Below are positions 1-64,000 of a DNA stretch of 64,000 bases, piece by piece. Position numbers and translations under genes: made by a program. The stretch is from the NCBI GenBank assembly GCA_947646735.1, contig CANTFK010000938.1, positions 62,001-126,000 of the forward strand. The letters are read 5' to 3'. Every line of letters begins with the position of its first letter. The first letter of the stretch is position 1. The notes under the pieces were generated by a model. The model was not told the DNA's origin. It saw only the letters and a program-made list of their open reading frames with translations, and searched no databases. Origin of the DNA: Peronospora farinosa. Taxonomy: Eukaryota > Oomycota > Peronosporomycetes > Peronosporales > Peronosporaceae.

Positions 1-1
1 T

Positions 2-268
2 TCGAGCAGTGTTGCTTACAGCCCAAAGTCCCTCCAACATCTCGGCCTGGATGGCCCATGGGCGAGGCCACAACGGACACCTGTGGTACCAAGATGGACT
101 GGTTTTACATCAAAAGAGCCAAAAACTTGTCGTTCCGCTCTCGAGCGGGCGACGCCGTTGAAAAGGACACGGCAGCTTCGCGTTCAGAAAGCGGCCGAGT
201 TGTTGGATTTAGACTCGCACGCTTTTGCTGCTGCGGTGCCTGCCGCTACCCAGCGACTCGGCACGTAG
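2..268 (+). CDS. 3' end of an unidentified gene (partial)
   Basis: A frame is open from the window edge to a TAG at 266-268 and gives about 88 residues. The tail is helical and alanine-rich (AELLDLDSHAFAAAVPAAT) and looks like real coding sequence, but I recognise no family. The segment is rich in Arg, Lys, Pro and Ser before that tail. The gene may not end here: a GT at 264 could be a splice donor leading to the open frame near 680-1097. Without the upstream sequence no function can be given. Confidence rests only on the frame being open and on amino-acid composition. Confidence 0.4.
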   Translation, partial: SSSVAYSPKSLQHLGLDGPWARPQRTPVVPRWTGFTSKEPKTCRSALERATPLKRTRQLRVQKAAELLDLDSHAFAAAVPAATQRLGT

Positions 269-679
269 AATTGATTCGGCTGCTAAAGTCGTCGGCGTCG
301 TAGTCGTCCAGCCGAAATTATCTGTCCTAGCTTTTCACGTACTGACTTGAGTTTCTACTAGTAAAATGCAGATCTTTCTATCGGATTTAGGCGAGAACTA
401 CTTTAACGAGCACACTCTGATCGTCGATTCCAATAATGTTCAACTTTAACTTCCGCACCGTAGCTCACCCTTTAAATAAAAATATTTACATTCAAGCCAA
501 GTTTTCGTCGCATGTTACATGCAAAGCTGGTCGGCTCTGCAGAGTTGACAACTGGTAGAAAGGTATCCAGAACGAAGCTCATTCTTGGGATCACCTTCCT
601 TGCGACGCCTTTCTTGTTGACCATCCGCTCCTCCTTCGATGTTAGCAAATATCCATCTATCTTACTTATTAGGCAGTTT
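269..679. other. No gene seen
   Basis: The stretch between the left-edge frame and the next open segment is AT-richer, with stops in all frames. I see no repeat, RNA gene or clear splice structure in it. Confidence 0.4.
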
Positions 680-1097
680 TTCAGCTCGACATTAAGTCGT
701 GCTGTGGTCTTTTCATTTCCAAGTAGCAGACATACTTGGCTTTCGTGTAGATGTCCCCGTCGCTTCTACGGTTCCTCGACCTGGGAGGACTGCATACTCA
801 TCCACCGCCCAGATTACATCAAGAAGACTGCAGCCGGATTACCGTTACGTTGAAAGTTCTTCCTTCTCCTCATACCTATGAATATGTTTACAACATGCAG
901 CCAAAGCTTGCTCTAACAGAGCAACGGGTGTCGTGGCGAGGTCCCCAAGGTCGTCTCACTCGATCCTTGCACCATTTGAACCAGCTCTGCAAGCTCCAGC
1001 AGCCTTTTCCGTCAGCGTAGAGGCTAGACGTGATTGCACTAGCTTCTGTAGTGCTGATGTGCACGCTTCAATAGAGCCCGTAAAAAATCCTTCTCGT
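680..1097 (+). other. Possible exon or decayed coding segment
   Basis: One plus frame stays open from about 690 to a TGA at 1095-1097, except for a single TGA at 879-881. The translation is Ser/Ala-rich with no recognisable motif (for example QVADILGFRVDVPVAS near the start). It could be a 3' exon of the left-edge gene or a gene fragment. It ends about 220 bp before the PSF1 start. I cannot tell coding from chance here. Confidence 0.2.
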
Positions 1098-1316
1098 TGA
1101 TGACACTTGTGATTTTGGCGTGTTAAATGCAAAACTGCAAAACTACTTTTTGGATTGTGCGAGCATAAAGGATAAGAGTGGAAAGCCTCAACGAGGACCT
1201 CAGGCTACAAGTTGTTGTCCTCGCTGCTAGCTATTGCTGACGTTGAAGCGACGTGGACATCACTCCGATAGGTTCGCATGAAGGTATTGCATCTCTTAAG
1301 TTCGCTTTTTGGCACA

Positions 1317-2273
1317 ATGAACGCAATGGGAAAAGAGCTGCTTCGAGAGTTGCAGCGTAGCGACTGGTTACCGCCATTTAATGTGAGCAAAGTAGAGAGA
1401 TGTGACGTTATAAGGATAGTTGTTTGCTCTATGAAACTACTAGTGATGATGATGATTGACGGTTGGCATCGTGCAGGAAGATCTGGTGCGACAGGTGGTG
1501 GAGGAGTCACGACTGCTGCATAAGGAGATAGCGAGGAAGATGACGTGCGACGTGGATTTACAGCTATTAGGTTGACGAGGACGCTAATTATTGCGACTAT
1601 TGTGCTACTTGCTGAGAACAGGGCAATCCAAGACAACTTGGAAACACAACCGGCGTCCGTGCATTGCGGACTCGTCGTGAATCACCAGTGTCTATTGCGC
1701 AATAAGCGTTGTCTCATTGCTTATGTGTAGGTAACTCTTTCACTGAAAGTATCAGTTGTAATGAGTGCAACATTGCTGAGATGATTACTCTGCTTGCAGA
1801 TATCACCGCATGGAAAAGATTAAAGCACTGCGGTGGGAAACGGGTACCATTATCCCTGATTCGCTGGCTCAGAAGTTCGTACATGTCGACCAAGTGCTAA
1901 AGTTTGATTGCAACATACTGAGATATTGCTCTTTTGTTTCGAAAGCTTATGCCAGCGTGAGGTGCAGCTCTTTCATCAGTATGACCAGCTGCTGACGGAT
2001 TACATGACCGACTTTGAGCTCGATCTATCGGCGGTACTATATTGGCTGTTTATTGCAATTGGTTAAATGCTCGTGCTGATCTTGCGATTGTTGTCGCAGG
2101 ATCTGAAACCTCCAAAGGACTTGTACGTGGAGGTGCGCGTATTGCGTGATTGCGGCGAGGTTATGACAGAGAGCGGAGTAGTGAATTTAACGGCACATTC
2201 GCAGCATTTCCTACGACGTGTAGTCGTGGAGCAGCTTATCCGACAGGGTTTGCTCGAGCAGATCAAGCGTTAA
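1317..2273 (+). CDS. PSF1: GINS complex subunit PSF1, six exons
   Basis: PSF1 is a subunit of the GINS tetramer (SLD5, PSF1-3), part of the CMG helicase that unwinds origins in the nucleus. The gene is split into short exons. My model is 1317-1382, 1477-1544, 1622-1726, 1800-1893, 1956-2033 and 2100-2273. All junctions are GT-AG and in phase, giving 194 residues against 196 in human PSF1. Family signatures are visible in order: an N-terminal ELLRELQRS helix, then LLRNKRCLIAYVYHRM with IKALRWETG, then LKPPKDLYVEVRVLRD and the C-terminal SQHFLRRVVVEQLIRQG. The second donor is the least certain (GT at 1545, or GT at 1571 with acceptor 1632, which adds five residues). An upstream in-frame ATG at 1278 exists, but 1317 matches the family length better. 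It lies 250 bp upstream of the prolyl hydroxylase gene on the same strand. Confidence 0.88.
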
Positions 2274-2524
2274 GCTCAACGGATAAGCTCCGGTTTTGCT
2301 GCAATCTTTCACGGTCATATTACTTGCGTCCAGTATTATCTGCTGGTCGATCGCAAGGAGTAGGGTTCGCTTTCACTGTCTCACCAACAATCCATTAATT
2401 CTTATGACCAATCACATCGCTCGAAAGACGCAATTGACGTACGTCAGCTGGCAGGCATTTGACGATTTATCTAGAACCTCTCATAAGTACAACGAGTGAT
2501 TCGTCTTTAGTGTCAAGTACACCA

Positions 2525-4621
2525 ATGTCTGAAAATGAACCCGCTTCGAGCAACGATAAGTCCGCCTGCCCCAAGAAACCTACGACCAAGAAAAGCTCTA
2601 GCTTTTTGTTGCCGATTCTATCGGCCGGTGTAGTAGTGGCGCTCGCTATAGGTTACGCCAAGTACGCAAATGTACCACTGAGTACCGGCGGTCTGCAAAG
2701 TCTGGACGACCTCGTGTCCATCTTTGGAGCCAAGTCAGGACTCGTAGACTCCAGTACGGAAAATGTCCCGTACAAATACAAGACGGACATGGTGGCAATC
2801 CAGGTACGCCACCTTGTGAGTGAGTTGAAATGCAATGACTCCGACTACTCCGCCTCGACGTTGTTTGAAGGTAAAGTGTTCCCTGTTACGGAGCCAATGG
2901 AGGCAGAGCAGCCCATGACCGACGACAGAGTTTTTTTCATGCTCAACGGTGCCAACGACGGCGTCTACGTGTCTTGGAATGGTCAATTTGACTGTTTGGG
3001 TCAGGCGGCGGAGACGGCAGCGGCGTGGCTTGGTGCAGATCGAGATTTGATGGCGAACGGCGTACGTCTTTACAGTCAAATGGGCTGGCCAGTTCGCAAT
3101 ACGAAGAAGTTACGTGATACGAACAATATCGTTCATGTGTTGTTAGACTTTCAGTTGTGGCAGTGGCCTGGTATCAAGAAGGGATACAAGTACATCTTGG
3201 AGGACGGTGTGACGTTGACGACTATGGGTATTAGTCCCAAGGTGTTTGATGTGAAGTACTTTTTCACCCAGGAAGAAGCTGATAAGGTTATTGAAATTGG
3301 GTCGCTGACCCTGGACCGATCAAAGGTGGATGGAGGCAATACGTCTAAAGTGGTGTCAGAGTCACGCACGAGCCACACAGCTTTTTTGCCTGACAGCTTG
3401 TTCACGCGTGACTTTCAAAAGCGCTCGGCCCGTGTTGGTCGACTTCCAAGTCCTTCTTTTGTTGAGAGGATGCAATTGGTGCGGTACGCTGCTGGTGAGT
3501 TTTACCGGCAGCACTTTGATACCTTTCACTCACGCGAGGTCTTGCCGAAGGGCGCAGACTCGTTTGAGTTTGAGGATTACGTGGTGTGGACTAAGTGGGC
3601 AGCAGAAAAACTTCGTGGCCTGGACCAGAGCGATGTACCTGAAAAGTTTCGGGAGGGTGGTCCGTTGTTTCCGAATGCTGATGATCCGATCGTTTTTCCG
3701 AATGCACTTCTTGAGGCGTTTCATGAATACATGAACACGTCCAACAGATTCAACGCGCTGTTTGATATCAAGTATGACGAGTGGATCCGTCTGAATTTGG
3801 ACCGTGGCGCCGAAAAAATAATGGAGGCCTTGATGGAAACGGATCAGCGACCATCGTACTTGCCGAGCATTGTCAAGACGTGGGAGGAGAAGCTGGGTCT
3901 TGGTGAGCTTCGCTACACGTTTCCCAAGCACGACACGAACTCCGTTTCACACTTTTTTTACTGGGTTCGTTGGGCGAAGGAACGCGTGAGCTTTTTAGGA
4001 GATAAGGTGCCGGCGGACGCTCGTCCTAATGGAAGCTTGTATCCCCGGTTTACAGTAAAGTTCCAAGACATGCTGACGGGATTTATCCTTGATGACTACA
4101 CCCCGGGCTTTATTATACGCATGACCAATTCGGAATGGTACGACTGGATGGTGTTTAACCGCGGACGCAACCACGTTCTACTCAAAATGATGCAGGTTTG
4201 GCCGCAGTTCGCCGAGCTGGCGATCCGTACCTGGGAAGCGCGTGTTGGTAACGTCCCGGAGCTGCGTTACAAGCTGCCCGAGTACGTTCAGCATTTCCAT
4301 CCGCAGCGGTATGTGACACTGTTCCTATATTTGAACAACCAGACCAAAGTTGGTGGTGAGACGGTCTTTCCTTTCTCATTGGATCGGTATTCGGATGAAG
4401 AAATCGTACGCGACGGAATGGACGAATGCTCTTCTGGTCTAGCATTGCCTCCTCTCGGCTTGCATGCTTCTCTCTTTTACGTCCAAACCCCAGATGGCAT
4501 TCCTGACCCCATGAGTCGCCACGGTGGTTGTCCGCCTCAAGAAGGTGTTAAATGGGGCGCCAATTCGTTCATGTGGGATTCGGATTCCGAAGAAGGCGCC
4601 AATTTTTGGTCCACTAACTAA
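2525..4621 (+). CDS. Membrane-anchored prolyl 4-hydroxylase-like 2OG-Fe(II) dioxygenase with duplicated insertion
   Basis: This single-exon gene encodes 698 residues. I chose ATG 2525 because the longer frame has only a TTG upstream. Residues about 27-46 form one membrane span after a Lys/Ser-rich N-terminus, which predicts a type II ER/Golgi protein. The catalytic fold resembles the prolyl 4-hydroxylase alpha subunit. The Fe-binding HxD is at 330-332 (QHFDTF), the second half begins near 596 (YVTLFLYLNN, then GGETVFPF), the distal His is at 666 (MSRHGGCP) and the 2-oxoglutarate Lys at 676 (GVKWGANSF). Members normally have 10-20 residues between HxD and the YLN strand. Here about 255 residues intervene, made of two related repeats (each with a W-x2-WA-x-E motif and a later EW, TWE, LRY-x2-P series). 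All predicted metal and co-substrate ligands remain, so activity is plausible. The substrate is unknown. Confidence 0.85.
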   Translation: MSENEPASSNDKSACPKKPTTKKSSSFLLPILSAGVVVALAIGYAKYANVPLSTGGLQSLDDLVSIFGAKSGLVDSSTENVPYKYKTDMVAIQVRHLVSELKCNDSDYSASTLFEGKVFPVTEPMEAEQPMTDDRVFFMLNGANDGVYVSWNGQFDCLGQAAETAAAWLGADRDLMANGVRLYSQMGWPVRNTKKLRDTNNIVHVLLDFQLWQWPGIKKGYKYILEDGVTLTTMGISPKVFDVKYFFTQEEADKVIEIGSLTLDRSKVDGGNTSKVVSESRTSHTAFLPDSLFTRDFQKRSARVGRLPSPSFVERMQLVRYAAGEFYRQHFDTFHSREVLPKGADSFEFEDYVVWTKWAAEKLRGLDQSDVPEKFREGGPLFPNADDPIVFPNALLEAFHEYMNTSNRFNALFDIKYDEWIRLNLDRGAEKIMEALMETDQRPSYLPSIVKTWEEKLGLGELRYTFPKHDTNSVSHFFYWVRWAKERVSFLGDKVPADARPNGSLYPRFTVKFQDMLTGFILDDYTPGFIIRMTNSEWYDWMVFNRGRNHVLLKMMQVWPQFAELAIRTWEARVGNVPELRYKLPEYVQHFHPQRYVTLFLYLNNQTKVGGETVFPFSLDRYSDEEIVRDGMDECSSGLALPPLGLHASLFYVQTPDGIPDPMSRHGGCPPQEGVKWGANSFMWDSDSEEGANFWSTN

Positions 4622-5206
4622 TACACTACATCTGACCATTACCCTCGATGCAAACGTACGAGACCACGCAGTGGTGTTTTGCCATGTACATGATTGTGGA
4701 CGTGCGCAATGTATCTGATTTGAGCTGTTTGTGGAAAAGCACAAAAACTCTTTTCTTGCTGGTTGTGCAAATGCAATAAGTTTTAATACGAATTAGCTTG
4801 GCGCTTGCCAGTGGTGGACGTCCTAGTCGAGTTACAGCAACAACCTAAGTGCAGCCAAATGTTGTTTTTGCTGCCAAATGTCCAATGGATCTCTATGAGA
4901 TCACAGTAGCGTCAGCAGGTCACGCCATCTGATGCATTAAACTTCCGAGCTCGGGCGATGCTCTCTTGTTGGGCTGTTCCTGCTAGATGGCGCCGTAGCC
5001 GGAGGATCACTATTCAGTGTCCCCGGTGCCATGTCAGGGGTGCGCTGCGCTGCCTGTTTCGCGCTTCGTCTTGTAGCACCAGGTAAAGTATCTTTTATCG
5101 CCCATTTTGGTTCATAACATGTAGAAATTAAACGTTTAAACGTGAGGGTCAAATTACAGTATCCTTTTATTACAAAGTAATGGTTCAATTCGGGTAACCC
5201 CCTCCC
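4622..5206. other. Intergenic, no gene seen
   Basis: This is the 3' flank of the hydroxylase gene. Open frames on the minus strand are short and read partly into the adjacent LTR remnant. No repeat unit or RNA gene was recognised. Confidence 0.5.
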
Positions 5207-5380
5207 TGTAACAGGGCATCTAGTTATACGTAAACATTGAGTAATATACTTAATGTTTGGTCTAAAAGTATCCATGATTACTTTTGACCTGTCACTTGGG
5301 TGCGATACACAAATGTGATCCACCCTCGTGAATGTGATATCCATTAATAGATTCACATGGGAAGGAAGGCATCGCAACGT
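5207..5380 (+). mobile_element. Truncated family B LTR
   Basis: The stretch starts TGTAACAGGGC and matches the first 160 or so bases of the LTR at 37620-38216 read on its minus strand. Shared landmarks are the AGTTATACGTAAAC block, the CACTTGGGTGCG block and the GTGAATGTGATATCCATT block. Similarity fades after about 5380, so the remainder of this LTR is deleted. Confidence 0.7.
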
Positions 5381-6179
5381 CCACGATGCACGCCGCCACG
5401 CCCGAAGTCCCGGCATCTCCGCTTAGGTACGCTAGCATAATCCTTTGTTCCACGGTGCAAGCAACAAGAGACGCTCCCTGGGTAGGACCTGTTGACAAGG
5501 TAGACATCCAAGGGATTCAAGCATGAAACCTACCACTAGACACCGCCGTCGACTGGCCTAGACCTGCACCTCCTTCGCCAGTGTGCAAAAGATCGTGCAG
5601 CCTGAATGGCCTTCAGCGCGCCGCTTAATGGACCATGGCGAGAGTAAAGAGAATGTATAAATGAGAGATAATTCGACGCATGCGGAAGTTGAGCCACTTT
5701 GGGGGCAAGACGGCTCGCGTAACGCGTTTACATACATACATACTGTAATGGTTTTCAGTCTACATTGTATCTTAGATGCAGTTATCGGGTAAGCCACACC
5801 ATCGTATCTGGATCAAGAGTTTTTAGAAGGAATTTATAAAGAGGGGCTCTCGTAGAACTTCTCGTTCACCTGGTAGTTATAATATCGCTTGAAGATTTTT
5901 AATAACATGCTCTTACTCACAAAGCGATTTATTGTAAGTCAAATGAATACTCTGTTAGACTATTATTTTGTTTTGGAGCCATCTTTTAACACTTATCTTT
6001 GTCAAGCCATGCGTATAGTATACGCCTTCAAATATTTTTTTATCTAGTAGGAATATTTCTAGTATTTTCTGTATAATTTAGTAAGTTATTTTTCTCCTGT
6101 ATTTTTTTTATAATTTCCATAATATCTGCTTTTCTCCTTCAAGGAGAAAATTTGCAACGTAGATATGTGCTCGTAATTT
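5381..6179. other. AT-rich stretch without gene
   Basis: There is low-complexity AT-rich DNA from about 5930 to 6190 and no coherent open frame. It is probably old repeat debris. Confidence 0.4.
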
Positions 6180-7530
6180 AAAGTCAAGATGCACCAATAA
6201 GTAGGCATCGCGGGCGTTAGAAGACTTATCTCACGGTCAGTCGCGAATTTTACTGGCCACGCCAGTATACGTTCGTGCGCAAGAACTGTTCGTGCTTGCG
6301 AGATATGTCAACGAGTGAAGCCTAGTCTTTCACTCCGTGCACCATTGTAGCCTTTGCCTGTTTCAGCAAAGTGCTGGGAGTCCATATTAACGGACTTCGT
6401 CTTTGGAATTCTCAAAGACCCTCACGCGAATAATAAGATTCGTATGTTTGTAAACAGGTTCAGCAAGATGGTACATCTTGTTGCAATACCTGAGTCTATC
6501 ACAGCAGAGGGCTGTTTTCGGGTGTTCCGCGATACAATCTTTCGATTGCATGGTCTACCCCGTGAACTTGTGTCCGATAGGGCCCCCGATTCACGGCTGA
6601 GTTTTGGCTTTTTGTGTTCCAAACACTCGGAGTACAGCTTACTATTACTATCTCCGACCATCCGCAATCGATGGTCAAACTAAACGCGCCAATCGCGTCC
6701 TCGAAGAGGTTCTTCTAAAATACGTCCACTCGTTTGCGGGAACGAGGTTTTGCCGATGGTCGTGTTCGTCATCAACAACTCGGTGCATGCAACCACGACG
6801 CATACACCATTCTAGGGGAATGGCCTTCGGCATCCACCTATCCATACCTTAGTCTAGGATGATGTTTATTCACGGGGGTACGGGGGATCGTTTAAGAAAG
6901 AAACAATCTGACTTTTGTTAATCACGAGGCGACATTATGGTTGACGCAAAAGTCGAATGGTACGACTTCGGTAAAGAAGAAGAAAGTAAAAACATGACGC
7001 TCCTACTAATGACATTACTGACGACGTCAGAATCATTCGAAGTATCACAAGCGAAGAACAACAATGTTCTCGCTGAGTTAGTAACAGATATCTTTGCAGT
7101 GCATTCTCAATGCACTTCAGCCGAAAATAAACGAGTCAGCAGAAAAAACTCACTAACTCGTAAGGCAGTAGTCCGTTTCGTGCAAGGCTCCATCGCAGAA
7201 GCGATGGACAAGCAAAAATAGAATGTAGACAATTATAAACGGCAAACGCATATTATTTCGATTTAAAGGAATTATCATTACTGTTGACAGTAAATCTCCG
7301 TAAACGTGGTGTGACTAACGTGGGCAGAAATAAATTGTTGCCTAAATACATCGGCCTATTTCGTGTATTGCACCCTCAGACAGCGCATACACAATTGAGC
7401 TGCCACGTAAGATGCGTAAGCATCCTACATTTCACGTGGGACGTCTTCGTCTGGACGTTCCGTACGCGACTTCTTCGAACGGCAAAGATAGCCGTCACGC
7501 TCAAGAATCTCCGGCAGATTCTTGTGGTCG
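6180..7530 (+). pseudogene. Family A gypsy integrase fragment
   Basis: This is a decayed piece of the integrase region of family A, in the opposite orientation to the main copy. It starts with the DNA that encodes the HHCC zinc region (nucleotide match to the reverse complement of about 18780-18650). It continues through the catalytic core (frame 6354-6683, with VFGILKDP, RFSKMVHLVAIPES and GLPRELVSDR), the DGQT-x2-ANRVLEE motif near 6680-6710, the acidic linker (6937-7221) and the TNVGRNKLLPKYIGLF segment (7284-7400). Frames are broken several times. The in-frame TAG seen in the main copy just before KTYLTVS is also present here (CGT TAG AAG near 6218). It has no LTRs or gag. Confidence 0.85.
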
Positions 7531-8494
7531 GATCTTAATTGCAATCCAGAAATTTAGAGGCGAAATCGTTCCATTATTCTATGTGATCTCCTGGCGAGCT
7601 ACCACCAGCTCACCTCACTTACTTTGGAAATAGAGGAATTAAGCTGAAGAAGAAGATTTTGGTATAAGCATAGGAGTAATTTTCGAAGACCGGAGAGTGG
7701 ATTTCATACTGTGTGGGATGTTAGATTTACGCCGGTAAAATTTGCGAGCTCAATTTTAGAACTTGTCTACTAAAAAGTAGTTTTATTATGCTCGATGGAT
7801 GGGAGTGATTGTCTGAGAAAGGCATTAGTGTAGTACAGGTACATTGCAGTCAGTTCAATATTTACCGTAAAATTAACAATTTGTTTGTTAGCGCGTTCAA
7901 TGGCGGATATCGTAAAGGCTATGAGCCTATATACACACCGACACCGACTACGCGGTGCTACAGGAACCTCAAAAACACCAAGACCACACCGGTCAATATT
8001 GGCAGACTCTATAGAGAAACACAGGCAAGCGTAAAGGCTTTTAAAAATTTATATCGGGACTTCAGTTCCCTGAACGAAGAAGACTGACCATCTACAAGCA
8101 TGCCATGTTAAATGCTTACGAGGTGATATTAAGCATGTTGTCCTGATCTCTCTTTAATGTCCCATATTGAATTATACTGCTATCGGAATGGAGACTTTGG
8201 ACGATAGTTGATATGATAAACAGAAAGGTGAATTATAGAAGAAGCAAACGAAGATCAAGATATCATTATAGTATCATTTTTGAGGGGGCTTTCAACGAAA
8301 CTTGCGAAGCATGTGAATCTTAATGGGACAGGCACGGAGATTTAATTCGAGCTCGTATCGATATATGAGAGCAAAGCAAATTGTTTTATGATCGAGAAGA
8401 AGTTGTATTGCTTACAAGGTGAGCTACACAGGATCCACCTGCGTTGAAAGGGCAACGTGCGAATTCACCTGCACAAGCTTTTTGATATTGAACA
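7531..8494. other. Repeat debris, possible gag-like remnant
   Basis: There is no intact gene. A 92-residue plus frame lies at 7809-8087. Further on, about 8225-8430 reads as a broken helical segment (IVSFLRGLSTKLAKHV, then SIYESKANCFM), which recalls a copia-type gag helix. Both are weak. The family is not assigned. Confidence 0.25.
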
Positions 8495-9060
8495 TGTAAC
8501 GAACCAATAATTACACGGGTCCGTTAAAAGTATATAAACCTTACCGGGAAATTCTAAACGGGTACATGGTACCTTAGGCCTCCCCCTTGGGGGAGGCACA
8601 TCAATGTGACCCACCCAATTAAACGTGATATCCATTGACGACTTCACATCCAACGAAATGACGCCCAATTGGGACAAGGCGTCATGATGGCGTCACAGAC
8701 GGACGTCATTAGCGCGCTTCAATATATTTTAAGCTTGCACGTAAGGATACGCATCTAAAGAGACGCGTATCCGATCGTTACATTTAACCAATTAGTAGTT
8801 AAATTTGGATTTTATTAATTTTCAAGAAATTTAAGTCAGTCTTAAATTTGTTAAACGTAGATCACTGCGCACGATAATCTTCTGCGTGTCGTAAGTGAAG
8901 CATTACTTCTCAATGTTCGTTGTGCACTTTGCTTAGGCGACCGGCAAAGGTTAGTACAGCGTTCGGCGCCAACCAACACCACCACCACCGCACGCGGAGG
9001 TAAGACGGTCGAACCGCTTCCTCAGGCTGTTTGAAGGTGTGTGGTGTAGGGAATGTTACA
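8495..9060 (+). mobile_element. Family B LTR, probably solo
   Basis: The stretch runs from TGTAACGAACC to GAATGTTACA, which is TG...CA with inverted TGTAAC/GTTACA ends. It shares ordered blocks with the LTRs at 29344-29951 and 37620-38216: a GTGACCCACC block, GATATCCATTGA, the GCGTATCCGATC block, the CACTGCGCACG block and a CACGCGGAGGTAAGACGGT block near the end. I found no five-base target duplication, and no primer site or polypurine tract is adjacent. A solo LTR with altered flanks is the simplest reading. Confidence 0.65.
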
Positions 9061-9139
9061 AATGTGATATTCTTATAGTATGACATAATTCGACCACAAC
9101 TAGTTTTCGTTTGTCGAGTCTCTGGCCGATGAGTCTTCA

Positions 9140-9250
9140 CTAAATTAGTCCTAGCTCGTCGAGTCTTCATTCGTCGAGTCTTCATTCGTCGAGTCTTCGT
9201 TCGTCGAGTCTGCCCTTCGATCGTCGATTCTTTTTTCGTCGAGTCCGATA
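9140..9250. repeat. 15-bp tandem repeat (TCGTCGAGTCTTCAT)
   Basis: Five to seven imperfect copies of a 15-bp unit containing TTCGTCGAGTC lie between the family B LTR and the antisense frame of family C. The minus-strand frame through them (8910-9185) is a repeat artefact, not a gene. Confidence 0.75.
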
Positions 9251-9309
9251 GAAGATCGACTGTACTTTCAACTAGATAATTGTAAAGAGATCGTGGAATA
9301 GCGGAGAGC

Positions 9310-10950
9310 CATTCTCAGGCCCAGCAAACCCCGAAGCACCTACAAGACACGCTGATCGCCTCCTGAGTGCGAAAATTCGGAACGAAGCAGCCTTGGGTCA
9401 TCTTCGTACCGAAGTTGCAGATCGAGAGGCGGAGCGCGATCTGGTCATCTAGGATCGAGATTTACTTTGTTCGCATTTGGCAAAGTTGGCTACGGGCTTA
9501 CTTCCTCCTCCGACCAGCCTTCCCGCTTCTTCCAATTCCTTGTCACCAAATCGCAAACGTGCTTCGTCTTCACCGGCTTTGGACTTTCCCTGCAAACGTC
9601 CCCGCAGCACTTTGGTACTTCTACTTAATCTGCGACTTCGGAGCGATCTGGTTCTCCAACGCGATCTTGTACCTTAACGCGATCTGGTACCCTGACGCGA
9701 TCTAATACCTCGGCGCCATCTGGTACTCCGGCGCGATCTGTAAAGTCGGTGCGATCCATTATTACAACGCGATCCAATGTTCCGTCGAAAGCAATAGGGA
9801 AACGCAAAGCTTGTCCCTCGCCTTCCATTGAATCTGGGTACGAAGGATGGTCTTCTAATCCTGAAGACGCTACACTTGCTGCTCTCTCCGGATCGCGTTC
9901 AACCGCGAGGCGTCGCACCACCGAGACGAAACTCTCTGGCAACACCGGATCGTCTCAGTCTTCTATCATAATTCACAATGGTAGCCCACCATCCAGAAAA
10001 TCGCCAGTATTGAATCCTGATACGCCTCCTAGCCTTACGGCCAAGATTGCCAAGGTCGACCTTTTTGGCGAACCTTCTAGCGACTCGAACGGAAAGATTA
10101 GCGTTTCCAGTGACATTCGTGAAGATATAAACCAGTTGCTCACTCCCGCTCAGTACGCCGATGTGCCGGATCTCCAAAAATCACGTGATGTATGGATCCC
10201 AGGATATCGTGAGCGAAAGCCCCGATCGTCGACTCAGGTTGCTCCGTGGTCCGCCCGACGGGTCAGTCTAACCAGTGTTGCGATATTGGAAGTGGAGTTT
10301 TTTTATCGACACTTGTCCCGACCGAAAGGGTATCCCTTCACCCCTCAAACTAATCTCAAGTCTCTTCTTGATTCTGAGTGGGTCCCACGACTAATTGCCC
10401 CAGCACAAGTTACTGCGCTTTATGATCAGGAACCGTGGAACGTCACTTGTCGACCGATCACTCCGATCTCTTTACTTCTGACCGGTTGGTTTAAGAATTT
10501 GGCAGCGACTTATCTCGAATATGAAGAACGACATCGGCAAGCTTTGTGGGACGCAACCCACTTCCTGTATATCTCCAGTGAACATTTGAAGGAATATCCA
10601 GAGCTGGAACAATTTTGTTAACAGCTCAAACAGCGTCGATCGAGATCTAGACCACGCTGGAAAACTATTATTTGCGTTATTCTTTAAGGGATGATCGAAG
10701 GACATTGCGGTCTGGACATTTTGATGGATCCTTATTTTTTCCACTTTCCTGTATACGCGAAAGTGCGACCATGGTAGCCTGGTCTGGATTGTGAGAAGAT
10801 GATTATCCCTAACTTGGCCACCGCGCTATCGATGTTGCACTCTGCCGAGCCGTAGAGAAACCAGTATCGAATTTCGATTGAAGATCACCCGGGATGGCTG
10901 ATCCCTCGTCTGGCCGATAAGTTTAACCTCTCGCGATCCGATCTAGAGTA
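9310..10950 (+). pseudogene. Antisense ORF of family C (between integrase and 3' end)
   Basis: A plus-strand reading frame runs against the gag-pol direction of family C, in the env position. It starts around 9310 with a charged helical segment (LRTEVADREAERDLV, then RDLLCSHLAKLATG). It passes a TAG near 9451, a frame change near 9625 and an Arg-Ser repeat region (units TRSGTL, TRSNTS) built on an 18-bp DNA repeat. The longest open part is 9749-10621. This contains a basic KAIGKRKACPSPS stretch and a globular-looking C-terminal part with YRHLSRPKGYPFTPQ and LEYEERHRQALWD. The same frame continues past stops at 10619, 10684, about 10775 and 10849 to about 10950. The total would be near 540 residues. 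I recognise no domain. The basic and RS-rich parts suggest a nuclear protein, which is inference. Confidence 0.6.
9643..9786. repeat. 18-bp tandem repeat, eight GCGATC-led units
   Basis: GCGATC (one unit GCCATC) recurs at 9643, 9661, 9679, 9697, 9715, 9733, 9751 and 9769, exactly 18 bp apart. On the plus strand this encodes a six-residue Arg-Ser repeat inside the family C antisense frame. Confidence 0.9.
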
Positions 10951-11428
10951 GCTGTTTGCGATCCGATTTCATTTATTCAGCATTTAATACAATTTCACTA
11001 TTTCGCTTCATTCTTCTGGTCGTCCTTGAAATTGTCTTCTTGTTTTTAAGCCTTTTCAGCCGCGATCCGGTCTTTCAGACCTTCGAGTGACACTCAGATT
11101 CACATATATCCTCGTTCCCCCAGCTATACAGCCATCTTGTACAGTCATTTCCACTCTCCGTAAGCGAAATAACCAATTCACAAATCTTCAGCTTTTTCCT
11201 CTTCATGAGACTGCATAACTTCGAAACGATTATGGCGAACTTGTTCGCGCTCAAATTCCTGCAACAATGCCCCACAATTCAGATCCGCCTCATTAATTCA
11301 CGATGGATCGGTATAACCCTTCCAGTAAACCTTAAATTGACGATGTACCCGACCAAAACGAGTTTTTTTCCGGATCGGATATCCTTAACATTCTTTACTT
11401 CTAACTCGTTATCTCCAAGTTGCCGCTC
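10951..11428. other. Family C 3' region without recognisable gene
   Basis: GATC-rich element DNA lies between the antisense frame and the end of the integrase frame. There are only short open frames on both strands and no LTR recognised. Confidence 0.4.
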
Positions 11429-12671
11429 CTAGCTATCCTCCGGCAAAAGTCCCTCGTCGAAATCAGAACGATCTTCTTCTTCCACCGTCCGAAACTGTTT
11501 CGGGCGGTCGGGAAATACTTTTACACATTTCAGCTTGGATATGTGCACGATCGGGAATAACCGATACGGCGTGCCAGCGATCTTCAGGAGAACAGCGTGA
11601 TCACCACACACTTCACTCACTCGAGAAGATCCATGCCATATATGCGCTGATTTCCAAGCATATCCTTCCTTCACTTGATCTAGGTATAAACAAACTTGGG
11701 TACCAGGCTTGATCTCGTGGGGTCGTAAGTCTTCATTATGCTGATCCACTCGAGTCTGATTAGCCATTTTAAGTCGTTCGTTGACTACATCTCGGGCTCG
11801 CTGGTAGTGTTGTTGTACATGATATCGCCATCTGCGAGGTTCTAGATCTCGTGGCTGAGTATTTCCCAGTGGCAACGTAGCTTCCAACGAGATCGAGGAT
11901 CCCATCCTTGGATCAAGTAAAAAGGCGTGTCCCCAAGAACTCGATCTTGGGCAGTATTTATCGCGAATGTCAACTGCTCAGCATATTCGTCCCAATCTTG
12001 TTGATCGACGTCCGAGACGTACAATTTTAACGCTCGGCTTTATGTCTGGACCATACCTTCAGCAGTCCCATTTGCTTGGGGACGATACGCCATAGTCGCT
12101 CTTTGCTTTTGCCTAATAAGTCGATTGAACGCACGAAATTTTTTTGACATAAAGCCAGGTTCTCATCATGCTGTATCGCTTCACTTGCACCGAATCGTCA
12201 AATGACGTCTCCTAGTAATTCTCCGCGATCGTCTGAGCCTTCTTAACTTGCTCGCTTTGTCAACCACGTAGCCCGAAAATAGATCGACCCAGACCAACAA
12301 TTTAGTGTTGCCTCTAAAATTTTGAGCAGCGATGGAATTTGGTCCATCGCATTAACCCGGAACGTATAAGTAGCCTGTAAATTCCCCGGCGACTCTTCGA
12401 CAATAACAGGACGTCCTTTTACAGTCTCACAGTCAGTGCACTCGCTCACATATCGCTGTACACTGCGATATAAGCCTCTACAATGAAAACGAGATCTGAT
12501 CCGTTGATACGTCCTGCCGATTCCCTGGTGACCTCCTTCCAAACTGGCATGGTAATGATGCAGAAAATCTTGCTGTAGCGTTTCTTGCACTACGAAACTA
12601 GCCATTCCATCACGATCTTCCGAGTTTCTCACAGCTCCCGGCAGGGAAGAAAAGTAGAAGATCACTTTCAT
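11429..12671 (-). pseudogene. Family C integrase (broken)
   Basis: Three minus-strand frames together make up an integrase. The first (12243-12671) carries the HHCC zinc-binding region: HHYHASLEGGHQGIG, then ECTDCETVKGRP. The catalytic core between 12024 and 12243 is degraded and I cannot place all three acidic residues. The frame at 11842-12024 holds the end of the core (AINTAQDRVLGDTPFYLI). The frame at 11429-11905 holds the C-terminal part (RPHEIKPGTQVCLY, then a GSSRVSEVCGDHAVLLKI segment in the GPY/F position). No chromodomain follows. The element cannot make active integrase from this copy. Confidence 0.8.
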
Positions 12672-12787
12672 CCACTTCGTAATTACTTGCGATCTCGGTG
12701 CATGACTTCGCTTCTTCCATACTGAAATTCGTTATATCACCAATCAGAAAATCTTTAGGTTGGCGATTCAACGTTCCTCATCTTGAG

Positions 12788-13414
12788 CTAGTCGTATACG
12801 GTCACTTCGAATTTGCCGCACAAATTACTCTTGCAAAATCTCGGGTGGTTGACGTCTTCTCCTAGTTGATCTGATAATCGCAGCAACTTATCCACCGATT
12901 TGGTCTGTTTCGACCTTAACAACTTATCCAGTCTATTAAGGGTAATAAGATCTTGGCAATCTTCTTCCGAAGTGATGATCACACTTTTCCTGCTGCAAAG
13001 CAGTACTCGCCAGTCGATCGGCACGTGGTTCCAGTCGCGCTTCATATGTAAGAAGTCATGGATCAGCCACGATCGAAGCTTCTCCATTGCCTTCTGTCGC
13101 AACAACTGCAGTCCAGGATCCTTGCAATCGATTTCACCCCGCATCTGTCGAATCACTAGGTTGGAGTCGCCACAAATGATATCTCGTCCCCTAGTCTGAT
13201 TCTCCAACAGATCAAAACCTAATAGTAAACCCCTATATTCAACTTCGTTCACTGTTAAGTCCTTTGCATATTCCGATGCAGCAGCCACAATAGTCCACTC
13301 AGGAAGTTTCCATATTATCGCACTGTATGATCCACCCTTTCGCTTGGTTCGTGCCGATCCATCGAAACTGACGACCAAGAGACTTTCATCTTCTTCCACC
13401 GTAGGCGGTGGCAT
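12788..13414 (-). pseudogene. Family C second, archaeal-type RNase H
   Basis: A 208-residue minus frame matches the extra RNase H found downstream of the normal one in dual-RNase H gypsy elements. Catalytic positions are visible: Asp in LLVVSFDGSA, Glu in TVNEVEYRGLLLGFDLL, Asp in ICGDSNLVIRQMRGE, and a His/Asp pair in HMKRDWNHVPID. The fold type differs from the resident gypsy RNase H just upstream, which uses a DAS-type motif. The C-terminal third (after about residue 125) diverges and may be frame-shifted, since the usual N-x2-AD-x-LA ending is altered. The domain lies between RT/RNase H and integrase, the expected place in this element type. It would degrade the RNA strand during reverse transcription. 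Confidence 0.75.
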
Positions 13415-14198
13415 ACTTAAAAGTCTGCCTTGGCTGTTTCCGTGGAGCGATCGCGATCAACACTTCATCAACTTCTTTACGGGGAGTTACACTTGCAGCC
13501 AGGGCACCGAATATCTCATCTTCGTCCTTTTCACATTTCGTGATCTCCAACGTCCAAGTCGATAATAATGCGAACCACCTACCTAGCCTGCCATTGAGAC
13601 CGGAGGATTGCACCAACCAGGCCATCGTTGAAAAACGCGTAAAAATTTTAATCTCTCGCAAGACTAGCCTGCAATAACATATATCTAAAATCCGAAGTAA
13701 AGCTAGTATCTCCTTCTCGACCATTTCGTAATTGATCTCATTTGGCTTCAGCGTTCGGCTTGTAAACGTAACTGGCCAATATGTGCCATCATTCTCCTGC
13801 AACAAAGCTGCTGAAACTGCCCATTTACTCTCGTATACAACAATTATTGGAGGTCGATCTGAATCGAAATGTCTGAGGATCGGGGTATTAGCGATCTTGG
13901 CTTTCAACATGGTAAATGCGATCATTGCTTTTTCCCATCGGGTCCGACCTTCTGGATCTGGATCGCCCCCAATATCGGGATTTAGATCTGAATCGCACCT
14001 GGTTGCGATATTCGAATCCAATGCATTTATCTTATCAGAACAGCGGATTTCGTGGAAATATGCTTCCCGTGATTCATGTAGCACTGACGCATGAATCGCA
14101 AAGTCTTCGACAAATCGACTATAGTAATTCAAACTTCCCAAAAACAATTGCATCGATCGCAACGTTCTTGGGAGCGGAATATTCACCAGCGATCCCAA
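13386..14198 (-). pseudogene. Family C RT connection and resident RNase H, degenerate
   Basis: The frame starts in the RT thumb/connection region (MQLFLGSLNYYSRFVEDFA, then WEKAMIAFTMLKAKI). It continues into the resident gypsy RNase H (IIVVYESKWAVSAALLQE, FTSRTLKPNEINYEMVEKE, then LGRWFALLSTWTLEI). The first catalytic Asp of the family (YTDAS or VCDAS) is replaced by Glu in VVYES. That fits the loss of activity expected when a second RNase H takes over. It overlaps the next frame by 29 bp in a different phase. Confidence 0.8.
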
Positions 14199-14299
14199 AT
14201 CCTTTGGATAAGCTTCAATTTCTGCAAGTAAGACTTGATGACCCAGAAAATCTACCTTACGTCGTCCCCAAAAACTTTAGCGAGACTGATCGACAACTT

Positions 14300-15260
14300 C
14301 AATTCACTGCATACTTCTAGCAATCGCTTTACCTTATCATATTATATGGCCCACGATGTTGCTGGAATCAGTATGTCATCAATATATGACCTTCGGCCGA
14401 GCACAGATGGCTTCTGGCTAGTATTTGGTTCGCCTTCAGTGAATACATCAATCAGCTTTGGCGCCCCGTTACCATATCGGTGGAGTCGAATGATCCTGTA
14501 GCAATTGCACTTGGATCCGTACCGATCTTAAGGTATCCATACAGTGCATTATCAATTAGACGTTGGTAAATCTGCGGAGCGTTTTTTAGCCCAAACGGCA
14601 TTCGTAACCTCTCTAACAAGCCTGACGGCGTGATAAAAGCAGAAATCATCCTTGCTCGCTCGGTCATTTCCACGACCCAAAATCCACTGACCATATCCAA
14701 CGAACAATACCACGTAGCTTCATCCATATCTTGCAATAATTCGCTAATTAGCGGCATAGGATACACCATCAATCTCGTGAGTTGATTCACCCGCCGATAG
14801 TCAATACATAACCGGATGTCGACACCATTCTTTTTTATAATTACCACAATCGGCGAAGCCCATGGTGATGTCGACGGCTGGATAATCCGGGCTGATAGTA
14901 ATCCTTTGATTAGGTCAGCTAACTTCTCGCGAAATTTGGGAGCGACCGGTCGTACTCGTTGTGCGATCGGGTGTGCCCCACCAACATCGATATCACATAC
15001 TGCTCCTCGAGCTGCAGGAGGAAGCGCATTTCCTTTGCCAATGAGTAAGTGCCGGTTCGCCCAAATCAATTGCCGTAGACCTTCTTGGTCCTTGGTTAAA
15101 GGAACTCCCGGATCGCCCACTTGAATATCATCAATCGTAACTTCTTCGGTGAATGACACAATCTCAGGCAAAACAGCCATATGCTGATCCACGTCTTCGG
15201 CATACAATTCACCACTCTCGTAATAATACATCAAGTCTTCAGGCTTCATCTTTACACTTC
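14300..15260 (-). pseudogene. Family C reverse transcriptase (3' part of the split frame)
   Basis: The frame at 14452-15249 carries RT motifs: SARIIQPSTSPWASPIVVI, RLCIDYRRVNQLT, WYCSLDMVSGFWVVEM (first catalytic Asp), and FGLKNAPQIYQRLIDNAL. After a frame change the catalytic YIDD lies at about 14380 (YIDDILIPA). The upstream end continues exactly into the family A insertion point. The codons before and after the inserted element join in frame with the segment ending at 23326. This is therefore a pol gene cut by a later transposon, in addition to its own point damage. Confidence 0.85.
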
Positions 15261-15265
15261 CTCCG
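15261..15265. repeat. Target-site duplication CTCCG, left copy of the pair 15261-15265 / 23321-23325
   Basis: CTCCG flanks both ends of the family A element exactly. Five-base duplications are standard for Ty3/gypsy integration. Its presence proves that this element moved here as a unit. Confidence 0.95.
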
Positions 15266-15724
15266 TGTATTGGGGCACCCTCTGACTATACTGATTACAG
15301 TATAGTCTACTTTCACTGATTACAGTGAAAGCAGGTGCCTCAAAACCTCACGTACACGTGAGCAGAGGAAGCTTATCAACTAAACAAACGCTTAGTTGAG
15401 AGGGAAAAGAGAACTGTATTTAATATAGTTAGCTATCTTAATACAACTAATCTGTTATAACCTATGTCAACTATATTAAACTACAACTATGTATGTTGAC
15501 AACTTTCCCTCCACTCATTGCGCGCGTCCATCGGTCATTGGTCAGCGCGTTGGTTGATATGATGGCCCATATCAACCAATGAGAGGGCATCTCCAACTTC
15601 AAGGAGATCTAGGAACAATATAATAAGAAAAGGTAATATTGTCAAAATATTATTAGTTATAATAGTATTTTTATTGACACTTCATATAAGTGTCAATATT
15701 ATGTAACGGGCTCACCCCGTTACA
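15266..15724 (-). repeat. Family A 3' LTR
   Basis: On the plus strand it runs from TGTATTGGGGCACCC to CCCCGTTACA. It contains two short palindromes near the left end (ACTATACTGATTACAGTATAGT region, and TTTCACTG with CAGTGAAA), plus a TGACACTT hairpin near the right end (about 15674-15697). It is nearly identical to 22862-23320. Confidence 0.95.
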
Positions 15725-15742
15725 TCAACCCCCCCCTCAACC
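15725..15742 (-). other. Family A polypurine tract
   Basis: On the minus strand the sequence immediately upstream of the 3' LTR reads GGTTGAGGGGGGGGTTGA. This is the expected priming site for plus-strand DNA synthesis. Confidence 0.85.
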
Positions 15743-15826
15743 AACAGTCATGTTTAGTGATTATGGGAAATGAGCACTTGTTGGGTTCTCTTTTGCTCCA
15801 ACAATTTTCACGCTATGACAAAGTGA

Positions 15827-17435
15827 ATGCGCGTCGCTGCCACGGCAGCCAAGAACTCGGCTGCACGCCTGTGTGCAGCCGCTACTGAGGCTTCACAGCC
15901 TCAGCCAGCAGACACTAATGTGTCTGCTGGAAGTCTACGTCAGCCTGCAACGCCTGTTGCAAGCTCACGTAGCGCTTCGCTGCGTGAAGATGTTGACCCA
16001 GAGTTAGTCGTTGACTACTCTGATGAGTGCGGATGACGCATCCGACACAAAGCCGCCTGTGTCACTCCCGGGCTCTCCCCGGGGTGATACCTCGTCGTCG
16101 AATGTTACGAAGAGGGATCGTGATACATTGGGTGATTCAATGTACCGTGAAATGTTCGGGTCGTCTGATGAATTAGACGACTAGCCAAACGAGTCGAAGG
16201 ATAGTGACTCGGGTGGGGACCGTAAGGGTGATCTCAGTACTTCTACTGACATCAATGCTTATAGTGTCGGTACTTCTGTTGACACTAATGCTCGTGGTGT
16301 CGGTACTTCTGTTGACACCACGCAGGAGGCTTTAGACCGCAACGTATTGCGTCTTGCTCCTGATCGCAAGCCATGGATGCTATCCAAGCATCTGCTTGAT
16401 CGTTGGTCTGGAAAGACCAACGAACGGTTCCCCATACCGTTGTTTGATGCGTCAAAGCTTCACGGCCTTGACGCCAGTGCGAAGAACTTTCGCACTGAGA
16501 ACGATAATTACATCGATGTGTTCCTTAAAGCTTGATGGTATGGCCCATACAAGAAGCGTAAGGCTGACGCGTTCCTCCAATTTTGGAATGCGTTTATCAT
16601 CAACGTTTTAAACGTTGGGAAAGAGGCTTGGTTTCAAAGGTCTTATGCTAGCCGCAATAAGTTTGAGAAACGAAGTACTTCCGGTGCATGCTATCGTTTG
16701 CACCGGTTATCTAGAGAGGCAGGCCTGTTATGCCTCTCTTGGGGCGACCCATGCCCGGGGTGCCTGAGCACCTCGTCAAGAGCGCCTAAGGAGGCGTACC
16801 TCCTTACTGAGCCCTGGTGGAGGGCTCGCATCTCTTCTGAGATGCGTGAAGGGATTGCTACTTTGCAATCCCTTTACGAACGCGCTGGGCGCTCGTTTTC
16901 CGATGGTCCTTCACCATCGGGTGCCCCTTGTCGTACTGTTCGACAAGGCCGGGAACGTCGGCCATCAGTTGGGCCCGAGGTTCCCAGCTATCCGCCGAAG
17001 GCGGATAGCCACGCCACCGGACGAGATAACTCGTCCGACGTCCCTTCACCTCGCGGTGCTTTAGTAAGCGTTCCACGAGGAAGCGCTTCCCACCATGGGA
17101 GTCCACCAGCGGATGCGGTGGTGGAGGAAAAACCCTGTCCGATTCTTTCATCGGACTTGGCTGCTGAGTTAGACGGGTTTGCCCGTGTAACTCGTGAGCT
17201 CTGTTGTGATGTTGATCACGAACGGGATAAGCGTCGCCGCTTAGAGGACATCGTGCGACAGCTTGGGTTTGACCATGAGAAGTCTCGGGCAGACAATGCT
17301 GTCGCACTGTGAAAGATTGAACGGCGACTTCATTCTCTAAGTAACGAGCTGGCGACAGCTCGTCAGGAGATCGTCCAATATCATGGGAAGATCTCATCTC
17401 GACACGACCAGATATCGACTACAACAAGAATCTGA
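15827..17435 (+). pseudogene. Antisense ORF of family A
   Basis: A plus-strand frame faces the gag-pol genes and fills the space between the 3' LTR and integrase. The first part (15827-16036) is Ala/Ser/Gln-rich and overlaps an ATG at 16023 in another phase. From 16023 one frame runs to TGA 17433 through three stops (TAG about 16182, TGA 16533, TGA 17310). In order it holds a Ser/Asp-rich acidic part, a conserved-looking middle domain (KPWMLSKHLLDRWSGK, then YIDVFLKA and FLQFWNAFIINVLNVGKEAW), a Pro/Ser/Arg-rich linker, and a charged coiled-coil-like end (RDKRRRLEDIVRQLGFDHEK, then LHSLSNELATARQEI). The last 190 codons overlap the chromodomain and integrase frames on the other strand. The N-terminal part also survives in the fragment at 46990-47159. 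Function unknown. Confidence 0.6.
16858..17397 (-). CDS. Family A chromodomain (C-terminal part of pol)
   Basis: A minus frame begins four bases inside the end of the integrase frame, in a different phase. After an unconserved 90-residue linker it contains PPPPHPLVDSHGGKRFLVE, then the chromodomain core (RRTSYLVRWRGYPPSADSWE, then LVEQYDKGHP). The aromatic and WE positions that hold a methyl-lysine peptide are present (YLVRW, DSWE). In chromoviruses this domain directs the integrase complex to marked chromatin. The phase change relative to integrase is either a frameshift mutation or a programmed shift. The same DNA is open on the plus strand as part of the antisense frame. Confidence 0.8.
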   Translation of the reverse strand: MRSSHDIGRSPDELSPARYLENEVAVQSFTVRQHCLPETSHGQTQAVARCPLSGDAYPVRDQHHNRAHELHGQTRLTQQPSPMKESDRVFPPPPHPLVDSHGGKRFLVERLLKHREVKGRRTSYLVRWRGYPPSADSWEPRAQLMADVPGLVEQYDKGHPMVKDHRKTSAQRVRKGIAK

Positions 17436-20400
17436 AAGGGATTCTAGAGAGTAATGGCTATCTTTGTCGTTCGAAGAAGCCGCGTATTGAACGTACGGAC
17501 GAAGACGTCCCACGTAAAACGTAGGATGCGTACGCATCCTGCGTGGCAACTCGATCGTGTATGCGTTGCCTAGGCGGCGCAATACACGAAACGGTCCGAT
17601 GTACTTGGGCAACAATTTATTGCTGCCCACGTTAGTCACTACATGTTTAGGTAGGTTTACTGTTGACAGTAAAACTAAATTAACTTTAATAAATGTTTGA
17701 GCATTTGCCCTTCCATTATTGTCTGCGTTTCGCTTTTTCTTATCCACCGCTTCTGCGATGGAGTCTTGCACGAAACGGACTACCGCTTCACGAGTCAGCA
17801 GGAAATCCTCAGCTGACTCGTTGCTTTTGGCTGCAGTGCATTGTGAATGCACTGCAGAGATATCGGCTACTAATTCAGTGAGAACATTACTGTTCTCACT
17901 TGTGATACCTCGGACGATGCTGATATCTTCAGCATCGTTGTCAGTAAGAGCGTCATCGCTCTTACTTTCTTCCTCTTCACCGAAGTCGAATGGTACGACT
18001 TCGGTTACTTTCGCGTCGACCATAACGTCGTCGCGTGATGAGCAAGAGCCGGATTGGTTCTCGCTCGAGCGAGTCCCTCCCCCTCTTAAATTAATGTCAT
18101 CCTCTACTAAGGTGGGGACACGTGGATGGCGAAGGCCATTCACGTAAAACGGTGTATGCGTCGTGGACGCATGCACTGAGTTGTTGATGGTGAATTCGAC
18201 CATCAACAAGAACTCACTCCAACTCGTAAACGAGTGGACGTACCCTCGAAGAATCTCTTCGAGGACGCGATTGGCGTGTTCAGTCTGACCATCGGTTTCT
18301 GGATGGTCAGAAGTAGACATTGTGAGCCGTGTTTTAAGTGTTTGGAACACGGAACGCCAAAACTCAGCCGTGAACCGGGGGTCCCTATCGGACACAAGTT
18401 CACGGGGTAGACCATGCAATCGAAAGATTGTATCGATAAACACTCGAGCACAGCCCTCTGCTGTGATCGACTTAGGTACAGCAACAAGATGTACCATCTT
18501 GCTGAACCTGTCTACAAACACGAGAATACCATTATTCCCGTGAGCGTCTTTGGGAAACCCAAAGACGAAGTCCATTGATACGGACTCCCAGCACTCTGCC
18601 GGAACAGGTAGAGGCTGCAATGGTGCACGGAGTGAAAGACTAGGCTTCACTCGTTGACACACCTCGCAAGCACGCACGTACTTGCGCACAAGCTTATACT
18701 GGCGTGGCCAGTAAAAGTCGCGACTGACCGTGAGGTAAGTCTTCTAACGCCCTCGATGCCTACTTATTGGTGCATCGTGACATTCAAACATGATCCGTAA
18801 CCTGAGATCACGTTGTGGCGGTACAAAGACACGAGGCGTGTCGTTGTTGACGGCTGTGTAGTACAGTAAGCCGTCCCGCTGGGTATATCGATCTAGAGAA
18901 GATCGATACATGGCAGGCAAGCGCTTCTTAGCTTGCGTGGATGGGTCCTTGAGATACTCCATCAGGCGTACAAGATCATTATCTTGTGCGCACGCCCTTC
19001 TAATGTCGTCGAGTAAGCTCGAAGACAAGACGCTGGTACTCAGCGTGGCGACAGTGGTGTTCACATCACTGTCGGATTGCACAGTCGGCTCTAGGTCAGG
19101 CCGACGTGAGAAAGCATCGGCGACGACGTTAAGTCGTCCCGGCTTATACTCCACGGAGAAGTTGTACTCCGCGAAGAACGACAACCATCTCGCCATTCGT
19201 TGCGAGAGGTGTGGACTATTTACAGCCGTGCGTAGTAACGCATGGTCTGTATATACAATGAACGGTCTATCTTCTAAGAGATAGACGCGAAACTTAGCCA
19301 GTGCATACATCATGGCAAGGAGTTCCTTGTCATGCACCGGATAATTGCGCTCAGCCGGTTGCAGCTGACGCGATTGATAACAGACGACACGCTCGGCGCC
19401 GTCTGTATCATATTGCATCAGTGCGCAGCCGATTGCAAAATCACTGGCGTCACAGACCACATGAAATGGTCTGTCTTGATCTGCAATCGCCAGTATTGGC
19501 GATTGCATCAAGCTTTGCTTGATACGTTCAAAGGAACGCTGACAGTCAGCGTTCCAGTTCCACTTTACATTTTTCTTGAGTAAACAAGAAAAATGTACTG
19601 TCATTTTGGCGTAATTGCGCGAGTACTTGTGCAAGTACGCCGCTAGCCCAAGGAACTTCCTTAGTCCCTTGACATCGACTGGCACTGGCCAGTCGGTGAT
19701 CGCCTTGATCTTTTCTGGATCAGGGCGTACGCCGTTCTTTCCGACGATGCACCCAAGAAGTGGTATTTCGCTAGCTCCGAATATACACTTCTTGAGGTTG
19801 GCGTACAACTTATGCTCGCGCATAAGAGTAAGAACCTTACGGACGTGGAAGTCATCATCGAAGTAACTCGGTGTGAATTCGCGCACCGGTCTCAATAGAT
19901 GTGAAACACATCTATTGAATGTGGCTGGTGCATTACTAAGCCCTTGCGGCATCACCAACCATTCCCAGAGCATACCACTGGGAGTGCTCACTGCTGTGTA
20001 CGGGATGTCCCGTTCACGCATTAGGATCTGATAGAAACCATCCATCAGATCCACGGACGAAAAGATGGTACTCTTAGACATACCATCTATGATTACGTCC
20101 TTTCTCGGTATCGGCATTTGCGCCGGTATCGTTGCAGCGTTCAACTTATTGAACGCGTGTACTATCCGCCACCCTCCTGTGGCCTTGCGCACACAGAAGG
20201 TCGGAGAGCTGTGAGGTGAAGTTGTCTCCCTCACACGGCCCGCTGCTAGGCGATCGGCAAAGAACTTGTCGATCGCCTCGACCTGTTCCCGAGGCAGTGG
20301 CCACTGCTTCATGACACAATATTTTGTTCCAGGAACAAGGTCGATCTCGTGTCGAGTACCTTTATCCTTAGGTAACTCGCACGGAACGGATTCAGGAAAT

Positions 20401-21503
20401 ACATCCTTGAATTCGACCAAATCCTTGTACAAAGGATTTGACTTCAGCGACTCCCAGGATTGCGATGTATATCGCTCAATCCGAGTCTTCTCATCAAGGA
20501 CACTCTCGTCCATTGATGAGCTGCTGAGAACCCGTTCGTTCTCGGCAAAAACTGTTGCTGACCGAATGTCAGTCATGTACTCGTCCTCTGCGACGAGCAC
20601 ACAGATCTGCTTGACTTTGCCACTACGCAGATCACGCAAGAACCTTTTAGGTTCTAGCGTAGGCAACTGAGTTATCTCCGAAGTTAACATTGGAGGCGCG
20701 ATCAGATCAAGCGTATAAGCGCCCACGTTTGATCCGTCATTAACCAAGACGTTTAACGTCTCGGTTACTTCCTGGGGACTTATTCCCTCAGGGCACTGGG
20801 GACTCATTCCCTCAGTGATCATTTCCTGGGGACTTATTCCCGCAGGCTCGATGGAACCTGTTCCATCGACTTCCTCTAGCTGTGGTGGCGCAACCACAGC
20901 GAGATCCTCTACAATCAACTCTCCAGTTGATCTAGGATTACCGTGTTGCCGCTTCTGGGCAACCGGTTTACTCTTCGGTGAATGCTGCCCTCTAGGCGAG
21001 CATTCATGTCCCGGTCCACTCGACTTATTCGAGTGGTGGACCTTCGGCGCTGCCTGTGCTTGTGCACAGCCGCCGGCAGCTTGCTCCACAGCGTGACTGT
21101 CTGTCACGCTGAGTTCTTGTGCAGTCGTACTAACGAGCGAACCACAAGTGAGGCCATCACACTCACTCGTAATACATTCACACGCTTTTGAACGCTCCAA
21201 GACGTTCATCAGATGGCCATATGATGAACAAGCGGCAGGCATCTTCACGGTTCGATGCTGCCAGCTGACCCATGGCTCGTACCTTCTGAGCCATGGTAAT
21301 CCTAGGATGACATCAAATTTGTCATCCAGATCAAGTACGATGAAATCATCATCGTACTTTTTGCCTTCAAGCGTGTAGTGAATTCCCACTACACGTTTCT
21401 TTACTGTTACGGATGCGCCAGTTGCAAGGCGCACCGTCATCCTCGTTGGAGGGGTCTCGCGCTCAACATATTTGAGCCTACGATCATCTAGCGATTGGCC
21501 CAC
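17394..21503 (-). pseudogene. Family A pol: protease remnant, RT, RNase H, integrase
   Basis: One frame runs from 21503 to 17394 with a single TAG at 18744-18746. In order: the C-terminal half of the protease (FIVLDLDDKFDVILGLPWL), RT (SSPTFCVRKATGGWRIVHAF, IFSSVDLMDGFYQI, MPQGLSNAPATFNR, YFDD), RNase H (VVCDASDFAIGCALMQ, HDKELLAM, YTDHALL), a zinc-binding region, and integrase with all three acidic residues (SMDFVFG, LVSDRDPRF, DGQTEHANRVLEE). The protease D-S/T-G site, expected upstream of 21503, is not found in any frame up to the end of gag. After YFDD the chain jumps to DFHVRKVLTLM, about 20 residues shorter than family D. The TAG follows HRGR, where relatives have Glu. Confidence 0.9.
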
Positions 21504-21676
21504 ACATGTTCTTTGTCACTTCGATCTTCAATGTGATGAGGGATACCTCATCACTGGGAGCGGCAACACACAGTGACTGTGTGTTGGGAGCAACCTTCGT
21601 CAAGAGTCCCGCGAACTCTCTTGACATTGCTGGATCAGTAGGGCGCTCCGCCCCTACTGACCCCGACCGTTTTTTT

Positions 21677-22847
21677 ATGGTCCACCACGTTGTTGCGATT
21701 TCGCAGCAACGTGGGACCCACGTCTCTGGCCCTTCTTGGCAGACGGTCGATCGTCACTCCCAGTGTTACGAGACACTGGGCGTGGGGCACTACACTCATA
21801 AGCGTAGTGGCCCAACTTCTAACAGCTATTGCATTTTTGCAATCGCTTGTACCCTGGAGAGCGAGGTGGCTCGCTCTCTACATAGGAGAGGTCCATTGGT
21901 TCTGGACCTCCGCCCTCCTGTCGTCTCGGTGGACGATAGGACCCCGAGTGGACGTGAGTCTGTTGCAGGCTAAAGTCCTCCTGTTCCGCTGCAGAGATCG
22001 CTTGATCCAGCGATTCTAGCTCCAAGCGGAACAGGTGGGTCTTGACAGGACCATCTGTCAGACCCTTGATGAATACAGTAACCTGCGTGTGTTCATCGAT
22101 TGGGTTCAGTACGATACACCTAACGAGGTATCGTACGTGTTGGGCGTAAGCGTGTATATCACGCCTACCCTGTTTCAAATCCAGGAGCTCAGCCCGAGCC
22201 CTGAATTTGGCGCGAGGCGGTTCAAACGTGTGTTTGAGCCGCGCCTTGAAGACGTCATACGTTGGGAAAACGTATGGGTCGTGCAGTTTGAGCCCTAAGG
22301 CCCAAGCTTTGGCACGTCCTGCCAAGTTCGACATGGCGAACTTGACCTTCATCGCATCGTCATCGATGCGACGAGCCTCAATGGCATCGTCGAGCTCGAC
22401 GAACCATCTCAACAAGGAGTCACTTTCGACTGCCTTGTACTTGGAAACATCAATTTTCAAGGACTCGGGTCGACGTGTATACGTCGACCCGGCAGCAACA
22501 GCACTAGCCTGCTGTTGTCTCAACAGTTCAGACTGTTGAGCACCCTGCTGCATCGACAAGTCAGCTTGTTGAGCGCCTTGTTCTCTCAACAGTTCAACCT
22601 GTTGAGAACCTTGCTCCTCTAGCTAGGTGAGTTTCTTTACAACTTCGTCAAGTTCATGTTGTATGAACTTGGCGATGGTTGCATGTTGGTCGTCTCCGCT
22701 AAGAGAGAGCAACATGGCACCAACGGCAGGGTTGCCGATGGTTTTAGCCATACGCTGAACCGCATTCCATTCGAAGTCACTCAAATGGCGGAAATCATCA
22801 CCCGCCGATTCCATAGCGGATGGTGCGGTGGTCGCTGAACGGACCAC
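21677..22847 (-). pseudogene. Family A gag with zinc knuckle, two in-frame TAG codons
   Basis: The frame starts at 22847 (MVRSATTAPSAME), is interrupted by TAG at 22623-22625, continues through a Gln-rich repeat (units of LLREQGAQQ type) and the retrotransposon gag core (SDSLLRWFVELDDAIEAR, LAGRAKAWALGLKL, and the RRDIHAYAQHVRYLV segment). It meets a second TAG at 21819-21821, which falls inside the CCHC zinc knuckle (CNSC, stop, KLGHYAYEC). It then runs on to a stop near 21676. Both TAGs are single-base changes from Gln or Lys codons. Gag forms the particle and binds RNA. This copy would make only truncated gag unless the TAGs are read through. Confidence 0.85.
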
Positions 22848-22860
22848 GAAGTGCTACCAG
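22844..22860 (-). other. Family A primer-binding site
   Basis: On the minus strand, two bases after the 5' LTR, the sequence reads TGGTAGCACTTCGTGG. It starts like a complement of a tRNA 3' end ...GCTACCA (initiator-methionine type in many Ty3 elements). The family B element has the same first eight bases. Confidence 0.75.
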
Positions 22861-22861
22861 G

Positions 22862-23320
22862 TGTAATGTGGCACCCTCCGACTATACTGATTACAGTATA
22901 GTCTACTTTCACTGATTACAGTGAAAGCAGGTGCCTCAAAACCTCACGTACACGTGAGCAGAGGAAGCTTATCAACTAAACAAACGCTTAGTTGAGAGGG
23001 AAAAGAGAACTGTATTTAATATAGTTAGCTATCTTAATACAACTAATCTGTTATAACCTATGTCAACTATATTAAACTACAACTATGTATGTTGACAACT
23101 TTCCCTCCACTCATTGCGCGCGTCCATCGGTCATTGGTCAGCGCGTTGGTTGATATGATGGCCCATATCAACCAATGAGAGGGCATCTCCAACTTCAAGG
23201 AGATCTAGGAACAATATAATAAGAAAAGGTAATATTGTCAAAATATTATTAGTTATAATAGTATTTTTATTGACACTTCATATAAGTGTCAATATTATGT
23301 AACAGGCTCGCCCCGTTACA
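22862..23320 (-). repeat. Family A 5' LTR
   Basis: On the plus strand it runs from TGTAATGTGGCACCC to CCCCGTTACA. It is nearly identical to the left LTR. The differences seen lie in the first ten bases, at CTCCGAC against CTCTGAC, and in the AACAGGCTCG block near the right end. Confidence 0.95.
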
Positions 23321-23720
23321 CTCCGGCTAAATTACATTCGTCGTTAATAGTCGTAGTATCACTAGCTTGCTCTTGTTCTCGCAGATCGCGATCCAGATCG
23401 GCAAGATCGCGGTCATCAACTACCGGATCGGCCAGATCGCGGTCATTAATTACCAGATCGGCCAGATCGCGGTCATCAACTACCTGATCGGCCTGATCGC
23501 GGTCATTGATTGCCAGATCAGCCAGATCGCGGCTATTAATTGTCGGATCGCGCTCCATACATTTCTGTGTGTAGTTATTGTGAGTGTAATTTTCTTCACC
23601 CCACGGCCCTTGCGCGTGATCGACATTTGACATCCCTTTAATCGCATTGATCACCCATGGAGATTGCGCTAGTTGTTCACTTTCATCTTCGATCACCCAG
23701 TCGTCTACATTTTTTGTCAC
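23321..23720 (-). pseudogene. Family C pol, 5' part of the split frame
   Basis: A minus frame (23316-23720 as it stands) encodes an acidic linker between protease and RT, dominated by Asp-Arg-Asp-Leu-Ala repeats. The frame is cut by the family A insertion. Removing that element joins the codons for CNLAG directly to GSVKMKPEDLM at 15265. No enzymatic motif lies here. It is a pol linker. Confidence 0.8.
23405..23554. repeat. 30-bp tandem repeat, five units
   Basis: Units start with GATCGCGG at 23405, 23435, 23465, 23495 and 23525, exactly 30 bp apart. On the minus strand they encode a ten-residue acidic repeat in the family C pol linker. The period is a multiple of three, so repeat-number change keeps the frame. 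Confidence 0.92.
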
Positions 23721-23991
23721 CCACTTCTCTTATCGCACTGCGTTCATCATTGGATCGTGTCGTGAGTTTCACCGGTCCCTTGGCCCCTTTTTTCTGCTAC
23801 CTCCTTTGAACGTGTTAAGATTCTCTTTGACGTAGGGTATGAAGGATGATCCACTAGCGGTCCGGTAAATTTTTCCGGTGGGTCTTCTTTCCGATTGTTG
23901 TCGCTTCGAACGCTAATGTCTTCCATACATTATACCGACGCGATTACACCGAGACATATCCTGGGGACCGAGGTATCAAATCAGCGACCAT

Positions 23992-24767
23992 TCACCAGCC
24001 TAATGGCGGTTTATGACTTAAAATTACTTCTTGATCGCCGACATTAGTTAGCTGTAGATACTTGATCTGACCCGGTCCCATTGTCACTGTAGGCACCCAC
24101 TTCGGATCGCGTCTCACCCGAATCTTAGCCTTAGAAGGATCAAACCCGATTTTCACTTTTGTCGATCCACCAATTGGAATCACCGCATGCTGATCTGCAA
24201 CTGTGATCGCTTGTATTGTCGCCCGATAAGGGGGTTTTCGTCCATTCAGAAGTATTCTGACCTTATCGGGAAAACAAAGTGTTCCATCGGCTAAATCCAG
24301 GCGTATTCCAGCCGGTAACATGAATTCCATTCCAAGGATCGCGTCTTGACCTACTTGATCTCCAACCCAAGCATCGAAGTAATAGACTAGTGACCCATTC
24401 AGCGTAATCTTGATTCTTGTACGACCATCCGTCATGTATGTGTTTCACCAATCCCAACACATTCTTGCCTCTGACTCTCGTCAATGACACATCCTACCTT
24501 ACGAGCAAAGGTGGTGTCGACGATTGAGACTTCGGCTCCAGAATCAAACAACATAATCGCCTTTTCATTGTTGATCTTGCCCGTTGCCTTGGCTTGCTTG
24601 AACCATTTTCCTGGGGTGTGGTATTTCCAATATCCCCGTGATTCACCTGGTGCTAAGTCGAGCTCCATTTTCGCAGGCGATCTGGCATATTCATCAACTC
24701 TTACGACACTTGATATTGAACGCAGACATTTTGAATCTTCACATGTGTATAATTCGGGTCGATCCAA
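23992..24767 (-). pseudogene. Family C aspartic protease
   Basis: Two overlapping minus frames (24432-24767 and 23992-24435) together make the retropepsin. The first holds the active-site motif AIMLFDSGAEVSIVDTTFA. The second holds the flap and C-terminal half (GDQVGQDAILGMEFMLPAG, where the ILGxxF/W motif is typical). The four-base overlap in a new phase is probably a frameshift mutation. The protease matures the particle in cis with gag and pol. Confidence 0.85.
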
Positions 24768-24935
24768 GCGCTAACACCTTGATCAGTCGATCTTCTTTCC
24801 ACAAATGCATAAATGCAGAGCCTAGAACGCTCGGCTCGTACCAAATTTCAACCTGGCGAGCGTCCTAGTTTAACATTTCTTCAGCCTTCGGCGGAAGCAT
24901 TCCAGCATGCTTGATTGGGACATACCACTTGCGTA

Positions 24936-26450
24936 TCATGTTGAGAATTCTTCCATTCGACATTTTCCATGCTCATGGATATCTCCGCAGGCAGCACAGG
25001 TGTAAAAACACTTGTCCGACGGATGTCCCTTACGACCACACTTCTGACACGTTAGTCTCTTCCAGCATCCACGATCATCGTGTTTCTTCGACCCACAATG
25101 GGTACAAGCCTTCTGATTCACCACGCGATCTGGACCGCGATCTTGATCCAAATGGTCTGATCCCGCGCGTTGATCACTATATTTCTTCACGCGATCTGGT
25201 ACTGTGGCCACACATAAGTTGCGTCGATCTGTTTCGGCGTCTGATCCACTAATATCCGAGTCGGACTCACTGCTACTGCCTTCCAGACGAATCACAGCAC
25301 GAGTTGGTTTCGAGGGTGCCGGAGTGGATGCCGACGCAGATCGCTGACAAAATTTGCTCGACCCCATTGCACTCGGATACTGTCTTTCCTCCATGCGTTG
25401 ATATGTTCGCAGAGTTTCTTCCATATCATCGGCGTCTCCAAGGCGTAGCAACGTCAACTGCTTAGCCAGATCGCGATCGTCAAGTGTACCAATAAAATGT
25501 TCCACATGCTCTCGGCGAATTGAGGACGATCCCTCCCGAATGGGAATTTTTGCTCGGATCGCGGCCACATTCATTCGATACAAATATTCCAATGGAGTTT
25601 CATCAGATCGCTTCTTCGCATGATAGTATTGTCTCCCGACCGACATACCATATCCACAATACTGGATCATGAAGGTTTCCAGCAACGACTTCCATGAATT
25701 CCGGGTGGATCGACTTAACTGGATATACCAATTTCGCGCCGACCCCGTAAGTAAATCACCAAAAACTAGACATTTTTCATCATCCGGGGCTTGGTCGCGT
25801 AAGAACGCCGACTTGGCCTTGTCAACTCAGCTTCTCGCTCGATCTTCATCCTTGTCTCGTCCTGTAAATTCTTTTAGATCTGCGATCGCAGACATTCGAA
25901 TCCGCTGCGTGACAAGTCCACCATTAGGTACAGCGCATGCACTTGCGACTTGTGGCCGTCTTAGATCCTCCAGACCCAAATCGTCTGGATCGTAATTATT
26001 GGATCGCGACTGACGCGATCCGGCCTATTCCATATCCACATCCGAAATGCAAACTTTTGGGGTGTTTGTAGGGATCGCGGATCGACTGGCGATCATGCGA
26101 GCTTGATCCTGCTCGTACTTTCTCATGGCAGCTTCAAAGTAGGATTGCAGTTGACCTGATCCAGCCTCATTCATGTCTTTATCTGTGAGAGCCGTCGTCG
26201 ATTGTGCTCCGGTCTTAATCGGTGCCAGTCGTTCGCGGATATGCGCTGCGCCAGCCGGTCCAGGTGACATTCGCTGCATATTAATCGAGTCATCCGCCTC
26301 CCCTTCGGATTCCTCTGACATATACTGCGAAGATCCAGTATGGTATCCTTTTGGACTATCTACGATCGGCTGGATCCCCTGATCCACCGGATCGCACTCT
26401 TCAGTAAGCGGAACTAGCTTCGAAAAAAGAGATCTCCCTGCTTGGATCAC
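24936..26450 (-). pseudogene. Family C gag with multiple zinc knuckles
   Basis: The N-terminal part is the frame 26025-26450 (Ser/Glu-rich, then QSYFEAAMRKYEQDQARM). The core and nucleocapsid are in 24936-25685: SDETPLEYLYRMNVAAIRA and EHVEHFIGTLDDRDLAKQL of the gag core, then CTHCGSKKHDDRGC and CQKCGRKGHPSDKC (two perfect CX2CX4HX4C knuckles), and an irregular third (CAACGDIHEHGKC). The stretch 25686-26024 between them is frame-broken. Gag would package element RNA. Confidence 0.85.
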
Positions 26451-27095
26451 CGATCATGATCGCATTCCAACAGCACCTGCGCTTCAAAAGCTCCAGCGGT
26501 GAATCCAGCATTTTGGAGCAACTCCATAAGCCGACGGATCGCTACCAACTGGTTCGGTGTCGGAATAGGAGCTGAAATTGGTCCTCGCAGCGATCTAATC
26601 AACTTCGGTTTAATTTTTTCTTAGAAAGGGATCGCTTGATAACAAACTTTTAAGCGCCTTCCAATGAAAACACCATTCCAGCTGATCCAGTTGCCACCCT
26701 TCCGTCTTGTCTTCCGCATGCGCCGGCTTCATATCGGTATCATCATGATCCGATTCAGGCGCCTTCATCTTCACTAGAGATGGCTTCGAATTCTTCTTCT
26801 TCTTCGAATTCGGAGTGGCTTTGTATAAATTTCCCTCGGTTTTAACCATAGGTTTTTTATCCAGCGGATCGCGTTTTGCAACGCGATCGGCAAGTGTCGT
26901 CGAAAGGACCTGGGGAGGGGGTAGAGGTTTTTCTTACAGACCAATCTCTTGATCTTCCTCCTTAGTTTTCTTTTCATCTGCCCCCTCCCAAAATGCTGAT
27001 GATCCGGGATCCTATTTCTTCATACGTCTGCGGTGATCCCTTTGCCGCTGACGCTTCAATCCCAGGTTCAATTTTGACCTTTACATCTTCTCTTA
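26451..27095 (-). other. Family C leader and basic N-terminal gag remnant
   Basis: There are short minus frames with Lys/Arg-rich stretches (SKKKKNSKPSLVKMKAPE near 26790) and a second overlapping basic frame (26774-26977). They are probably remains of the gag start or leader. No intact gene. Confidence 0.4.
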
Positions 27096-27141
27096 GGGAC
27101 TATCGGTGAAATCCCTGGTTCGAATCCGGGCACGCGCACCA
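27096..27141 (-). other. Family C primer-binding site with extended tRNA copy
   Basis: On the plus strand this stretch ends in CCTGG TTCGAAT CCGGG CACGCGC ACCA. That is a complete T-arm with the RNA polymerase III B-box core GGTTCGAATCC, a 7-nt acceptor strand, discriminator A and CCA. On the minus (element) strand it is the primer site, beginning TGGTGCGCGTGCCCGG one base after the LTR. Upstream bases (GACTATCGGTGAAATC) may extend the tRNA match into the variable region. The 5' half of a tRNA is absent, so it is not a tRNA gene. I could not assign the amino acid. Confidence 0.75.
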
Positions 27142-27142
27142 T

Positions 27143-28240
27143 TGTGGTGGAGTGGGATTCGCAAAATTGCTGATGCGATCCCAACTCTCAACTGGCGCCG
27201 GACGACCGACTAACGGAGGGGGTACCCCGATTCCGTGTGTATAGCCTTCCTCACCTTGTGTACCCGTCGGTTGGGCGGTTTGCTCTCTTCTCAGTGGACT
27301 TGAGTCGATGTTGATCCTAATCGGGTTAGGGATAGGGGTTTGGTGATCTTGTGGAAATCTTCACAAGATCGACCGAGTACTTGTTTGTTGATCGTACCAA
27401 TAGATCTTAATAGTCCAATAAAGCGAAGCTTGAATCTTCTGACCACTTTTGAAGAACCTTCTAACCACTTGATCCGTCCTGAACTTGCTTGCCTTGCCCT
27501 TACTTGTTATTTCTGCGTCCGATAGCAGTTGAGTTGTTGTGTTGAGAATCCCTTCACCTGGCCAAAACAATCCAGGGTGCACTTGTAGTCGATATTCTTG
27601 GCGTCGGGAGGCCAAAAATCCTGCCCGAAATAGAGAAGTCGACACATGTATTTAAAAGCAAATTAAACTTTGTTTAATGTTAACCAATCAAATACCAAAA
27701 CCTATGATCTTGACTATCTGTAGTCCAGGATCTATTGCCACGTATCGCCCAATCGAAAAAATCAGATCTTGTCATGTGGTCCACTCCAATATCGCCGCGA
27801 TCTGGATCGCTACCTCGATCGGATCGCGGTACTTATTTTAGCATCGGATCGCGGTACTAACAATTAGTATCGGATCGCGGTCCGCCGGATCACGACTTAC
27901 CACCTTCACCGTTCCTCGAAACATGTGAAATGGTCCATTTATATGATATGTCATGTCCACCTCATTTTAGTCTTCCATAGTGACGTGATCTACACCAGAC
28001 CGTCTTCCACATACTTGGACCTCAATTCTCCTTCTTGGCGTTCGTGTTCACGCGGATCGCCATTGAAAATACCGTAGATCGCAGCTGCGTAGTACTAGAC
28101 CGTAATTAATTCAACATAGAACTGCGAGCACCACCATTCACTGTTTTCCATTCCATTTGCAACGTATCACAACTTCTTCTGCTGGATTGCGATTCATCAA
28201 TTATGACCATTTCGAACTTAAACGAAAATATGCGATCACA
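27143..28240 (-). repeat. Family C 5' LTR
   Basis: The boundaries are inferred: TGTGGTGGAG next to the primer site at the left, and GCGATCACA at 28240, giving TGTG...CACA inverted ends and about 1.1 kb. It contains three GGATCGCGGT repeats (about 27820-27880). Immediately to the right, at 28241, family B sequence starts abruptly inside a coding frame, so 28240/28241 is the insertion junction. No matching left LTR was found. Confidence 0.65.
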
Positions 28241-29329
28241 CTATGCCAAGTTCAGTCTTTCGCTTCGCCACAGATCCTTGTCCGGTGGAAGAGAAACCCA
28301 AAAAGTTTGAGTCTTGGGAATTGATCGACGCGATGCGCGTCGACGTGCCTGGGTTGGTGGCTTCTTACGAGCAGAAGCACCAGCTGCACTCGCTCTGCTA
28401 GGTCCTGATGGACTAGCAGGGGCGGTGTGACGAGAAGGAGCTGGGGGTAGGTTACCACCCAATATTTCCCTCGCACGCGTCATAGCGAAGCTGATTCGCT
28501 ATGACCGCTGTTTCACTGCATCTGCATGCGGTTTAACATGGCGCAGAAACTCTGCTTTGTATTCGTCTATTGTTTCGTTAGAACGCAACACGACGGAGAT
28601 AGAAAAAGCACGACCTAGTGCTTTGCCCTGTCTTTTCCATGATGGAAAGACGCTTTAGATCTTATTAGCGTCAATAGTGGCACGCTTTAGAAGCGTCGCA
28701 CTATTTACACGCCAGCGTGGCAACTGTGGTGGCGGTGGCATTGGTGGCAAGCCACCAGTCACTTAGCCGCCCTCGCGACGGCGCGCTTGTGAGGCCGACT
28801 GTGAAGTCGAAGGGGCTTTTTGCTCACCCTCGTCAGAGTCTGACTCACCATTTTGGATTATCAAGACGTCAGATGTAGGTTTAACAGAGGGGGACGATTT
28901 AGAATCGCCGACCTGCTGTTGAGACGCGGCGCTCGTTGGCGCAGACGACGAGGGATGACTCTCGCTGTCATAAAGCATGGAAGCTTCCTGAAGGTTGGGT
29001 GTCTCAAATGATGGGGAAAAATGTCTTAGCAGAACACTGTGCTCATGAATACTTTGGTGTGATGGAGATGGTGAACTGTCATTGTAGACAACAATGAGAG
29101 ACAAGTCTTCATCCGCACCATAGTAAGATGGATCAGTGCTCTCTGCTGACAAGCTGACATTAGATGCCGGCGTTGTCACATAGACACTAAGCGACGGCTG
29201 CGGATTATTGCGGCGCGTGCGCTTGGTGTTGGTCTGAATTGGCTTCTTTGCAGGCTCCCCATCAGCCTTTCCACGTTTCGGTGGCATCGTCTCTTTATTC
29301 GATGTTTTACATGATGTGAAAATCGTCAT
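28241..29329 (-). pseudogene. Antisense ORF of family B, copy 1
   Basis: This minus frame lies next to the family B 3' LTR, which is in plus orientation. It is antisense to that element. The first ATG is at 29329, 15 bp from the LTR. A second (MPPKRGKADGEPAKKP) is at 29284. Part one (28763-29329) has a basic N-terminus followed by a Ser/Asp-rich region. After a stop the frame continues as a middle domain (TLLKRATIDANKI, VFPSWKRQGKALGRAFSI, DEYKAEFLRHVKPHADAV, RISFAMTRAREILGGN) and a Pro/Ala/Ser-Arg linker. It ends abruptly at 28241 where family C is inserted. Stops near 28500, 28655 and 28760. A second copy at 39700-40641 has closely similar protein sequence. Function unknown; a basic nuclear protein is my guess. 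Confidence 0.65.
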
Positions 29330-29343
29330 TAAGAGGAAAATAG

Positions 29344-29951
29344 TGTAATGAGCTATAATTTACACGGTTCGTTATGTATCAAATACTTAGCGGGCAGGCC
29401 TTAATGGGTAAGAGGTACCTTAGGCCTGCCACTTGGGTGTGGCACATCAATGTGACCCACCCTCGTGAATGTGATATCCATGGATGGATTCACATTTAAC
29501 AAGGATGACGCCAATTGGAACAATGTTTCATGATGGCGTCACAGACGGACGTCACCTGCACGCTTAATCTTAATAATTTTGAGATTAATCTTAGTAATTT
29601 TAGAATTAACTATTGATTGATTAATAATGCATGGATTGGATACGCGGCTTTTATAAACGTATCATTTCGTTTTTTTTATTCAATATAGATCATTCTTGAA
29701 TCTACTAAACATAGCACACTGCGCACGAGAAGCTGTATAGCTTTTGCGTGTCGTAAGCGTAGCTCTTGTCTTAGCAGCTCGTTGCCCGGTGGCCTTTAAA
29801 GCGACTGGCAACGGTTGGTATAGCGCCTTTTAGCGCCAACCAACGCCACCACCACCGCACGCGGAGGTAAGACGGTATCACCGCTTCCTCGCGCTGCTTC
29901 AAGGTGTGTTCGCGTAGTACGTGGCAGCTTCTTTCGAATTGCCCGTCTGCA
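29344..29951 (+). repeat. Family B 3' LTR with polypurine tract
   Basis: The stretch runs from TGTAATGAGC to GCCCGTCTGCA and shares ordered blocks with the LTRs at 8495-9060 and 37620-38216. Just upstream AAGAGGAAAATAG (29331-29343) is a fair polypurine tract, which marks this as the 3' LTR of a plus-strand element whose body has been lost except for the antisense frame. Confidence 0.75.
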
Positions 29952-30253
29952 GTGTCGGCCTGCTACATCGTTGCTAAATGGCATCGACCACGGGTGACAC
30001 GAAGAAAGGATCATAATAGCAGCGTCACGAGCGACCAGCATACCAGGCTGCTATCGGCAAGGACATTCAAAGACCAATGAGCTTAAGCTCAAGCTGCACA
30101 AGACGCCACACCAAGTATCATGCTTTCCTTGACAACCAGTAAAATGGCTTTTCACGCTTACGCAACCGACGAGAAGAATAACACAAATGACCTTTCAAAT
30201 AAACAAGCCAAGGAACTAGCATTCATAATAACACACGTCATGATCGCGGTGTA
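29952..30253. other. No gene seen
   Basis: This is a spacer between the family B LTR and the truncated family D LTR. A 61-residue plus frame starts at 30120 and reads into the LTR. I see nothing supportable. Confidence 0.4.
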
Positions 30254-30410
30254 TGTAACGGGGTTACACGACGGTTGGATATCCATTCCGAAAGTTTACA
30301 ATTAGAGTTTCCCTATATTGCATTTAATGCATTTTTGAACCCCTCTATGAGGAAAGAGAGTTAAAATCACCTGATTAAACGCATTAAGTTGCGCTAGATA
30401 AAAAATCTGC
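30254..30410 (+). repeat. Family D 5' LTR, truncated
   Basis: It starts TGTAACGGGGTTACACGACGG. The block CCATTCCGAAAGT and the block TTGCATTTAATGCATTTTT also occur in the 3' LTR from 36745. Similarity ends near 30410. Confidence 0.75.
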
Positions 30411-30415
30411 GCTCG

Positions 30416-31292
30416 TTGGGCCCGACCAAATCGAGGTTCTTTGGCCTAAGGCCCGGAGGTCCTTATGCTCGCCTTGAGGCATTCATGCGTTATGAGGCAA
30501 CGCTACTCGGGCAGGTCCACGACCAGGCAATGTTAGCTGCGCGTACGCAGTATATCCCGGTACCTGTGCCCGATGCAGAACCAAAGGCTCGCCCACTCGT
30601 TTTAAGCGTAGAAAACTTTGAGGGGAAGGAGGAAGAAGATCTTCTCCTCTGGATCCGAGAAGTTGAAATGGCAATGGATTCCACCATACTTGTGTCAGAT
30701 AAGCAACGAGTTGGCTTGGCCATTTCAAAGCTCGGTGGAAGAGCTAGAGAGTGGGCTCTAACGAGCGATGTCTCTGTACGTGCTGCATTCCCCACATAAG
30801 AAGTGCTTAAAACCCATTAACTTGCGTGTTTTTTTTGCACCTCCTAATCAGGCTTATCGTGTGCGCTCACGCTTCTTAGCTACCTGACAGGGTAAGAAAG
30901 AATTGTAGGAGTATGTCCAAGAGTTTAGAACTCTCATTGCTGCTATGCAGAAGGACCCTCTGGCAGAGGAAGTCCGAGTGACCATTTTTATGAAAGGACT
31001 TCGCGCTGGGGTCGCCAGGACGGAAGTTTTCCGTGTCCAGCCTTCGACTTTCGAAGAGGCAGTAAGCATAGCGTTTAACGCTGAATTTAATTTCAAATCT
31101 GCTCGATATGGTATGCCATGGTATAATTCAAATGCCTCTAACAGGGCGGAACCCATGGACCTCAGTCAAGCTGAAGAAGCTGAGCTTCAAGCTGCTGAGC
31201 AGCAAGGTAACATCCGTAGATGTTACATGTGCGGAAGCACTAGGCATCTCCGCCCTAGCTGTCCGTTGAGAAAGCAACGTTTAAATCGGTAG
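30416..31292 (+). pseudogene. Family D gag
   Basis: The frame 30416-30799 has the gag core ([29 protein letters not shown]) and then a stop. The frame 30945-31292 resumes with the second half (VRVTIFMKGLRAGVARTE, FEEAVSIAFNAEFNFK) and one zinc knuckle, CYMCGSTRHLRPSC (CX2CX4HX4C). Stops at about 30797 and 30889. The N-terminus is missing through the 5' deletion. Confidence 0.85.
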
Positions 31293-31357
31293 AGCCGAAA
31301 CCCTGCTCCCTAGCCAAAAGGCGAGCACCGCAGGGGAAACGTCAACTTCCAGTAGGC

Positions 31358-31921
31358 GTGTGGCGTCCTACTGGGAAAGAACTAAGTTCTGTTGAATCTT
31401 TTGGAGGTAAAGGTAAACAGGGCTTAGCCCCAGGTGGTTCTGTGGATGCTCCCATAGAACAAAATTACAAGCCAGGCTTGTTGGTTGTGTCGGAAACCGT
31501 TAAGGGTTTTGAGAAACCATGGTCAATTTTAATTGACTCAGGGGCGTCAGGTAATTATGTCCGACGTAGTTCCCTTGAAGGGGGTCAGCTGTATGCTGAG
31601 GCGCTAGAAGCGCAAGAGGGTGACAGTATAACCGTGCGTCTCGCGACCGGTGTACGTGTCACCGTTCCTGAAGTTCCGTTGAACTTAGGTGTGAAGTTCT
31701 TAGACTTCAATAGCGTTAAACGCTGTCTTGTCCTAGATTTGGACACGAGATATGATCTCATTCTCGGTATGGCCTGGCTGGAACGCCATGAGCCGTGGAT
31801 CGATTGGAGATCCAAAACTTTAGGCGCAACGCGCAATATTCCTAGCGAAGCTTTGGAGAGTCATGAACCCACCTTCGCTAAGAAACAAAAGTGCTATTGG
31901 CGCGAGCCATTAACTGATTAA
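31358..31921 (+). CDS. Family D aspartic protease domain
   Basis: An open frame of 187 residues holds an intact retropepsin: active-site SILIDSGASGNYVRR at about residues 55-70, and LVLDLDTRYDLILGMAWLE near residue 130. The family A copy lacks exactly this active-site stretch, which makes family D a useful comparison. It is followed by a stop at 31919-31921 and a pol linker. Confidence 0.85.
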   Translation: MWRPTGKELSSVESFGGKGKQGLAPGGSVDAPIEQNYKPGLLVVSETVKGFEKPWSILIDSGASGNYVRRSSLEGGQLYAEALEAQEGDSITVRLATGVRVTVPEVPLNLGVKFLDFNSVKRCLVLDLDTRYDLILGMAWLERHEPWIDWRSKTLGATRNIPSEALESHEPTFAKKQKCYWREPLTD

Positions 31922-31927
31922 GTTAGT

Positions 31928-32668
31928 GTGCTGGACGTTGGAGTGTCTGTGTTGATAAACTCCGATGTCAACAATAATATTGTCGAGCAGAGCTCAGCGA
32001 CACTTAGTGGAACGGCACGTACTCCGTTGAGTGATACTCAAAGTAATATTGAGACACTGGATGTCGGTAATGACATCGGCTTTTGTATAGAGCAAGTTAA
32101 GGTCGATGACCTTGTTAGTGATATTGGCTGTAAATGCGATTCACTGGATGTCAATATTGACATCGGCCCTCGCATAGGGCAGGTTATGGTCAAGGGATCT
32201 GTTGACCTTGGGGATGATAGTATTTCAAGTACTTTAAAAGGTACGGTCTCGTCAATGAGACGGCAGCGTCGCCAGATGGCGGCTGCGAGACGCAAAGCGT
32301 CTGTTTTATCGCGTAGTAATGTCAGTGACCAGTTGTACACCCTGGTAAACGGAGTGACAGGTGATGTAGATGGTGAGGTTGACCTTAAGGCCCTCCCATC
32401 TTAAAATGCTCTCTTAGAGCTAGACGAAATTTCTGTGGATGAATTTCATCAAGCCTTGAAGGATGGTGCTTTATGCGATACGGTGGTCATTCGACCTAAC
32501 CTCGAGATGAACTCATCCTCGCTTGTCGATGAGACAGTCCTTGTAGATACAAAGGCGGCACTTAGTGCACGTAGTGGATCATCTATATTGAAGAACCATT
32601 CGGATCCCTACTATCCCTTAGCAAAGAAGTTTCAGGACGTGGTGTGCCACGATCCACTGACCAGATAG
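31928..32668 (+). pseudogene. Family D protease-RT linker
   Basis: Two frames (31928-32404 and 32435-32668) are separated by a stop in an otherwise open region. The first is acidic, with a repeated LDVxxDIG motif around residues 40-85. The second contains [15 protein letters not shown] and [12 protein letters not shown], the usual entry into the RT domain. No catalytic motif. Confidence 0.7.
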
Positions 32669-32699
32669 GGGTGTACGTCATGAAATTGACTTGGTTCCC

Positions 32700-34225
32700 G
32701 GAACCAATACTGTGTAACACGGCAGTGGCCTTTACCCAAAGAACAGTGTGACGTCATTGACGAGTTCTTTCGTGCGAAGCACGCAGCGGGCATGGTGCGC
32801 GAGATCAAATCTCCGCACTCGACACCCACTTTCTGTGTTAAGAAACCGAATGGTAAATGGCATATCGTTCATGCTTATAATAAGCTCAATGCAGCCACTA
32901 TACCTGCACAGACGCCAATACCTAGAAAGGATGTTCTTCAGAACAATATGGTCGGTTGTTCCTTGTACAGTGCGCTCGACTTAGTCGATGGTTACTACCA
33001 ATTGCTCATGCGAGCTAGCGATATTCCGCTTACTGCCAGTAGTACTCCGAGCGGTATGCTCTGGGAGTGGTTGGTGATGCCCCAGGGGCTATCTAATGCT
33101 CCGGTTACGTTTAACCGTTTGGTAACGCAATTATTTCGACCCCATCGAAGTTATGCACAGACGTACTTTAATGACATTTTTGTCCATAGTCGAGCTGAAC
33201 ATGGGCGGTCAGATATTGAGAACCATATTGTTCATTTACGAGCTGTGCTCGAGTGCATGCGCACTAATGAGCTATATGCTACTGCATCTAAGTGCATCTT
33301 CGGGGCCAAAGAAATTCCCTTTCTAGGGTGCTTCATTGGGAAACGAGGCCTAAGAGCGGATCTCGCCAAGGTTAAAGCCATAGTCGATTGGCCTGTTCCA
33401 CAGTCTCAGAAGGACTTGCGTAATTGGCTTGGCCTTGCCAATTACTTGCATAAGTACAGCGAAAATTAGGCTGATATGGCTCGTCCATTATCCAATCTCC
33501 TTAAAAAGGATGTGGAATGGTGTTGGCATGCCGAACACGAGGATGCTTTTCAATCGGTGAAGGCGAGCCTTCTACATGCTCCTATTTTGGCTTTGCCAGA
33601 CCCTGACCGACCGTTTAGTGTCGTCTGTGACGCATCGGATTTTGCCATTGGCAGTGCTCTGTTACAAACCGATGATGAAGGCCGTGAGCGTGTAGTCGCT
33701 TTTGAATCTCGCCAGCTGAAAGCTGCAGAAAAGAACTATCCAGTTCATGACAAAGAGCTACTTGCGATGAAGTATGTTCTAGTCAAATTCAGAGTTCATC
33801 TGCTGAGCTCAAAGCCTTTTGTGATCTATAATGATCATGCGTCTTTACGCACTGCGACTCAGTCGCCGCATCTCTCGCAGAGAATGGCCAGATGGCTGTC
33901 ATTCTTTGCCGAATATAATTTCGAGGTGAAATATAAGCCGGGCAAGCAAAATGCTTTGGCTGATGCATTGTCACGCAGACCTGACTATGAGCTTGCTCAT
34001 GTGACGACGTTGTCGTCTTCTATCAGTGATCTCATTCGTACGGCGTATGCTAAAGATGATCACTGTATAGCGTTGCTACATGATTTTGACAGTGATGAAT
34101 TTAAGGACTCGGACATTTCATTGTCGGCACGATTACGTGCGAGCCCCATCGATATTCTATCGATGAGGGGCTGTTGTACTATTGTACGTATGCGACCATC
34201 CACCGCGCATTGCGGTTCCTCATGA
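32700..34225 (+). pseudogene. Family D reverse transcriptase and RNase H
   Basis: The frame 32792-33469 holds RT: STPTFCVKKPNGKWHIVHAY, LYSALDLVDGYYQLLM, MPQGLSNAPVTFNR. The catalytic box reads YFND instead of YFDD, so one metal-binding Asp is lost. A single TAG at 33467-33469 separates this from 33476-34225, which holds the RNase H (FSVVCDASDFAIGSALLQT, NYPVHDKELLAMKY, YNDHASLRTA, with the family YTDH changed to YNDH) and the chromovirus tail ALADALSRRPD. The enzyme from this copy should be inactive. Confidence 0.88.
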
Positions 34226-35096
34226 TGAGGACCTGAAGTATCATATCCTCTATGAGGTACATCACACCGCCATCGGGGGTCATTTGGGTCGTGAAAAGAC
34301 CTATAGCGCAGTATGCCAAAGTTATTGGTGGCCCAAATTATATAAATGGGTGAGCACATATGTGCGTACGTGTGAAACGTGTCAACGGGTGAAACCCTCG
34401 CCCCATTCGGCAGCGCCGCTGGCTAGTTTGCCTATTCCCACTGGGTGCTGGGAGTCCATTAGTATGGATTTTGTATTTGGCCTACCGAAGGATTCGCATG
34501 GCAATACAGGTATTGTGGTCTTTGTTGACCGCTTGAGCAAGATGGCTCACTTAGCGGCTGTGCCAGATTCGATCGATGGTGTGGGTACAGCGGAGCTGTT
34601 TATCGATCGTGTGTTTCGCCAACATGGCTTGCCAGTGGCAATTGTTTCTGATCGTAATCCTCGTTTTACGAGTAAATTTTGGAAGTCCGTCCTTCAGGTG
34701 CTGGGCACCCGTTTGGACATGTCCACAGCGGATCATCTGCAGACCGATGGTCAAACTGAACGCGTAAATCGCTTAGGTGAAGATATCCTCCGCAGAGTTT
34801 GTGCTGAAACACCTAAGCGATGGAGCGCTATGCTCCCTGTAGTTGAGTTTGCACTCAATAACTCTGTGCACGCCTCAATCGGAAACACTCCGTTCTATGT
34901 GAATGGTCTCACGCACCCACGCGTTCCGTTAACGCTACCACCGAGTGGTATAGAGCTTGGTGTGAGAGAGGTTGCCGATCGGCTTGCTGATGTCAGCCCT
35001 AATACTGTTAAGAAACAGGTAAATGCGTTTCTCGCAACGCGACTAAATGTCTTACGACATGTGCAAGACGCAATGGCTGATAGCCAAGACAAATAA
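34182..35096 (+). CDS. Family D integrase core
   Basis: An open frame of about 300 residues. The HHCC zinc region (VHHTAIGGHLGREKTY, then RTCETCQRVKP) is followed by the core with Asp in ISMDFVFGLPKD, Asp in AIVSDRNPRF and Glu in DGQTERVNRLGED. In the same zinc region family A carries a TAG where this copy has GAA (Glu in GREKTY). The frame ends in a TAA at 35094 before the GPF segment. Confidence 0.88.
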   Translation: MYVCDHPPRIAVPHDEDLKYHILYEVHHTAIGGHLGREKTYSAVCQSYWWPKLYKWVSTYVRTCETCQRVKPSPHSAAPLASLPIPTGCWESISMDFVFGLPKDSHGNTGIVVFVDRLSKMAHLAAVPDSIDGVGTAELFIDRVFRQHGLPVAIVSDRNPRFTSKFWKSVLQVLGTRLDMSTADHLQTDGQTERVNRLGEDILRRVCAETPKRWSAMLPVVEFALNNSVHASIGNTPFYVNGLTHPRVPLTLPPSGIELGVREVADRLADVSPNTVKKQVNAFLATRLNVLRHVQDAMADSQDK

Positions 35097-35750
35097 AAGG
35101 AATATGCGGATGCTAAAGGCAGAATCTGTATTAATGATTATGAGGTCGGAGAACAAGTATTACTTAATGCTAAAAACCTACCTACCAATGTAGTATCTGC
35201 TGTCTTTGAAACCAAATTGCATCCGCGCTTCATCGGACCCATTACGGTCGTGGCCAAGAAGGTCTATCGTATACGCTTAATTTACCGCGCAAATTGCGTA
35301 CACATCCTGTGTTCTACGTCGGCATGCTGAAACCTTATCGGGATCCGTCCCAAGCAAACGCTAAGGCGCTCGCGACGAGCTCATCGGCATTGTCGCGGGA
35401 CGAAGCATCTGCACCAACAGGTCAAGCTGACCCTGTATTCGGGTTCGGCTCTCTTCCAGGGACTCAAGACGGGAGTTCATCGTCTGCCTCTCCTCACGAA
35501 GGGTCCGCACCTCTTAAACAAATTCGGCATGAGCTTGTGCCGATACACCGGCCTCCTCCGGCTTTGCTCGATGCGCAGAAAAACCTACAGTTCCATGTGG
35601 AGCTTCTACTGCAGAAGCGTCGCCGCCATGGTCAAAACCAGTATCTGGTAAAGTGGAGGGGTTATCCCGAATCGTGGAATTCATGGGAGTTTGAGACTCC
35701 CCTTCGGCAGGACTGCCCGTACGCCGTGAGCGTTTTTAAAGTCGTGCGCA
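35097..35750 (+). pseudogene. Family D integrase C-terminus and chromodomain
   Basis: After a frame change the DNA encodes the post-core segment (about 35150-35290) and then the frame 35294-36007. That starts RTHPVFYVGMLKPYRDPS, runs through a Ser/Ala-rich linker, and ends in a chromodomain (FHVELLLQKRRRHGQNQYLV, KWRGYPESWNSWE). Residues after about 35750 are probably beyond the true protein. Confidence 0.8.
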
Positions 35751-36128
35751 GGCCAACCTGTTGGCGAATATGCTTCATACCAATAACAGAGGAAGTGTAT
35801 GCAAGCTCACGGCAGGAGCCTGCTGTACACTCGTGGCTACAGGCGTATTTGATGTACGGAAATCTTGAATGGATGGCGCATAGCGCACGCAATTGCCCTC
35901 GGGACTTTAACTGTGCGTATTTAAAAAGCATCTTACATTCCAGACGAACGTCTGTCACACTGCCACTGGCGCAAAGAGCCCACATGCTGGTCAAACGCCG
36001 CACATAATGTGTCCAGTTGACAAAGGCACTATCGCGTTCATTTCCGTTTCGCCTGCTAACAGCAAGACAGGGATCCCTTTCATGAAAGGAACAGATGCAC
36101 TACGTACTTTCCTGTCCAGGCGTGCCTT

Positions 36129-36656
36129 TTATTGACTTGTATTAGTTATGACTGGTTCCACATATCTTTGGCGAAGAGCCACTCTCGCAGCGAGCTCCTC
36201 GTGCGTAGTAACTTCAGGTCCTGTGGACCCAAAAAATATGTCTAGCAAATGGCTTGTGGCCTCCTTGAGACGCTATTCGACAGATCGGGGATCAAAGACA
36301 TAGTCTAAATGTCCTTTGTGCTTGGCCATGGCTTTTTCTTGGTATGCGGAGCTTACCGTCGCTTGTAGTTGCTGTAACTGTTGCTCGTCGAGCGGGTTTG
36401 TAATCGGAGAAGGGGGTATTTCGCCAGGCGCCGAGCGCATTGAGATTACCGTTTCAGCAACACCTCGTTCTCGGAACGGATTAGGTGTACGTAAAGGTTC
36501 GTCTTCGCCCTTAGGACTGGGCCTAGACTCATAGTCTTCTAGGAAGCTGGTTTCACTCCCGTAATCCACAGCTACCTCTAATCCCCCTTCAAAGAGAACA
36601 TTGAGGGCCTTAGGCTCATGACCAAACGGTGTCATTTGCGTGTACACTATGAACAA
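36129..36656 (-). pseudogene. Antisense ORF of family D
   Basis: A minus frame opposite to gag-pol, between the chromodomain and the 3' LTR. It starts MFIVYTQMTPFGHEPKAL at 36656, about 90 bp from the LTR. It has a Pro/Ser/Arg-rich part (NPFRERGVAETVIS, PGEIPPSPITNPLDE) and a Gln-rich helical part (EQQLQQLQATVSSAYQEKAM). It passes one TAG (36273-36275) and continues in the same frame (LKEATSHLLDIFFGSTGPEV) to a TAA at 36129. About 175 residues. I recognise no domain. The position matches the antisense frames of families A, B and C. Confidence 0.55.
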
Positions 36657-36744
36657 CCGTTAGGTTTGATGTTCGTGTTTCGCAACCTCTTTAGAGATTA
36701 TGTCGAGTGACGTTATGTGGTACCGTCAGTCTGGTGAGGGAGAG

Positions 36745-37500
36745 TGTAAAGGGTCACACGACGGTTGGAACATCATTCCGAAAGTCTAGGTTTGAAGTTT
36801 CCTATTATTGCATATAATGCATTTTTGCTACCTCTTTGTAGAGAGGTATTACATATTAGCGTTAAGATACGGTATTCGGTAATATGTATCCTATCGATTA
36901 GAGTTTGATAATCGATATCGCTGTACTAAGTACATCGTACACAGATGTTTGGACGACACATCGCCCAATAACGAAGTCTGCATATCATAATTACTATTAC
37001 AGTAATTAGTCTAGTGTAGGGTACTTAGAGTATGACTATTCATAAAATCTTAATGCATAAGTAATCAGTTCTCATTTTTAGTTTAAGATCGCAAGTTTTG
37101 TTCTCTTGTGCACTTTGTGCGTTGATTCTCTGAACCTCTAAGCTTCTAGCTTGTTCTTGCTTTCTGTGCGTTTGTTCCTTAAAACTTAAGCTTATTGCTT
37201 GCTGACTAAAAGTCTCTTTCCTCGTTCCTAAGAAAAGGGTGACTTCAAGGTGTTAAATTAGTTCCGTAGAACTACGTGGCTTTAGCCGTAAAATTTATTC
37301 AGTTCTATAAAATAAGAGGCTTTCAGCCTAAAAGTCTTCCTCTGACTAAAGAGATGTGTAGCTGCGCTACAGCTACTTTTTCCATGGAAAGTTCTTTCTC
37401 CCAAAGATCAGCACTTTGCGCAAGGACAACAGCAGCAAAGTAAGGAAAGAGCTTTATAAGGTGATGATTAAGTAAAGAGTTTGTTATCTCTCATAATGTT
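36745..37500 (+). repeat. Family D 3' LTR
   Basis: It starts TGTAAAGGGTCACACGACGG after a purine tract (GGTGAGGGAGAG). The first 100 bases match the truncated 5' LTR. The right boundary is uncertain; I place it before the AT-rich stretch at about 37500. Confidence 0.65.
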
Positions 37501-37619
37501 TTTGCGTCGTAACGTATGCTTATATACATCACGAAGAAAAACAATTTGGATATCAGGATACATATACGCCGCAGCCTTGGACCTGTGTACTCGAGCTTAC
37601 TGATAATATGCTGGTCAAG

Positions 37620-38216
37620 TGTAGACGGGCACTCCTACAAAGTTGCCTCGTGCTACTATCACACACCTTCAGCACAAGCGAGGAAGCGGTTAGACCGTCT
37701 TGCCTTCGCGTGCGAGAGTGGTTGTGTGGTCGGTCAACTGCTTAAGCAGTCGTACCACCAGTTGCCTCTCGCTTAAGCGAGAGCGCAATGAATCTCTAAG
37801 ACAAGTAGTCACCGACGTCACGAAGAAGCTTTTTCAGCTTCTCATGCGTGGTGCTTCGCGTTTTGGAAATTCGAGACTGAATTATATTTAATGAATTATA
37901 ATTAGATATAAACTTAGCTACTGATTGGCTAATTATGTAAAGATCGGATACGCGACTCTTTAGAAGCGTATCCTGACGCATGAGCTTAAATGAAGATCTA
38001 AGCTCGCTATGACGTTCTTCTGGGACGTCGCGATGCCTAGCTTCAACTAGCGTCATCCCTTCCCATGTTAATCCATCAATGGATATCACATTCACGAGGG
38101 TAGATCACATTTGTGTGTCGCACCCAAGTGACAGGTCAAAAATGATCATAAATACTTTTAGAACTTATATTAAGTATATTACTTAATGTTTACGTATAAC
38201 TACATACCATGTTACA
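37620..38216 (-). repeat. Solo LTR of family B with perfect target duplication
   Basis: On the plus strand it runs from TGTAGACGGGCAC to CATGTTACA (597 bp). TCAAG precedes it (37615-37619) and follows it (38217-38221), a clean five-base duplication. Read on the minus strand it shares its blocks, in order, with the LTRs at 8495 and 29344. A solo LTR arises by recombination between the two LTRs of one element, so a full element was once here. Confidence 0.92.
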
Positions 38217-38221
38217 TCAAG

Positions 38222-39699
38222 TGTCTTGTTGTAATATCAGAATAGGCAACGTAGAAAGATCGTGCTAATTGTGCGCTGCTCGTCTCGAAACTCGGACGTG
38301 ATCATGAAGTAATTCAATTGTATGCTTTGGATCTAAAAAATGCAGTGCTGGCGAAGGCGAGTTGCATACGATGCTACGAATCGAAAGACGGCTAATTCGT
38401 CGATTTACTAATCGCTGCTACAGATTTACTTATGACTATAAGGCCACACAGGTAGGACAGCATCCGGAATCGCGTCGCGGCATCATCACCTCACCAGAAT
38501 CTTCTTCGTTGCGGAAGATTCAGCTCTGATTTGCAAAGCGAGGCTGTACAGACTGCCATCGTCTTGCTGAACGCTGATGTATCCACGGCATTTTAGCTTT
38601 TACCAGCTAATGTAGCTGCAGCACCTTTGGCTACGCTTTTTTTCGTGTACTTGAAAGCAGGTCCAGCGTCTCGCAATGGAGAGAAGCAAGAGCAACTTTT
38701 TATATAGCGTAAAAGATTAGTCAAAGTGTGATCGTACCAATGTTAGTTTGGACTCTATGTCGGCACATTTGTCTGCTAACCTATTTCTTCCAGCCCGTGC
38801 GGAAGGCCAATCGGTGCAAATTCAACGAGGGTAAAACGTATTCTTTGGGAGCCACGAGCTGTTCTTACACAAGAACTGGCCAGTAAGTTTTTCAAAACTT
38901 ATTTGAGTTGGGTCAAAGCACTTCAAAGCTTAATCGTAAAAAATAGTGGAGTTGGAGACAAGCCGAACGTAAGCTGATGTTGTTTGGCTGAAATTATGAA
39001 CATCGTCTTGATGACGTTTTGCATCCTGACTGCCGCTCAGCTGTCAGTGAGCATATACTCTCAAAAATTGTTGTTCTTGCGATCGTTGCAAAACGTAACT
39101 TAGTCACTGCCGAAAATGAAAGAGGTGCTGGTCGTATTTAAAGGCTCAACTCCACATGTCACCTGCGAACCGCAATCTGTTTACGCAGCAAGGTCCAGTG
39201 CACGATCACGTGCAAAGCTGTTACATTTGTTTTGCGCGGCTCGCAGCGCGTGTAGCACGGGACGGAAGTGGCGATCCAATAGTTTTTTTGCGGATTTGGC
39301 TTAAACTCTTGACGTCGATGAAATGGCTGCACATTTATACTTGATGCAATCCTCCCATCCCATCTAGCTACGTAGCCCCTCAAGCACCATTCTGCGCCTT
39401 AGGGTCCTGCAGAACTTAAGCGTTAAATTAAAAGTAGCTTTAGGATGGCTCACAGAAGTAAACAGCTTTGCGATGGTTCTCGAGCGCTTGAGAAGTGACA
39501 CAAGTGAACCAATACGTACATGTCCTCCCAGTGTAGAACGAGACAGATTAGCAGCACTTTCTTGTCAGACTATGGAAAATCGAGTATCAAGGCTAAAAGC
39601 TCAGTTTCCTACAAAACAGCCCATCCGAAGCGGGCCACCGAATACTCCGCTTCCGTTCTCCTACTAGCGTAATAAGTGACATGTTTTACAGAGGTCGCT
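38222..39699. other. Intergenic or old repeat, no gene seen
   Basis: There are only short open frames on both strands (60-75 residues, overlapping one another at 39116-39383), with no recognised motif. It may include the lost 3' LTR of the family B element that follows. Confidence 0.35.
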
Positions 39700-40641
39700 G
39701 TGGTACCCCTGTCCCCGGTAACTGGTACCCCTACTGGAAACGTTGTCCCTGATGACCCTCGTCTGACCCTTGGGGGATCTTGCGAGCCTTATCATAGTCA
39801 TTCCCTTGAGGGAGCGACCTGAATTTCTTTCTCCTATATTACTATATCCTCTGGGCCCCGTTTATTCTATCACTTCTCCACAGACGCTTAGAGCGTGCCA
39901 GTATTGACGATAGTAAGCTCTTAAGCATCTTTCCATCATGGAAAAGACAGGGCAAGCACTAGGTCGTGCTTTTTCTATCCCCGTCGTGTTGCGTTCTAAC
40001 GAAACAACCGACGAATACGAAGCAGAGTTCCTGCGCCATGTTAAACCGCATGCAGATGCAGCGAAACAGCGGTCACAGCGAATCAGCTTCGCTATGACGC
40101 GTGCGAGGGAAATATTGGGTGGTAACCTACCCCCAGCTCCTTCCCGTCAAACCGCCCCTGCTAGTCCATCAGGACCTAGCAGAGCGAGTGCAGCTGGTGC
40201 TTCTGCTCGTAAGCAGCCACCAGCCCAGTCACGTAGATACGCTACGCGTCGATCGGTTCCCAAGAGCCGAAACTCTTTGAGTAACCCTTCTACTGAACAA
40301 GAATTTAAAGCTTTGCTTCACATGGCGATTGGCCAACAACCTTCCAACAATCAAGCGTGTGTTCCCACCCGCATCCACCAGAACAGGTGGCGTTCGATAG
40401 AAGCGTCTATTAAGCCCAACTATACGCGGCTGCCTATCCTGTAGTCGTTAAGTCGCATGTGGACATCGCTGCGCTGAAGAAAGAGGTGGCGAATATGTCG
40501 AGTCAAGTCTCGCGTTTGACTTCGGATCTAAGCTCCGTACATACAAGGGATCGTCAGGGGTATGACCGCCTGAATACCCGTTTTTACATCTTAGAGCGAC
40601 TGGTGATGAGAGACCCGCGTCCAACGCGGAGTCCTCCTTGA
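39700..40641 (+). pseudogene. Antisense ORF of family B, copy 2
   Basis: A plus-strand frame antisense to the family B element at 39700-46225. The middle domain starts near 39915 (IFPSWKRQGK), has lost one base relative to copy 1, then runs open from 39938: AFSIPVVLRSNETTDEYEAE, FLRHVKPHADAAKQRSQRIS, then the TRAREILGGNLPPAPSR linker. It passes a stop at 40442. A further plus frame (40459-40641) encodes a charged coiled-coil-like segment (IAALKKEVANMSSQVSRLTS, then YDRLNTRFYILERLV). Compared with copy 1, roughly 14 residues differ over about 105 in the middle and linker. The coiled-coil end overlaps the integrase C-terminal frame on the minus strand, as in family A. Confidence 0.6.
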
Positions 40642-40990
40642 TCACCGAGTCCTCTGCCGTCGGTCTCATATACGGGAAGTCGTTCACCTTCCTCATCTCC
40701 TGATCGGCAACGACGCTCGACTCACAGTCGACGTCACCATCGGTCTCGTTAGACCGATGTGGATATGGGATCTCTTGTGGATCAACATACCGTTTCAGAC
40801 GACTTACGTAAAATACGGGGTGCGTCTTCATATACGGTGGGAGAGTGAGCCTATAGTTGAGGTCTCCAACTTCCTCAACCACTGTAAAGGGCCCAATTAA
40901 TCGGAGCAATAGCTTAGTAGTATCACAAGGTAGTACAGAAATTGCATGTTTAGGTAGGGTAGCAGTACTTAATAGCACTTTGTCCCCCAC
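40448..40990 (-). pseudogene. Family B integrase C-terminal part
   Basis: A 180-residue frame: MGDKVLLSTATLPKHAIS, then the GPY/F-type LIGPFTVVEEVGDLNYRL, then MKTHPVFYVSRLKRYVDP, followed by an acidic linker. No chromodomain is seen before the frame ends. The last 190 bp are also open on the plus strand, where they encode the coiled-coil end of the antisense frame. Confidence 0.75.
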
Positions 40991-42110
40991 ACTAAAGTGT
41001 TCATTGTTTATGCGACCATGCTGGTCTGCATATTGTTTTACTTGTCCTGTGCGCTTGCCATCGCGTCACGGACTTTACGTGTGACGGCTACTTGCTCATC
41101 CACAAAGCGCTGAGCTTCGCTCACGCTTTTAGCATCCATGCCGCATATGACGCCTCCAAGAGGTCGTTCATGGGTCGACGCTGTTGATGACACTATAGTG
41201 TCATCGTCAAGGAGCACTGGCATTTCTTGTCGTGCCTCCTTTGCGACACCTATAGGTGTCGTGACCACTGCTAAAGTGGCAGTATCACTAGGAAAACGTT
41301 GGCCCTTTTTGGCATTCGCACCGAGCGAAGGGAGGGCCCCCCCCCCACTAAGACTCGGGCTGCGCACCAACGAGACTGGCGTTCGAGGAAGACGCAGTCC
41401 GTTAATGTAAAACGGTGTTTCACCCGTACTGGCGTGAACACTATTATTAATAGTGAACTAAACATATGGAAATTGCTTGGTCCGTTCTTTGGGAGTCGCT
41501 ATTGTACGAAACACATCCGCCACAACTCGATTGGCACGTTATGTTTGGCCATCGGTCTGGGGATAATCAGCGGTTGACATGTGGAGCTTGCTTCCCAGCA
41601 GCTTAAACACATGTCGCCAAAAACCCGACGTAAAACGCGGATCCCGGTCCGATACTATGGACTCGAGTATCCCGTGTAGTCAATACACGTGATCCAGAAA
41701 CAAGAGGGCAGCCACTTTTTCTGAGATATTGGTGCTACATGGTGCTAAATTCACCATCTTGCTCAGTCTGTCTACAAAGACAACGAGCCCCGTCCTGCCT
41801 TTATGGTCAGGCGGTAAGCCAAACATGAAGTCCAAACTGACCGACTCCAACATTCAGTTGGAATCGGCAGTGGCTTCAGTGGCGCACTGTTCGAAGGTGC
41901 AGGCTTTATGCGCTGACACTCTTCGCAAGAGCGAATATAGTTGACCACCCACCAATATAGGTGGGGCCACCAACATTTCACTGACACTCGTAAGAATGTC
42001 TTTTCACGGTCGAGATTCCCACTAGATGGTGCATCATGGCATCATCAGCTTGAGATCTGTGTCATGAAGGGCATAGATTCTCAATGGATCACAGGGTGAC
42101 AGTTGGATGC
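40991..42110 (-). pseudogene. Family B integrase zinc region and core, broken
   Basis: The frame at 41772-41987 holds the zinc-binding end and start of the core (VNYIRSCEECQRIKPAPSN, then PLPIPTECWSRSVW). The remaining core is spread over interrupted frames. The minus-strand frame at 41038-41370 covers the linker after the core (VDEQVAVTRKVRDAMASAQD). A premature stop occurs in nearly every domain. Confidence 0.6.
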
Positions 42111-42374
42111 CATAACAGGCCATCACTGTAACTAAAGCGATTTAGTTTTACTTTGACGTGCGACGGAAGGGTAACCTTTCGTCCACCGAAATGATCCAAC
42201 AGCAGGCGACAATGTTCGTACTGACTGTAACACTCCTTGATATCGGAAACCATTGAGCTCGTCCCATGGTAGGCCTTCATGGCTACGACTCAACTTGTGC
42301 TTTCGCACGAGACATATTTTCTTGGTGTCTTGCCTCGAAGTCTGGTCTTCGCGATAACGCGTCAGCCAAATCAT

Positions 42375-42770
42375 TCAACTTACTCGGCTTGTATTCAACT
42401 TTGAAATTAATTCAGATAAGAATGGTAGCCATCTCGCCATTCTCGGCCAGAGGTGCGGTGAGTTTATAGCGGTCCGCAGTGATGCGTGATCCGGATAAAC
42501 CACAAAAGGTTCGGTGCCCAAGAGGTGCAACCGAAACTTCACAAGAGCATACTTAATTGAAATTATCTCCTTGTCATGCACAGAATAATTCCAGCTCTGC
42601 AGCTTTTAAAAGCCGATACTGATACGATATGACACGGTCAACGCCGTTGTCATCCTTCTGCATGAGCGCGCTGCCGATTGCAAAATTGCTTGCATCGCAG
42701 ACGACGCTAAAGGGCTTATCCGCGTCTGGCAATGCCAAGACCGGTGCCTCTGCAAGAGATTGCTTCACTG
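42375..42770 (-). pseudogene. Family B RNase H
   Basis: Two frames: 42574-42768 (LPDADKPFSVVCDASNFAIG, SALMQKDDNGVDRVISYQ) and 42375-42581 (HDKEIISIKYALVKFRLHLL, YPDHASLRTAINSPHL). The first Asp (VCDAS) remains. The YTDH Asp is kept as YPDH. A frameshift lies between the two. Confidence 0.75.
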
Positions 42771-42782
42771 ATGTTAACGCAT

Positions 42783-43600
42783 TTACTTACTCTTTGACCA
42801 AGTCCATTCTGTATCCTTTTTCAAAAGTTCAGACAATGGCTTCGTCTGCTCCGCATAATTCTTGTTGTACTTATGCAAGTAATTAGCGAGCCCAAGGAAT
42901 TGGCGCAGATCCTTCACATGACGTGCGACTGGCCATTCCTTTACAGCATTTACCTTTTCTGGGTCTGCTCGTACACCATGTGCACCTACGATGCAGCCCA
43001 GTACAGGTATCTCGGGGACCCCTATTACGCACTTTTGCACGTTGGCGTATATTGGGCATCAGACATAGTCTGCAACACAGCATCTAAATGACGCTTGTGC
43101 GACTCTATTGCGCTCCTACCGTCCTCCGACCTACTATGCACGAGTACATCGTCAAAGTTATGAAGCGTGTAGGCACGGTGCTGACGCATCACGTGAGCCA
43201 CCACTCGGTTGAATGTTGCCGGAGCATTTTACAACCCTTGTGGCATCACAATCCACTCCCATATCATACCGCGTGGGGTGCTTACTGCCGTTTTGGCTAC
43301 ATCGGTATCTCTCATGAGAACCTGATAGTAGCCATCCTTCAGATCCATCTCGGAAAAGATAGTTGACTTTCCCATGGAATTCAACAAGACATCCTTCCGC
43401 GTGATCGGCGTTTAAACCGCAATGGTGGACGTGTTCAGCTTATTATAGCATGTACCACGCGCCATCCACCCGTGGCTTTACGCACACAGAAGGTCGGGCT
43501 GCAGTGAGGCGACTTGCTCTCACGTACATGTCCCGCCTTGGCTCGCTTGTCGAAGAACTCATCGATGTAATCGACTTGTTCCTTCGGCAACGGCTATTGA
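42783..43600 (-). pseudogene. Family B reverse transcriptase, heavily decayed
   Basis: The clearest frame is 42783-43040, the RT connection (PEIPVLGCIVGAHGVRADPE, RQFLGLANYLHKYNKNYAEQ). Upstream, fragments of the palm motifs can be seen in changing frames (for example the reverse complement of 43200-43270 carries the MPQGL-type motif). No intact catalytic box could be placed. Confidence 0.6.
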
Positions 43601-43604
43601 CTGT

Positions 43605-44695
43605 TCACACAATACTTGGTGCCAGGTTCCAGGTCAATTTCATGCCTGATGCCCCTATCGGCCGGTAGGCGGCTCGGCACTTCTGCTGGAAACACATCAC
43701 GGTGTTTCCGCAGAACATCATAGAACGGGCTTCCTTCAATTCCATCCAACCTTGATCAGCAAACCGTTTCTTCTTGTCGGTTTCCAAGACACTTTCGTCC
43801 ATTTTGGACGACGAACAACAGTCCACCACGTTCTCTTCTGGAACTGGTGCGACTATCTCGTGGATCTTTCCTTTCTTTAGTTCGGACAGGAACAGATCCC
43901 TCGTCATTTCCGAGAGATTTACTATCTCCTCGGCAGATGCCAAGACAAGTTGAGCACCTCAACAGAGGATGCCTCCGGCATTTTGTCTTCGACGGCCTCG
44001 AACAACTCGTTCGTAGGTCCGTCCTCTTGGACCGAGAATGATCCAAGGGTCACTCGTTTCGACGTGCCCTTGATCGTCTTGATACGTCTTGTTCTCGTGC
44101 TTCGAGTCACCACGACTATTGACCTAGAAGAAGGTGTCGTTGCTGTATTAGCCAACGCACTCCTTCCAACCGCACCAGGCTCATGGCTCTGTGCCGGTTC
44201 TTGTGACGCTTGACTTACTGTCAGCCCACCATCAAACTGCTACAAGATCTCGGCTCTGTGCAGGACCATTGGACGTATGGCTACTTGTTATGGTCCCATC
44301 CACTACACCAGTCTTTTCGACCTGGGTAGGAATATGTGTCAACTGGCTTTCCGCCAGTGCACTTCCAACTACACCACTCCTTTCGAGCTGGGTAGTTCCT
44401 GGTATCGATTGACATACCGTCATCGCACCCTCGACTGTGTTGGACACAGCATCAGCCACATAAGCTCTCGCAAGAGCACATCCTTCCGGTGTCCTGCTTA
44501 AAGTTAGCGACGGTGCGTGTACGCCATTCAATCCATGGTTGGTGTTTAGCCAACCAATGCATGCCGAGGATGAGGTCATACGGTCCTACTCTCCATGCCT
44601 ACCACTGTGAACTTCTCTTGATTTACAAGAAAAGTCACTAAAGCTGAGGAAGAGTTCAACTTGAACTTCCTCCGATCTAACGAGCGCGCCGTTTG
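43605..44695 (-). pseudogene. Family B protease-RT linker
   Basis: Frames 43605-43943 (MASAEEIVNLSEMTRDLFLS, SSSKMDESVLETDKKKRFAD) and 44232-44579 form the long linker. The SSSMDESVL-type motif also occurs in the family A linker. No enzymatic motif lies here. Confidence 0.6.
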
Positions 44696-44917
44696 CTAAG
44701 CTAACGGTCGCCTCTTCTCACTTGCCATCCTGGTAAAGCGACTCATAACTCGCCGGACTCTTTTTAGAGCCGCGAGTTTCACAAAGTTTTGTGATGCACC
44801 CGAATCCACGAGAAGGTCATAGCCTCGTGCTCGAGCGCTATAGACCAGAAGGGTTGAGGTCCGACCTTTCGAAACCTCAGGGACTATGCTACTCATTTGT
44901 TCGATAACTCTGAGCAT
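44696..44917 (-). pseudogene. Family B aspartic protease, active-site part
   Basis: A 73-residue frame with the intact retropepsin motif YDLLVDSGASQNFVKLAAL. The second half of the protease is frame-shifted into about 44580-44700. Confidence 0.75.
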
Positions 44918-44958
44918 AGGGGTAGCTTCAGAGGCCGCGACAGTAGAGCATTCCGCCC

Positions 44959-46051
44959 CTACTGCGCTCCCACATTTCCCGACCCATCTTGGGCAGGTGC
45001 TGAACCCGTGCGTCGTGCACGCTGGTTTTTCGCACCTCCCTTCGGGTAGGGAGACCTTTTGCTGGCTGTCTTAGCACCAGCAGCTACTTTGGCATAGCAG
45101 CGAGCCATCACATGGCCTCGTTTGCCGCACTTGTAGCAGATCATATCTGTATTGCTTAACTCCATAAGAGTGGCATCCGACTTCTCGGCCGACGGCTTGT
45201 AATAGGCTGTCGCCGAGGCACTGTTGTAGGATTGCTCCTCAACTAAGGCAATGTCAATTGCCTCCTCCATCGTCGCAAGCATCTTTCTAAAAAGGACTGA
45301 AGCGATGGGCCGTGCCTAAGTCCATTCATGAACGTGGCCACCTTGATACGCTCTGGTATCGGTTCCCCATTAATGGACGCCGACAGCGAACGCATCTCCT
45401 GCACATACTCTTGCAGAGAGCGTTTCGCCTGTCGTGCTTTAAAGAAGCGCGCCATAAGCAACACTTCGTTGTTAGGCGGCTGATACATGGCGCGAATCTT
45501 TGCCTTAAAGATCGCCCATGATGGAAATGCATCAGCATTTGCCATAAGCCCAGAGTATGCCCACTCTGACGCTTTGCCACGCAAACTTGACATGGCATAC
45601 GACACCATTCTGGTGTCGTCTTCGATGAGCTGCGCCATACCGCATTGCTCAACTGCTAAAAGCCATTGGACATCGTATGAGGGCTAGTTCCATCAAACTT
45701 CGGAGGGTCCATCCGAATGGGCCTCGGTTGATTAGGCCGAGCAGAGAGCGTCTCAACAGTTCTGTTGAGCGCCTCGTTCAAGGCTTGCTCACGCAAAAGA
45801 TCATTTTGAGTCTTATTGATGGACTCAGCCGTGGCTCGGCTGTTTGCCTCGGACGCTTTTCTACACTGTCCGAGCACAAACGCCTCAAATTGCTCCAACA
45901 GAGCAACATTTTGCTTAGGAGGACAACTTAATAGATTTGCCAGGGCTTGTTTACCAAGTCCCTGCAACAAGTGCTTTACCACCTCACCATGACGTTGGGA
46001 GAGGTGAGGAAAATCACCCCAATCCATGTTACGGGACATTTGGATCCACAT
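44959..46051 (-). pseudogene. Family B gag
   Basis: Three consecutive frames: 45656-46051 (start near MSRNMDWGDFPHL, helical, ending PPKFDGTSP), 45243-45638 (gag core: AMSSLRGKASEWAYSGLM, KRSLQEYVQEMRSLSASI), and 44959-45282 (one CCHC knuckle, CYKCGKRGHVMARC, then a basic Lys/Arg-rich tail). Two frameshifts or stops separate them. Confidence 0.8.
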
Positions 46052-46084
46052 GCACGCTCAGAGAAACGGTCGTGGGAAGGACTA

Positions 46085-46100
46085 CTAAAAAATGCTACCA
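46085..46100 (-). other. Family B primer-binding site
   Basis: On the minus strand, two bases inside the 5' LTR, the sequence reads TGGTAGCATTTTTTAG. The first eight bases are the same as the family A primer site, complementary to a tRNA ending GCTACCA. Confidence 0.65.
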
Positions 46101-46102
46101 AG

Positions 46103-46225
46103 TTTAGACGGGCACTTCGCAAAGGATATGCCACGTACTACGCGGGCACACCTTTAAGCAGCGCGATAGGCGGTTATACCGTATTACCCCCGCGTGTGGT
46201 CGGTTCGACTGCCGGATCTCATTCG
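46103..46225 (-). repeat. Family B 5' LTR, truncated
   Basis: The plus-strand sequence TTTAGACGGGCACTTC and the following 110 bases match the start of the solo LTR at 37620 (TGTAGACGGGCACTCC). The match ends near 46225, where a family A fragment takes over. Confidence 0.7.
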
Positions 46226-46429
46226 CGGTCTTCTCCGCCTGGGCGGAACGCTTAAGAGCAGCCTCAGCTTCTAGCTAAGCATCGTCAGCCTTGTTTACGG
46301 CCTGATCAACATCGTCCTGGGCAACCAGGACGACAGCATTACCATCGCGAGAGTCTACCACCGCTTGTGGATGCGGAAGGACAGTATGCTTTTGAGGATA
46401 GCTGGAAACCTTGTGCCTAGTTAATGTCA

Positions 46430-47331
46430 GACGTTCTTGGCCTCGTCGAGCAGTACGACGAGGGTCATTCAATGACTAAGAAGGGCCATCGTAAAACAAG
46501 TGCCCAGCGCGCTTGTAAGAAGATTGCATTGTAGCAATTCCTTCGCGCTTCTCAGAGAGATTCAAGTCCTCCACCAGGGCTCAGTAAGGAGGTAATCCCA
46601 TTTGGCACTTTAATCGGCTTGCCTCTGCAACTCAGGCAAGGGTCGCCTCAAGAGGGGCATGTCAATCCAGCCTCTCCTGACAACCGATGCATGCGAAAGA
46701 TAGAACTGGTCATGTTTGTCTTTTAAAATTATTGCAATTAGCAATAAGTTTTTGAAGACAGGCATCACGTCCAACTTTATTGACGCTGGCAATGAACGCG
46801 TTTACAAGCCTGAAGGAACGCCTCAGCGTCACGCTTATGGCGTACCAGCTATTAATTGATAATATATATATATATATATTAGCGCTGCACCATCAATGCT
46901 TTAGAAATGCATCGATGTAAACATCATTCACAGGGCGAAGGTATTATCGCGCTGGCGTCAATGACGTAAAAATAGCATGCTTTGAGTCGGATGCTTTATC
47001 CGACTCACCATATGAGATATCCTTTAACTTTGTATTAACATCTTCACGAGACATTAAGCCACGTGAACTTGCAACAGGCGTTGCAGGCTAATGTTGATCA
47101 AAAGAGGCTGCACGCACGCATGAAGCCGAGTTCTCTGCCGCTTTCGCGGTAATCCGCATTGCCTTCGTCATGTTCGAAGGGTTGTCGGAATCAAAGACAA
47201 ACCAACAAATGCACCCCTTCTTATAGTCTCTGAACAGTCACTAATGTGACTGTTGGTTGAGGAAGGGGAGTGATGTAACGGAATGAGTCCATTACATACT
47301 ATTGACACTTATATCAAGTGTCAATAAATAT
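46430..47331 (+). mobile_element. Family A 3' fragment: chromodomain end, antisense frame start, LTR start
   Basis: In plus orientation: about 46430-46535 encodes the end of the family A chromodomain region (LEQYDEGHS, then HRKTSAQRA). On the minus strand 47159-46990 encodes the N-terminus of the family A antisense frame (PATPVASSRG, SREDVN) with small differences. A purine tract (GGTTGAGGAAGGGGAGTGA) precedes an LTR start TGTAACGGAATG at 47274. The LTR is cut at 47331 by the Mutator-like element and resumes after 50230. The middle of the antisense region is deleted. Confidence 0.75.
46859..46881. repeat. AT dinucleotide microsatellite
   Basis: A run of about ten TA/AT repeats lies inside the family A fragment. 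No function is implied. Confidence 0.9.
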
Positions 47332-50230
47332 AGGGAGTTGTTATACTCACTACCTTTTGGTTAAATCCACTATCTTTCTAATGCCACCGCTAAATAATAT
47401 TATTTTAAATTATAGCCAACGTAAGACAGTGAACGATCTAAACGCTAAACTTTCTCCCCCACTCTCCACCCTTCACTTGCGACGTAAGTAAAACACAATT
47501 ACTTCTATAACCTTTTCTACCAGCCACAGGAGCCCACGTACTTGCTATGTTTACTAACTATAAACCTGATCTTTTTTATCGTTTGAATTCCTAAGGTATT
47601 ACTATTATTCATGGTGTCTTTTGGTGTAGCTGGCATAGTTTTATTCTATTAGCGATGTGACTTTGCACTGAGCTGAACCATTATTGGGCCTGCGTTGTGG
47701 CAAACCTTTCCCAATAACCAACAACTGGTGCTGCAGGGGCATTGTGTTTAAGTTTTAAAGCTATAAAGTGGTTTCCATCTACGAATGCAAAGCAAATAGG
47801 TATATTATCGTTGGGAGAACTGAATGTTGGAAGGAATGTGTGACTAGATCCATAAGGTTCCTTTATGCAATTTCGTCAGTTTATTATTGAAATGTTACGA
47901 GAAGAAAAATTCGCAGCAATAATTGGATGTATCATACATTTGCTGACATTGGTGGTTGGCACGTACGCTTATTGTGCCCAACCTTTCCACATGTACCACA
48001 TTTTCGCCTTTTGGTATCTAGGTACTCACTTTCGGATGGGTCGCGCTAGGTGGTGTTCTTTGGTTTATTTTTGGCACCACTTGGGCGACCACGGGTATCC
48101 AAATTTATGGCTGGAGGTTTCGGCTCCACTATTTTTCTTTGCCTATTTAAAAGCTGAGTAGTTTGTGTGATTGTCTCGATTTTTCTGCTCTTGGCAATGA
48201 GGCGCTGGCTAATGACCTCTCATTGCTTTGTAATATCAATGTCCAAATCTTTATGAGAGAGATAACTTTCGGGATTTGCTTTCCACACAAGATGCCATTG
48301 TTCATGAAAATCATCTTTGGTTAGCATCCTGTAGGTACATCCATAGAAAATTGGAAAAAAGTGTTTAAATCAATTAAAAAAAACAAAATTGTAGAAACGT
48401 TGGTTCGATTTGGGCTGACATACCTTTCATTCATCAATTCCTGAAGCCTGCGCATACAAGGGATACCCATAGTAGATGATAGAATGCCGGTGCATTGCTC
48501 ATGATTTTCCTTCAACTTTTCAAATATCACCAGACATCTTTTCAGAGCAAATTTTGATTTCTTTTTTGAAACTGCTTTCAACATTGAAGGCAACTCAAGA
48601 AAATGGTGCATTTTTACCTCACTACAAGGGGTTTCCTCTGCGCTTCACCTGTTTTTAGATCAGGAAATGTATAAATTTAGATAATATGGAAAAATATCAT
48701 ATTAGAAAAATATTTCATCACCACAAAAAATGATAACACCATCTTATCGTCAATGCAAATAAATAATATCAAGGCTTCTGTTTTTAATATTAGCGTTTAA
48801 CAAACCTGATGTTCCAAAGCATGTGTAAGCTTGTTGAAAACAGAGAGAAGATCTCCAGTTAACACTTGGAGAAATTTCTTGATGTATGCGTGAGCTCCTT
48901 CAATAACAATAGAAGAAAACTTTTGTCAAGCTCTCTCATTTAGTCTTGTATCTCTTGTATCTCGCAACCCAACCTCTATTCCAATCTCATTACCTTCAAC
49001 CTTTAATGTGGCTTTGTTGCCGAAATGCAGATTCTTTGAAATCCAGGCATCTACAAACTGCTCTTTGTAAATGAGCCATGTTTTGGTGATGTACCTCAAA
49101 ACTTCAGGAAAAGGCAAAAGGAAGATCGAGAGTTTATCCAATTGTGATTGATAAATCTCTTCGAATTTTGAGGCCACAAGGGCTTGCCATCTCCTTAAAA
49201 ATCATCTTATGGTTCGCCTGTCGGAAAGGATTTTTTACACTTTGCCACAAGGTTTTTGTTGATGTGCCATATGCACAAAAGGTTCACGGATTTTGGGAAT
49301 ATCGTGTAAATGGGTGCCATGAGTGCCAATTCACAGTCTGTCACAATAACCCTTGGTGAAGATGTGCGTGTCCATATGGTGGTAAATTTAGTCAAGGCCT
49401 ATATGTAATCCTTTTCTTTTCTTCTTTGAGAAAGATAAAGCCGATTGTATATTGAGAGTTGAAGCTGGTCATGCCAACAACATACAGTAATGGAATGCGC
49501 TATTTAGGTGCAATCCATGAGAGTTACATGGTGGTAGTGTTGAGCAAGTTTGATGCTTGCTTTGCGGGCAAAAAATAAAGTAGTGAACCTTCCCTTACTG
49601 TCTGAATCGTAAAGCACATAAGTACAATTTTTCATCGGTATCCTGCCTGCTAACATCTCCATTCGCACTTTAGCCGTTCATGTAGAAGCCAGCAAGTAAT
49701 CCATCATTTGTCTCGCGTAGTGTTAAAAGAATTCACAGTAATTTTAAGCCAGCAAGAGTCATATTATTTACATCCTTTGCCTCACCGAGCTTTAGCTTTC
49801 TGTGTGATGAGTGACCAGATGGATGAGAGGAGGTTCCATGATTGTGTTGTGAATTTATAATTTTCAGAGCCCATTTCCCTGACTTTTAAAGAGTTTTTTC
49901 ATTGAGTAAGAATAGACATTCATGAAGCCGGGTTGTTGTCGGACGTTTGCGTTCGTTTGCTTCTACCGATGACACGTGAAGGCCATCGCAATCACATTTG
50001 AGATAAACTGCCTTCCAGCAACTAACGCAATATAGTGACAGCATAGCCATGGCTGCAAGAAAACTCCTGCACAGCTTTTTACAATTCCTCACGGGTGGTG
50101 TATTCTACTTTAGGAGGGGGTAGCATTATTACGTTGCAAGTGAAGGCTATAATTTAGAATATTATAATTTAGCGGTGGCTAAAAAAATGTAGCGGATTTA
50201 ACCAAAAGGTAGTAAAAATAACAACTCCCT
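47332..50230 (-). mobile_element. Mutator-like (MULE) DNA transposon with 86-bp TIRs
   Basis: The left end (47332-47417, AGGGAGTTGTTATACTCACT and on) and the inverted right end (50145-50230) match over about 86 bp with scattered differences. The flanks AATAAATAT (47323-47331) and AAAAAATAT (50231-50239) agree in eight of nine positions, the nine-base duplication expected of Mutator elements. Removing the element restores a family A LTR sequence. The minus strand carries the remains of a transposase. Length 2,899 bp. Confidence 0.85.
48321..50092 (-). pseudogene. MULE transposase remains
   Basis: Broken minus frames in N-to-C order. 49886-50092 is unassigned. 49207-49395 carries the MULE core (RVIVTDCELALMAPI, then LLCIWHINKNLVAKCKK), where TDxELALM holds a catalytic Asp and CIWH is a family signature. 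48926-49177 is a helical region. 48321-48611 ends with a SWIM-like zinc motif (QCTGILSSTMGIPCMRRLQE), in which the usual His after GxPC is replaced by Arg. Stops between the frames mean no active enzyme. Confidence 0.75.
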
Positions 50231-50290
50231 AAAAAATATTCTTAATATAAATAATTTTAGACGGTATTACCGATACTTTATGCAATATCC
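50231..50290 (+). repeat. Family A LTR, continuation after the MULE
   Basis: The bases after the MULE (AATATTCTTAATATAAATAA, then a GGTATTACC block) follow, with differences, the family A LTR sequence that should come after TGTCAATAAA. The match is lost by about 50290. Confidence 0.6.
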
Positions 50291-50329
50291 ATGGTTATCT
50301 ATCGCTGACAATGGTTCCTCTTCTGCTCT

Positions 50330-50372
50330 TCACGTGAAAAAGTCTATAACCGTCGTGTAACCCCGTTACACT
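50330..50372 (-). repeat. Family D LTR end, fragment
   Basis: Read on the minus strand from 50372: TGTAACGGGGTTACACGACG, the same 20 bases that start the family D 5' LTR at 30254. Similarity stops after about 25-40 bases. Confidence 0.6.
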
Positions 50373-50823
50373 CAGTTGTGCACCCCGCTGCAGGACCAGA
50401 GGCCTCCAATTGAGTCCAGCGCTTGTCATATCGACTCGACCAACAAAGACATAAGTACTGGACGAGTTAGTATGAACGGTGCAGGCTTCAGGTTTGTCCT
50501 CCGCTACGCTGGGCATTTGGCTCCATCGTTGATAATCAATGTTGAAGGAATACCATCATTAAGTTAATTGCCCCCGCGACCGTCATTGCCACCGAGGATG
50601 AGTATATAACTCGCATGATGTCAGAACGTCTCGACGAAAGCACCGCACACGTCTGCACTTGTGACCACGTGCTCGACTCCAGATCCAATTGATGCAGATC
50701 CCGTTGTTGTGTTGTCTGCGATCTTGGCCACCGAAGACAAACATACAACAACCCAAATATCATAAAATTAGTTCGACTTGACTCATTGTAAATTCATCGA
50801 CCGATAGCGCTTACTTGCGTGAC
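50373..50823. other. Transition from repeats to gene island, no gene seen
   Basis: Short frames on both strands, none convincing. This is the boundary between the transposon block and the gene-dense region. Confidence 0.4.
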
Positions 50824-51195
50824 CTAGTAGACGTCTTCGTGCGGGTGCAGCTTCTCTAAAAAGCGCAATTTTACATGGCTACCTGTACTACCATCAGATG
50901 TCGTTATAGCTCCCTTTCTACTAGCAATGTCTTCTCCCTTGGCAACAATTTCGGGAGTTATCGCCATCACAGGGTTAACATAGGTATAGATGATAACAGC
51001 AGCATAACTCCACCAGTCCAATAAATCGTATTCATTGCTCTTCTTCCAGCGAGCAGGATGCACCACGTCGTCGTCTGTGACATAACAAATTCTACCAGAC
51101 GCAGATTGTCGTCCACGTTGGAGCCAACCGAATAACCTTTTTTCATCGGACTCTGACGTAGCCTTGCCCTCACCGCTTCGGTCAGAGTCTGACAC
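50824..51195 (-). CDS. Hypothetical protein or exon, 123 residues
   Basis: A minus frame with an acidic Ser/Asp-rich start (SDSDRSGEGKATSESDEKRL) and one hydrophobic stretch (YAAVIIYTYVNPVMAI). The first codon is GTG directly after a TAG, so the frame probably begins at a splice acceptor and upstream exons are missing, or it is a pseudogene. No family recognised. It lies about 200 bp from the end of the TTC1-like gene. Confidence 0.35.
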   Translation of the reverse strand: MSDSDRSGEGKATSESDEKRLFGWLQRGRQSASGRICYVTDDDVVHPARWKKSNEYDLLDWWSYAAVIIYTYVNPVMAITPEIVAKGEDIASRKGAITTSDGSTGSHVKLRFLEKLHPHEDVY

Positions 51196-51401
51196 CTATC
51201 ATATAAGCTTCACAAATGGTGGTAGTCAACAATAAAAAAGAGGCATAGCAAGATGAATGTAGAAGAAATGAAGCTGGGAAGAAAAAATGAAGCTGCGGCG
51301 TATGCCACTGAACAACTGGTTGCAACTGCAATACTCCAAAAGCTGCGTTAACACACGCCGAAGCTTATTTCGCTGCTAGTATGTTGCTTGCATCAGTTGT
51401 T

Positions 51402-52329
51402 CTACTTGTGTTGCTGTTGCGATGGCTTTTGCTGACCTGACTCCCCCGTATTTTGCTGGAAGTTGATGCTGTACGATCCCGTCGTGGGGTCCTGCACCAT
51501 CTGGAAATTGTCAGTGCTGAGTCCAAACTTGCCCAAGATAGTGTTGCCAAACCCTTTAAGTTTGTCCATCATCTCCGCCTTCATCTTCTCCTGGCGTTCA
51601 TGCACAATCTTCTGCAAACGTTCGCGGCCTTGTGCAGCCGTGCGCACCGTCGGGTCGATCTTCAACACAGCGTCAAAGTCCGCTACTGCTTCCTCGAGTT
51701 TGTCCAGCTTCTCAAATGCCTCTGCTCGGCGCAAAAGTGCCTTGACGTACGTAGGCGACAGCGTTACGGCCTGTGTGCACTCATCGACCGACTCCTCTGT
51801 CCTTCCAAGCCGTAGCAGACACGCTGCTCTGTTGCTAAAGTACACTGCCTGCAATGATACTAGAGTGTTAATTGGCTGATACAAACGATTATTAGTTACT
51901 TCAACATACTCTGCTGTAGGCGTACTCTTCCTCTGCAGGGCAGAGCTTTAGTGCCGTAGTGTAGCACTCTATAGCGTCCAAATAGCTGCCTTGAGAAAAA
52001 AATCTATAGCAGCACCATTTTCACTGTTGTTAAAATTAAACATTTTTGACACTCGTCAATAATGCCACTTACTTGTTGCCAAGTTCTTTGGCTGCTGATG
52101 CATTTTTGACATTTTCAAGGGTATTTTTGACAGTGTCTTGTTCGACGTCGCTGTCGTTCTTGACGCTGAGCACGAGTCGCTCCAGCTGCTGCTCCAGTGT
52201 CTCTTCCGTCGTTTCTTCATTAGTATCTCGTTGCTCATTTTCCTCCTGCTTGCCAACACTCTTTTGTTTAGTCACGGGGTAGTGCGTCTCCTCTTCGAGC
52301 ACCTCGAACCGTAATTTTGACTCCGACAT
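51402..52329 (-). CDS. TTC1: TTC1-like tetratricopeptide co-chaperone, three exons
   Basis: Exons 52073-52329, 51910-52003 and 51402-51848 are joined at GTAAGT and GTATGT donors in phase and give 265 residues. The N-terminal third is acidic and Glu-rich. Then come about three TPR repeats (ELGNKFFSQGSYLDAIECYT, VYFSNRAACLLRLGRTEESV, KALLRRAEAFEKLDKLEEAV). The C-terminal tail carries the TTC1 hallmark (KGFGNTILGKFGLSTDNFQM, then GSYSINF). TTC1 proteins bind the HSP90/HSP70 C-terminus through the TPR clamp and act in the cytosol as adaptors. The gene is divergent from the WDR5-like gene, with 234 bp between start codons. The Gln-rich last 20 residues are an extension. Confidence 0.88.
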
Positions 52330-52563
52330 TGTTAAAGTATTATTGACATTCTCGAATGTCTGACAGAATAACTTGCCGTATCTGATCCCGCTTTAACTGA
52401 TAACTTCTCTAAATTGAAAAATAACATTTATACTCAGGTAATACTGTCGTAACTGATACCGATTTCGGTCCCAAAGGTATCACCATAAACAAGTTCTTCT
52501 GTAATTTTGTATAAGGTATGTGAATTAATTTTACCTCTCGAGACGAATATATACAGTCTAGGA
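52330..52563. promoter_or_regulatory. Divergent promoter between TTC1-like and WDR5-like genes
   Basis: 234 bp separate the two ATGs, which face away from each other. Both transcripts must start here or inside the coding regions. I see no clear initiator motif. This is inferred from spacing only. Confidence 0.5.
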
Positions 52564-53784
52564 ATGGGATCAGAATGGCGCGTACACCAGACGCTATCTG
52601 CGCATGTCAAGCCTATTTCTAGTCTTTCATTCTCCTCTAATAAATCTTTTCTCGCTTCATCTTGTAAGATATTCTCTTTATTTCTATTTTTCTCCGCTCT
52701 CTTCTTGCAATATTGACAATTTGCATTTATTTTTGTCCTAATATTCTTGACAGCGGCCGATTCTTCTGTCAAAATCTGGCGATTAGCAGCCGACAGGAAT
52801 GAGCTCGAGACTCGATCAAAGACAACTTTATATGGACATGAAGCTGGTGTGTCAGCCGCTTGCTGGTCGCCTGATTCACGGCACTTGGCGTCAGCTTCGG
52901 ACGACCGGACGGCGCGGCTCTGGGACGTTGAGACGGCCAAGACACTTGCTACATTAGGTGCGACACACAAAAGTCTGGACGCGACTCTTACCACTCCATT
53001 ATCGCTGCTGAAGGGCTCATCTGCTACGTTGGGACTAGATGAAGATGGCATGAACGATACATTAATGACGTCGGATCCACCTGTCGAGTCGCATACGGGG
53101 TTTGTGAGCTGCGTGGCCTTTAATCCGCAGGGGTCTCTCGTGGCTACAGGCTCACATGATGAAAGTGTGAGGTTGTGGGATGTACGCAGTGGCAGGACCG
53201 TTGCAATTGTGAATGCGCATCAGGAACCGGTAGTGAGCGTGCAGTTCCACCCCACGGACGGCTCGCTGCTGGTCACTGCCGGATATGATGGCTTTGTCCG
53301 TGTATGGGATGTGGCTTCTCGTCAGTGCATGCGCTCAATCATTACCGAACCAGCAGCGCCTGTTGGAAGTGCGACGTTTGCACCCAACGGAGGATACGTA
53401 CTGAGTTCATCACTTGACGGAACTGTGCGTTTGTGGGACTACATGCGCGATATCTGCGTGCGCTCGTACAGAGGCCATAGCAACAGAAAATTTAGCATGC
53501 AGTGCGCTTTTTTGGAGCAGCAATGGAACAAGCAGCCTGTCGTTGCCTGCGGATCGGAAGATAATCGCATTTTCATGTGGGATGTGGGGATGCAGGAAGT
53601 GTGCTCGGTCTTGACCGGGCATGACCATCCTGTACTTGCCCTCGCGGCCCATCCAGCACGTGCGCTGGTAGTCTCGGGATCGAATCGGGACATTAAGATG
53701 TGGACCCCTTCTACCATCGAGGCAGATGGCGCTAGCAATAGTGATGGCCAGACCAACGGTACAAACCACGCGCCTGAAAGTTGA
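52564..53784 (+). CDS. WDR5: WDR5-like WD40-repeat protein, two exons
   Basis: Exon 1 52564-52663 (MGSEWRVHQTLSAHVKPIS) joins through a 90-bp intron (GTAAGA...ACAG) to exon 2 52754-53784, giving 376 residues. Seven WD40 blades can be followed: SSADSSVKIWRL, SASDDRTARLWDV, ATGSHDESVRLWDV, TAGYDGFVRVWDV, SSSLDGTVRLWDY, ACGSEDNRIFMWDV, VSGSNRDIKMW. Blade order and spacing match WDR5, the scaffold of SET1/MLL histone H3K4 methyltransferases. An insertion of about 40 residues (Thr/Ser/Leu-rich) sits between blades two and three and is absent from animal WDR5. The tail after blade seven is short and Asn/Ser-rich. Confidence 0.85.
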
Positions 53785-54062
53785 GGCGGGCACAATAGAG
53801 CACAACATGCTCTGTCGAACTCGAGCACCATTGAGTAACACACAATGAGTCTATTTATTACTATGGTCCAAGCCATTCCACCAGCAAGCAAGAGTGCCTT
53901 CAACAACTAAAAGAATGCCAGCGATTCTTTCGGCACACTGCCGTCTCAATCTATCTATTGGGTTTGCTGCATTTTGCTGAGGGTTTTGAGGTAGCTGAGC
54001 GTAAACTGGTTATCATCGCAACTGCATACACAACAAAAATCAGGTTAACATGTCAGCCACAG
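53785..54062. other. Convergent 3' ends
   Basis: 278 bp between the stop codons of the WDR5-like and PWP2 genes. Both transcripts terminate here. No further feature seen. Confidence 0.5.
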
Positions 54063-56850
54063 TCACTGACATCTAGACTTGTCGAACAACAACAGATAAA
54101 CGTACATCTTGGCAAGGTCCTGCAAATGACGCGCAATACTTTTCTGCAGTGAACGAAGGGTAGGCAGGCACGTAGCGCTACTGGATGGATCGTCACGCAG
54201 GGTCTGGCCATGCGTATTAAGCACAGCTAGACTCCATTGAAGGTAGAACTCAAGGTGCGGGCTGCTTTCCATACGCTTGGCCAGCAGCTGCAGCAGCCGT
54301 TGCAGGTACATCTCGCCACGCAGCGTCTGTGCCACAAGCGAAATACTAGCGAGCGGAACACCCTCTACACATCGAGCGATGAGCGGCTCCTCATTTAGGT
54401 GCAACGCCATCACCAAGGCGCGAGCGTATTCGCGCCGCGCCAGCGTCCGCGTGATAGTTTCGGGAGTAATATCCTCGTCTAGCTCAAACGGGTCAAAGGC
54501 CAGACTCTCGTCTAGACCATAGATAAGCAGGCCTTCCGTGGTCGCGGCAGCCCAAGCTCGACCGGTGGGGGAAAAGAGTACAGCCTTCGACAGCACCTCC
54601 ATATTCTTGCGGCGGCTTCCCGGATCAACAGCACGCTTAGCACCCACAAGGTCAGCACCACCGTTGCGGCCTGAAGCCTCTGAATCATCTAGATGAGCGT
54701 CTAGCTCATTCTTGCTGAGACCGCTCTCTGTAATGTTCTTAGTGTTAAGCTTTTCCAGGATGCCGTCTAGGGACAAATTGTGTGAGATCTGGAATTTTTT
54801 TAGCAAAATTTGGGGCTCCACGGCGTAGATACAAACGAACTTGGAGCGTCCACCGGCAAGAAGAAGCGAACCGTCAGCCGAGTAACAAACGCTTGTGAAA
54901 TGCTTAGTAAGCTGGTTGTTAGCAGCCGTGATGTGGTCACCATCCTTGCGACCACCTGCAATATCGCGCATCCCGTCAATCGTGCCAATTTGTTCACCTT
55001 CCTTCACGTCCCAGATGTTAATTGCACCATTTAGCGTCGTGGAAGCAAGCTGCTTGCCATCCGGATGGAATGCCACAGCCAGCACGTCCGTCGGGTGAGC
55101 AAGGGGCTCGATGAAGCTTTTCTTGCTAGCAAACAGGTTCCAAAGGCGCACTGTATGATCCCACGAAGCCGATGCGAGAATAGGCTCAGCGGAGGCCGAA
55201 GGTGAAAATGAAAGCGACGTCACGGGTCCGCTATGACCGCTGAGGACATCCGTGAGACGTCCAGTCTGCAGCGACCAAACGTACACGTTAAACGGGTCCA
55301 TCGATCCAGCACACACAACCTGTCCACTGGGGTCAAGCGCAAGGGACAGAAACTGTGTGGGCTCTGGTGTTGTGAGGACGCGAAAGTTCTTGTACCGGTT
55401 CAAATCAAACGCACGAACAGTGCCATCTAATGACGCACTTAAAACAGCTTGCCCAGAGGGAGTGAACTGCACAGCTGTAACAGGAGCGGAGTGCTCTGTG
55501 AAGGTAACGTAGCAAAATCCGCTGTTTGTATCCCAAAGCTTGAGTTTAGCATCGTCAGCACCTGATGCCAGCAGCCGCCCGTCGGGCGAGTAGCTAGCTG
55601 CATTGAGGTCGAAATAATGTCCCTGTTGCTTAAGCACATACGTCTCAGAGCGCCACTCCCATACCAGCAACTGGCCAAGCTTGCGCGATGCAAAGGCCAG
55701 CCACTCGCCGGTAGCATTCACTGCCACCGTTTCCAGTTGGTTCTGCGTGACACTCAGTGTGTGAATATTCACAAACGCGGGTAGTTCGTACAAACCGAAC
55801 GTACCGTTACCAAAGCCCACCACTAGCATGCCTGTCGAGGAGTGGTACGTGCAACACAAAACCTTGGCAAAGTCCATTTTGAGCACGTGCTTTTGGCAAG
55901 TGTACCATTTGATGGCTCGCACAATGTCCGGAACAGCTTTCTTTTGCTCCTTCAGCACTTTACGTTTCCGCTTCTTGTCCGTCGCGTTATCATCACTTTC
56001 GCTTTCATTATTGCTACCCTCACTTTCTTTCACGTCTGCTTCTTCTCCAGCCTCAGCCTCGCTGTCTTCTTTCTCGCTCTCATCAGAGGTTCGTTCAACC
56101 ATCTCAACATCAGGAAGTTTGTATTTCCACTCGAATGCGCCACCATCTCGTCCAACCGTGAAAATCGATCTGTCATCACGCGCAAAGTACGCACCCACCA
56201 CCACATCGCGGTGCCCAGACAGCGTCAATGGCTTAAATCCCGGGTACGGATCCACCGAAAATACTCGAGCCGACAAATCCTCTGCTCCCGTGACAAAAAA
56301 CAAGGCATCATGTGACCACGACACACTCACGACGTCGGCATAGTGACCAGTATACGTGCGATGCAGCACAAAAGGTGCAAACTCACGCACGAGTCCTGGC
56401 GTGCGCCATAATTGCACTTTACTGCCAATGGCGACCGCAATATAGCGATCGTCTGGACTAAAGTTTAATGCTCGTACCGGCTGCTTGAAGTGGAAACGAT
56501 AAAGCACAGCACCACGCTTCAAATTGACCAGCAGACAACGACCATCTTCATCCACAGCAAGCAGTAGCCTCGAGTTATGGGATACAGCAATACATTCGAC
56601 ATTCTTGCGCGCTTCAAAGGCAAAAGTTCGGGACGTATTACTACAATAAAGAACAACTTCCAATTAGTATGCACTTGGTTGTGTGACCTTATTATAAAGA
56701 CTCACTAGACATGACGTACTTGAGGAGATCAAATTGAGTAATGCGATTACCAACAGGACTAAGTACTGAATTTCCATCAGGTGTAAAGATTACATTCCCC
56801 TGCGAGTAAACACTGCCACATAAATGCTGAAATTGGTAGGCGAACTTCAT
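54063..56850 (-). CDS. PWP2: PWP2 (UTP1), SSU processome WD40 protein, two exons
   Basis: Exon 1 56720-56850 (MKFAYQFQHLCGSVYSQGNV, then SVLSPVGNRITQFDLL) joins through a GTACGT...TGTAG intron to exon 2 54063-56640 and gives 902 residues. The first exon is essential: it supplies the first beta-propeller blade and matches the PWP2 N-terminus. Two tandem propellers follow (blades such as GAEDLSARVFSVDPYPG, SGADDAKLKLWDT, SASLDGTVRAFDL, SASWDHTVRLWNL), with a Glu/Asp/Ser-rich insertion of about 40 residues near the middle of the first. The C-terminus is the helical UTP12-type domain (ARREYARALVMALHLNEEPL, then RHLQDLAKMYVYLLL). PWP2 belongs to the UTP-B complex that processes pre-18S rRNA in the nucleolus. 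Confidence 0.92.
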
Positions 56851-56996
56851 TAACGTCTACGGAATAGGACCAAGAGCTCAAGTGGATTCAACTGGTTGGC
56901 GAGCATGCGATGCATGTTATTAACCAATAGTGAAACGGTATTCTAATTTTCAACCAATCATGTATCGTATTTCTTTGCACCATTCTTTCTCGCGCT
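56851..56996. promoter_or_regulatory. Divergent promoter between PWP2 and RPC6
   Basis: Only 146 bp lie between the two start codons. It contains two AACCAAT/ACCAATC-type CCAAT boxes (about 56931 and 56951), which are plausible shared elements. Inferred from spacing and motif only. Confidence 0.5.
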
Positions 56997-58325
56997 ATGG
57001 CAACTATCTCGACGTCCAAGGGCGGTGCGCCCAGCGTCATGACGCGATTTCTCGGTCTGCTCCGCAATTTTCGTGAGTCTGTGACCGATGCAGAAGTACG
57101 CGAGTATTTCCAGGCAGAAGGAAGTGGCGGTGGCTACGAGGAATTGCCGGATGTGATTAATGCACTGCTGGGTGAGGGCAAAATCAAGATTTTTAAGAAA
57201 GGAAACGTGCTTTCGTATGGAATTGTGAATGCAGAAGAGGCAGAACGTATTCGTGGACTCACGTACGTTTGATAGGAGAAATTTTGGAGCGATTTGGAGC
57301 TCTGGAAGTTGAAATTTACATGGGGTTTTGGCTTGAAATCCTGCAGATTGGAACAGCGTCTAGTGTTGCAGGAGATTGAGCGTGCAGGTAACAAGGGCAT
57401 TTGGACGCGGGATATTAAATCACATACAAACATTCCACAGGTTTTGTTTACTAGCTCATTGGTTGATGAATGGGGATGAGGATGAGGATTAAAACTGACG
57501 GCAGGATGTTGTTGGTCTAATTGTGTAGCAAATTGTGACCAAGACGTTGCGATTGCTAGAGACGCGACGTCTTGTCAAGTCGGTCAAGTCCATAAGCAGC
57601 AAGAACAAGAAGCTGTACATGCTTTTTGATCTGGGTGAGACTTCGCTGTGTAAAGATTGTGAGATGGAATGTATGAGTGATTAACATCGCAATATTGTGA
57701 TTATTGTTACTTGTTGTCTGCTGTAGTGCCTTCTACAGAGATTACAGGTGGTCCATGGTACAATGAGCAGGAGTTTGACCACGTATTTATTGACACGCTC
57801 AGCACGTTCGTGTACGAAGTGATCAAGGCTTCGGGAATGAGTACGTTGAACGCAATCACAGACAAAGTGCATGCCTCGGGTATTTCCAAGGTGGCACTGG
57901 GTCCAGAAGAAATCAGCTCTATCATTCAAACACTCATGTACGATGGTCGTGTCGAGGAAGTTCGCTCCGTGCGTCTCACGCCTGGTGTACGTAGCAACCC
58001 CATTTTTTTTGCCTGTCGGCCTTCATATGGCTAACAGCAGTGCTGTCTCGGCCGCACGTTTTGCTGGTTCTATCAGACATCTCACGAGACCAAGTACAAG
58101 ATCTCGCAACAGATCACGACCTTCAACTACTTGTCCGAGACTCCATGTGGCGTGTGTCCGGTGCGTCAGAACTTATAACAGCCATGATTCCCCACTTTTG
58201 ACCTGAACCTACTGCTTTTTGGCATTCTTCAGGTTTTTGATCAATGTCAGGAAGGCAACATCATTTCACCCCGCTCGTGCCTGTACATGACCAAGTGGTT
58301 GGGCCTCAAGGAGCTTGACTTTTAG
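56997..58325 (+). CDS. RPC6: RNA polymerase III subunit RPC6 (POLR3F / Rpc34), six exons
   Basis: Exons 56997-57262, 57347-57440, 57529-57634, 57727-57986, 58077-58160 and 58233-58325 join in phase at GT-AG sites and give 300 residues (human 316). Three winged-helix segments are expected. Recognisable blocks are EIERAGNKGIWTRDIKSHTN, RRLVKSVKSISSKNKKLYML, ITGGPWYNEQEFDHVF and ISSIIQTLMYDGRVEEV. The C-terminal Cys cluster is complete (PCGVCPVFDQC, then SPRSCLYMTKWL), the four cysteines that bind an iron-sulfur cluster in this family. RPC6 with RPC3 and RPC7 recruits Pol III to TFIIIB at tRNA and 5S genes. It is divergent from PWP2. Confidence 0.9.
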
Positions 58326-58848
58326 TGCATTCGTGAGGACCAAATCAACACGTTTCAAGATTCATTTCAGCAACGCACATCGTATTAGTAGCAACAATTG
58401 AGCCCCAATCAGTCCACCGGCCAGAGTGAAGCGGGGCGGTTCCGTTGGGAACTAAAGTACACTCCGGAGCTATGCGTCACCTCGTACACACAAACCCTTT
58501 TTACCAAATTAATCTCCTTGGGCACATGTTCATCGACTCTACTAGGCATGGCAACTGGGAGCTTCACCTAAAGCTTGATCATTTTTGGAATGAACGGTTC
58601 CTCCTACTCTTTAGCAAGCGTCTGGAAGCTTGCGTTCTTTTCCTTCGCTTGCTTGATGATCTTGTCATCAAAACATTGATAATGCAATAACTGCCAGCGC
58701 TGCATCGCCTCTTCTTTAAAAAAGACGTTCTTCCTTTCGAAGGCTTCATCAACTAGTCGATATTGTATATAGAGAGAGAGAGCCATTGACTGTATCGAAC
58801 AAATAATCAACTAGTCTTCCGTGTTATCATCTGTAATTGTATTGAATC
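58326..58848. other. Intergenic with a short minus-strand frame
   Basis: A minus-strand frame at 58604-58770 begins after a splice-acceptor-like CTAG and reads VDEAFERKNVFFKEEAMQRW, then LLHYQCFDDKIIKQAKEK. Its composition looks like real protein, but upstream exons would have to overlap the zinc-finger gene promoter. It may be a gene fragment. An AG repeat lies at 58770-58780. Confidence 0.3.
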
Positions 58849-60752
58849 ATGGAGAGACCACTACACGATACTAGTCTCACTATACAAGCAGCTACAGTCG
58901 AACCCTCAATTTCCTTATCTTCTCGAGGTCCTGCCAGACTCTTTGCAGCTTCTAGCGCTCGCGATCGCGCCCTTTCCGCAAACCCGGGGCTGGCGTCTTT
59001 TCCCCATGAAGGTGACGCACATTATCGCCATCGCAATGAGCTCTCACACTGAAAAATAACCTATAATTGTATTGTGTGTCGACTGTAGAGGTGGAGTTTA
59101 CTAAAGCTTATTCAAATCCATCAAATGCTTTACATCTTGTGGCTGGAGCGACTCCTGCATCGTCGCCTACGATAGGGAGTGCAAGTCTACAGTCGGTGCC
59201 GTTACCGCGATGGTCAGCGTCTCCATTGACGCCCCGAAACTTGACAGCGACCATACATCATCCGCCACCACCACTTGGTATGTTGCTTACTAGTCCGACT
59301 GCTGGAACGGGAAGTTCAAGTGCTGAAGTTGTTGGAAATGAAGAAGGAAGTCACTTTTACCACTACAGCAATGGCTACAGTGCTGATACGTCGACGAAAA
59401 CAACGGTGCCGGAGACTGCGCGGAGACACGAGACGGAGCTGACAGGCATATGTCGCAGTCCTGGGGTATGGAGCAATGTTACAGCATTAGAGAGAAGTAT
59501 CGGTGGCATTCCCATGACGATGAGTACTACAATGGCCGCTTTACCGTTACCGTTGGCACGTCCTTTGGCGATCCCATCGCCACCAGCCCCGGTGGTGATT
59601 GCAAACTCTATCTCAGCCACACCGACTAGAAAGCGCAAAAGGATTATAGGTGCGATGCGAATGCGCAACTTTTTGTGCATGCATCCTGGATGTGACAAGT
59701 CGTTTGCGGACAGCGCTCACTTGAGAGACCATACGGTTGTACACACGGGTGAAAAAAAGCTGAGCTGTTCAATCTGCCAAAAATTGTTCGCACGGGCGTC
59801 GACGTTGCAGGAGCATATTCGTGTGCACACAGGCGAGAAACCGTATGTCTGCGTTCATCCCGGCTGTACCAAGCGTTACTCATCTCGGGCAGCAATGCGG
59901 TTCCACCGTACTACACACGCCCCCTTTTTCACTGCAGAACAAGGTTTAAACGGCAGTATACACGTAGAGATCGATACCGATTCTGTACAAGTGCGAAACT
60001 CGCATACGTCGCGGTATGTGTGTTCAGAATGCGGAAAACATTTTTGTGTGCGTGAACTGTTAGTGGCCCACCTGAAGGTTCACGCCACTCACCGTGCTGC
60101 TGTATTTACCTCCTTAGCACCTTCTGGATCGGTTGAAACTGTTATCGACCAACCACAAAGTATGGAAGAGGAAACAAGTGAAAATAGCTCTCAGAGTATT
60201 GGCATTCCACCGCACGATGGCAGCATATACTTTTGGGACACGATTCGAGCGCAGCAGAATCAGATTGAACAGTTGAAGGCTGAGATATTGCGATTGCGTG
60301 GGCAAATTTCCATTGAATCTGCTGCAACGCCTGTTCAAACTGAAGTAGCTGTCAGTAATCAGCCCGCACTGACAGCTCCAGTTGAAATGCTGCAAGACGG
60401 CTGTAAACCGTTTGTATGCTGCATCTGCAACAACCGCTTCTCTAATTTTTATCAGCTCACTTTTCACGGAAAGCAGCATCCAGCGGCGCCAATGGCAGAA
60501 GTAACTGGGAAGCAGGCTCCGCTTCCTGTGGGACCCAAATATTGCCCTGAGGAGCAATGTGAATACGCTGAATCGACAGGTAAAAGCTTGAAGAACCTGC
60601 AGACGCTAAAGCGTCACTGGCAGCGACGTCATCAAAGCGAGCGTCCATATGCGTGCTCGTATTGCCCAGCGACACGTCAAAAAACTTTCAAGACCCGAGA
60701 AAATCTAAAAGCCCACGAAAAAGACTGCACAAAGAACATTCTTGAGCAGTGA
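58849..60752 (+). CDS. C2H2 zinc-finger transcription factor, two exons
   Basis: Exon 1 58849-59011 and exon 2 59089-60752 (GTGACG donor, TGTAG acceptor, in phase) give 608 residues. The N-terminal 190 residues are Ser/Pro/Thr-rich with no fold. Three tandem C2H2 fingers follow (CMHPGCDKSFADSAHLRDH, CSICQKLFARASTLQEH, CVHPGCTKRYSSRAAMRFH, with TGEK linkers), then a fourth separate finger (CSECGKHFCVRELLVAH). Then comes a short leucine-zipper-like helix (IEQLKAEILRLRGQI), and more fingers towards the end (CCICNNRFSNFYQLTFH; CPEEQCEYAES..., whose CX5C spacing is irregular; CSYCPATRQKTFKTRENLKAH). The linked fingers indicate DNA binding in the nucleus. Target genes unknown. If exon 1 is wrong, the long frame from 59067 would be used, but its start lies in the predicted intron. 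Confidence 0.82.
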
Positions 60753-60817
60753 GACGTCCTTGAAGTATAAACAGAAGTGAACAATCTAGCCGCATCATCA
60801 TCTATTTTTGCTGTTCA
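60753..60817. other. Short convergent gap
   Basis: Only 65 bp separate the stop of the zinc-finger gene from the stop of the TMEM209-like gene, so the two transcripts very probably overlap at their 3' ends. Confidence 0.6.
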
Positions 60818-62228
60818 TTACTTGGAAACATCGAAGGTTTGCTCGATGATACGATGCAAGTTAATGCTTTCCAGGAAGCCCTAAAAATAGTTGCACGTGA
60901 GTAAATTACCAAACGCTAGCATGGGCGTCCAGAATGACACAAATATCACGTACCGCCTTCATTTTTTTGATGGCGTGCAGATACACGACGACAGCATGAA
61001 AGCAATTTTCCTCGCCCTACAACATCATAATACAACTATACGATTAGCAGGGAATACTGGAAAACAGCGAAAACAAGACGTACCGGGACGATCTCGCGAG
61101 CCGCACCCTTCACTAGCACCTTGAAATGAGGTGGGCGTCCCACTGTCTGGACAAGAAAGAGACGACTGCGTACTCGCGGTGTGAAGGGACGATGAGGGCC
61201 CTTGCTGAAGTAATATGACTTCCAAAATGGCCGGTCACGCTCATTATCTGCAGGCAACATGTTGTCCATCATACAGCAAAACGTGTTCATCAATATCTCA
61301 GCATCTGTTGGCAAGTTTTCCGTCCACTCTTTTCCTTTCCATGCAGCACCCTTGTTCCACCGAAAACGATCGAGGCTGCGGTCTTTCGACAGCATAATGA
61401 GTCGCTCGAGAACATACTGTTGACGTTCTAAGGATGAATAGTCCGCGCTGCTAGGATCGCCAACGTTCAAATATTTTTCAAACTGTAAAACACGCACGAC
61501 TTATTCAGTCAATTCACTCCAGGCATACCAAGACAGGAATTTACACTTACACTTTGGTGTTCTTCAAACAGAAACACACCTCGTTCTTTGCTGAAAAACA
61601 GAGGGCTCTTCGCAAGGTTGTGCAGCATATCAGACAGTGACACATTAGTCATTTGGTTTAATTGTCCTGGTGGGCACAGTAGCGCTTGCGACGGCACGCG
61701 ACGCAGGAGAACGTCCGCCATCACGCCACACTCATTGAGAGCGTTTGCATTCTCGAGAAATGCCTCAACGACATCTTTCACGTGATAAGCAAGCAAGCGG
61801 CGAACATTACGGCAGTACAAGTGCATGAACATGGCAAGCCCCCACTCTTCCAGCTGCTGCCATGCAATATGCGGATGCGATGACGTTCGTAGTGGGTCCT
61901 CTTCCTCGTCTCCAATACTAACATCACGAAGGTACGGATCAAAGCCCGAAGCCTGATACACACGAGGCACCATGGACGCGTTGCCGTAAATGCCAAAAGC
62001 GTCGCTCTGGTACGAGTTCTCCATTCCGTAAGCTGAGGCTGACTGTATGGATTCCTCAGCTTCTTTCAGTTTTAGCGCCTTTTGAAGGCGACGAAGGTAC
62101 GCCTTGCCATCCTCGACGGTCTTTACAGGAGCTGGGTCGAAGAACGAACGCTCGTCGTGCGTCTGCGCCTTTTCCTTCGACGATTTTTTCTTGGCTGACA
62201 AAGGACCACACAATGAATCGAGTTTCAT
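60818..62228 (-). CDS. TMEM209-like protein (CytochromB561_N family), four exons
   Basis: Exons 61551-62228, 61084-61482, 60954-61016 and 60818-60880 join in phase and give about 400 residues. The C-terminal half matches TMEM209: a YLNVGD segment, then LERLIMLSKDRSLDRFRWNK, KGKEWTENLPTDAEILMNTF, PPHFKVLVKG, and a last helix pair (FHAVVVYLHAIKKM). The N-terminal part is Lys/Glu-rich, then QLEEWGLAMFMHLYCRNVRR. Animal TMEM209 starts with two membrane spans. None is seen here after the ATG at 62228, so either this oomycete form lacks them or an upstream exon is missing. TMEM209 associates with nuclear-envelope nucleoporins. For this protein that is inference. Confidence 0.75.
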
Positions 62229-62273
62229 CACTTTCTCCACTTATTTAAAGAAAAAGACAGTCCAGCAGAATAG

Positions 62274-62814
62274 TCAGCAAGCCATCTCGCTACTAGCTTC
62301 ATCATAGAAGACAGCGTACATTGCGTAGCCCGATCCAACGGCACAGACGAAGATTCCAATTTGCTTGCTCTTGTCAAATACTATCAGCATGCATTACGCC
62401 AATCAGTAACATGTCTTACCTGTTCTATACTATTAGACAAGTCCAGACCTTAGAATTGAATTGAATAAGCAGCTCTTCCCCCTGCACTTGCACCACCCGA
62501 AATACCAACAGCATCGACAATACAAACAGTCCGTGGCCTGCAATACAAAAAACAAATGCCATCAGCTGCTCGTACAGATTTGTATACACATATGTATACT
62601 AACTTAAAGTATTACCTGCAATAGCCAACAGACTGGGCTGTAGAGCGGAACGCCACTCGCCAGTAACAACGCTCCAAAGCGACGGCAACGTCATCCAGAG
62701 TATCGTCGAGAGCAAAAATGCCATTGATCCCAAATTGCTTGTATACGTCTCCAATTTCGCCTCACGAATGGCCCGTGACTCCATGGCACGTAGTGCCTCT
62801 GCACCGTCCGCCAT
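62274..62814 (-). CDS. Small three-span membrane protein, three exons
   Basis: Exon 1 starts at 62814 (MADGAEALRAMESRAIREAK) and ends near 62626. Exon 2 lies about 62458-62538 (GHGLFVLSMLLVFRVVQVQG, then EELLIQFNSK). Exon 3 lies about 62274-62384 and ends SSEMAC. About 120 residues. Three hydrophobic segments are clear: LGSMAFLLSTILWMTLPSLW, the span that crosses the exon 1/2 junction, and IGIFVCAVGSGYAMYAVFY. The exon 2 donor (GTCTGG) is weak, so the last junction is uncertain. I recognise no family. It lies only 46 bp upstream of the TMEM209-like start on the same strand, so it could supply that protein's missing membrane part if splicing skips the stop. Confidence 0.55.
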
Positions 62815-62949
62815 TATATACTTGACTTTTCTACTCAAATGATATAGTGACACTTTTAGCCAATGTACTTGGTTCAAGATCTCAATTTTGTTTTGTCCAA
62901 TCAAATTGCGACAGATATTTACTGATTCACAATTACGTCACTTCTCGCA
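62815..62949. promoter_or_regulatory. Divergent promoter
   Basis: 135 bp separate the start codons of the small membrane protein and the EEP-family gene. It includes CCAATC-type motifs in both orientations (about 62859 and 62897). Inferred from spacing and motif. Confidence 0.45.
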
Positions 62950-64000
62950 ATGAACGGCTTTAATTCGTTCTTCGGCCCGACTAATTCGGTACCACGTAAT
63001 CCGTACAATGATCATTCGCAATCTCGACGATCTCGTAGGACAATGATCAATCGCTTTTACGTGCTCGTGGGAACCATTGTAGTGTTTGCGTTCTTTGTAG
63101 GCTATCAGAACTTCCACGGTATGACGCTCTGGGATGACAAGTTAATGTCGAGTAATCAACAGGCGGGGGCTGCCGCTGCGTTACCGGACAGTCAGTTTCG
63201 ACAGAGAATGCGCGGAACAAGCGTGGAAATGCTGAGCACCACACCAACGAGTCTTAAGATTATGACGTTTAACTTGAGATTTGCCGGCACTGAGGACGGA
63301 CCGAATAGTTGGGTATACCGTAAGGATCATGTGGCAGACATTATTAATCGTTACCATCCAGTGATCATGGGCACCCAGGAGGGATTGATGATGCAACTAG
63401 CAGAGCTAGAGGTGAGGTACAAGAAAAAGTTGTGGAGTGAATGAGTACAGTTGTAATGGTATTCTTGTGGTTTTTTTAATTTAGAGCTTGTTAAAACACC
63501 CGTACAAACGCTTTGGTGTCGAGCGCAGTGAAAATGGTGAGTTTGAGCAGATATTTTACGATGCAGAAGTGCTCGAGCGTCTGGACAATGGCGACTTTTG
63601 GCTTTCGAAAGAACCAGACACACCGGGAACTCGAGGTTGGGATGCCGCATGTGTGCGTATGGTGACGTGGGGCAAGTTCCGTTTGCGTGCTACGCAGCAG
63701 GAGCTTTTCTTCTTTAACACGCAATTGGATCATGAGGGTATGAAGTCACGTGAGATGAGCTCGAAACTGCTGTGGGAGCGAATGCAGGAAATTGCAGGCG
63801 AGGCCCCGCTCTTTCTTACGGGCGATTTTAACACCTACCGCCACACGAGCTTGTACAGCTACTTAACAACTCAAGAGGGTGGACCACAGCTACATGAAGC
63901 TTGGCCAGAAGCGGTGCAGCAGATTGGGGACGTTTCATACACGTGGCATGGCTGGGCTGGTGTTAAGAATAACGACGAGAAGAATGCTGTTCGTGCTGCC
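62950..64000 (+). CDS. Membrane-anchored endonuclease/exonuclease/phosphatase-family protein (partial)
   Basis: Exon 1 62950-63411 and exon 2 from 63485, running off the window. After a basic N-terminus (QSRRSRRTMINRFYVL), one membrane span lies at about residues 37-55 (VLVGTIVVFAFFVGYQNF), so the enzyme domain should face the lumen or outside. The EEP fold follows: SLKIMTFNLRFAG (metal-site Asn), VIMGTQEGLMMQLAELE (catalytic Glu), RGWDAACVRMVTWGKFRL, FFFNTQLDHEG (catalytic His), and LFLTGDFNTYR (Asp and Asn). The final conserved Ser/His-containing motifs lie beyond the window. Known members cut DNA, RNA ends or phosphoinositide and sphingolipid phosphodiesters. The exact substrate cannot be read here. 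Confidence 0.85.

Follow-up and report, generated by a model that had tools for sequence, protein, structure and literature searches.

The window, i.e. the whole stretch of 64,000 nucleotides of Peronospora farinosa DNA that was analysed, contains gypsy elements of four families (A to D) with nested insertions: A lies within C, and C within B. In all four families, a reading frame antisense to gag-pol is present between integrase and the 3' LTR, as the preliminary description of this DNA had stated. The coordinates given there had to be revised after the window had been searched by tblastn with intact copies from the genome.

The antisense gene of family A is a broken copy (15763–17521, forward strand). 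It is matched by tblastn at 15791–17521, corresponding to residues 9–588, in three pieces of 84–94% identity with four in-frame stops and two frame changes; an ATG near 15763 was read from the sequence. The gene overlaps the sense pol tail and its chromodomain (16861–17418, reverse strand; PF00385, E 1e-14). The LTRs of this reverse-strand element were identified from the identity of the pair: a 3' LTR (15266–15724), whose U3 edge faces the antisense gene, and a 5' LTR (22862–23320). The two (15265–15724 and 22861–23320) are 98.9% identical, and the element has a 5-bp target duplication, CTCCG, at 15261–15265 and 23321–23325.

Family C carries a 5'-truncated and broken antisense gene (9326–10924, forward strand; residues 242–855 of 867 by tblastn, six stops). 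Its pol part (12791–15264, reverse strand), which is interrupted by the insertion of A, contains reverse transcriptase (PF00078), RNase H (PF17917/PF17919) and a second RNase H (PF13456, RVT_3). The 5' LTR region of C (27457–28272, reverse strand) aligns with the upstream region of the genomic loci L087 and L010; the alignment stops at position 143 of L010, i.e. at the U3 edge at 28272, and homology to B begins again at 28274. Family B is represented by two tblastn matches: the first (28304–29287, reverse strand; residues 1–322, 59% identity, three stops) ends at the family C insertion at about 28273, and the second (39888–40749, forward strand; residues 194–481) has two stops and two frame changes and is spread over three frames. 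For family D, the span 36129–36656 as first given is only part of the gene, which extends by tblastn over 36635–35364 on the reverse strand (residues 1–427, eight stops). Its 3' part overlaps the sense pol tail with a chromodomain (35210–36004, forward strand; PF00385, E 4e-10). The window copies of D and B are diverged, with protein identities to the intact copies of 49% and, in the second B copy, 52–68%. At 46389–47195 (reverse strand), tblastn also detected the decayed antisense gene of another family that resembles A (35–45% identity).

The frames are more than a chance feature of broken copies, as uninterrupted versions exist elsewhere in the genome. Within the 46.85-Mb genome, we found many full-length versions for all four families. 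Counted from the first conserved Met, they comprise 588 residues in A, 481 in B, 867 in C and 427 in D. They lie opposite to gag-pol between integrase/chromodomain and the 3' LTR; at loci L010, L047, L069 and L070, the integrase and chromodomain ORFs are on the strand opposite the antisense frame. Among the best 30 of 123 genomic matches for C, 15 loci have stop-to-stop frames of 905–973 aa, and 11 of the best 30 loci for A (of 149) have frames of 610–657 aa without a stop within the match. Frames of 500–537 aa occur in 20 of the 150 matches listed for B (among 153), and a frame of exactly 443 aa recurs in 30 of 150 matches for D.

Stops are not spread equally over the six frames: outside the overlap with pol, we counted 0.35–1.8 per 1000 codons in the antisense frame and 20–111 in the other five. 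In the C and A sets, which are the 30 best protein matches including the window copy and were not picked for openness, the antisense frame has 1.6 and 1.7 stops per 1000 codons compared to 20–46 and 25–111 in the other frames, with a mild bias toward intact copies from the choice of the best 30. The corresponding rates are 1.8 compared to 34–101 in B (nine of 153 matches and two window copies) and 0.35 compared to 27–65 in D (nine of 150 matches and one window copy); these loci had been selected for their open frames, which leaves C and A as the only sets whose rates are free of that choice.

Purifying selection keeps the antisense frame as a protein gene in all four families, in A moderately. 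Pairwise dN/dS (ratio of sums; pairs with fewer than 80 codons, dS ≤ 0.02 or saturation left out) is 0.37 in C (0.22 in the C-terminal part), 0.24 in D, 0.48 in B and 0.62 in A. When corrected for mutation type and calculated only from codon variants one base from the commonest codon, omega of shared variants is 0.43 in C (z -7.2) and 0.18 in its C-terminal part (z -9.0), 0.18 in D (z -5.4), 0.39 in B (z -3.9) and 0.57 in A (z -2.5), where the signal is modest. A dN/dS below 1, which had been proposed as support for the antisense gene, was thus observed throughout (shared-variant omega 0.18–0.57). Variants seen in one copy only are close to neutrality, with an omega of 0.84 in C (z -1.9), 0.76 in B (z -1.8) and 1.06 in A (z 0.5), which suggests that constraint is strongest on older variants. 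D shows constraint on its single-copy variants as well (0.31, z -6.6), which is probably due to the inclusion of the diverged copy from the window; B is blurred likewise. The same test on pol resulted in 0.06 for the C tail (27 of 30 loci) and 0.33 for the A integrase (29 of 30). Within the overlap with pol, the variant test gave no clear sign of antisense constraint for A and B, while the overlap of D follows pol. Low omega was also found in the -1 frame; we rejected this frame as coding and read the signal as an echo, because its third codon positions are common with the antisense frame and it has 27–40 stops per 1000 codons outside the overlap.

The antisense gene starts close to the 3' LTR. 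The first conserved ATG lies 47 (A), 85 (C), 107 (B) and 111 nt (D) from the LTR edge, and in A the distance is 44–47 nt at 17 of the 24 loci where the edge was found. For B, the start Met is query residue 25, and 104 of the 150 matches listed begin at residues 23–25; for D, it is conserved at the beginning of the alignment. As the ATG is only 47–111 nt inside the LTR edge, the antisense promoter is probably located in the 3' LTR. At the U3 edge of A, an inverted repeat, TGTAAC...GTTACA, is followed by the complement of a purine tract (15702–15724). With the pattern used, these arms were detected at the U3 edge in 24 of the 30 loci of A. They are also present at the U3 edge of the loci L069 and L070 of families B and D, and at that of a family D 5' LTR remnant in the window (30254–30337, forward strand).

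The four families had been described as mutually unrelated, which does not hold. As judged from their sequences, A, B and D are a single pol lineage: their integrase core pieces are 56–66% identical (tail pieces 42–48%), and the reverse transcriptases of A and D are 60% identical. C matches A, B and D at only 23–33% and is a separate, Chronos-like lineage. The claim that an antisense gene has been retained across families stands, but for two lineages instead of four. A chromodomain was found on the pol tails examined of all four families; in C it is a candidate that scores just under the Pfam cut-off (PF00385 at 24.0 bits in L010 compared to 25.1; none in the L029 piece). Family C has two RNase H domains in adjacent frames (PF17917, E 3.9e-17; PF13456, E 6.2e-6).

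The antisense gene evolves much faster than pol: whereas the integrase cores of A, B and D are 56–66% identical, BLASTP among the antisense proteins of the families found nothing above noise (best E 0.34). The signals from hhalign are weak: the coils of B and D match at E 8e-6 (probability 84) and their domains without the coil at E 0.0022 (probability 12.8), compared to 0.21 and 0.36 in the reversed controls of this pair and 0.052 in the best of 12 reversed controls. The N-termini of A and B match at E 0.015 (probability 3, without reversed control), and all comparisons with C are at E 0.028 or worse. We thus set aside a common ancestry of all four antisense proteins.

Relatives of the C and D types are present in a large protein database. 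With residues 645–930 of C as query, proteins of 43–63% identity were found in Peronospora matthiolae, Phytophthora fragariaefolia and ena/lgn records, including a Phytophthora relative at 45%; the full-length query returned one irrelevant protein, probably because of the low-complexity repeat in C. The D type has relatives of 94% identity in Peronospora effusa and of 34–54% in other Peronospora, Hyaloperonospora and Albugo laibachii (41% in Albugo). The finding is relevant for annotation: the database entries of these relatives, from the genera Peronospora, Hyaloperonospora, Phytophthora and Albugo, bear the label 'uncharacterized protein' or 'unnamed protein product'.

The Pfam search of the antisense proteins resulted in no family above the cut-off and no known DNA-binding domain, but only in weak coiled-coil profile matches; no structural relative was found. 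The proteins have an acidic or Ser-rich N-terminal part, basic NLS-like patches (from a loose pattern without background control), a conserved domain and a coiled coil. In D, the conserved domain is predicted to be mostly helical, and AF2 places the coiled coil in a helix at residues 369–414 (block pLDDT 90–96 over 371–410). Heptad periodicity is beyond shuffles in A, C and D (0, 1 and 0 of 200 shuffles as high), and not in B (19 of 200). A, B and D have an acidic 'VDY' motif close to their N-termini, which is suggestive only. SUMO-interaction motifs were dropped, as the loose pattern matched scattered members only.

The likely role of the protein would be that of a nuclear trans-acting regulator or an integration cofactor. 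We favour, with some confidence, an accessory gene that is translated, kept by purifying selection, promoted from the LTR and codes for a nuclear coiled-coil protein regulating element expression or the integration complex in trans. Antisense transcription would start from a promoter in the 3' LTR, and the product would be a nuclear, oligomeric coiled-coil protein that acts in trans on the LTR chromatin of its own element or on the integration complex. By analogy to HBZ and APH on the HTLV LTRs, it might set the balance between expression and silencing of the element. Its fast evolution relative to pol would then be that of accessory proteins with changing host partners.

The protein could instead be a cofactor of integration or nuclear import without a role in transcription, which, jointly with the chromodomain, would contact integrase, target chromatin or the pre-integration complex. 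Its basic patches and coiled coils would fit, nuclear roles have been raised for plant antisense ORFs (PMC7264820), and the elements may already target chromatin through the chromodomains of their pol tails (in C a candidate just under the cut-off). However, antisense expression from the 3' LTR would be an odd route to a particle component and nothing ties the protein to integrase, so that we consider this rather unlikely. Less probable again is a suppressor that counters small-RNA or chromatin silencing by the host: Phytophthora infestans produces small RNAs, in both orientations, that are directed at gypsy elements (PMC3522703), and the antisense proteins lack a BLASTP match between families with 56–66% identical integrase cores, but such fast evolution equally fits any accessory or disordered protein. 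Noncoding antisense RNAs are known in other elements (PMC7264820); that the RNA alone matters here, as dsRNA or by interference, with an incidental ORF, is very improbable given the frame-specific lack of stops, the omega of shared variants and the protein-level relatives in Phytophthora (C) and Albugo (D). A foreign nested element or a host gene captured in single copies, as the nested insertions in the window might suggest, is slightly more improbable still, since many copies of every family have the frame, the ATG of A has much the same distance to the LTR at 17 of 24 loci and no Pfam family was found above the cut-off. An env-like gene, favoured by position only, is practically dismissed by the antisense orientation and the lack of a membrane-type segment (maximum 19-residue hydropathy mean 0.73–1.11 in the four family proteins; top Kyte-Doolittle mean 1.59 among 11 proteins).

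The oomycetes add a further, independent group of antisense ORFs, which occur in many copies, show constraint at the codon level and encode proteins unlike any described family. Retand elements belong to the Tat lineage with doubled RNase H. We tentatively suggest, as a possibility somewhat short of even, that two distant oomycete gypsy lineages independently fixed a 3'-LTR-driven antisense regulatory gene, that the D type pre-dates the split of Albugo and Peronospora or was transferred, and that C joins such a gene with doubled RNase H as in plant Tat/Retand. In that case, the antisense coiled-coil nuclear protein would be a solution that LTR elements have arrived at repeatedly, in plants, oomycetes, fungi and deltaretroviruses.

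Antisense ORFs at this site have precedents in the elements Grande, RIRE2, Retand and Boty, with which HBZ of HTLV may be compared. The frames belong to the structural class aORF-3R, as they lie between pol and the 3' LTR, are antisense to gag-pol, occur in many copies and are conserved as protein. In plant LTR elements, such ORFs have been on record since the 1990s, and papers of 2020 and 2025 give their function as unknown (PMC7264820, PMC11963269). It is by description that we liken the oomycete genes to those of plant Ty3/gypsy elements (Grande gene23, RIRE2, Retand with TRP28). The Grande product is described as nuclear (PMC7264820), and several Retand clusters have Smc- or TolA-type annotations beside TRP28 (PMC11963269), which we read as coiled-coil-like. 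A six-frame search of the genome for TRP28 (PF04195) gave no match at E ≤ 1, and 10 antisense proteins have none either; furthermore, the oomycete elements have a chromodomain, whereas Retand is described as a non-chromovirus lineage (PMC11963269).

Among the open-licence papers listed by the searches, we found no description of antisense ORFs in oomycete elements; this includes the Chronos paper, whose main text does not contain the word 'antisense' (PMC5348765). Family C shares with Chronos, known from Peronosporales and Pythiales, a gypsy RNase H together with a second RNase H, which in Chronos is aRNH-like; the candidate chromodomain in the tail of C would also fit the published layout (PMC5348765). 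A, B and D belong to another lineage. In Botrytis cinerea, likewise a filamentous plant pathogen, the gypsy element Boty (BcGypsy1) has the antisense extra gene brtn (PMC8365987, PMC7264820); this host is a fungus and not an oomycete, and the likeness is one of description.

HBZ of HTLV-1 and APH-2/3/4 are antisense genes under a 3' LTR promoter that code for nuclear proteins (APH-3 also cytoplasmic), and HBZ has a C-terminal bZIP region (PMC10186651). No bZIP family was detected at E ≤ 0.05 in 10 antisense proteins, and HTLV is retroviral and unrelated to the oomycete elements. The likeness consists in an antisense gene of an LTR element, with a promoter and a nuclear location that we infer for the oomycetes. 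This parallel suggests that an antisense regulator driven from the 3' LTR may be a recurring strategy.

We found that a long frame antisense to gag-pol does occupy the env position, between the integrase/chromodomain and the 3' LTR, in all four gypsy families (A–D) for which the preliminary description reported one, with corrected coordinates. The copies in the window are wrecks only, and intact, uninterrupted versions exist elsewhere in the genome. In protein searches of the whole genome (46.85 Mb, 274 contigs), with the longest open pieces of each antisense frame as queries, we observed at least 149 matches for family A, at least 153 and at least 150 for two query pieces of B, at least 123 for C and at least 150 for D. 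Frames of 905–973 aa are present in 15 of the best 30 of at least 123 C loci, and frames of 610–657 aa in 11 of the best 30 of at least 149 A loci; among the matches listed, 20 of 150 rows have frames of 500–537 aa for B, and 30 of 150 have exactly 443 aa for D. Counted from the first conserved methionine, representative proteins are 588 (A), 481 (B), 867 (C) and 427 (D) residues long. The opposite strand carries integrase and chromodomain ORFs in the C locus L010, the B and D loci L069 and L070, and locus L047. The antisense gene runs with its 3' part into the chromodomain end of pol in A, B and D; in C (L010), the two are separate.

The A element at 15261–23325 is a young insertion, having LTRs that are 98.9% identical and a 5-bp target duplication (CTCCG). 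It is nested within C, which in turn interrupts the antisense gene of a B copy at about 28273. Sequence search also detected, at 46389–47195 and 7431–7611 (minus strand), degraded antisense fragments that come from other A-like elements. The window also contains a 727-aa ORF (2438–4618, plus strand) bearing a 2OG-Fe(II) oxygenase domain at its C-terminus, and host-type ORFs for a WD40 protein with a Utp12 domain (54066–56663, minus), a TPR protein (51405–51947, minus) and a C2H2 zinc-finger protein (59067–60749, plus). An Exo_endo_phos match slightly under the cut-off (62926–63441, plus) is perhaps a non-LTR retrotransposon endonuclease.

The antisense frames are almost certainly coding and under selection. 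Outside the pol overlap, stops are not spread equally across the six frames: the antisense frame is nearly open. Family C has 43 stops among 26,613 antisense codons and family A has 20 among 11,842; at loci picked for open frames, B has 6 among 3,356 and D has 1 among 2,856. The remaining five frames of A–D have 20–111 stops per 1000 codons. Pairwise dN/dS (Nei–Gojobori, ratio of sums) was lowest in D (0.24), followed by C (0.37; C-terminal part 0.22), B (0.48) and A (0.62); the A value is weak on its own because some other A frames reach 0.69–0.70. Such ratios are lowered by transition bias; a second version of the test therefore took its expectation from the mutation types of each region itself and treated single-copy and shared variants separately. 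The resulting omega of shared variants was 0.18 in D (z −5.4), 0.39 in B (z −3.9), 0.43 in C (z −7.2; C-terminal part 0.18, z −9.0) and 0.57 in A (z −2.5). A dN/dS below 1 is hence borne out in all four families, modestly in A. In the repeat-rich linker of C, shared variants evolve neutrally (omega 1.23). Variants confined to one copy give values close to neutrality in C (0.84), B (0.76) and A (1.06). Family D departs from this (0.31), as its diverged window copy adds old private changes. Constraint on shared variants with near-neutrality of single-copy ones is what one expects of a gene that replicating lineages require and that decays once an insertion is dead. Applied to pol, the same test gave 0.06 for the tail in C and 0.33 for the integrase in A; thus, the antisense gene is constrained, yet less than pol. 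Within the pol overlap, the omega test found no clear constraint on the antisense frame in A and B, and constraint in D tracks pol. The modest signal in A and the choice of open B and D loci count against the coding reading.

The families had been regarded as unrelated. Instead, we find two lineages: the integrase cores of A, B and D are 56–66% identical to one another, whereas that of C shares 23–33% with them. Family C combines two RNase H domains, one of gypsy type and a further one, with a chromodomain-like tail; this is the Chronos layout given in PMC5348765. Despite similar pol, the A, B and D antisense proteins are too diverged for BLASTP; weak profile signals connect B and D. The simplest view would be one origin of the antisense gene in A/B/D and another in C. 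Of the proposed antisense gene retained across unrelated oomycete families, the conserved frame and the selection stand, and the mutual unrelatedness of all four does not.

In protein database searches, the C-terminal part of C matched eight proteins. Seven are full-length relatives (41–64% identity to the query domain), including proteins of Peronospora matthiolae and Phytophthora fragariaefolia. The eighth (P0018, from ENA) has RT and RNase H fused to the C-type C-terminal domain in the same reading direction; this may reflect a rearranged copy or faulty gene prediction, or the gene may also exist in a sense-strand version. Family D matched 55 proteins, with named ones from Peronospora effusa (the closest, 94% identity over 96%), P. 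matthiolae, P. destructor, Hyaloperonospora arabidopsidis, H. brassicae and Albugo laibachii (41% over 85%). Since Albugo belongs to a different order, either the D-type gene has an ancient origin or it has moved between lineages by transfer. Relatives of both types are labelled uncharacterized or unnamed.

The distance from the first conserved ATG to the inner 3' LTR edge is 47 nt in A, 85 in C, 107 in B and 111 in D (one locus each); among 30 A loci examined, it is 44–47 nt in 17 of the 24 with the edge pattern found. Such a short spacing is most simply explained by a promoter within the 3' LTR, which, judged from sequence, is probable. The U3 edges of A, B and D have in common an inverted repeat, TGTAAC...GTTACA, and after it a purine-tract complement. 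The repeat lies at 15702–15724, 23298–23320, 30254–30268 and 50356–50370 in A and D LTRs of the window and also at the B edge (L069), adjoining the antisense gene start; it is absent from the C edge (L010). It is possibly a binding site, or merely the integrase end.

The conserved frame, its fixed place beside the 3' LTR and the codon-level selection are observed. Antisense transcription would then start in the 3' LTR, and the translated protein would enter the nucleus, oligomerise and act on the LTR of its own element or on the integration complex. NLS-like basic patches occur in all seven C relatives and in 10 of 14 D relatives tested, by a loose pattern with uncontrolled background rate. 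AF2 predicts a coiled-coil helix in D (369–414), and heptad periodicity exceeds shuffles in A, C and D and is within shuffles in B. No Pfam family scores above cut-off against the antisense proteins, the matches being weak ones to coiled coils, and hydropathy shows no membrane-type hydrophobic segment. Residues ~82–250 of D form a predicted part (block pLDDT 66–93) that a structure search left unmatched among solved or viral structures. We lean towards a trans-acting role in transcription or silencing balance. That the protein is instead a cofactor of integration appears unlikely, and that it suppresses silencing still more doubtful.

Among the matches listed, we found no description of such an antisense gene in oomycetes in the open-licence literature. 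Profile searches detected no TRP28, as carried by Retand, in the genome and no bZIP, as in HBZ, in the antisense proteins; membership of the oomycete proteins in any of the known antisense protein families is not supported. Among the known systems, the antisense product of Grande is nuclear and is expressed from a separate promoter upstream of its gene (PMC7264820); Retand elements are reported with TRP28 and, in several clusters, Smc- or TolA-type annotations (PMC11963269); and HTLV antisense genes are driven by the 3' LTR, their HBZ and APH products localising to the nucleus (APH-3 to the cytoplasm as well) and reducing LTR activity or viral replication (PMC10186651). The oomycete genes occupy the same kind of place as those of Grande, Retand and HTLV, and by analogy may work similarly.
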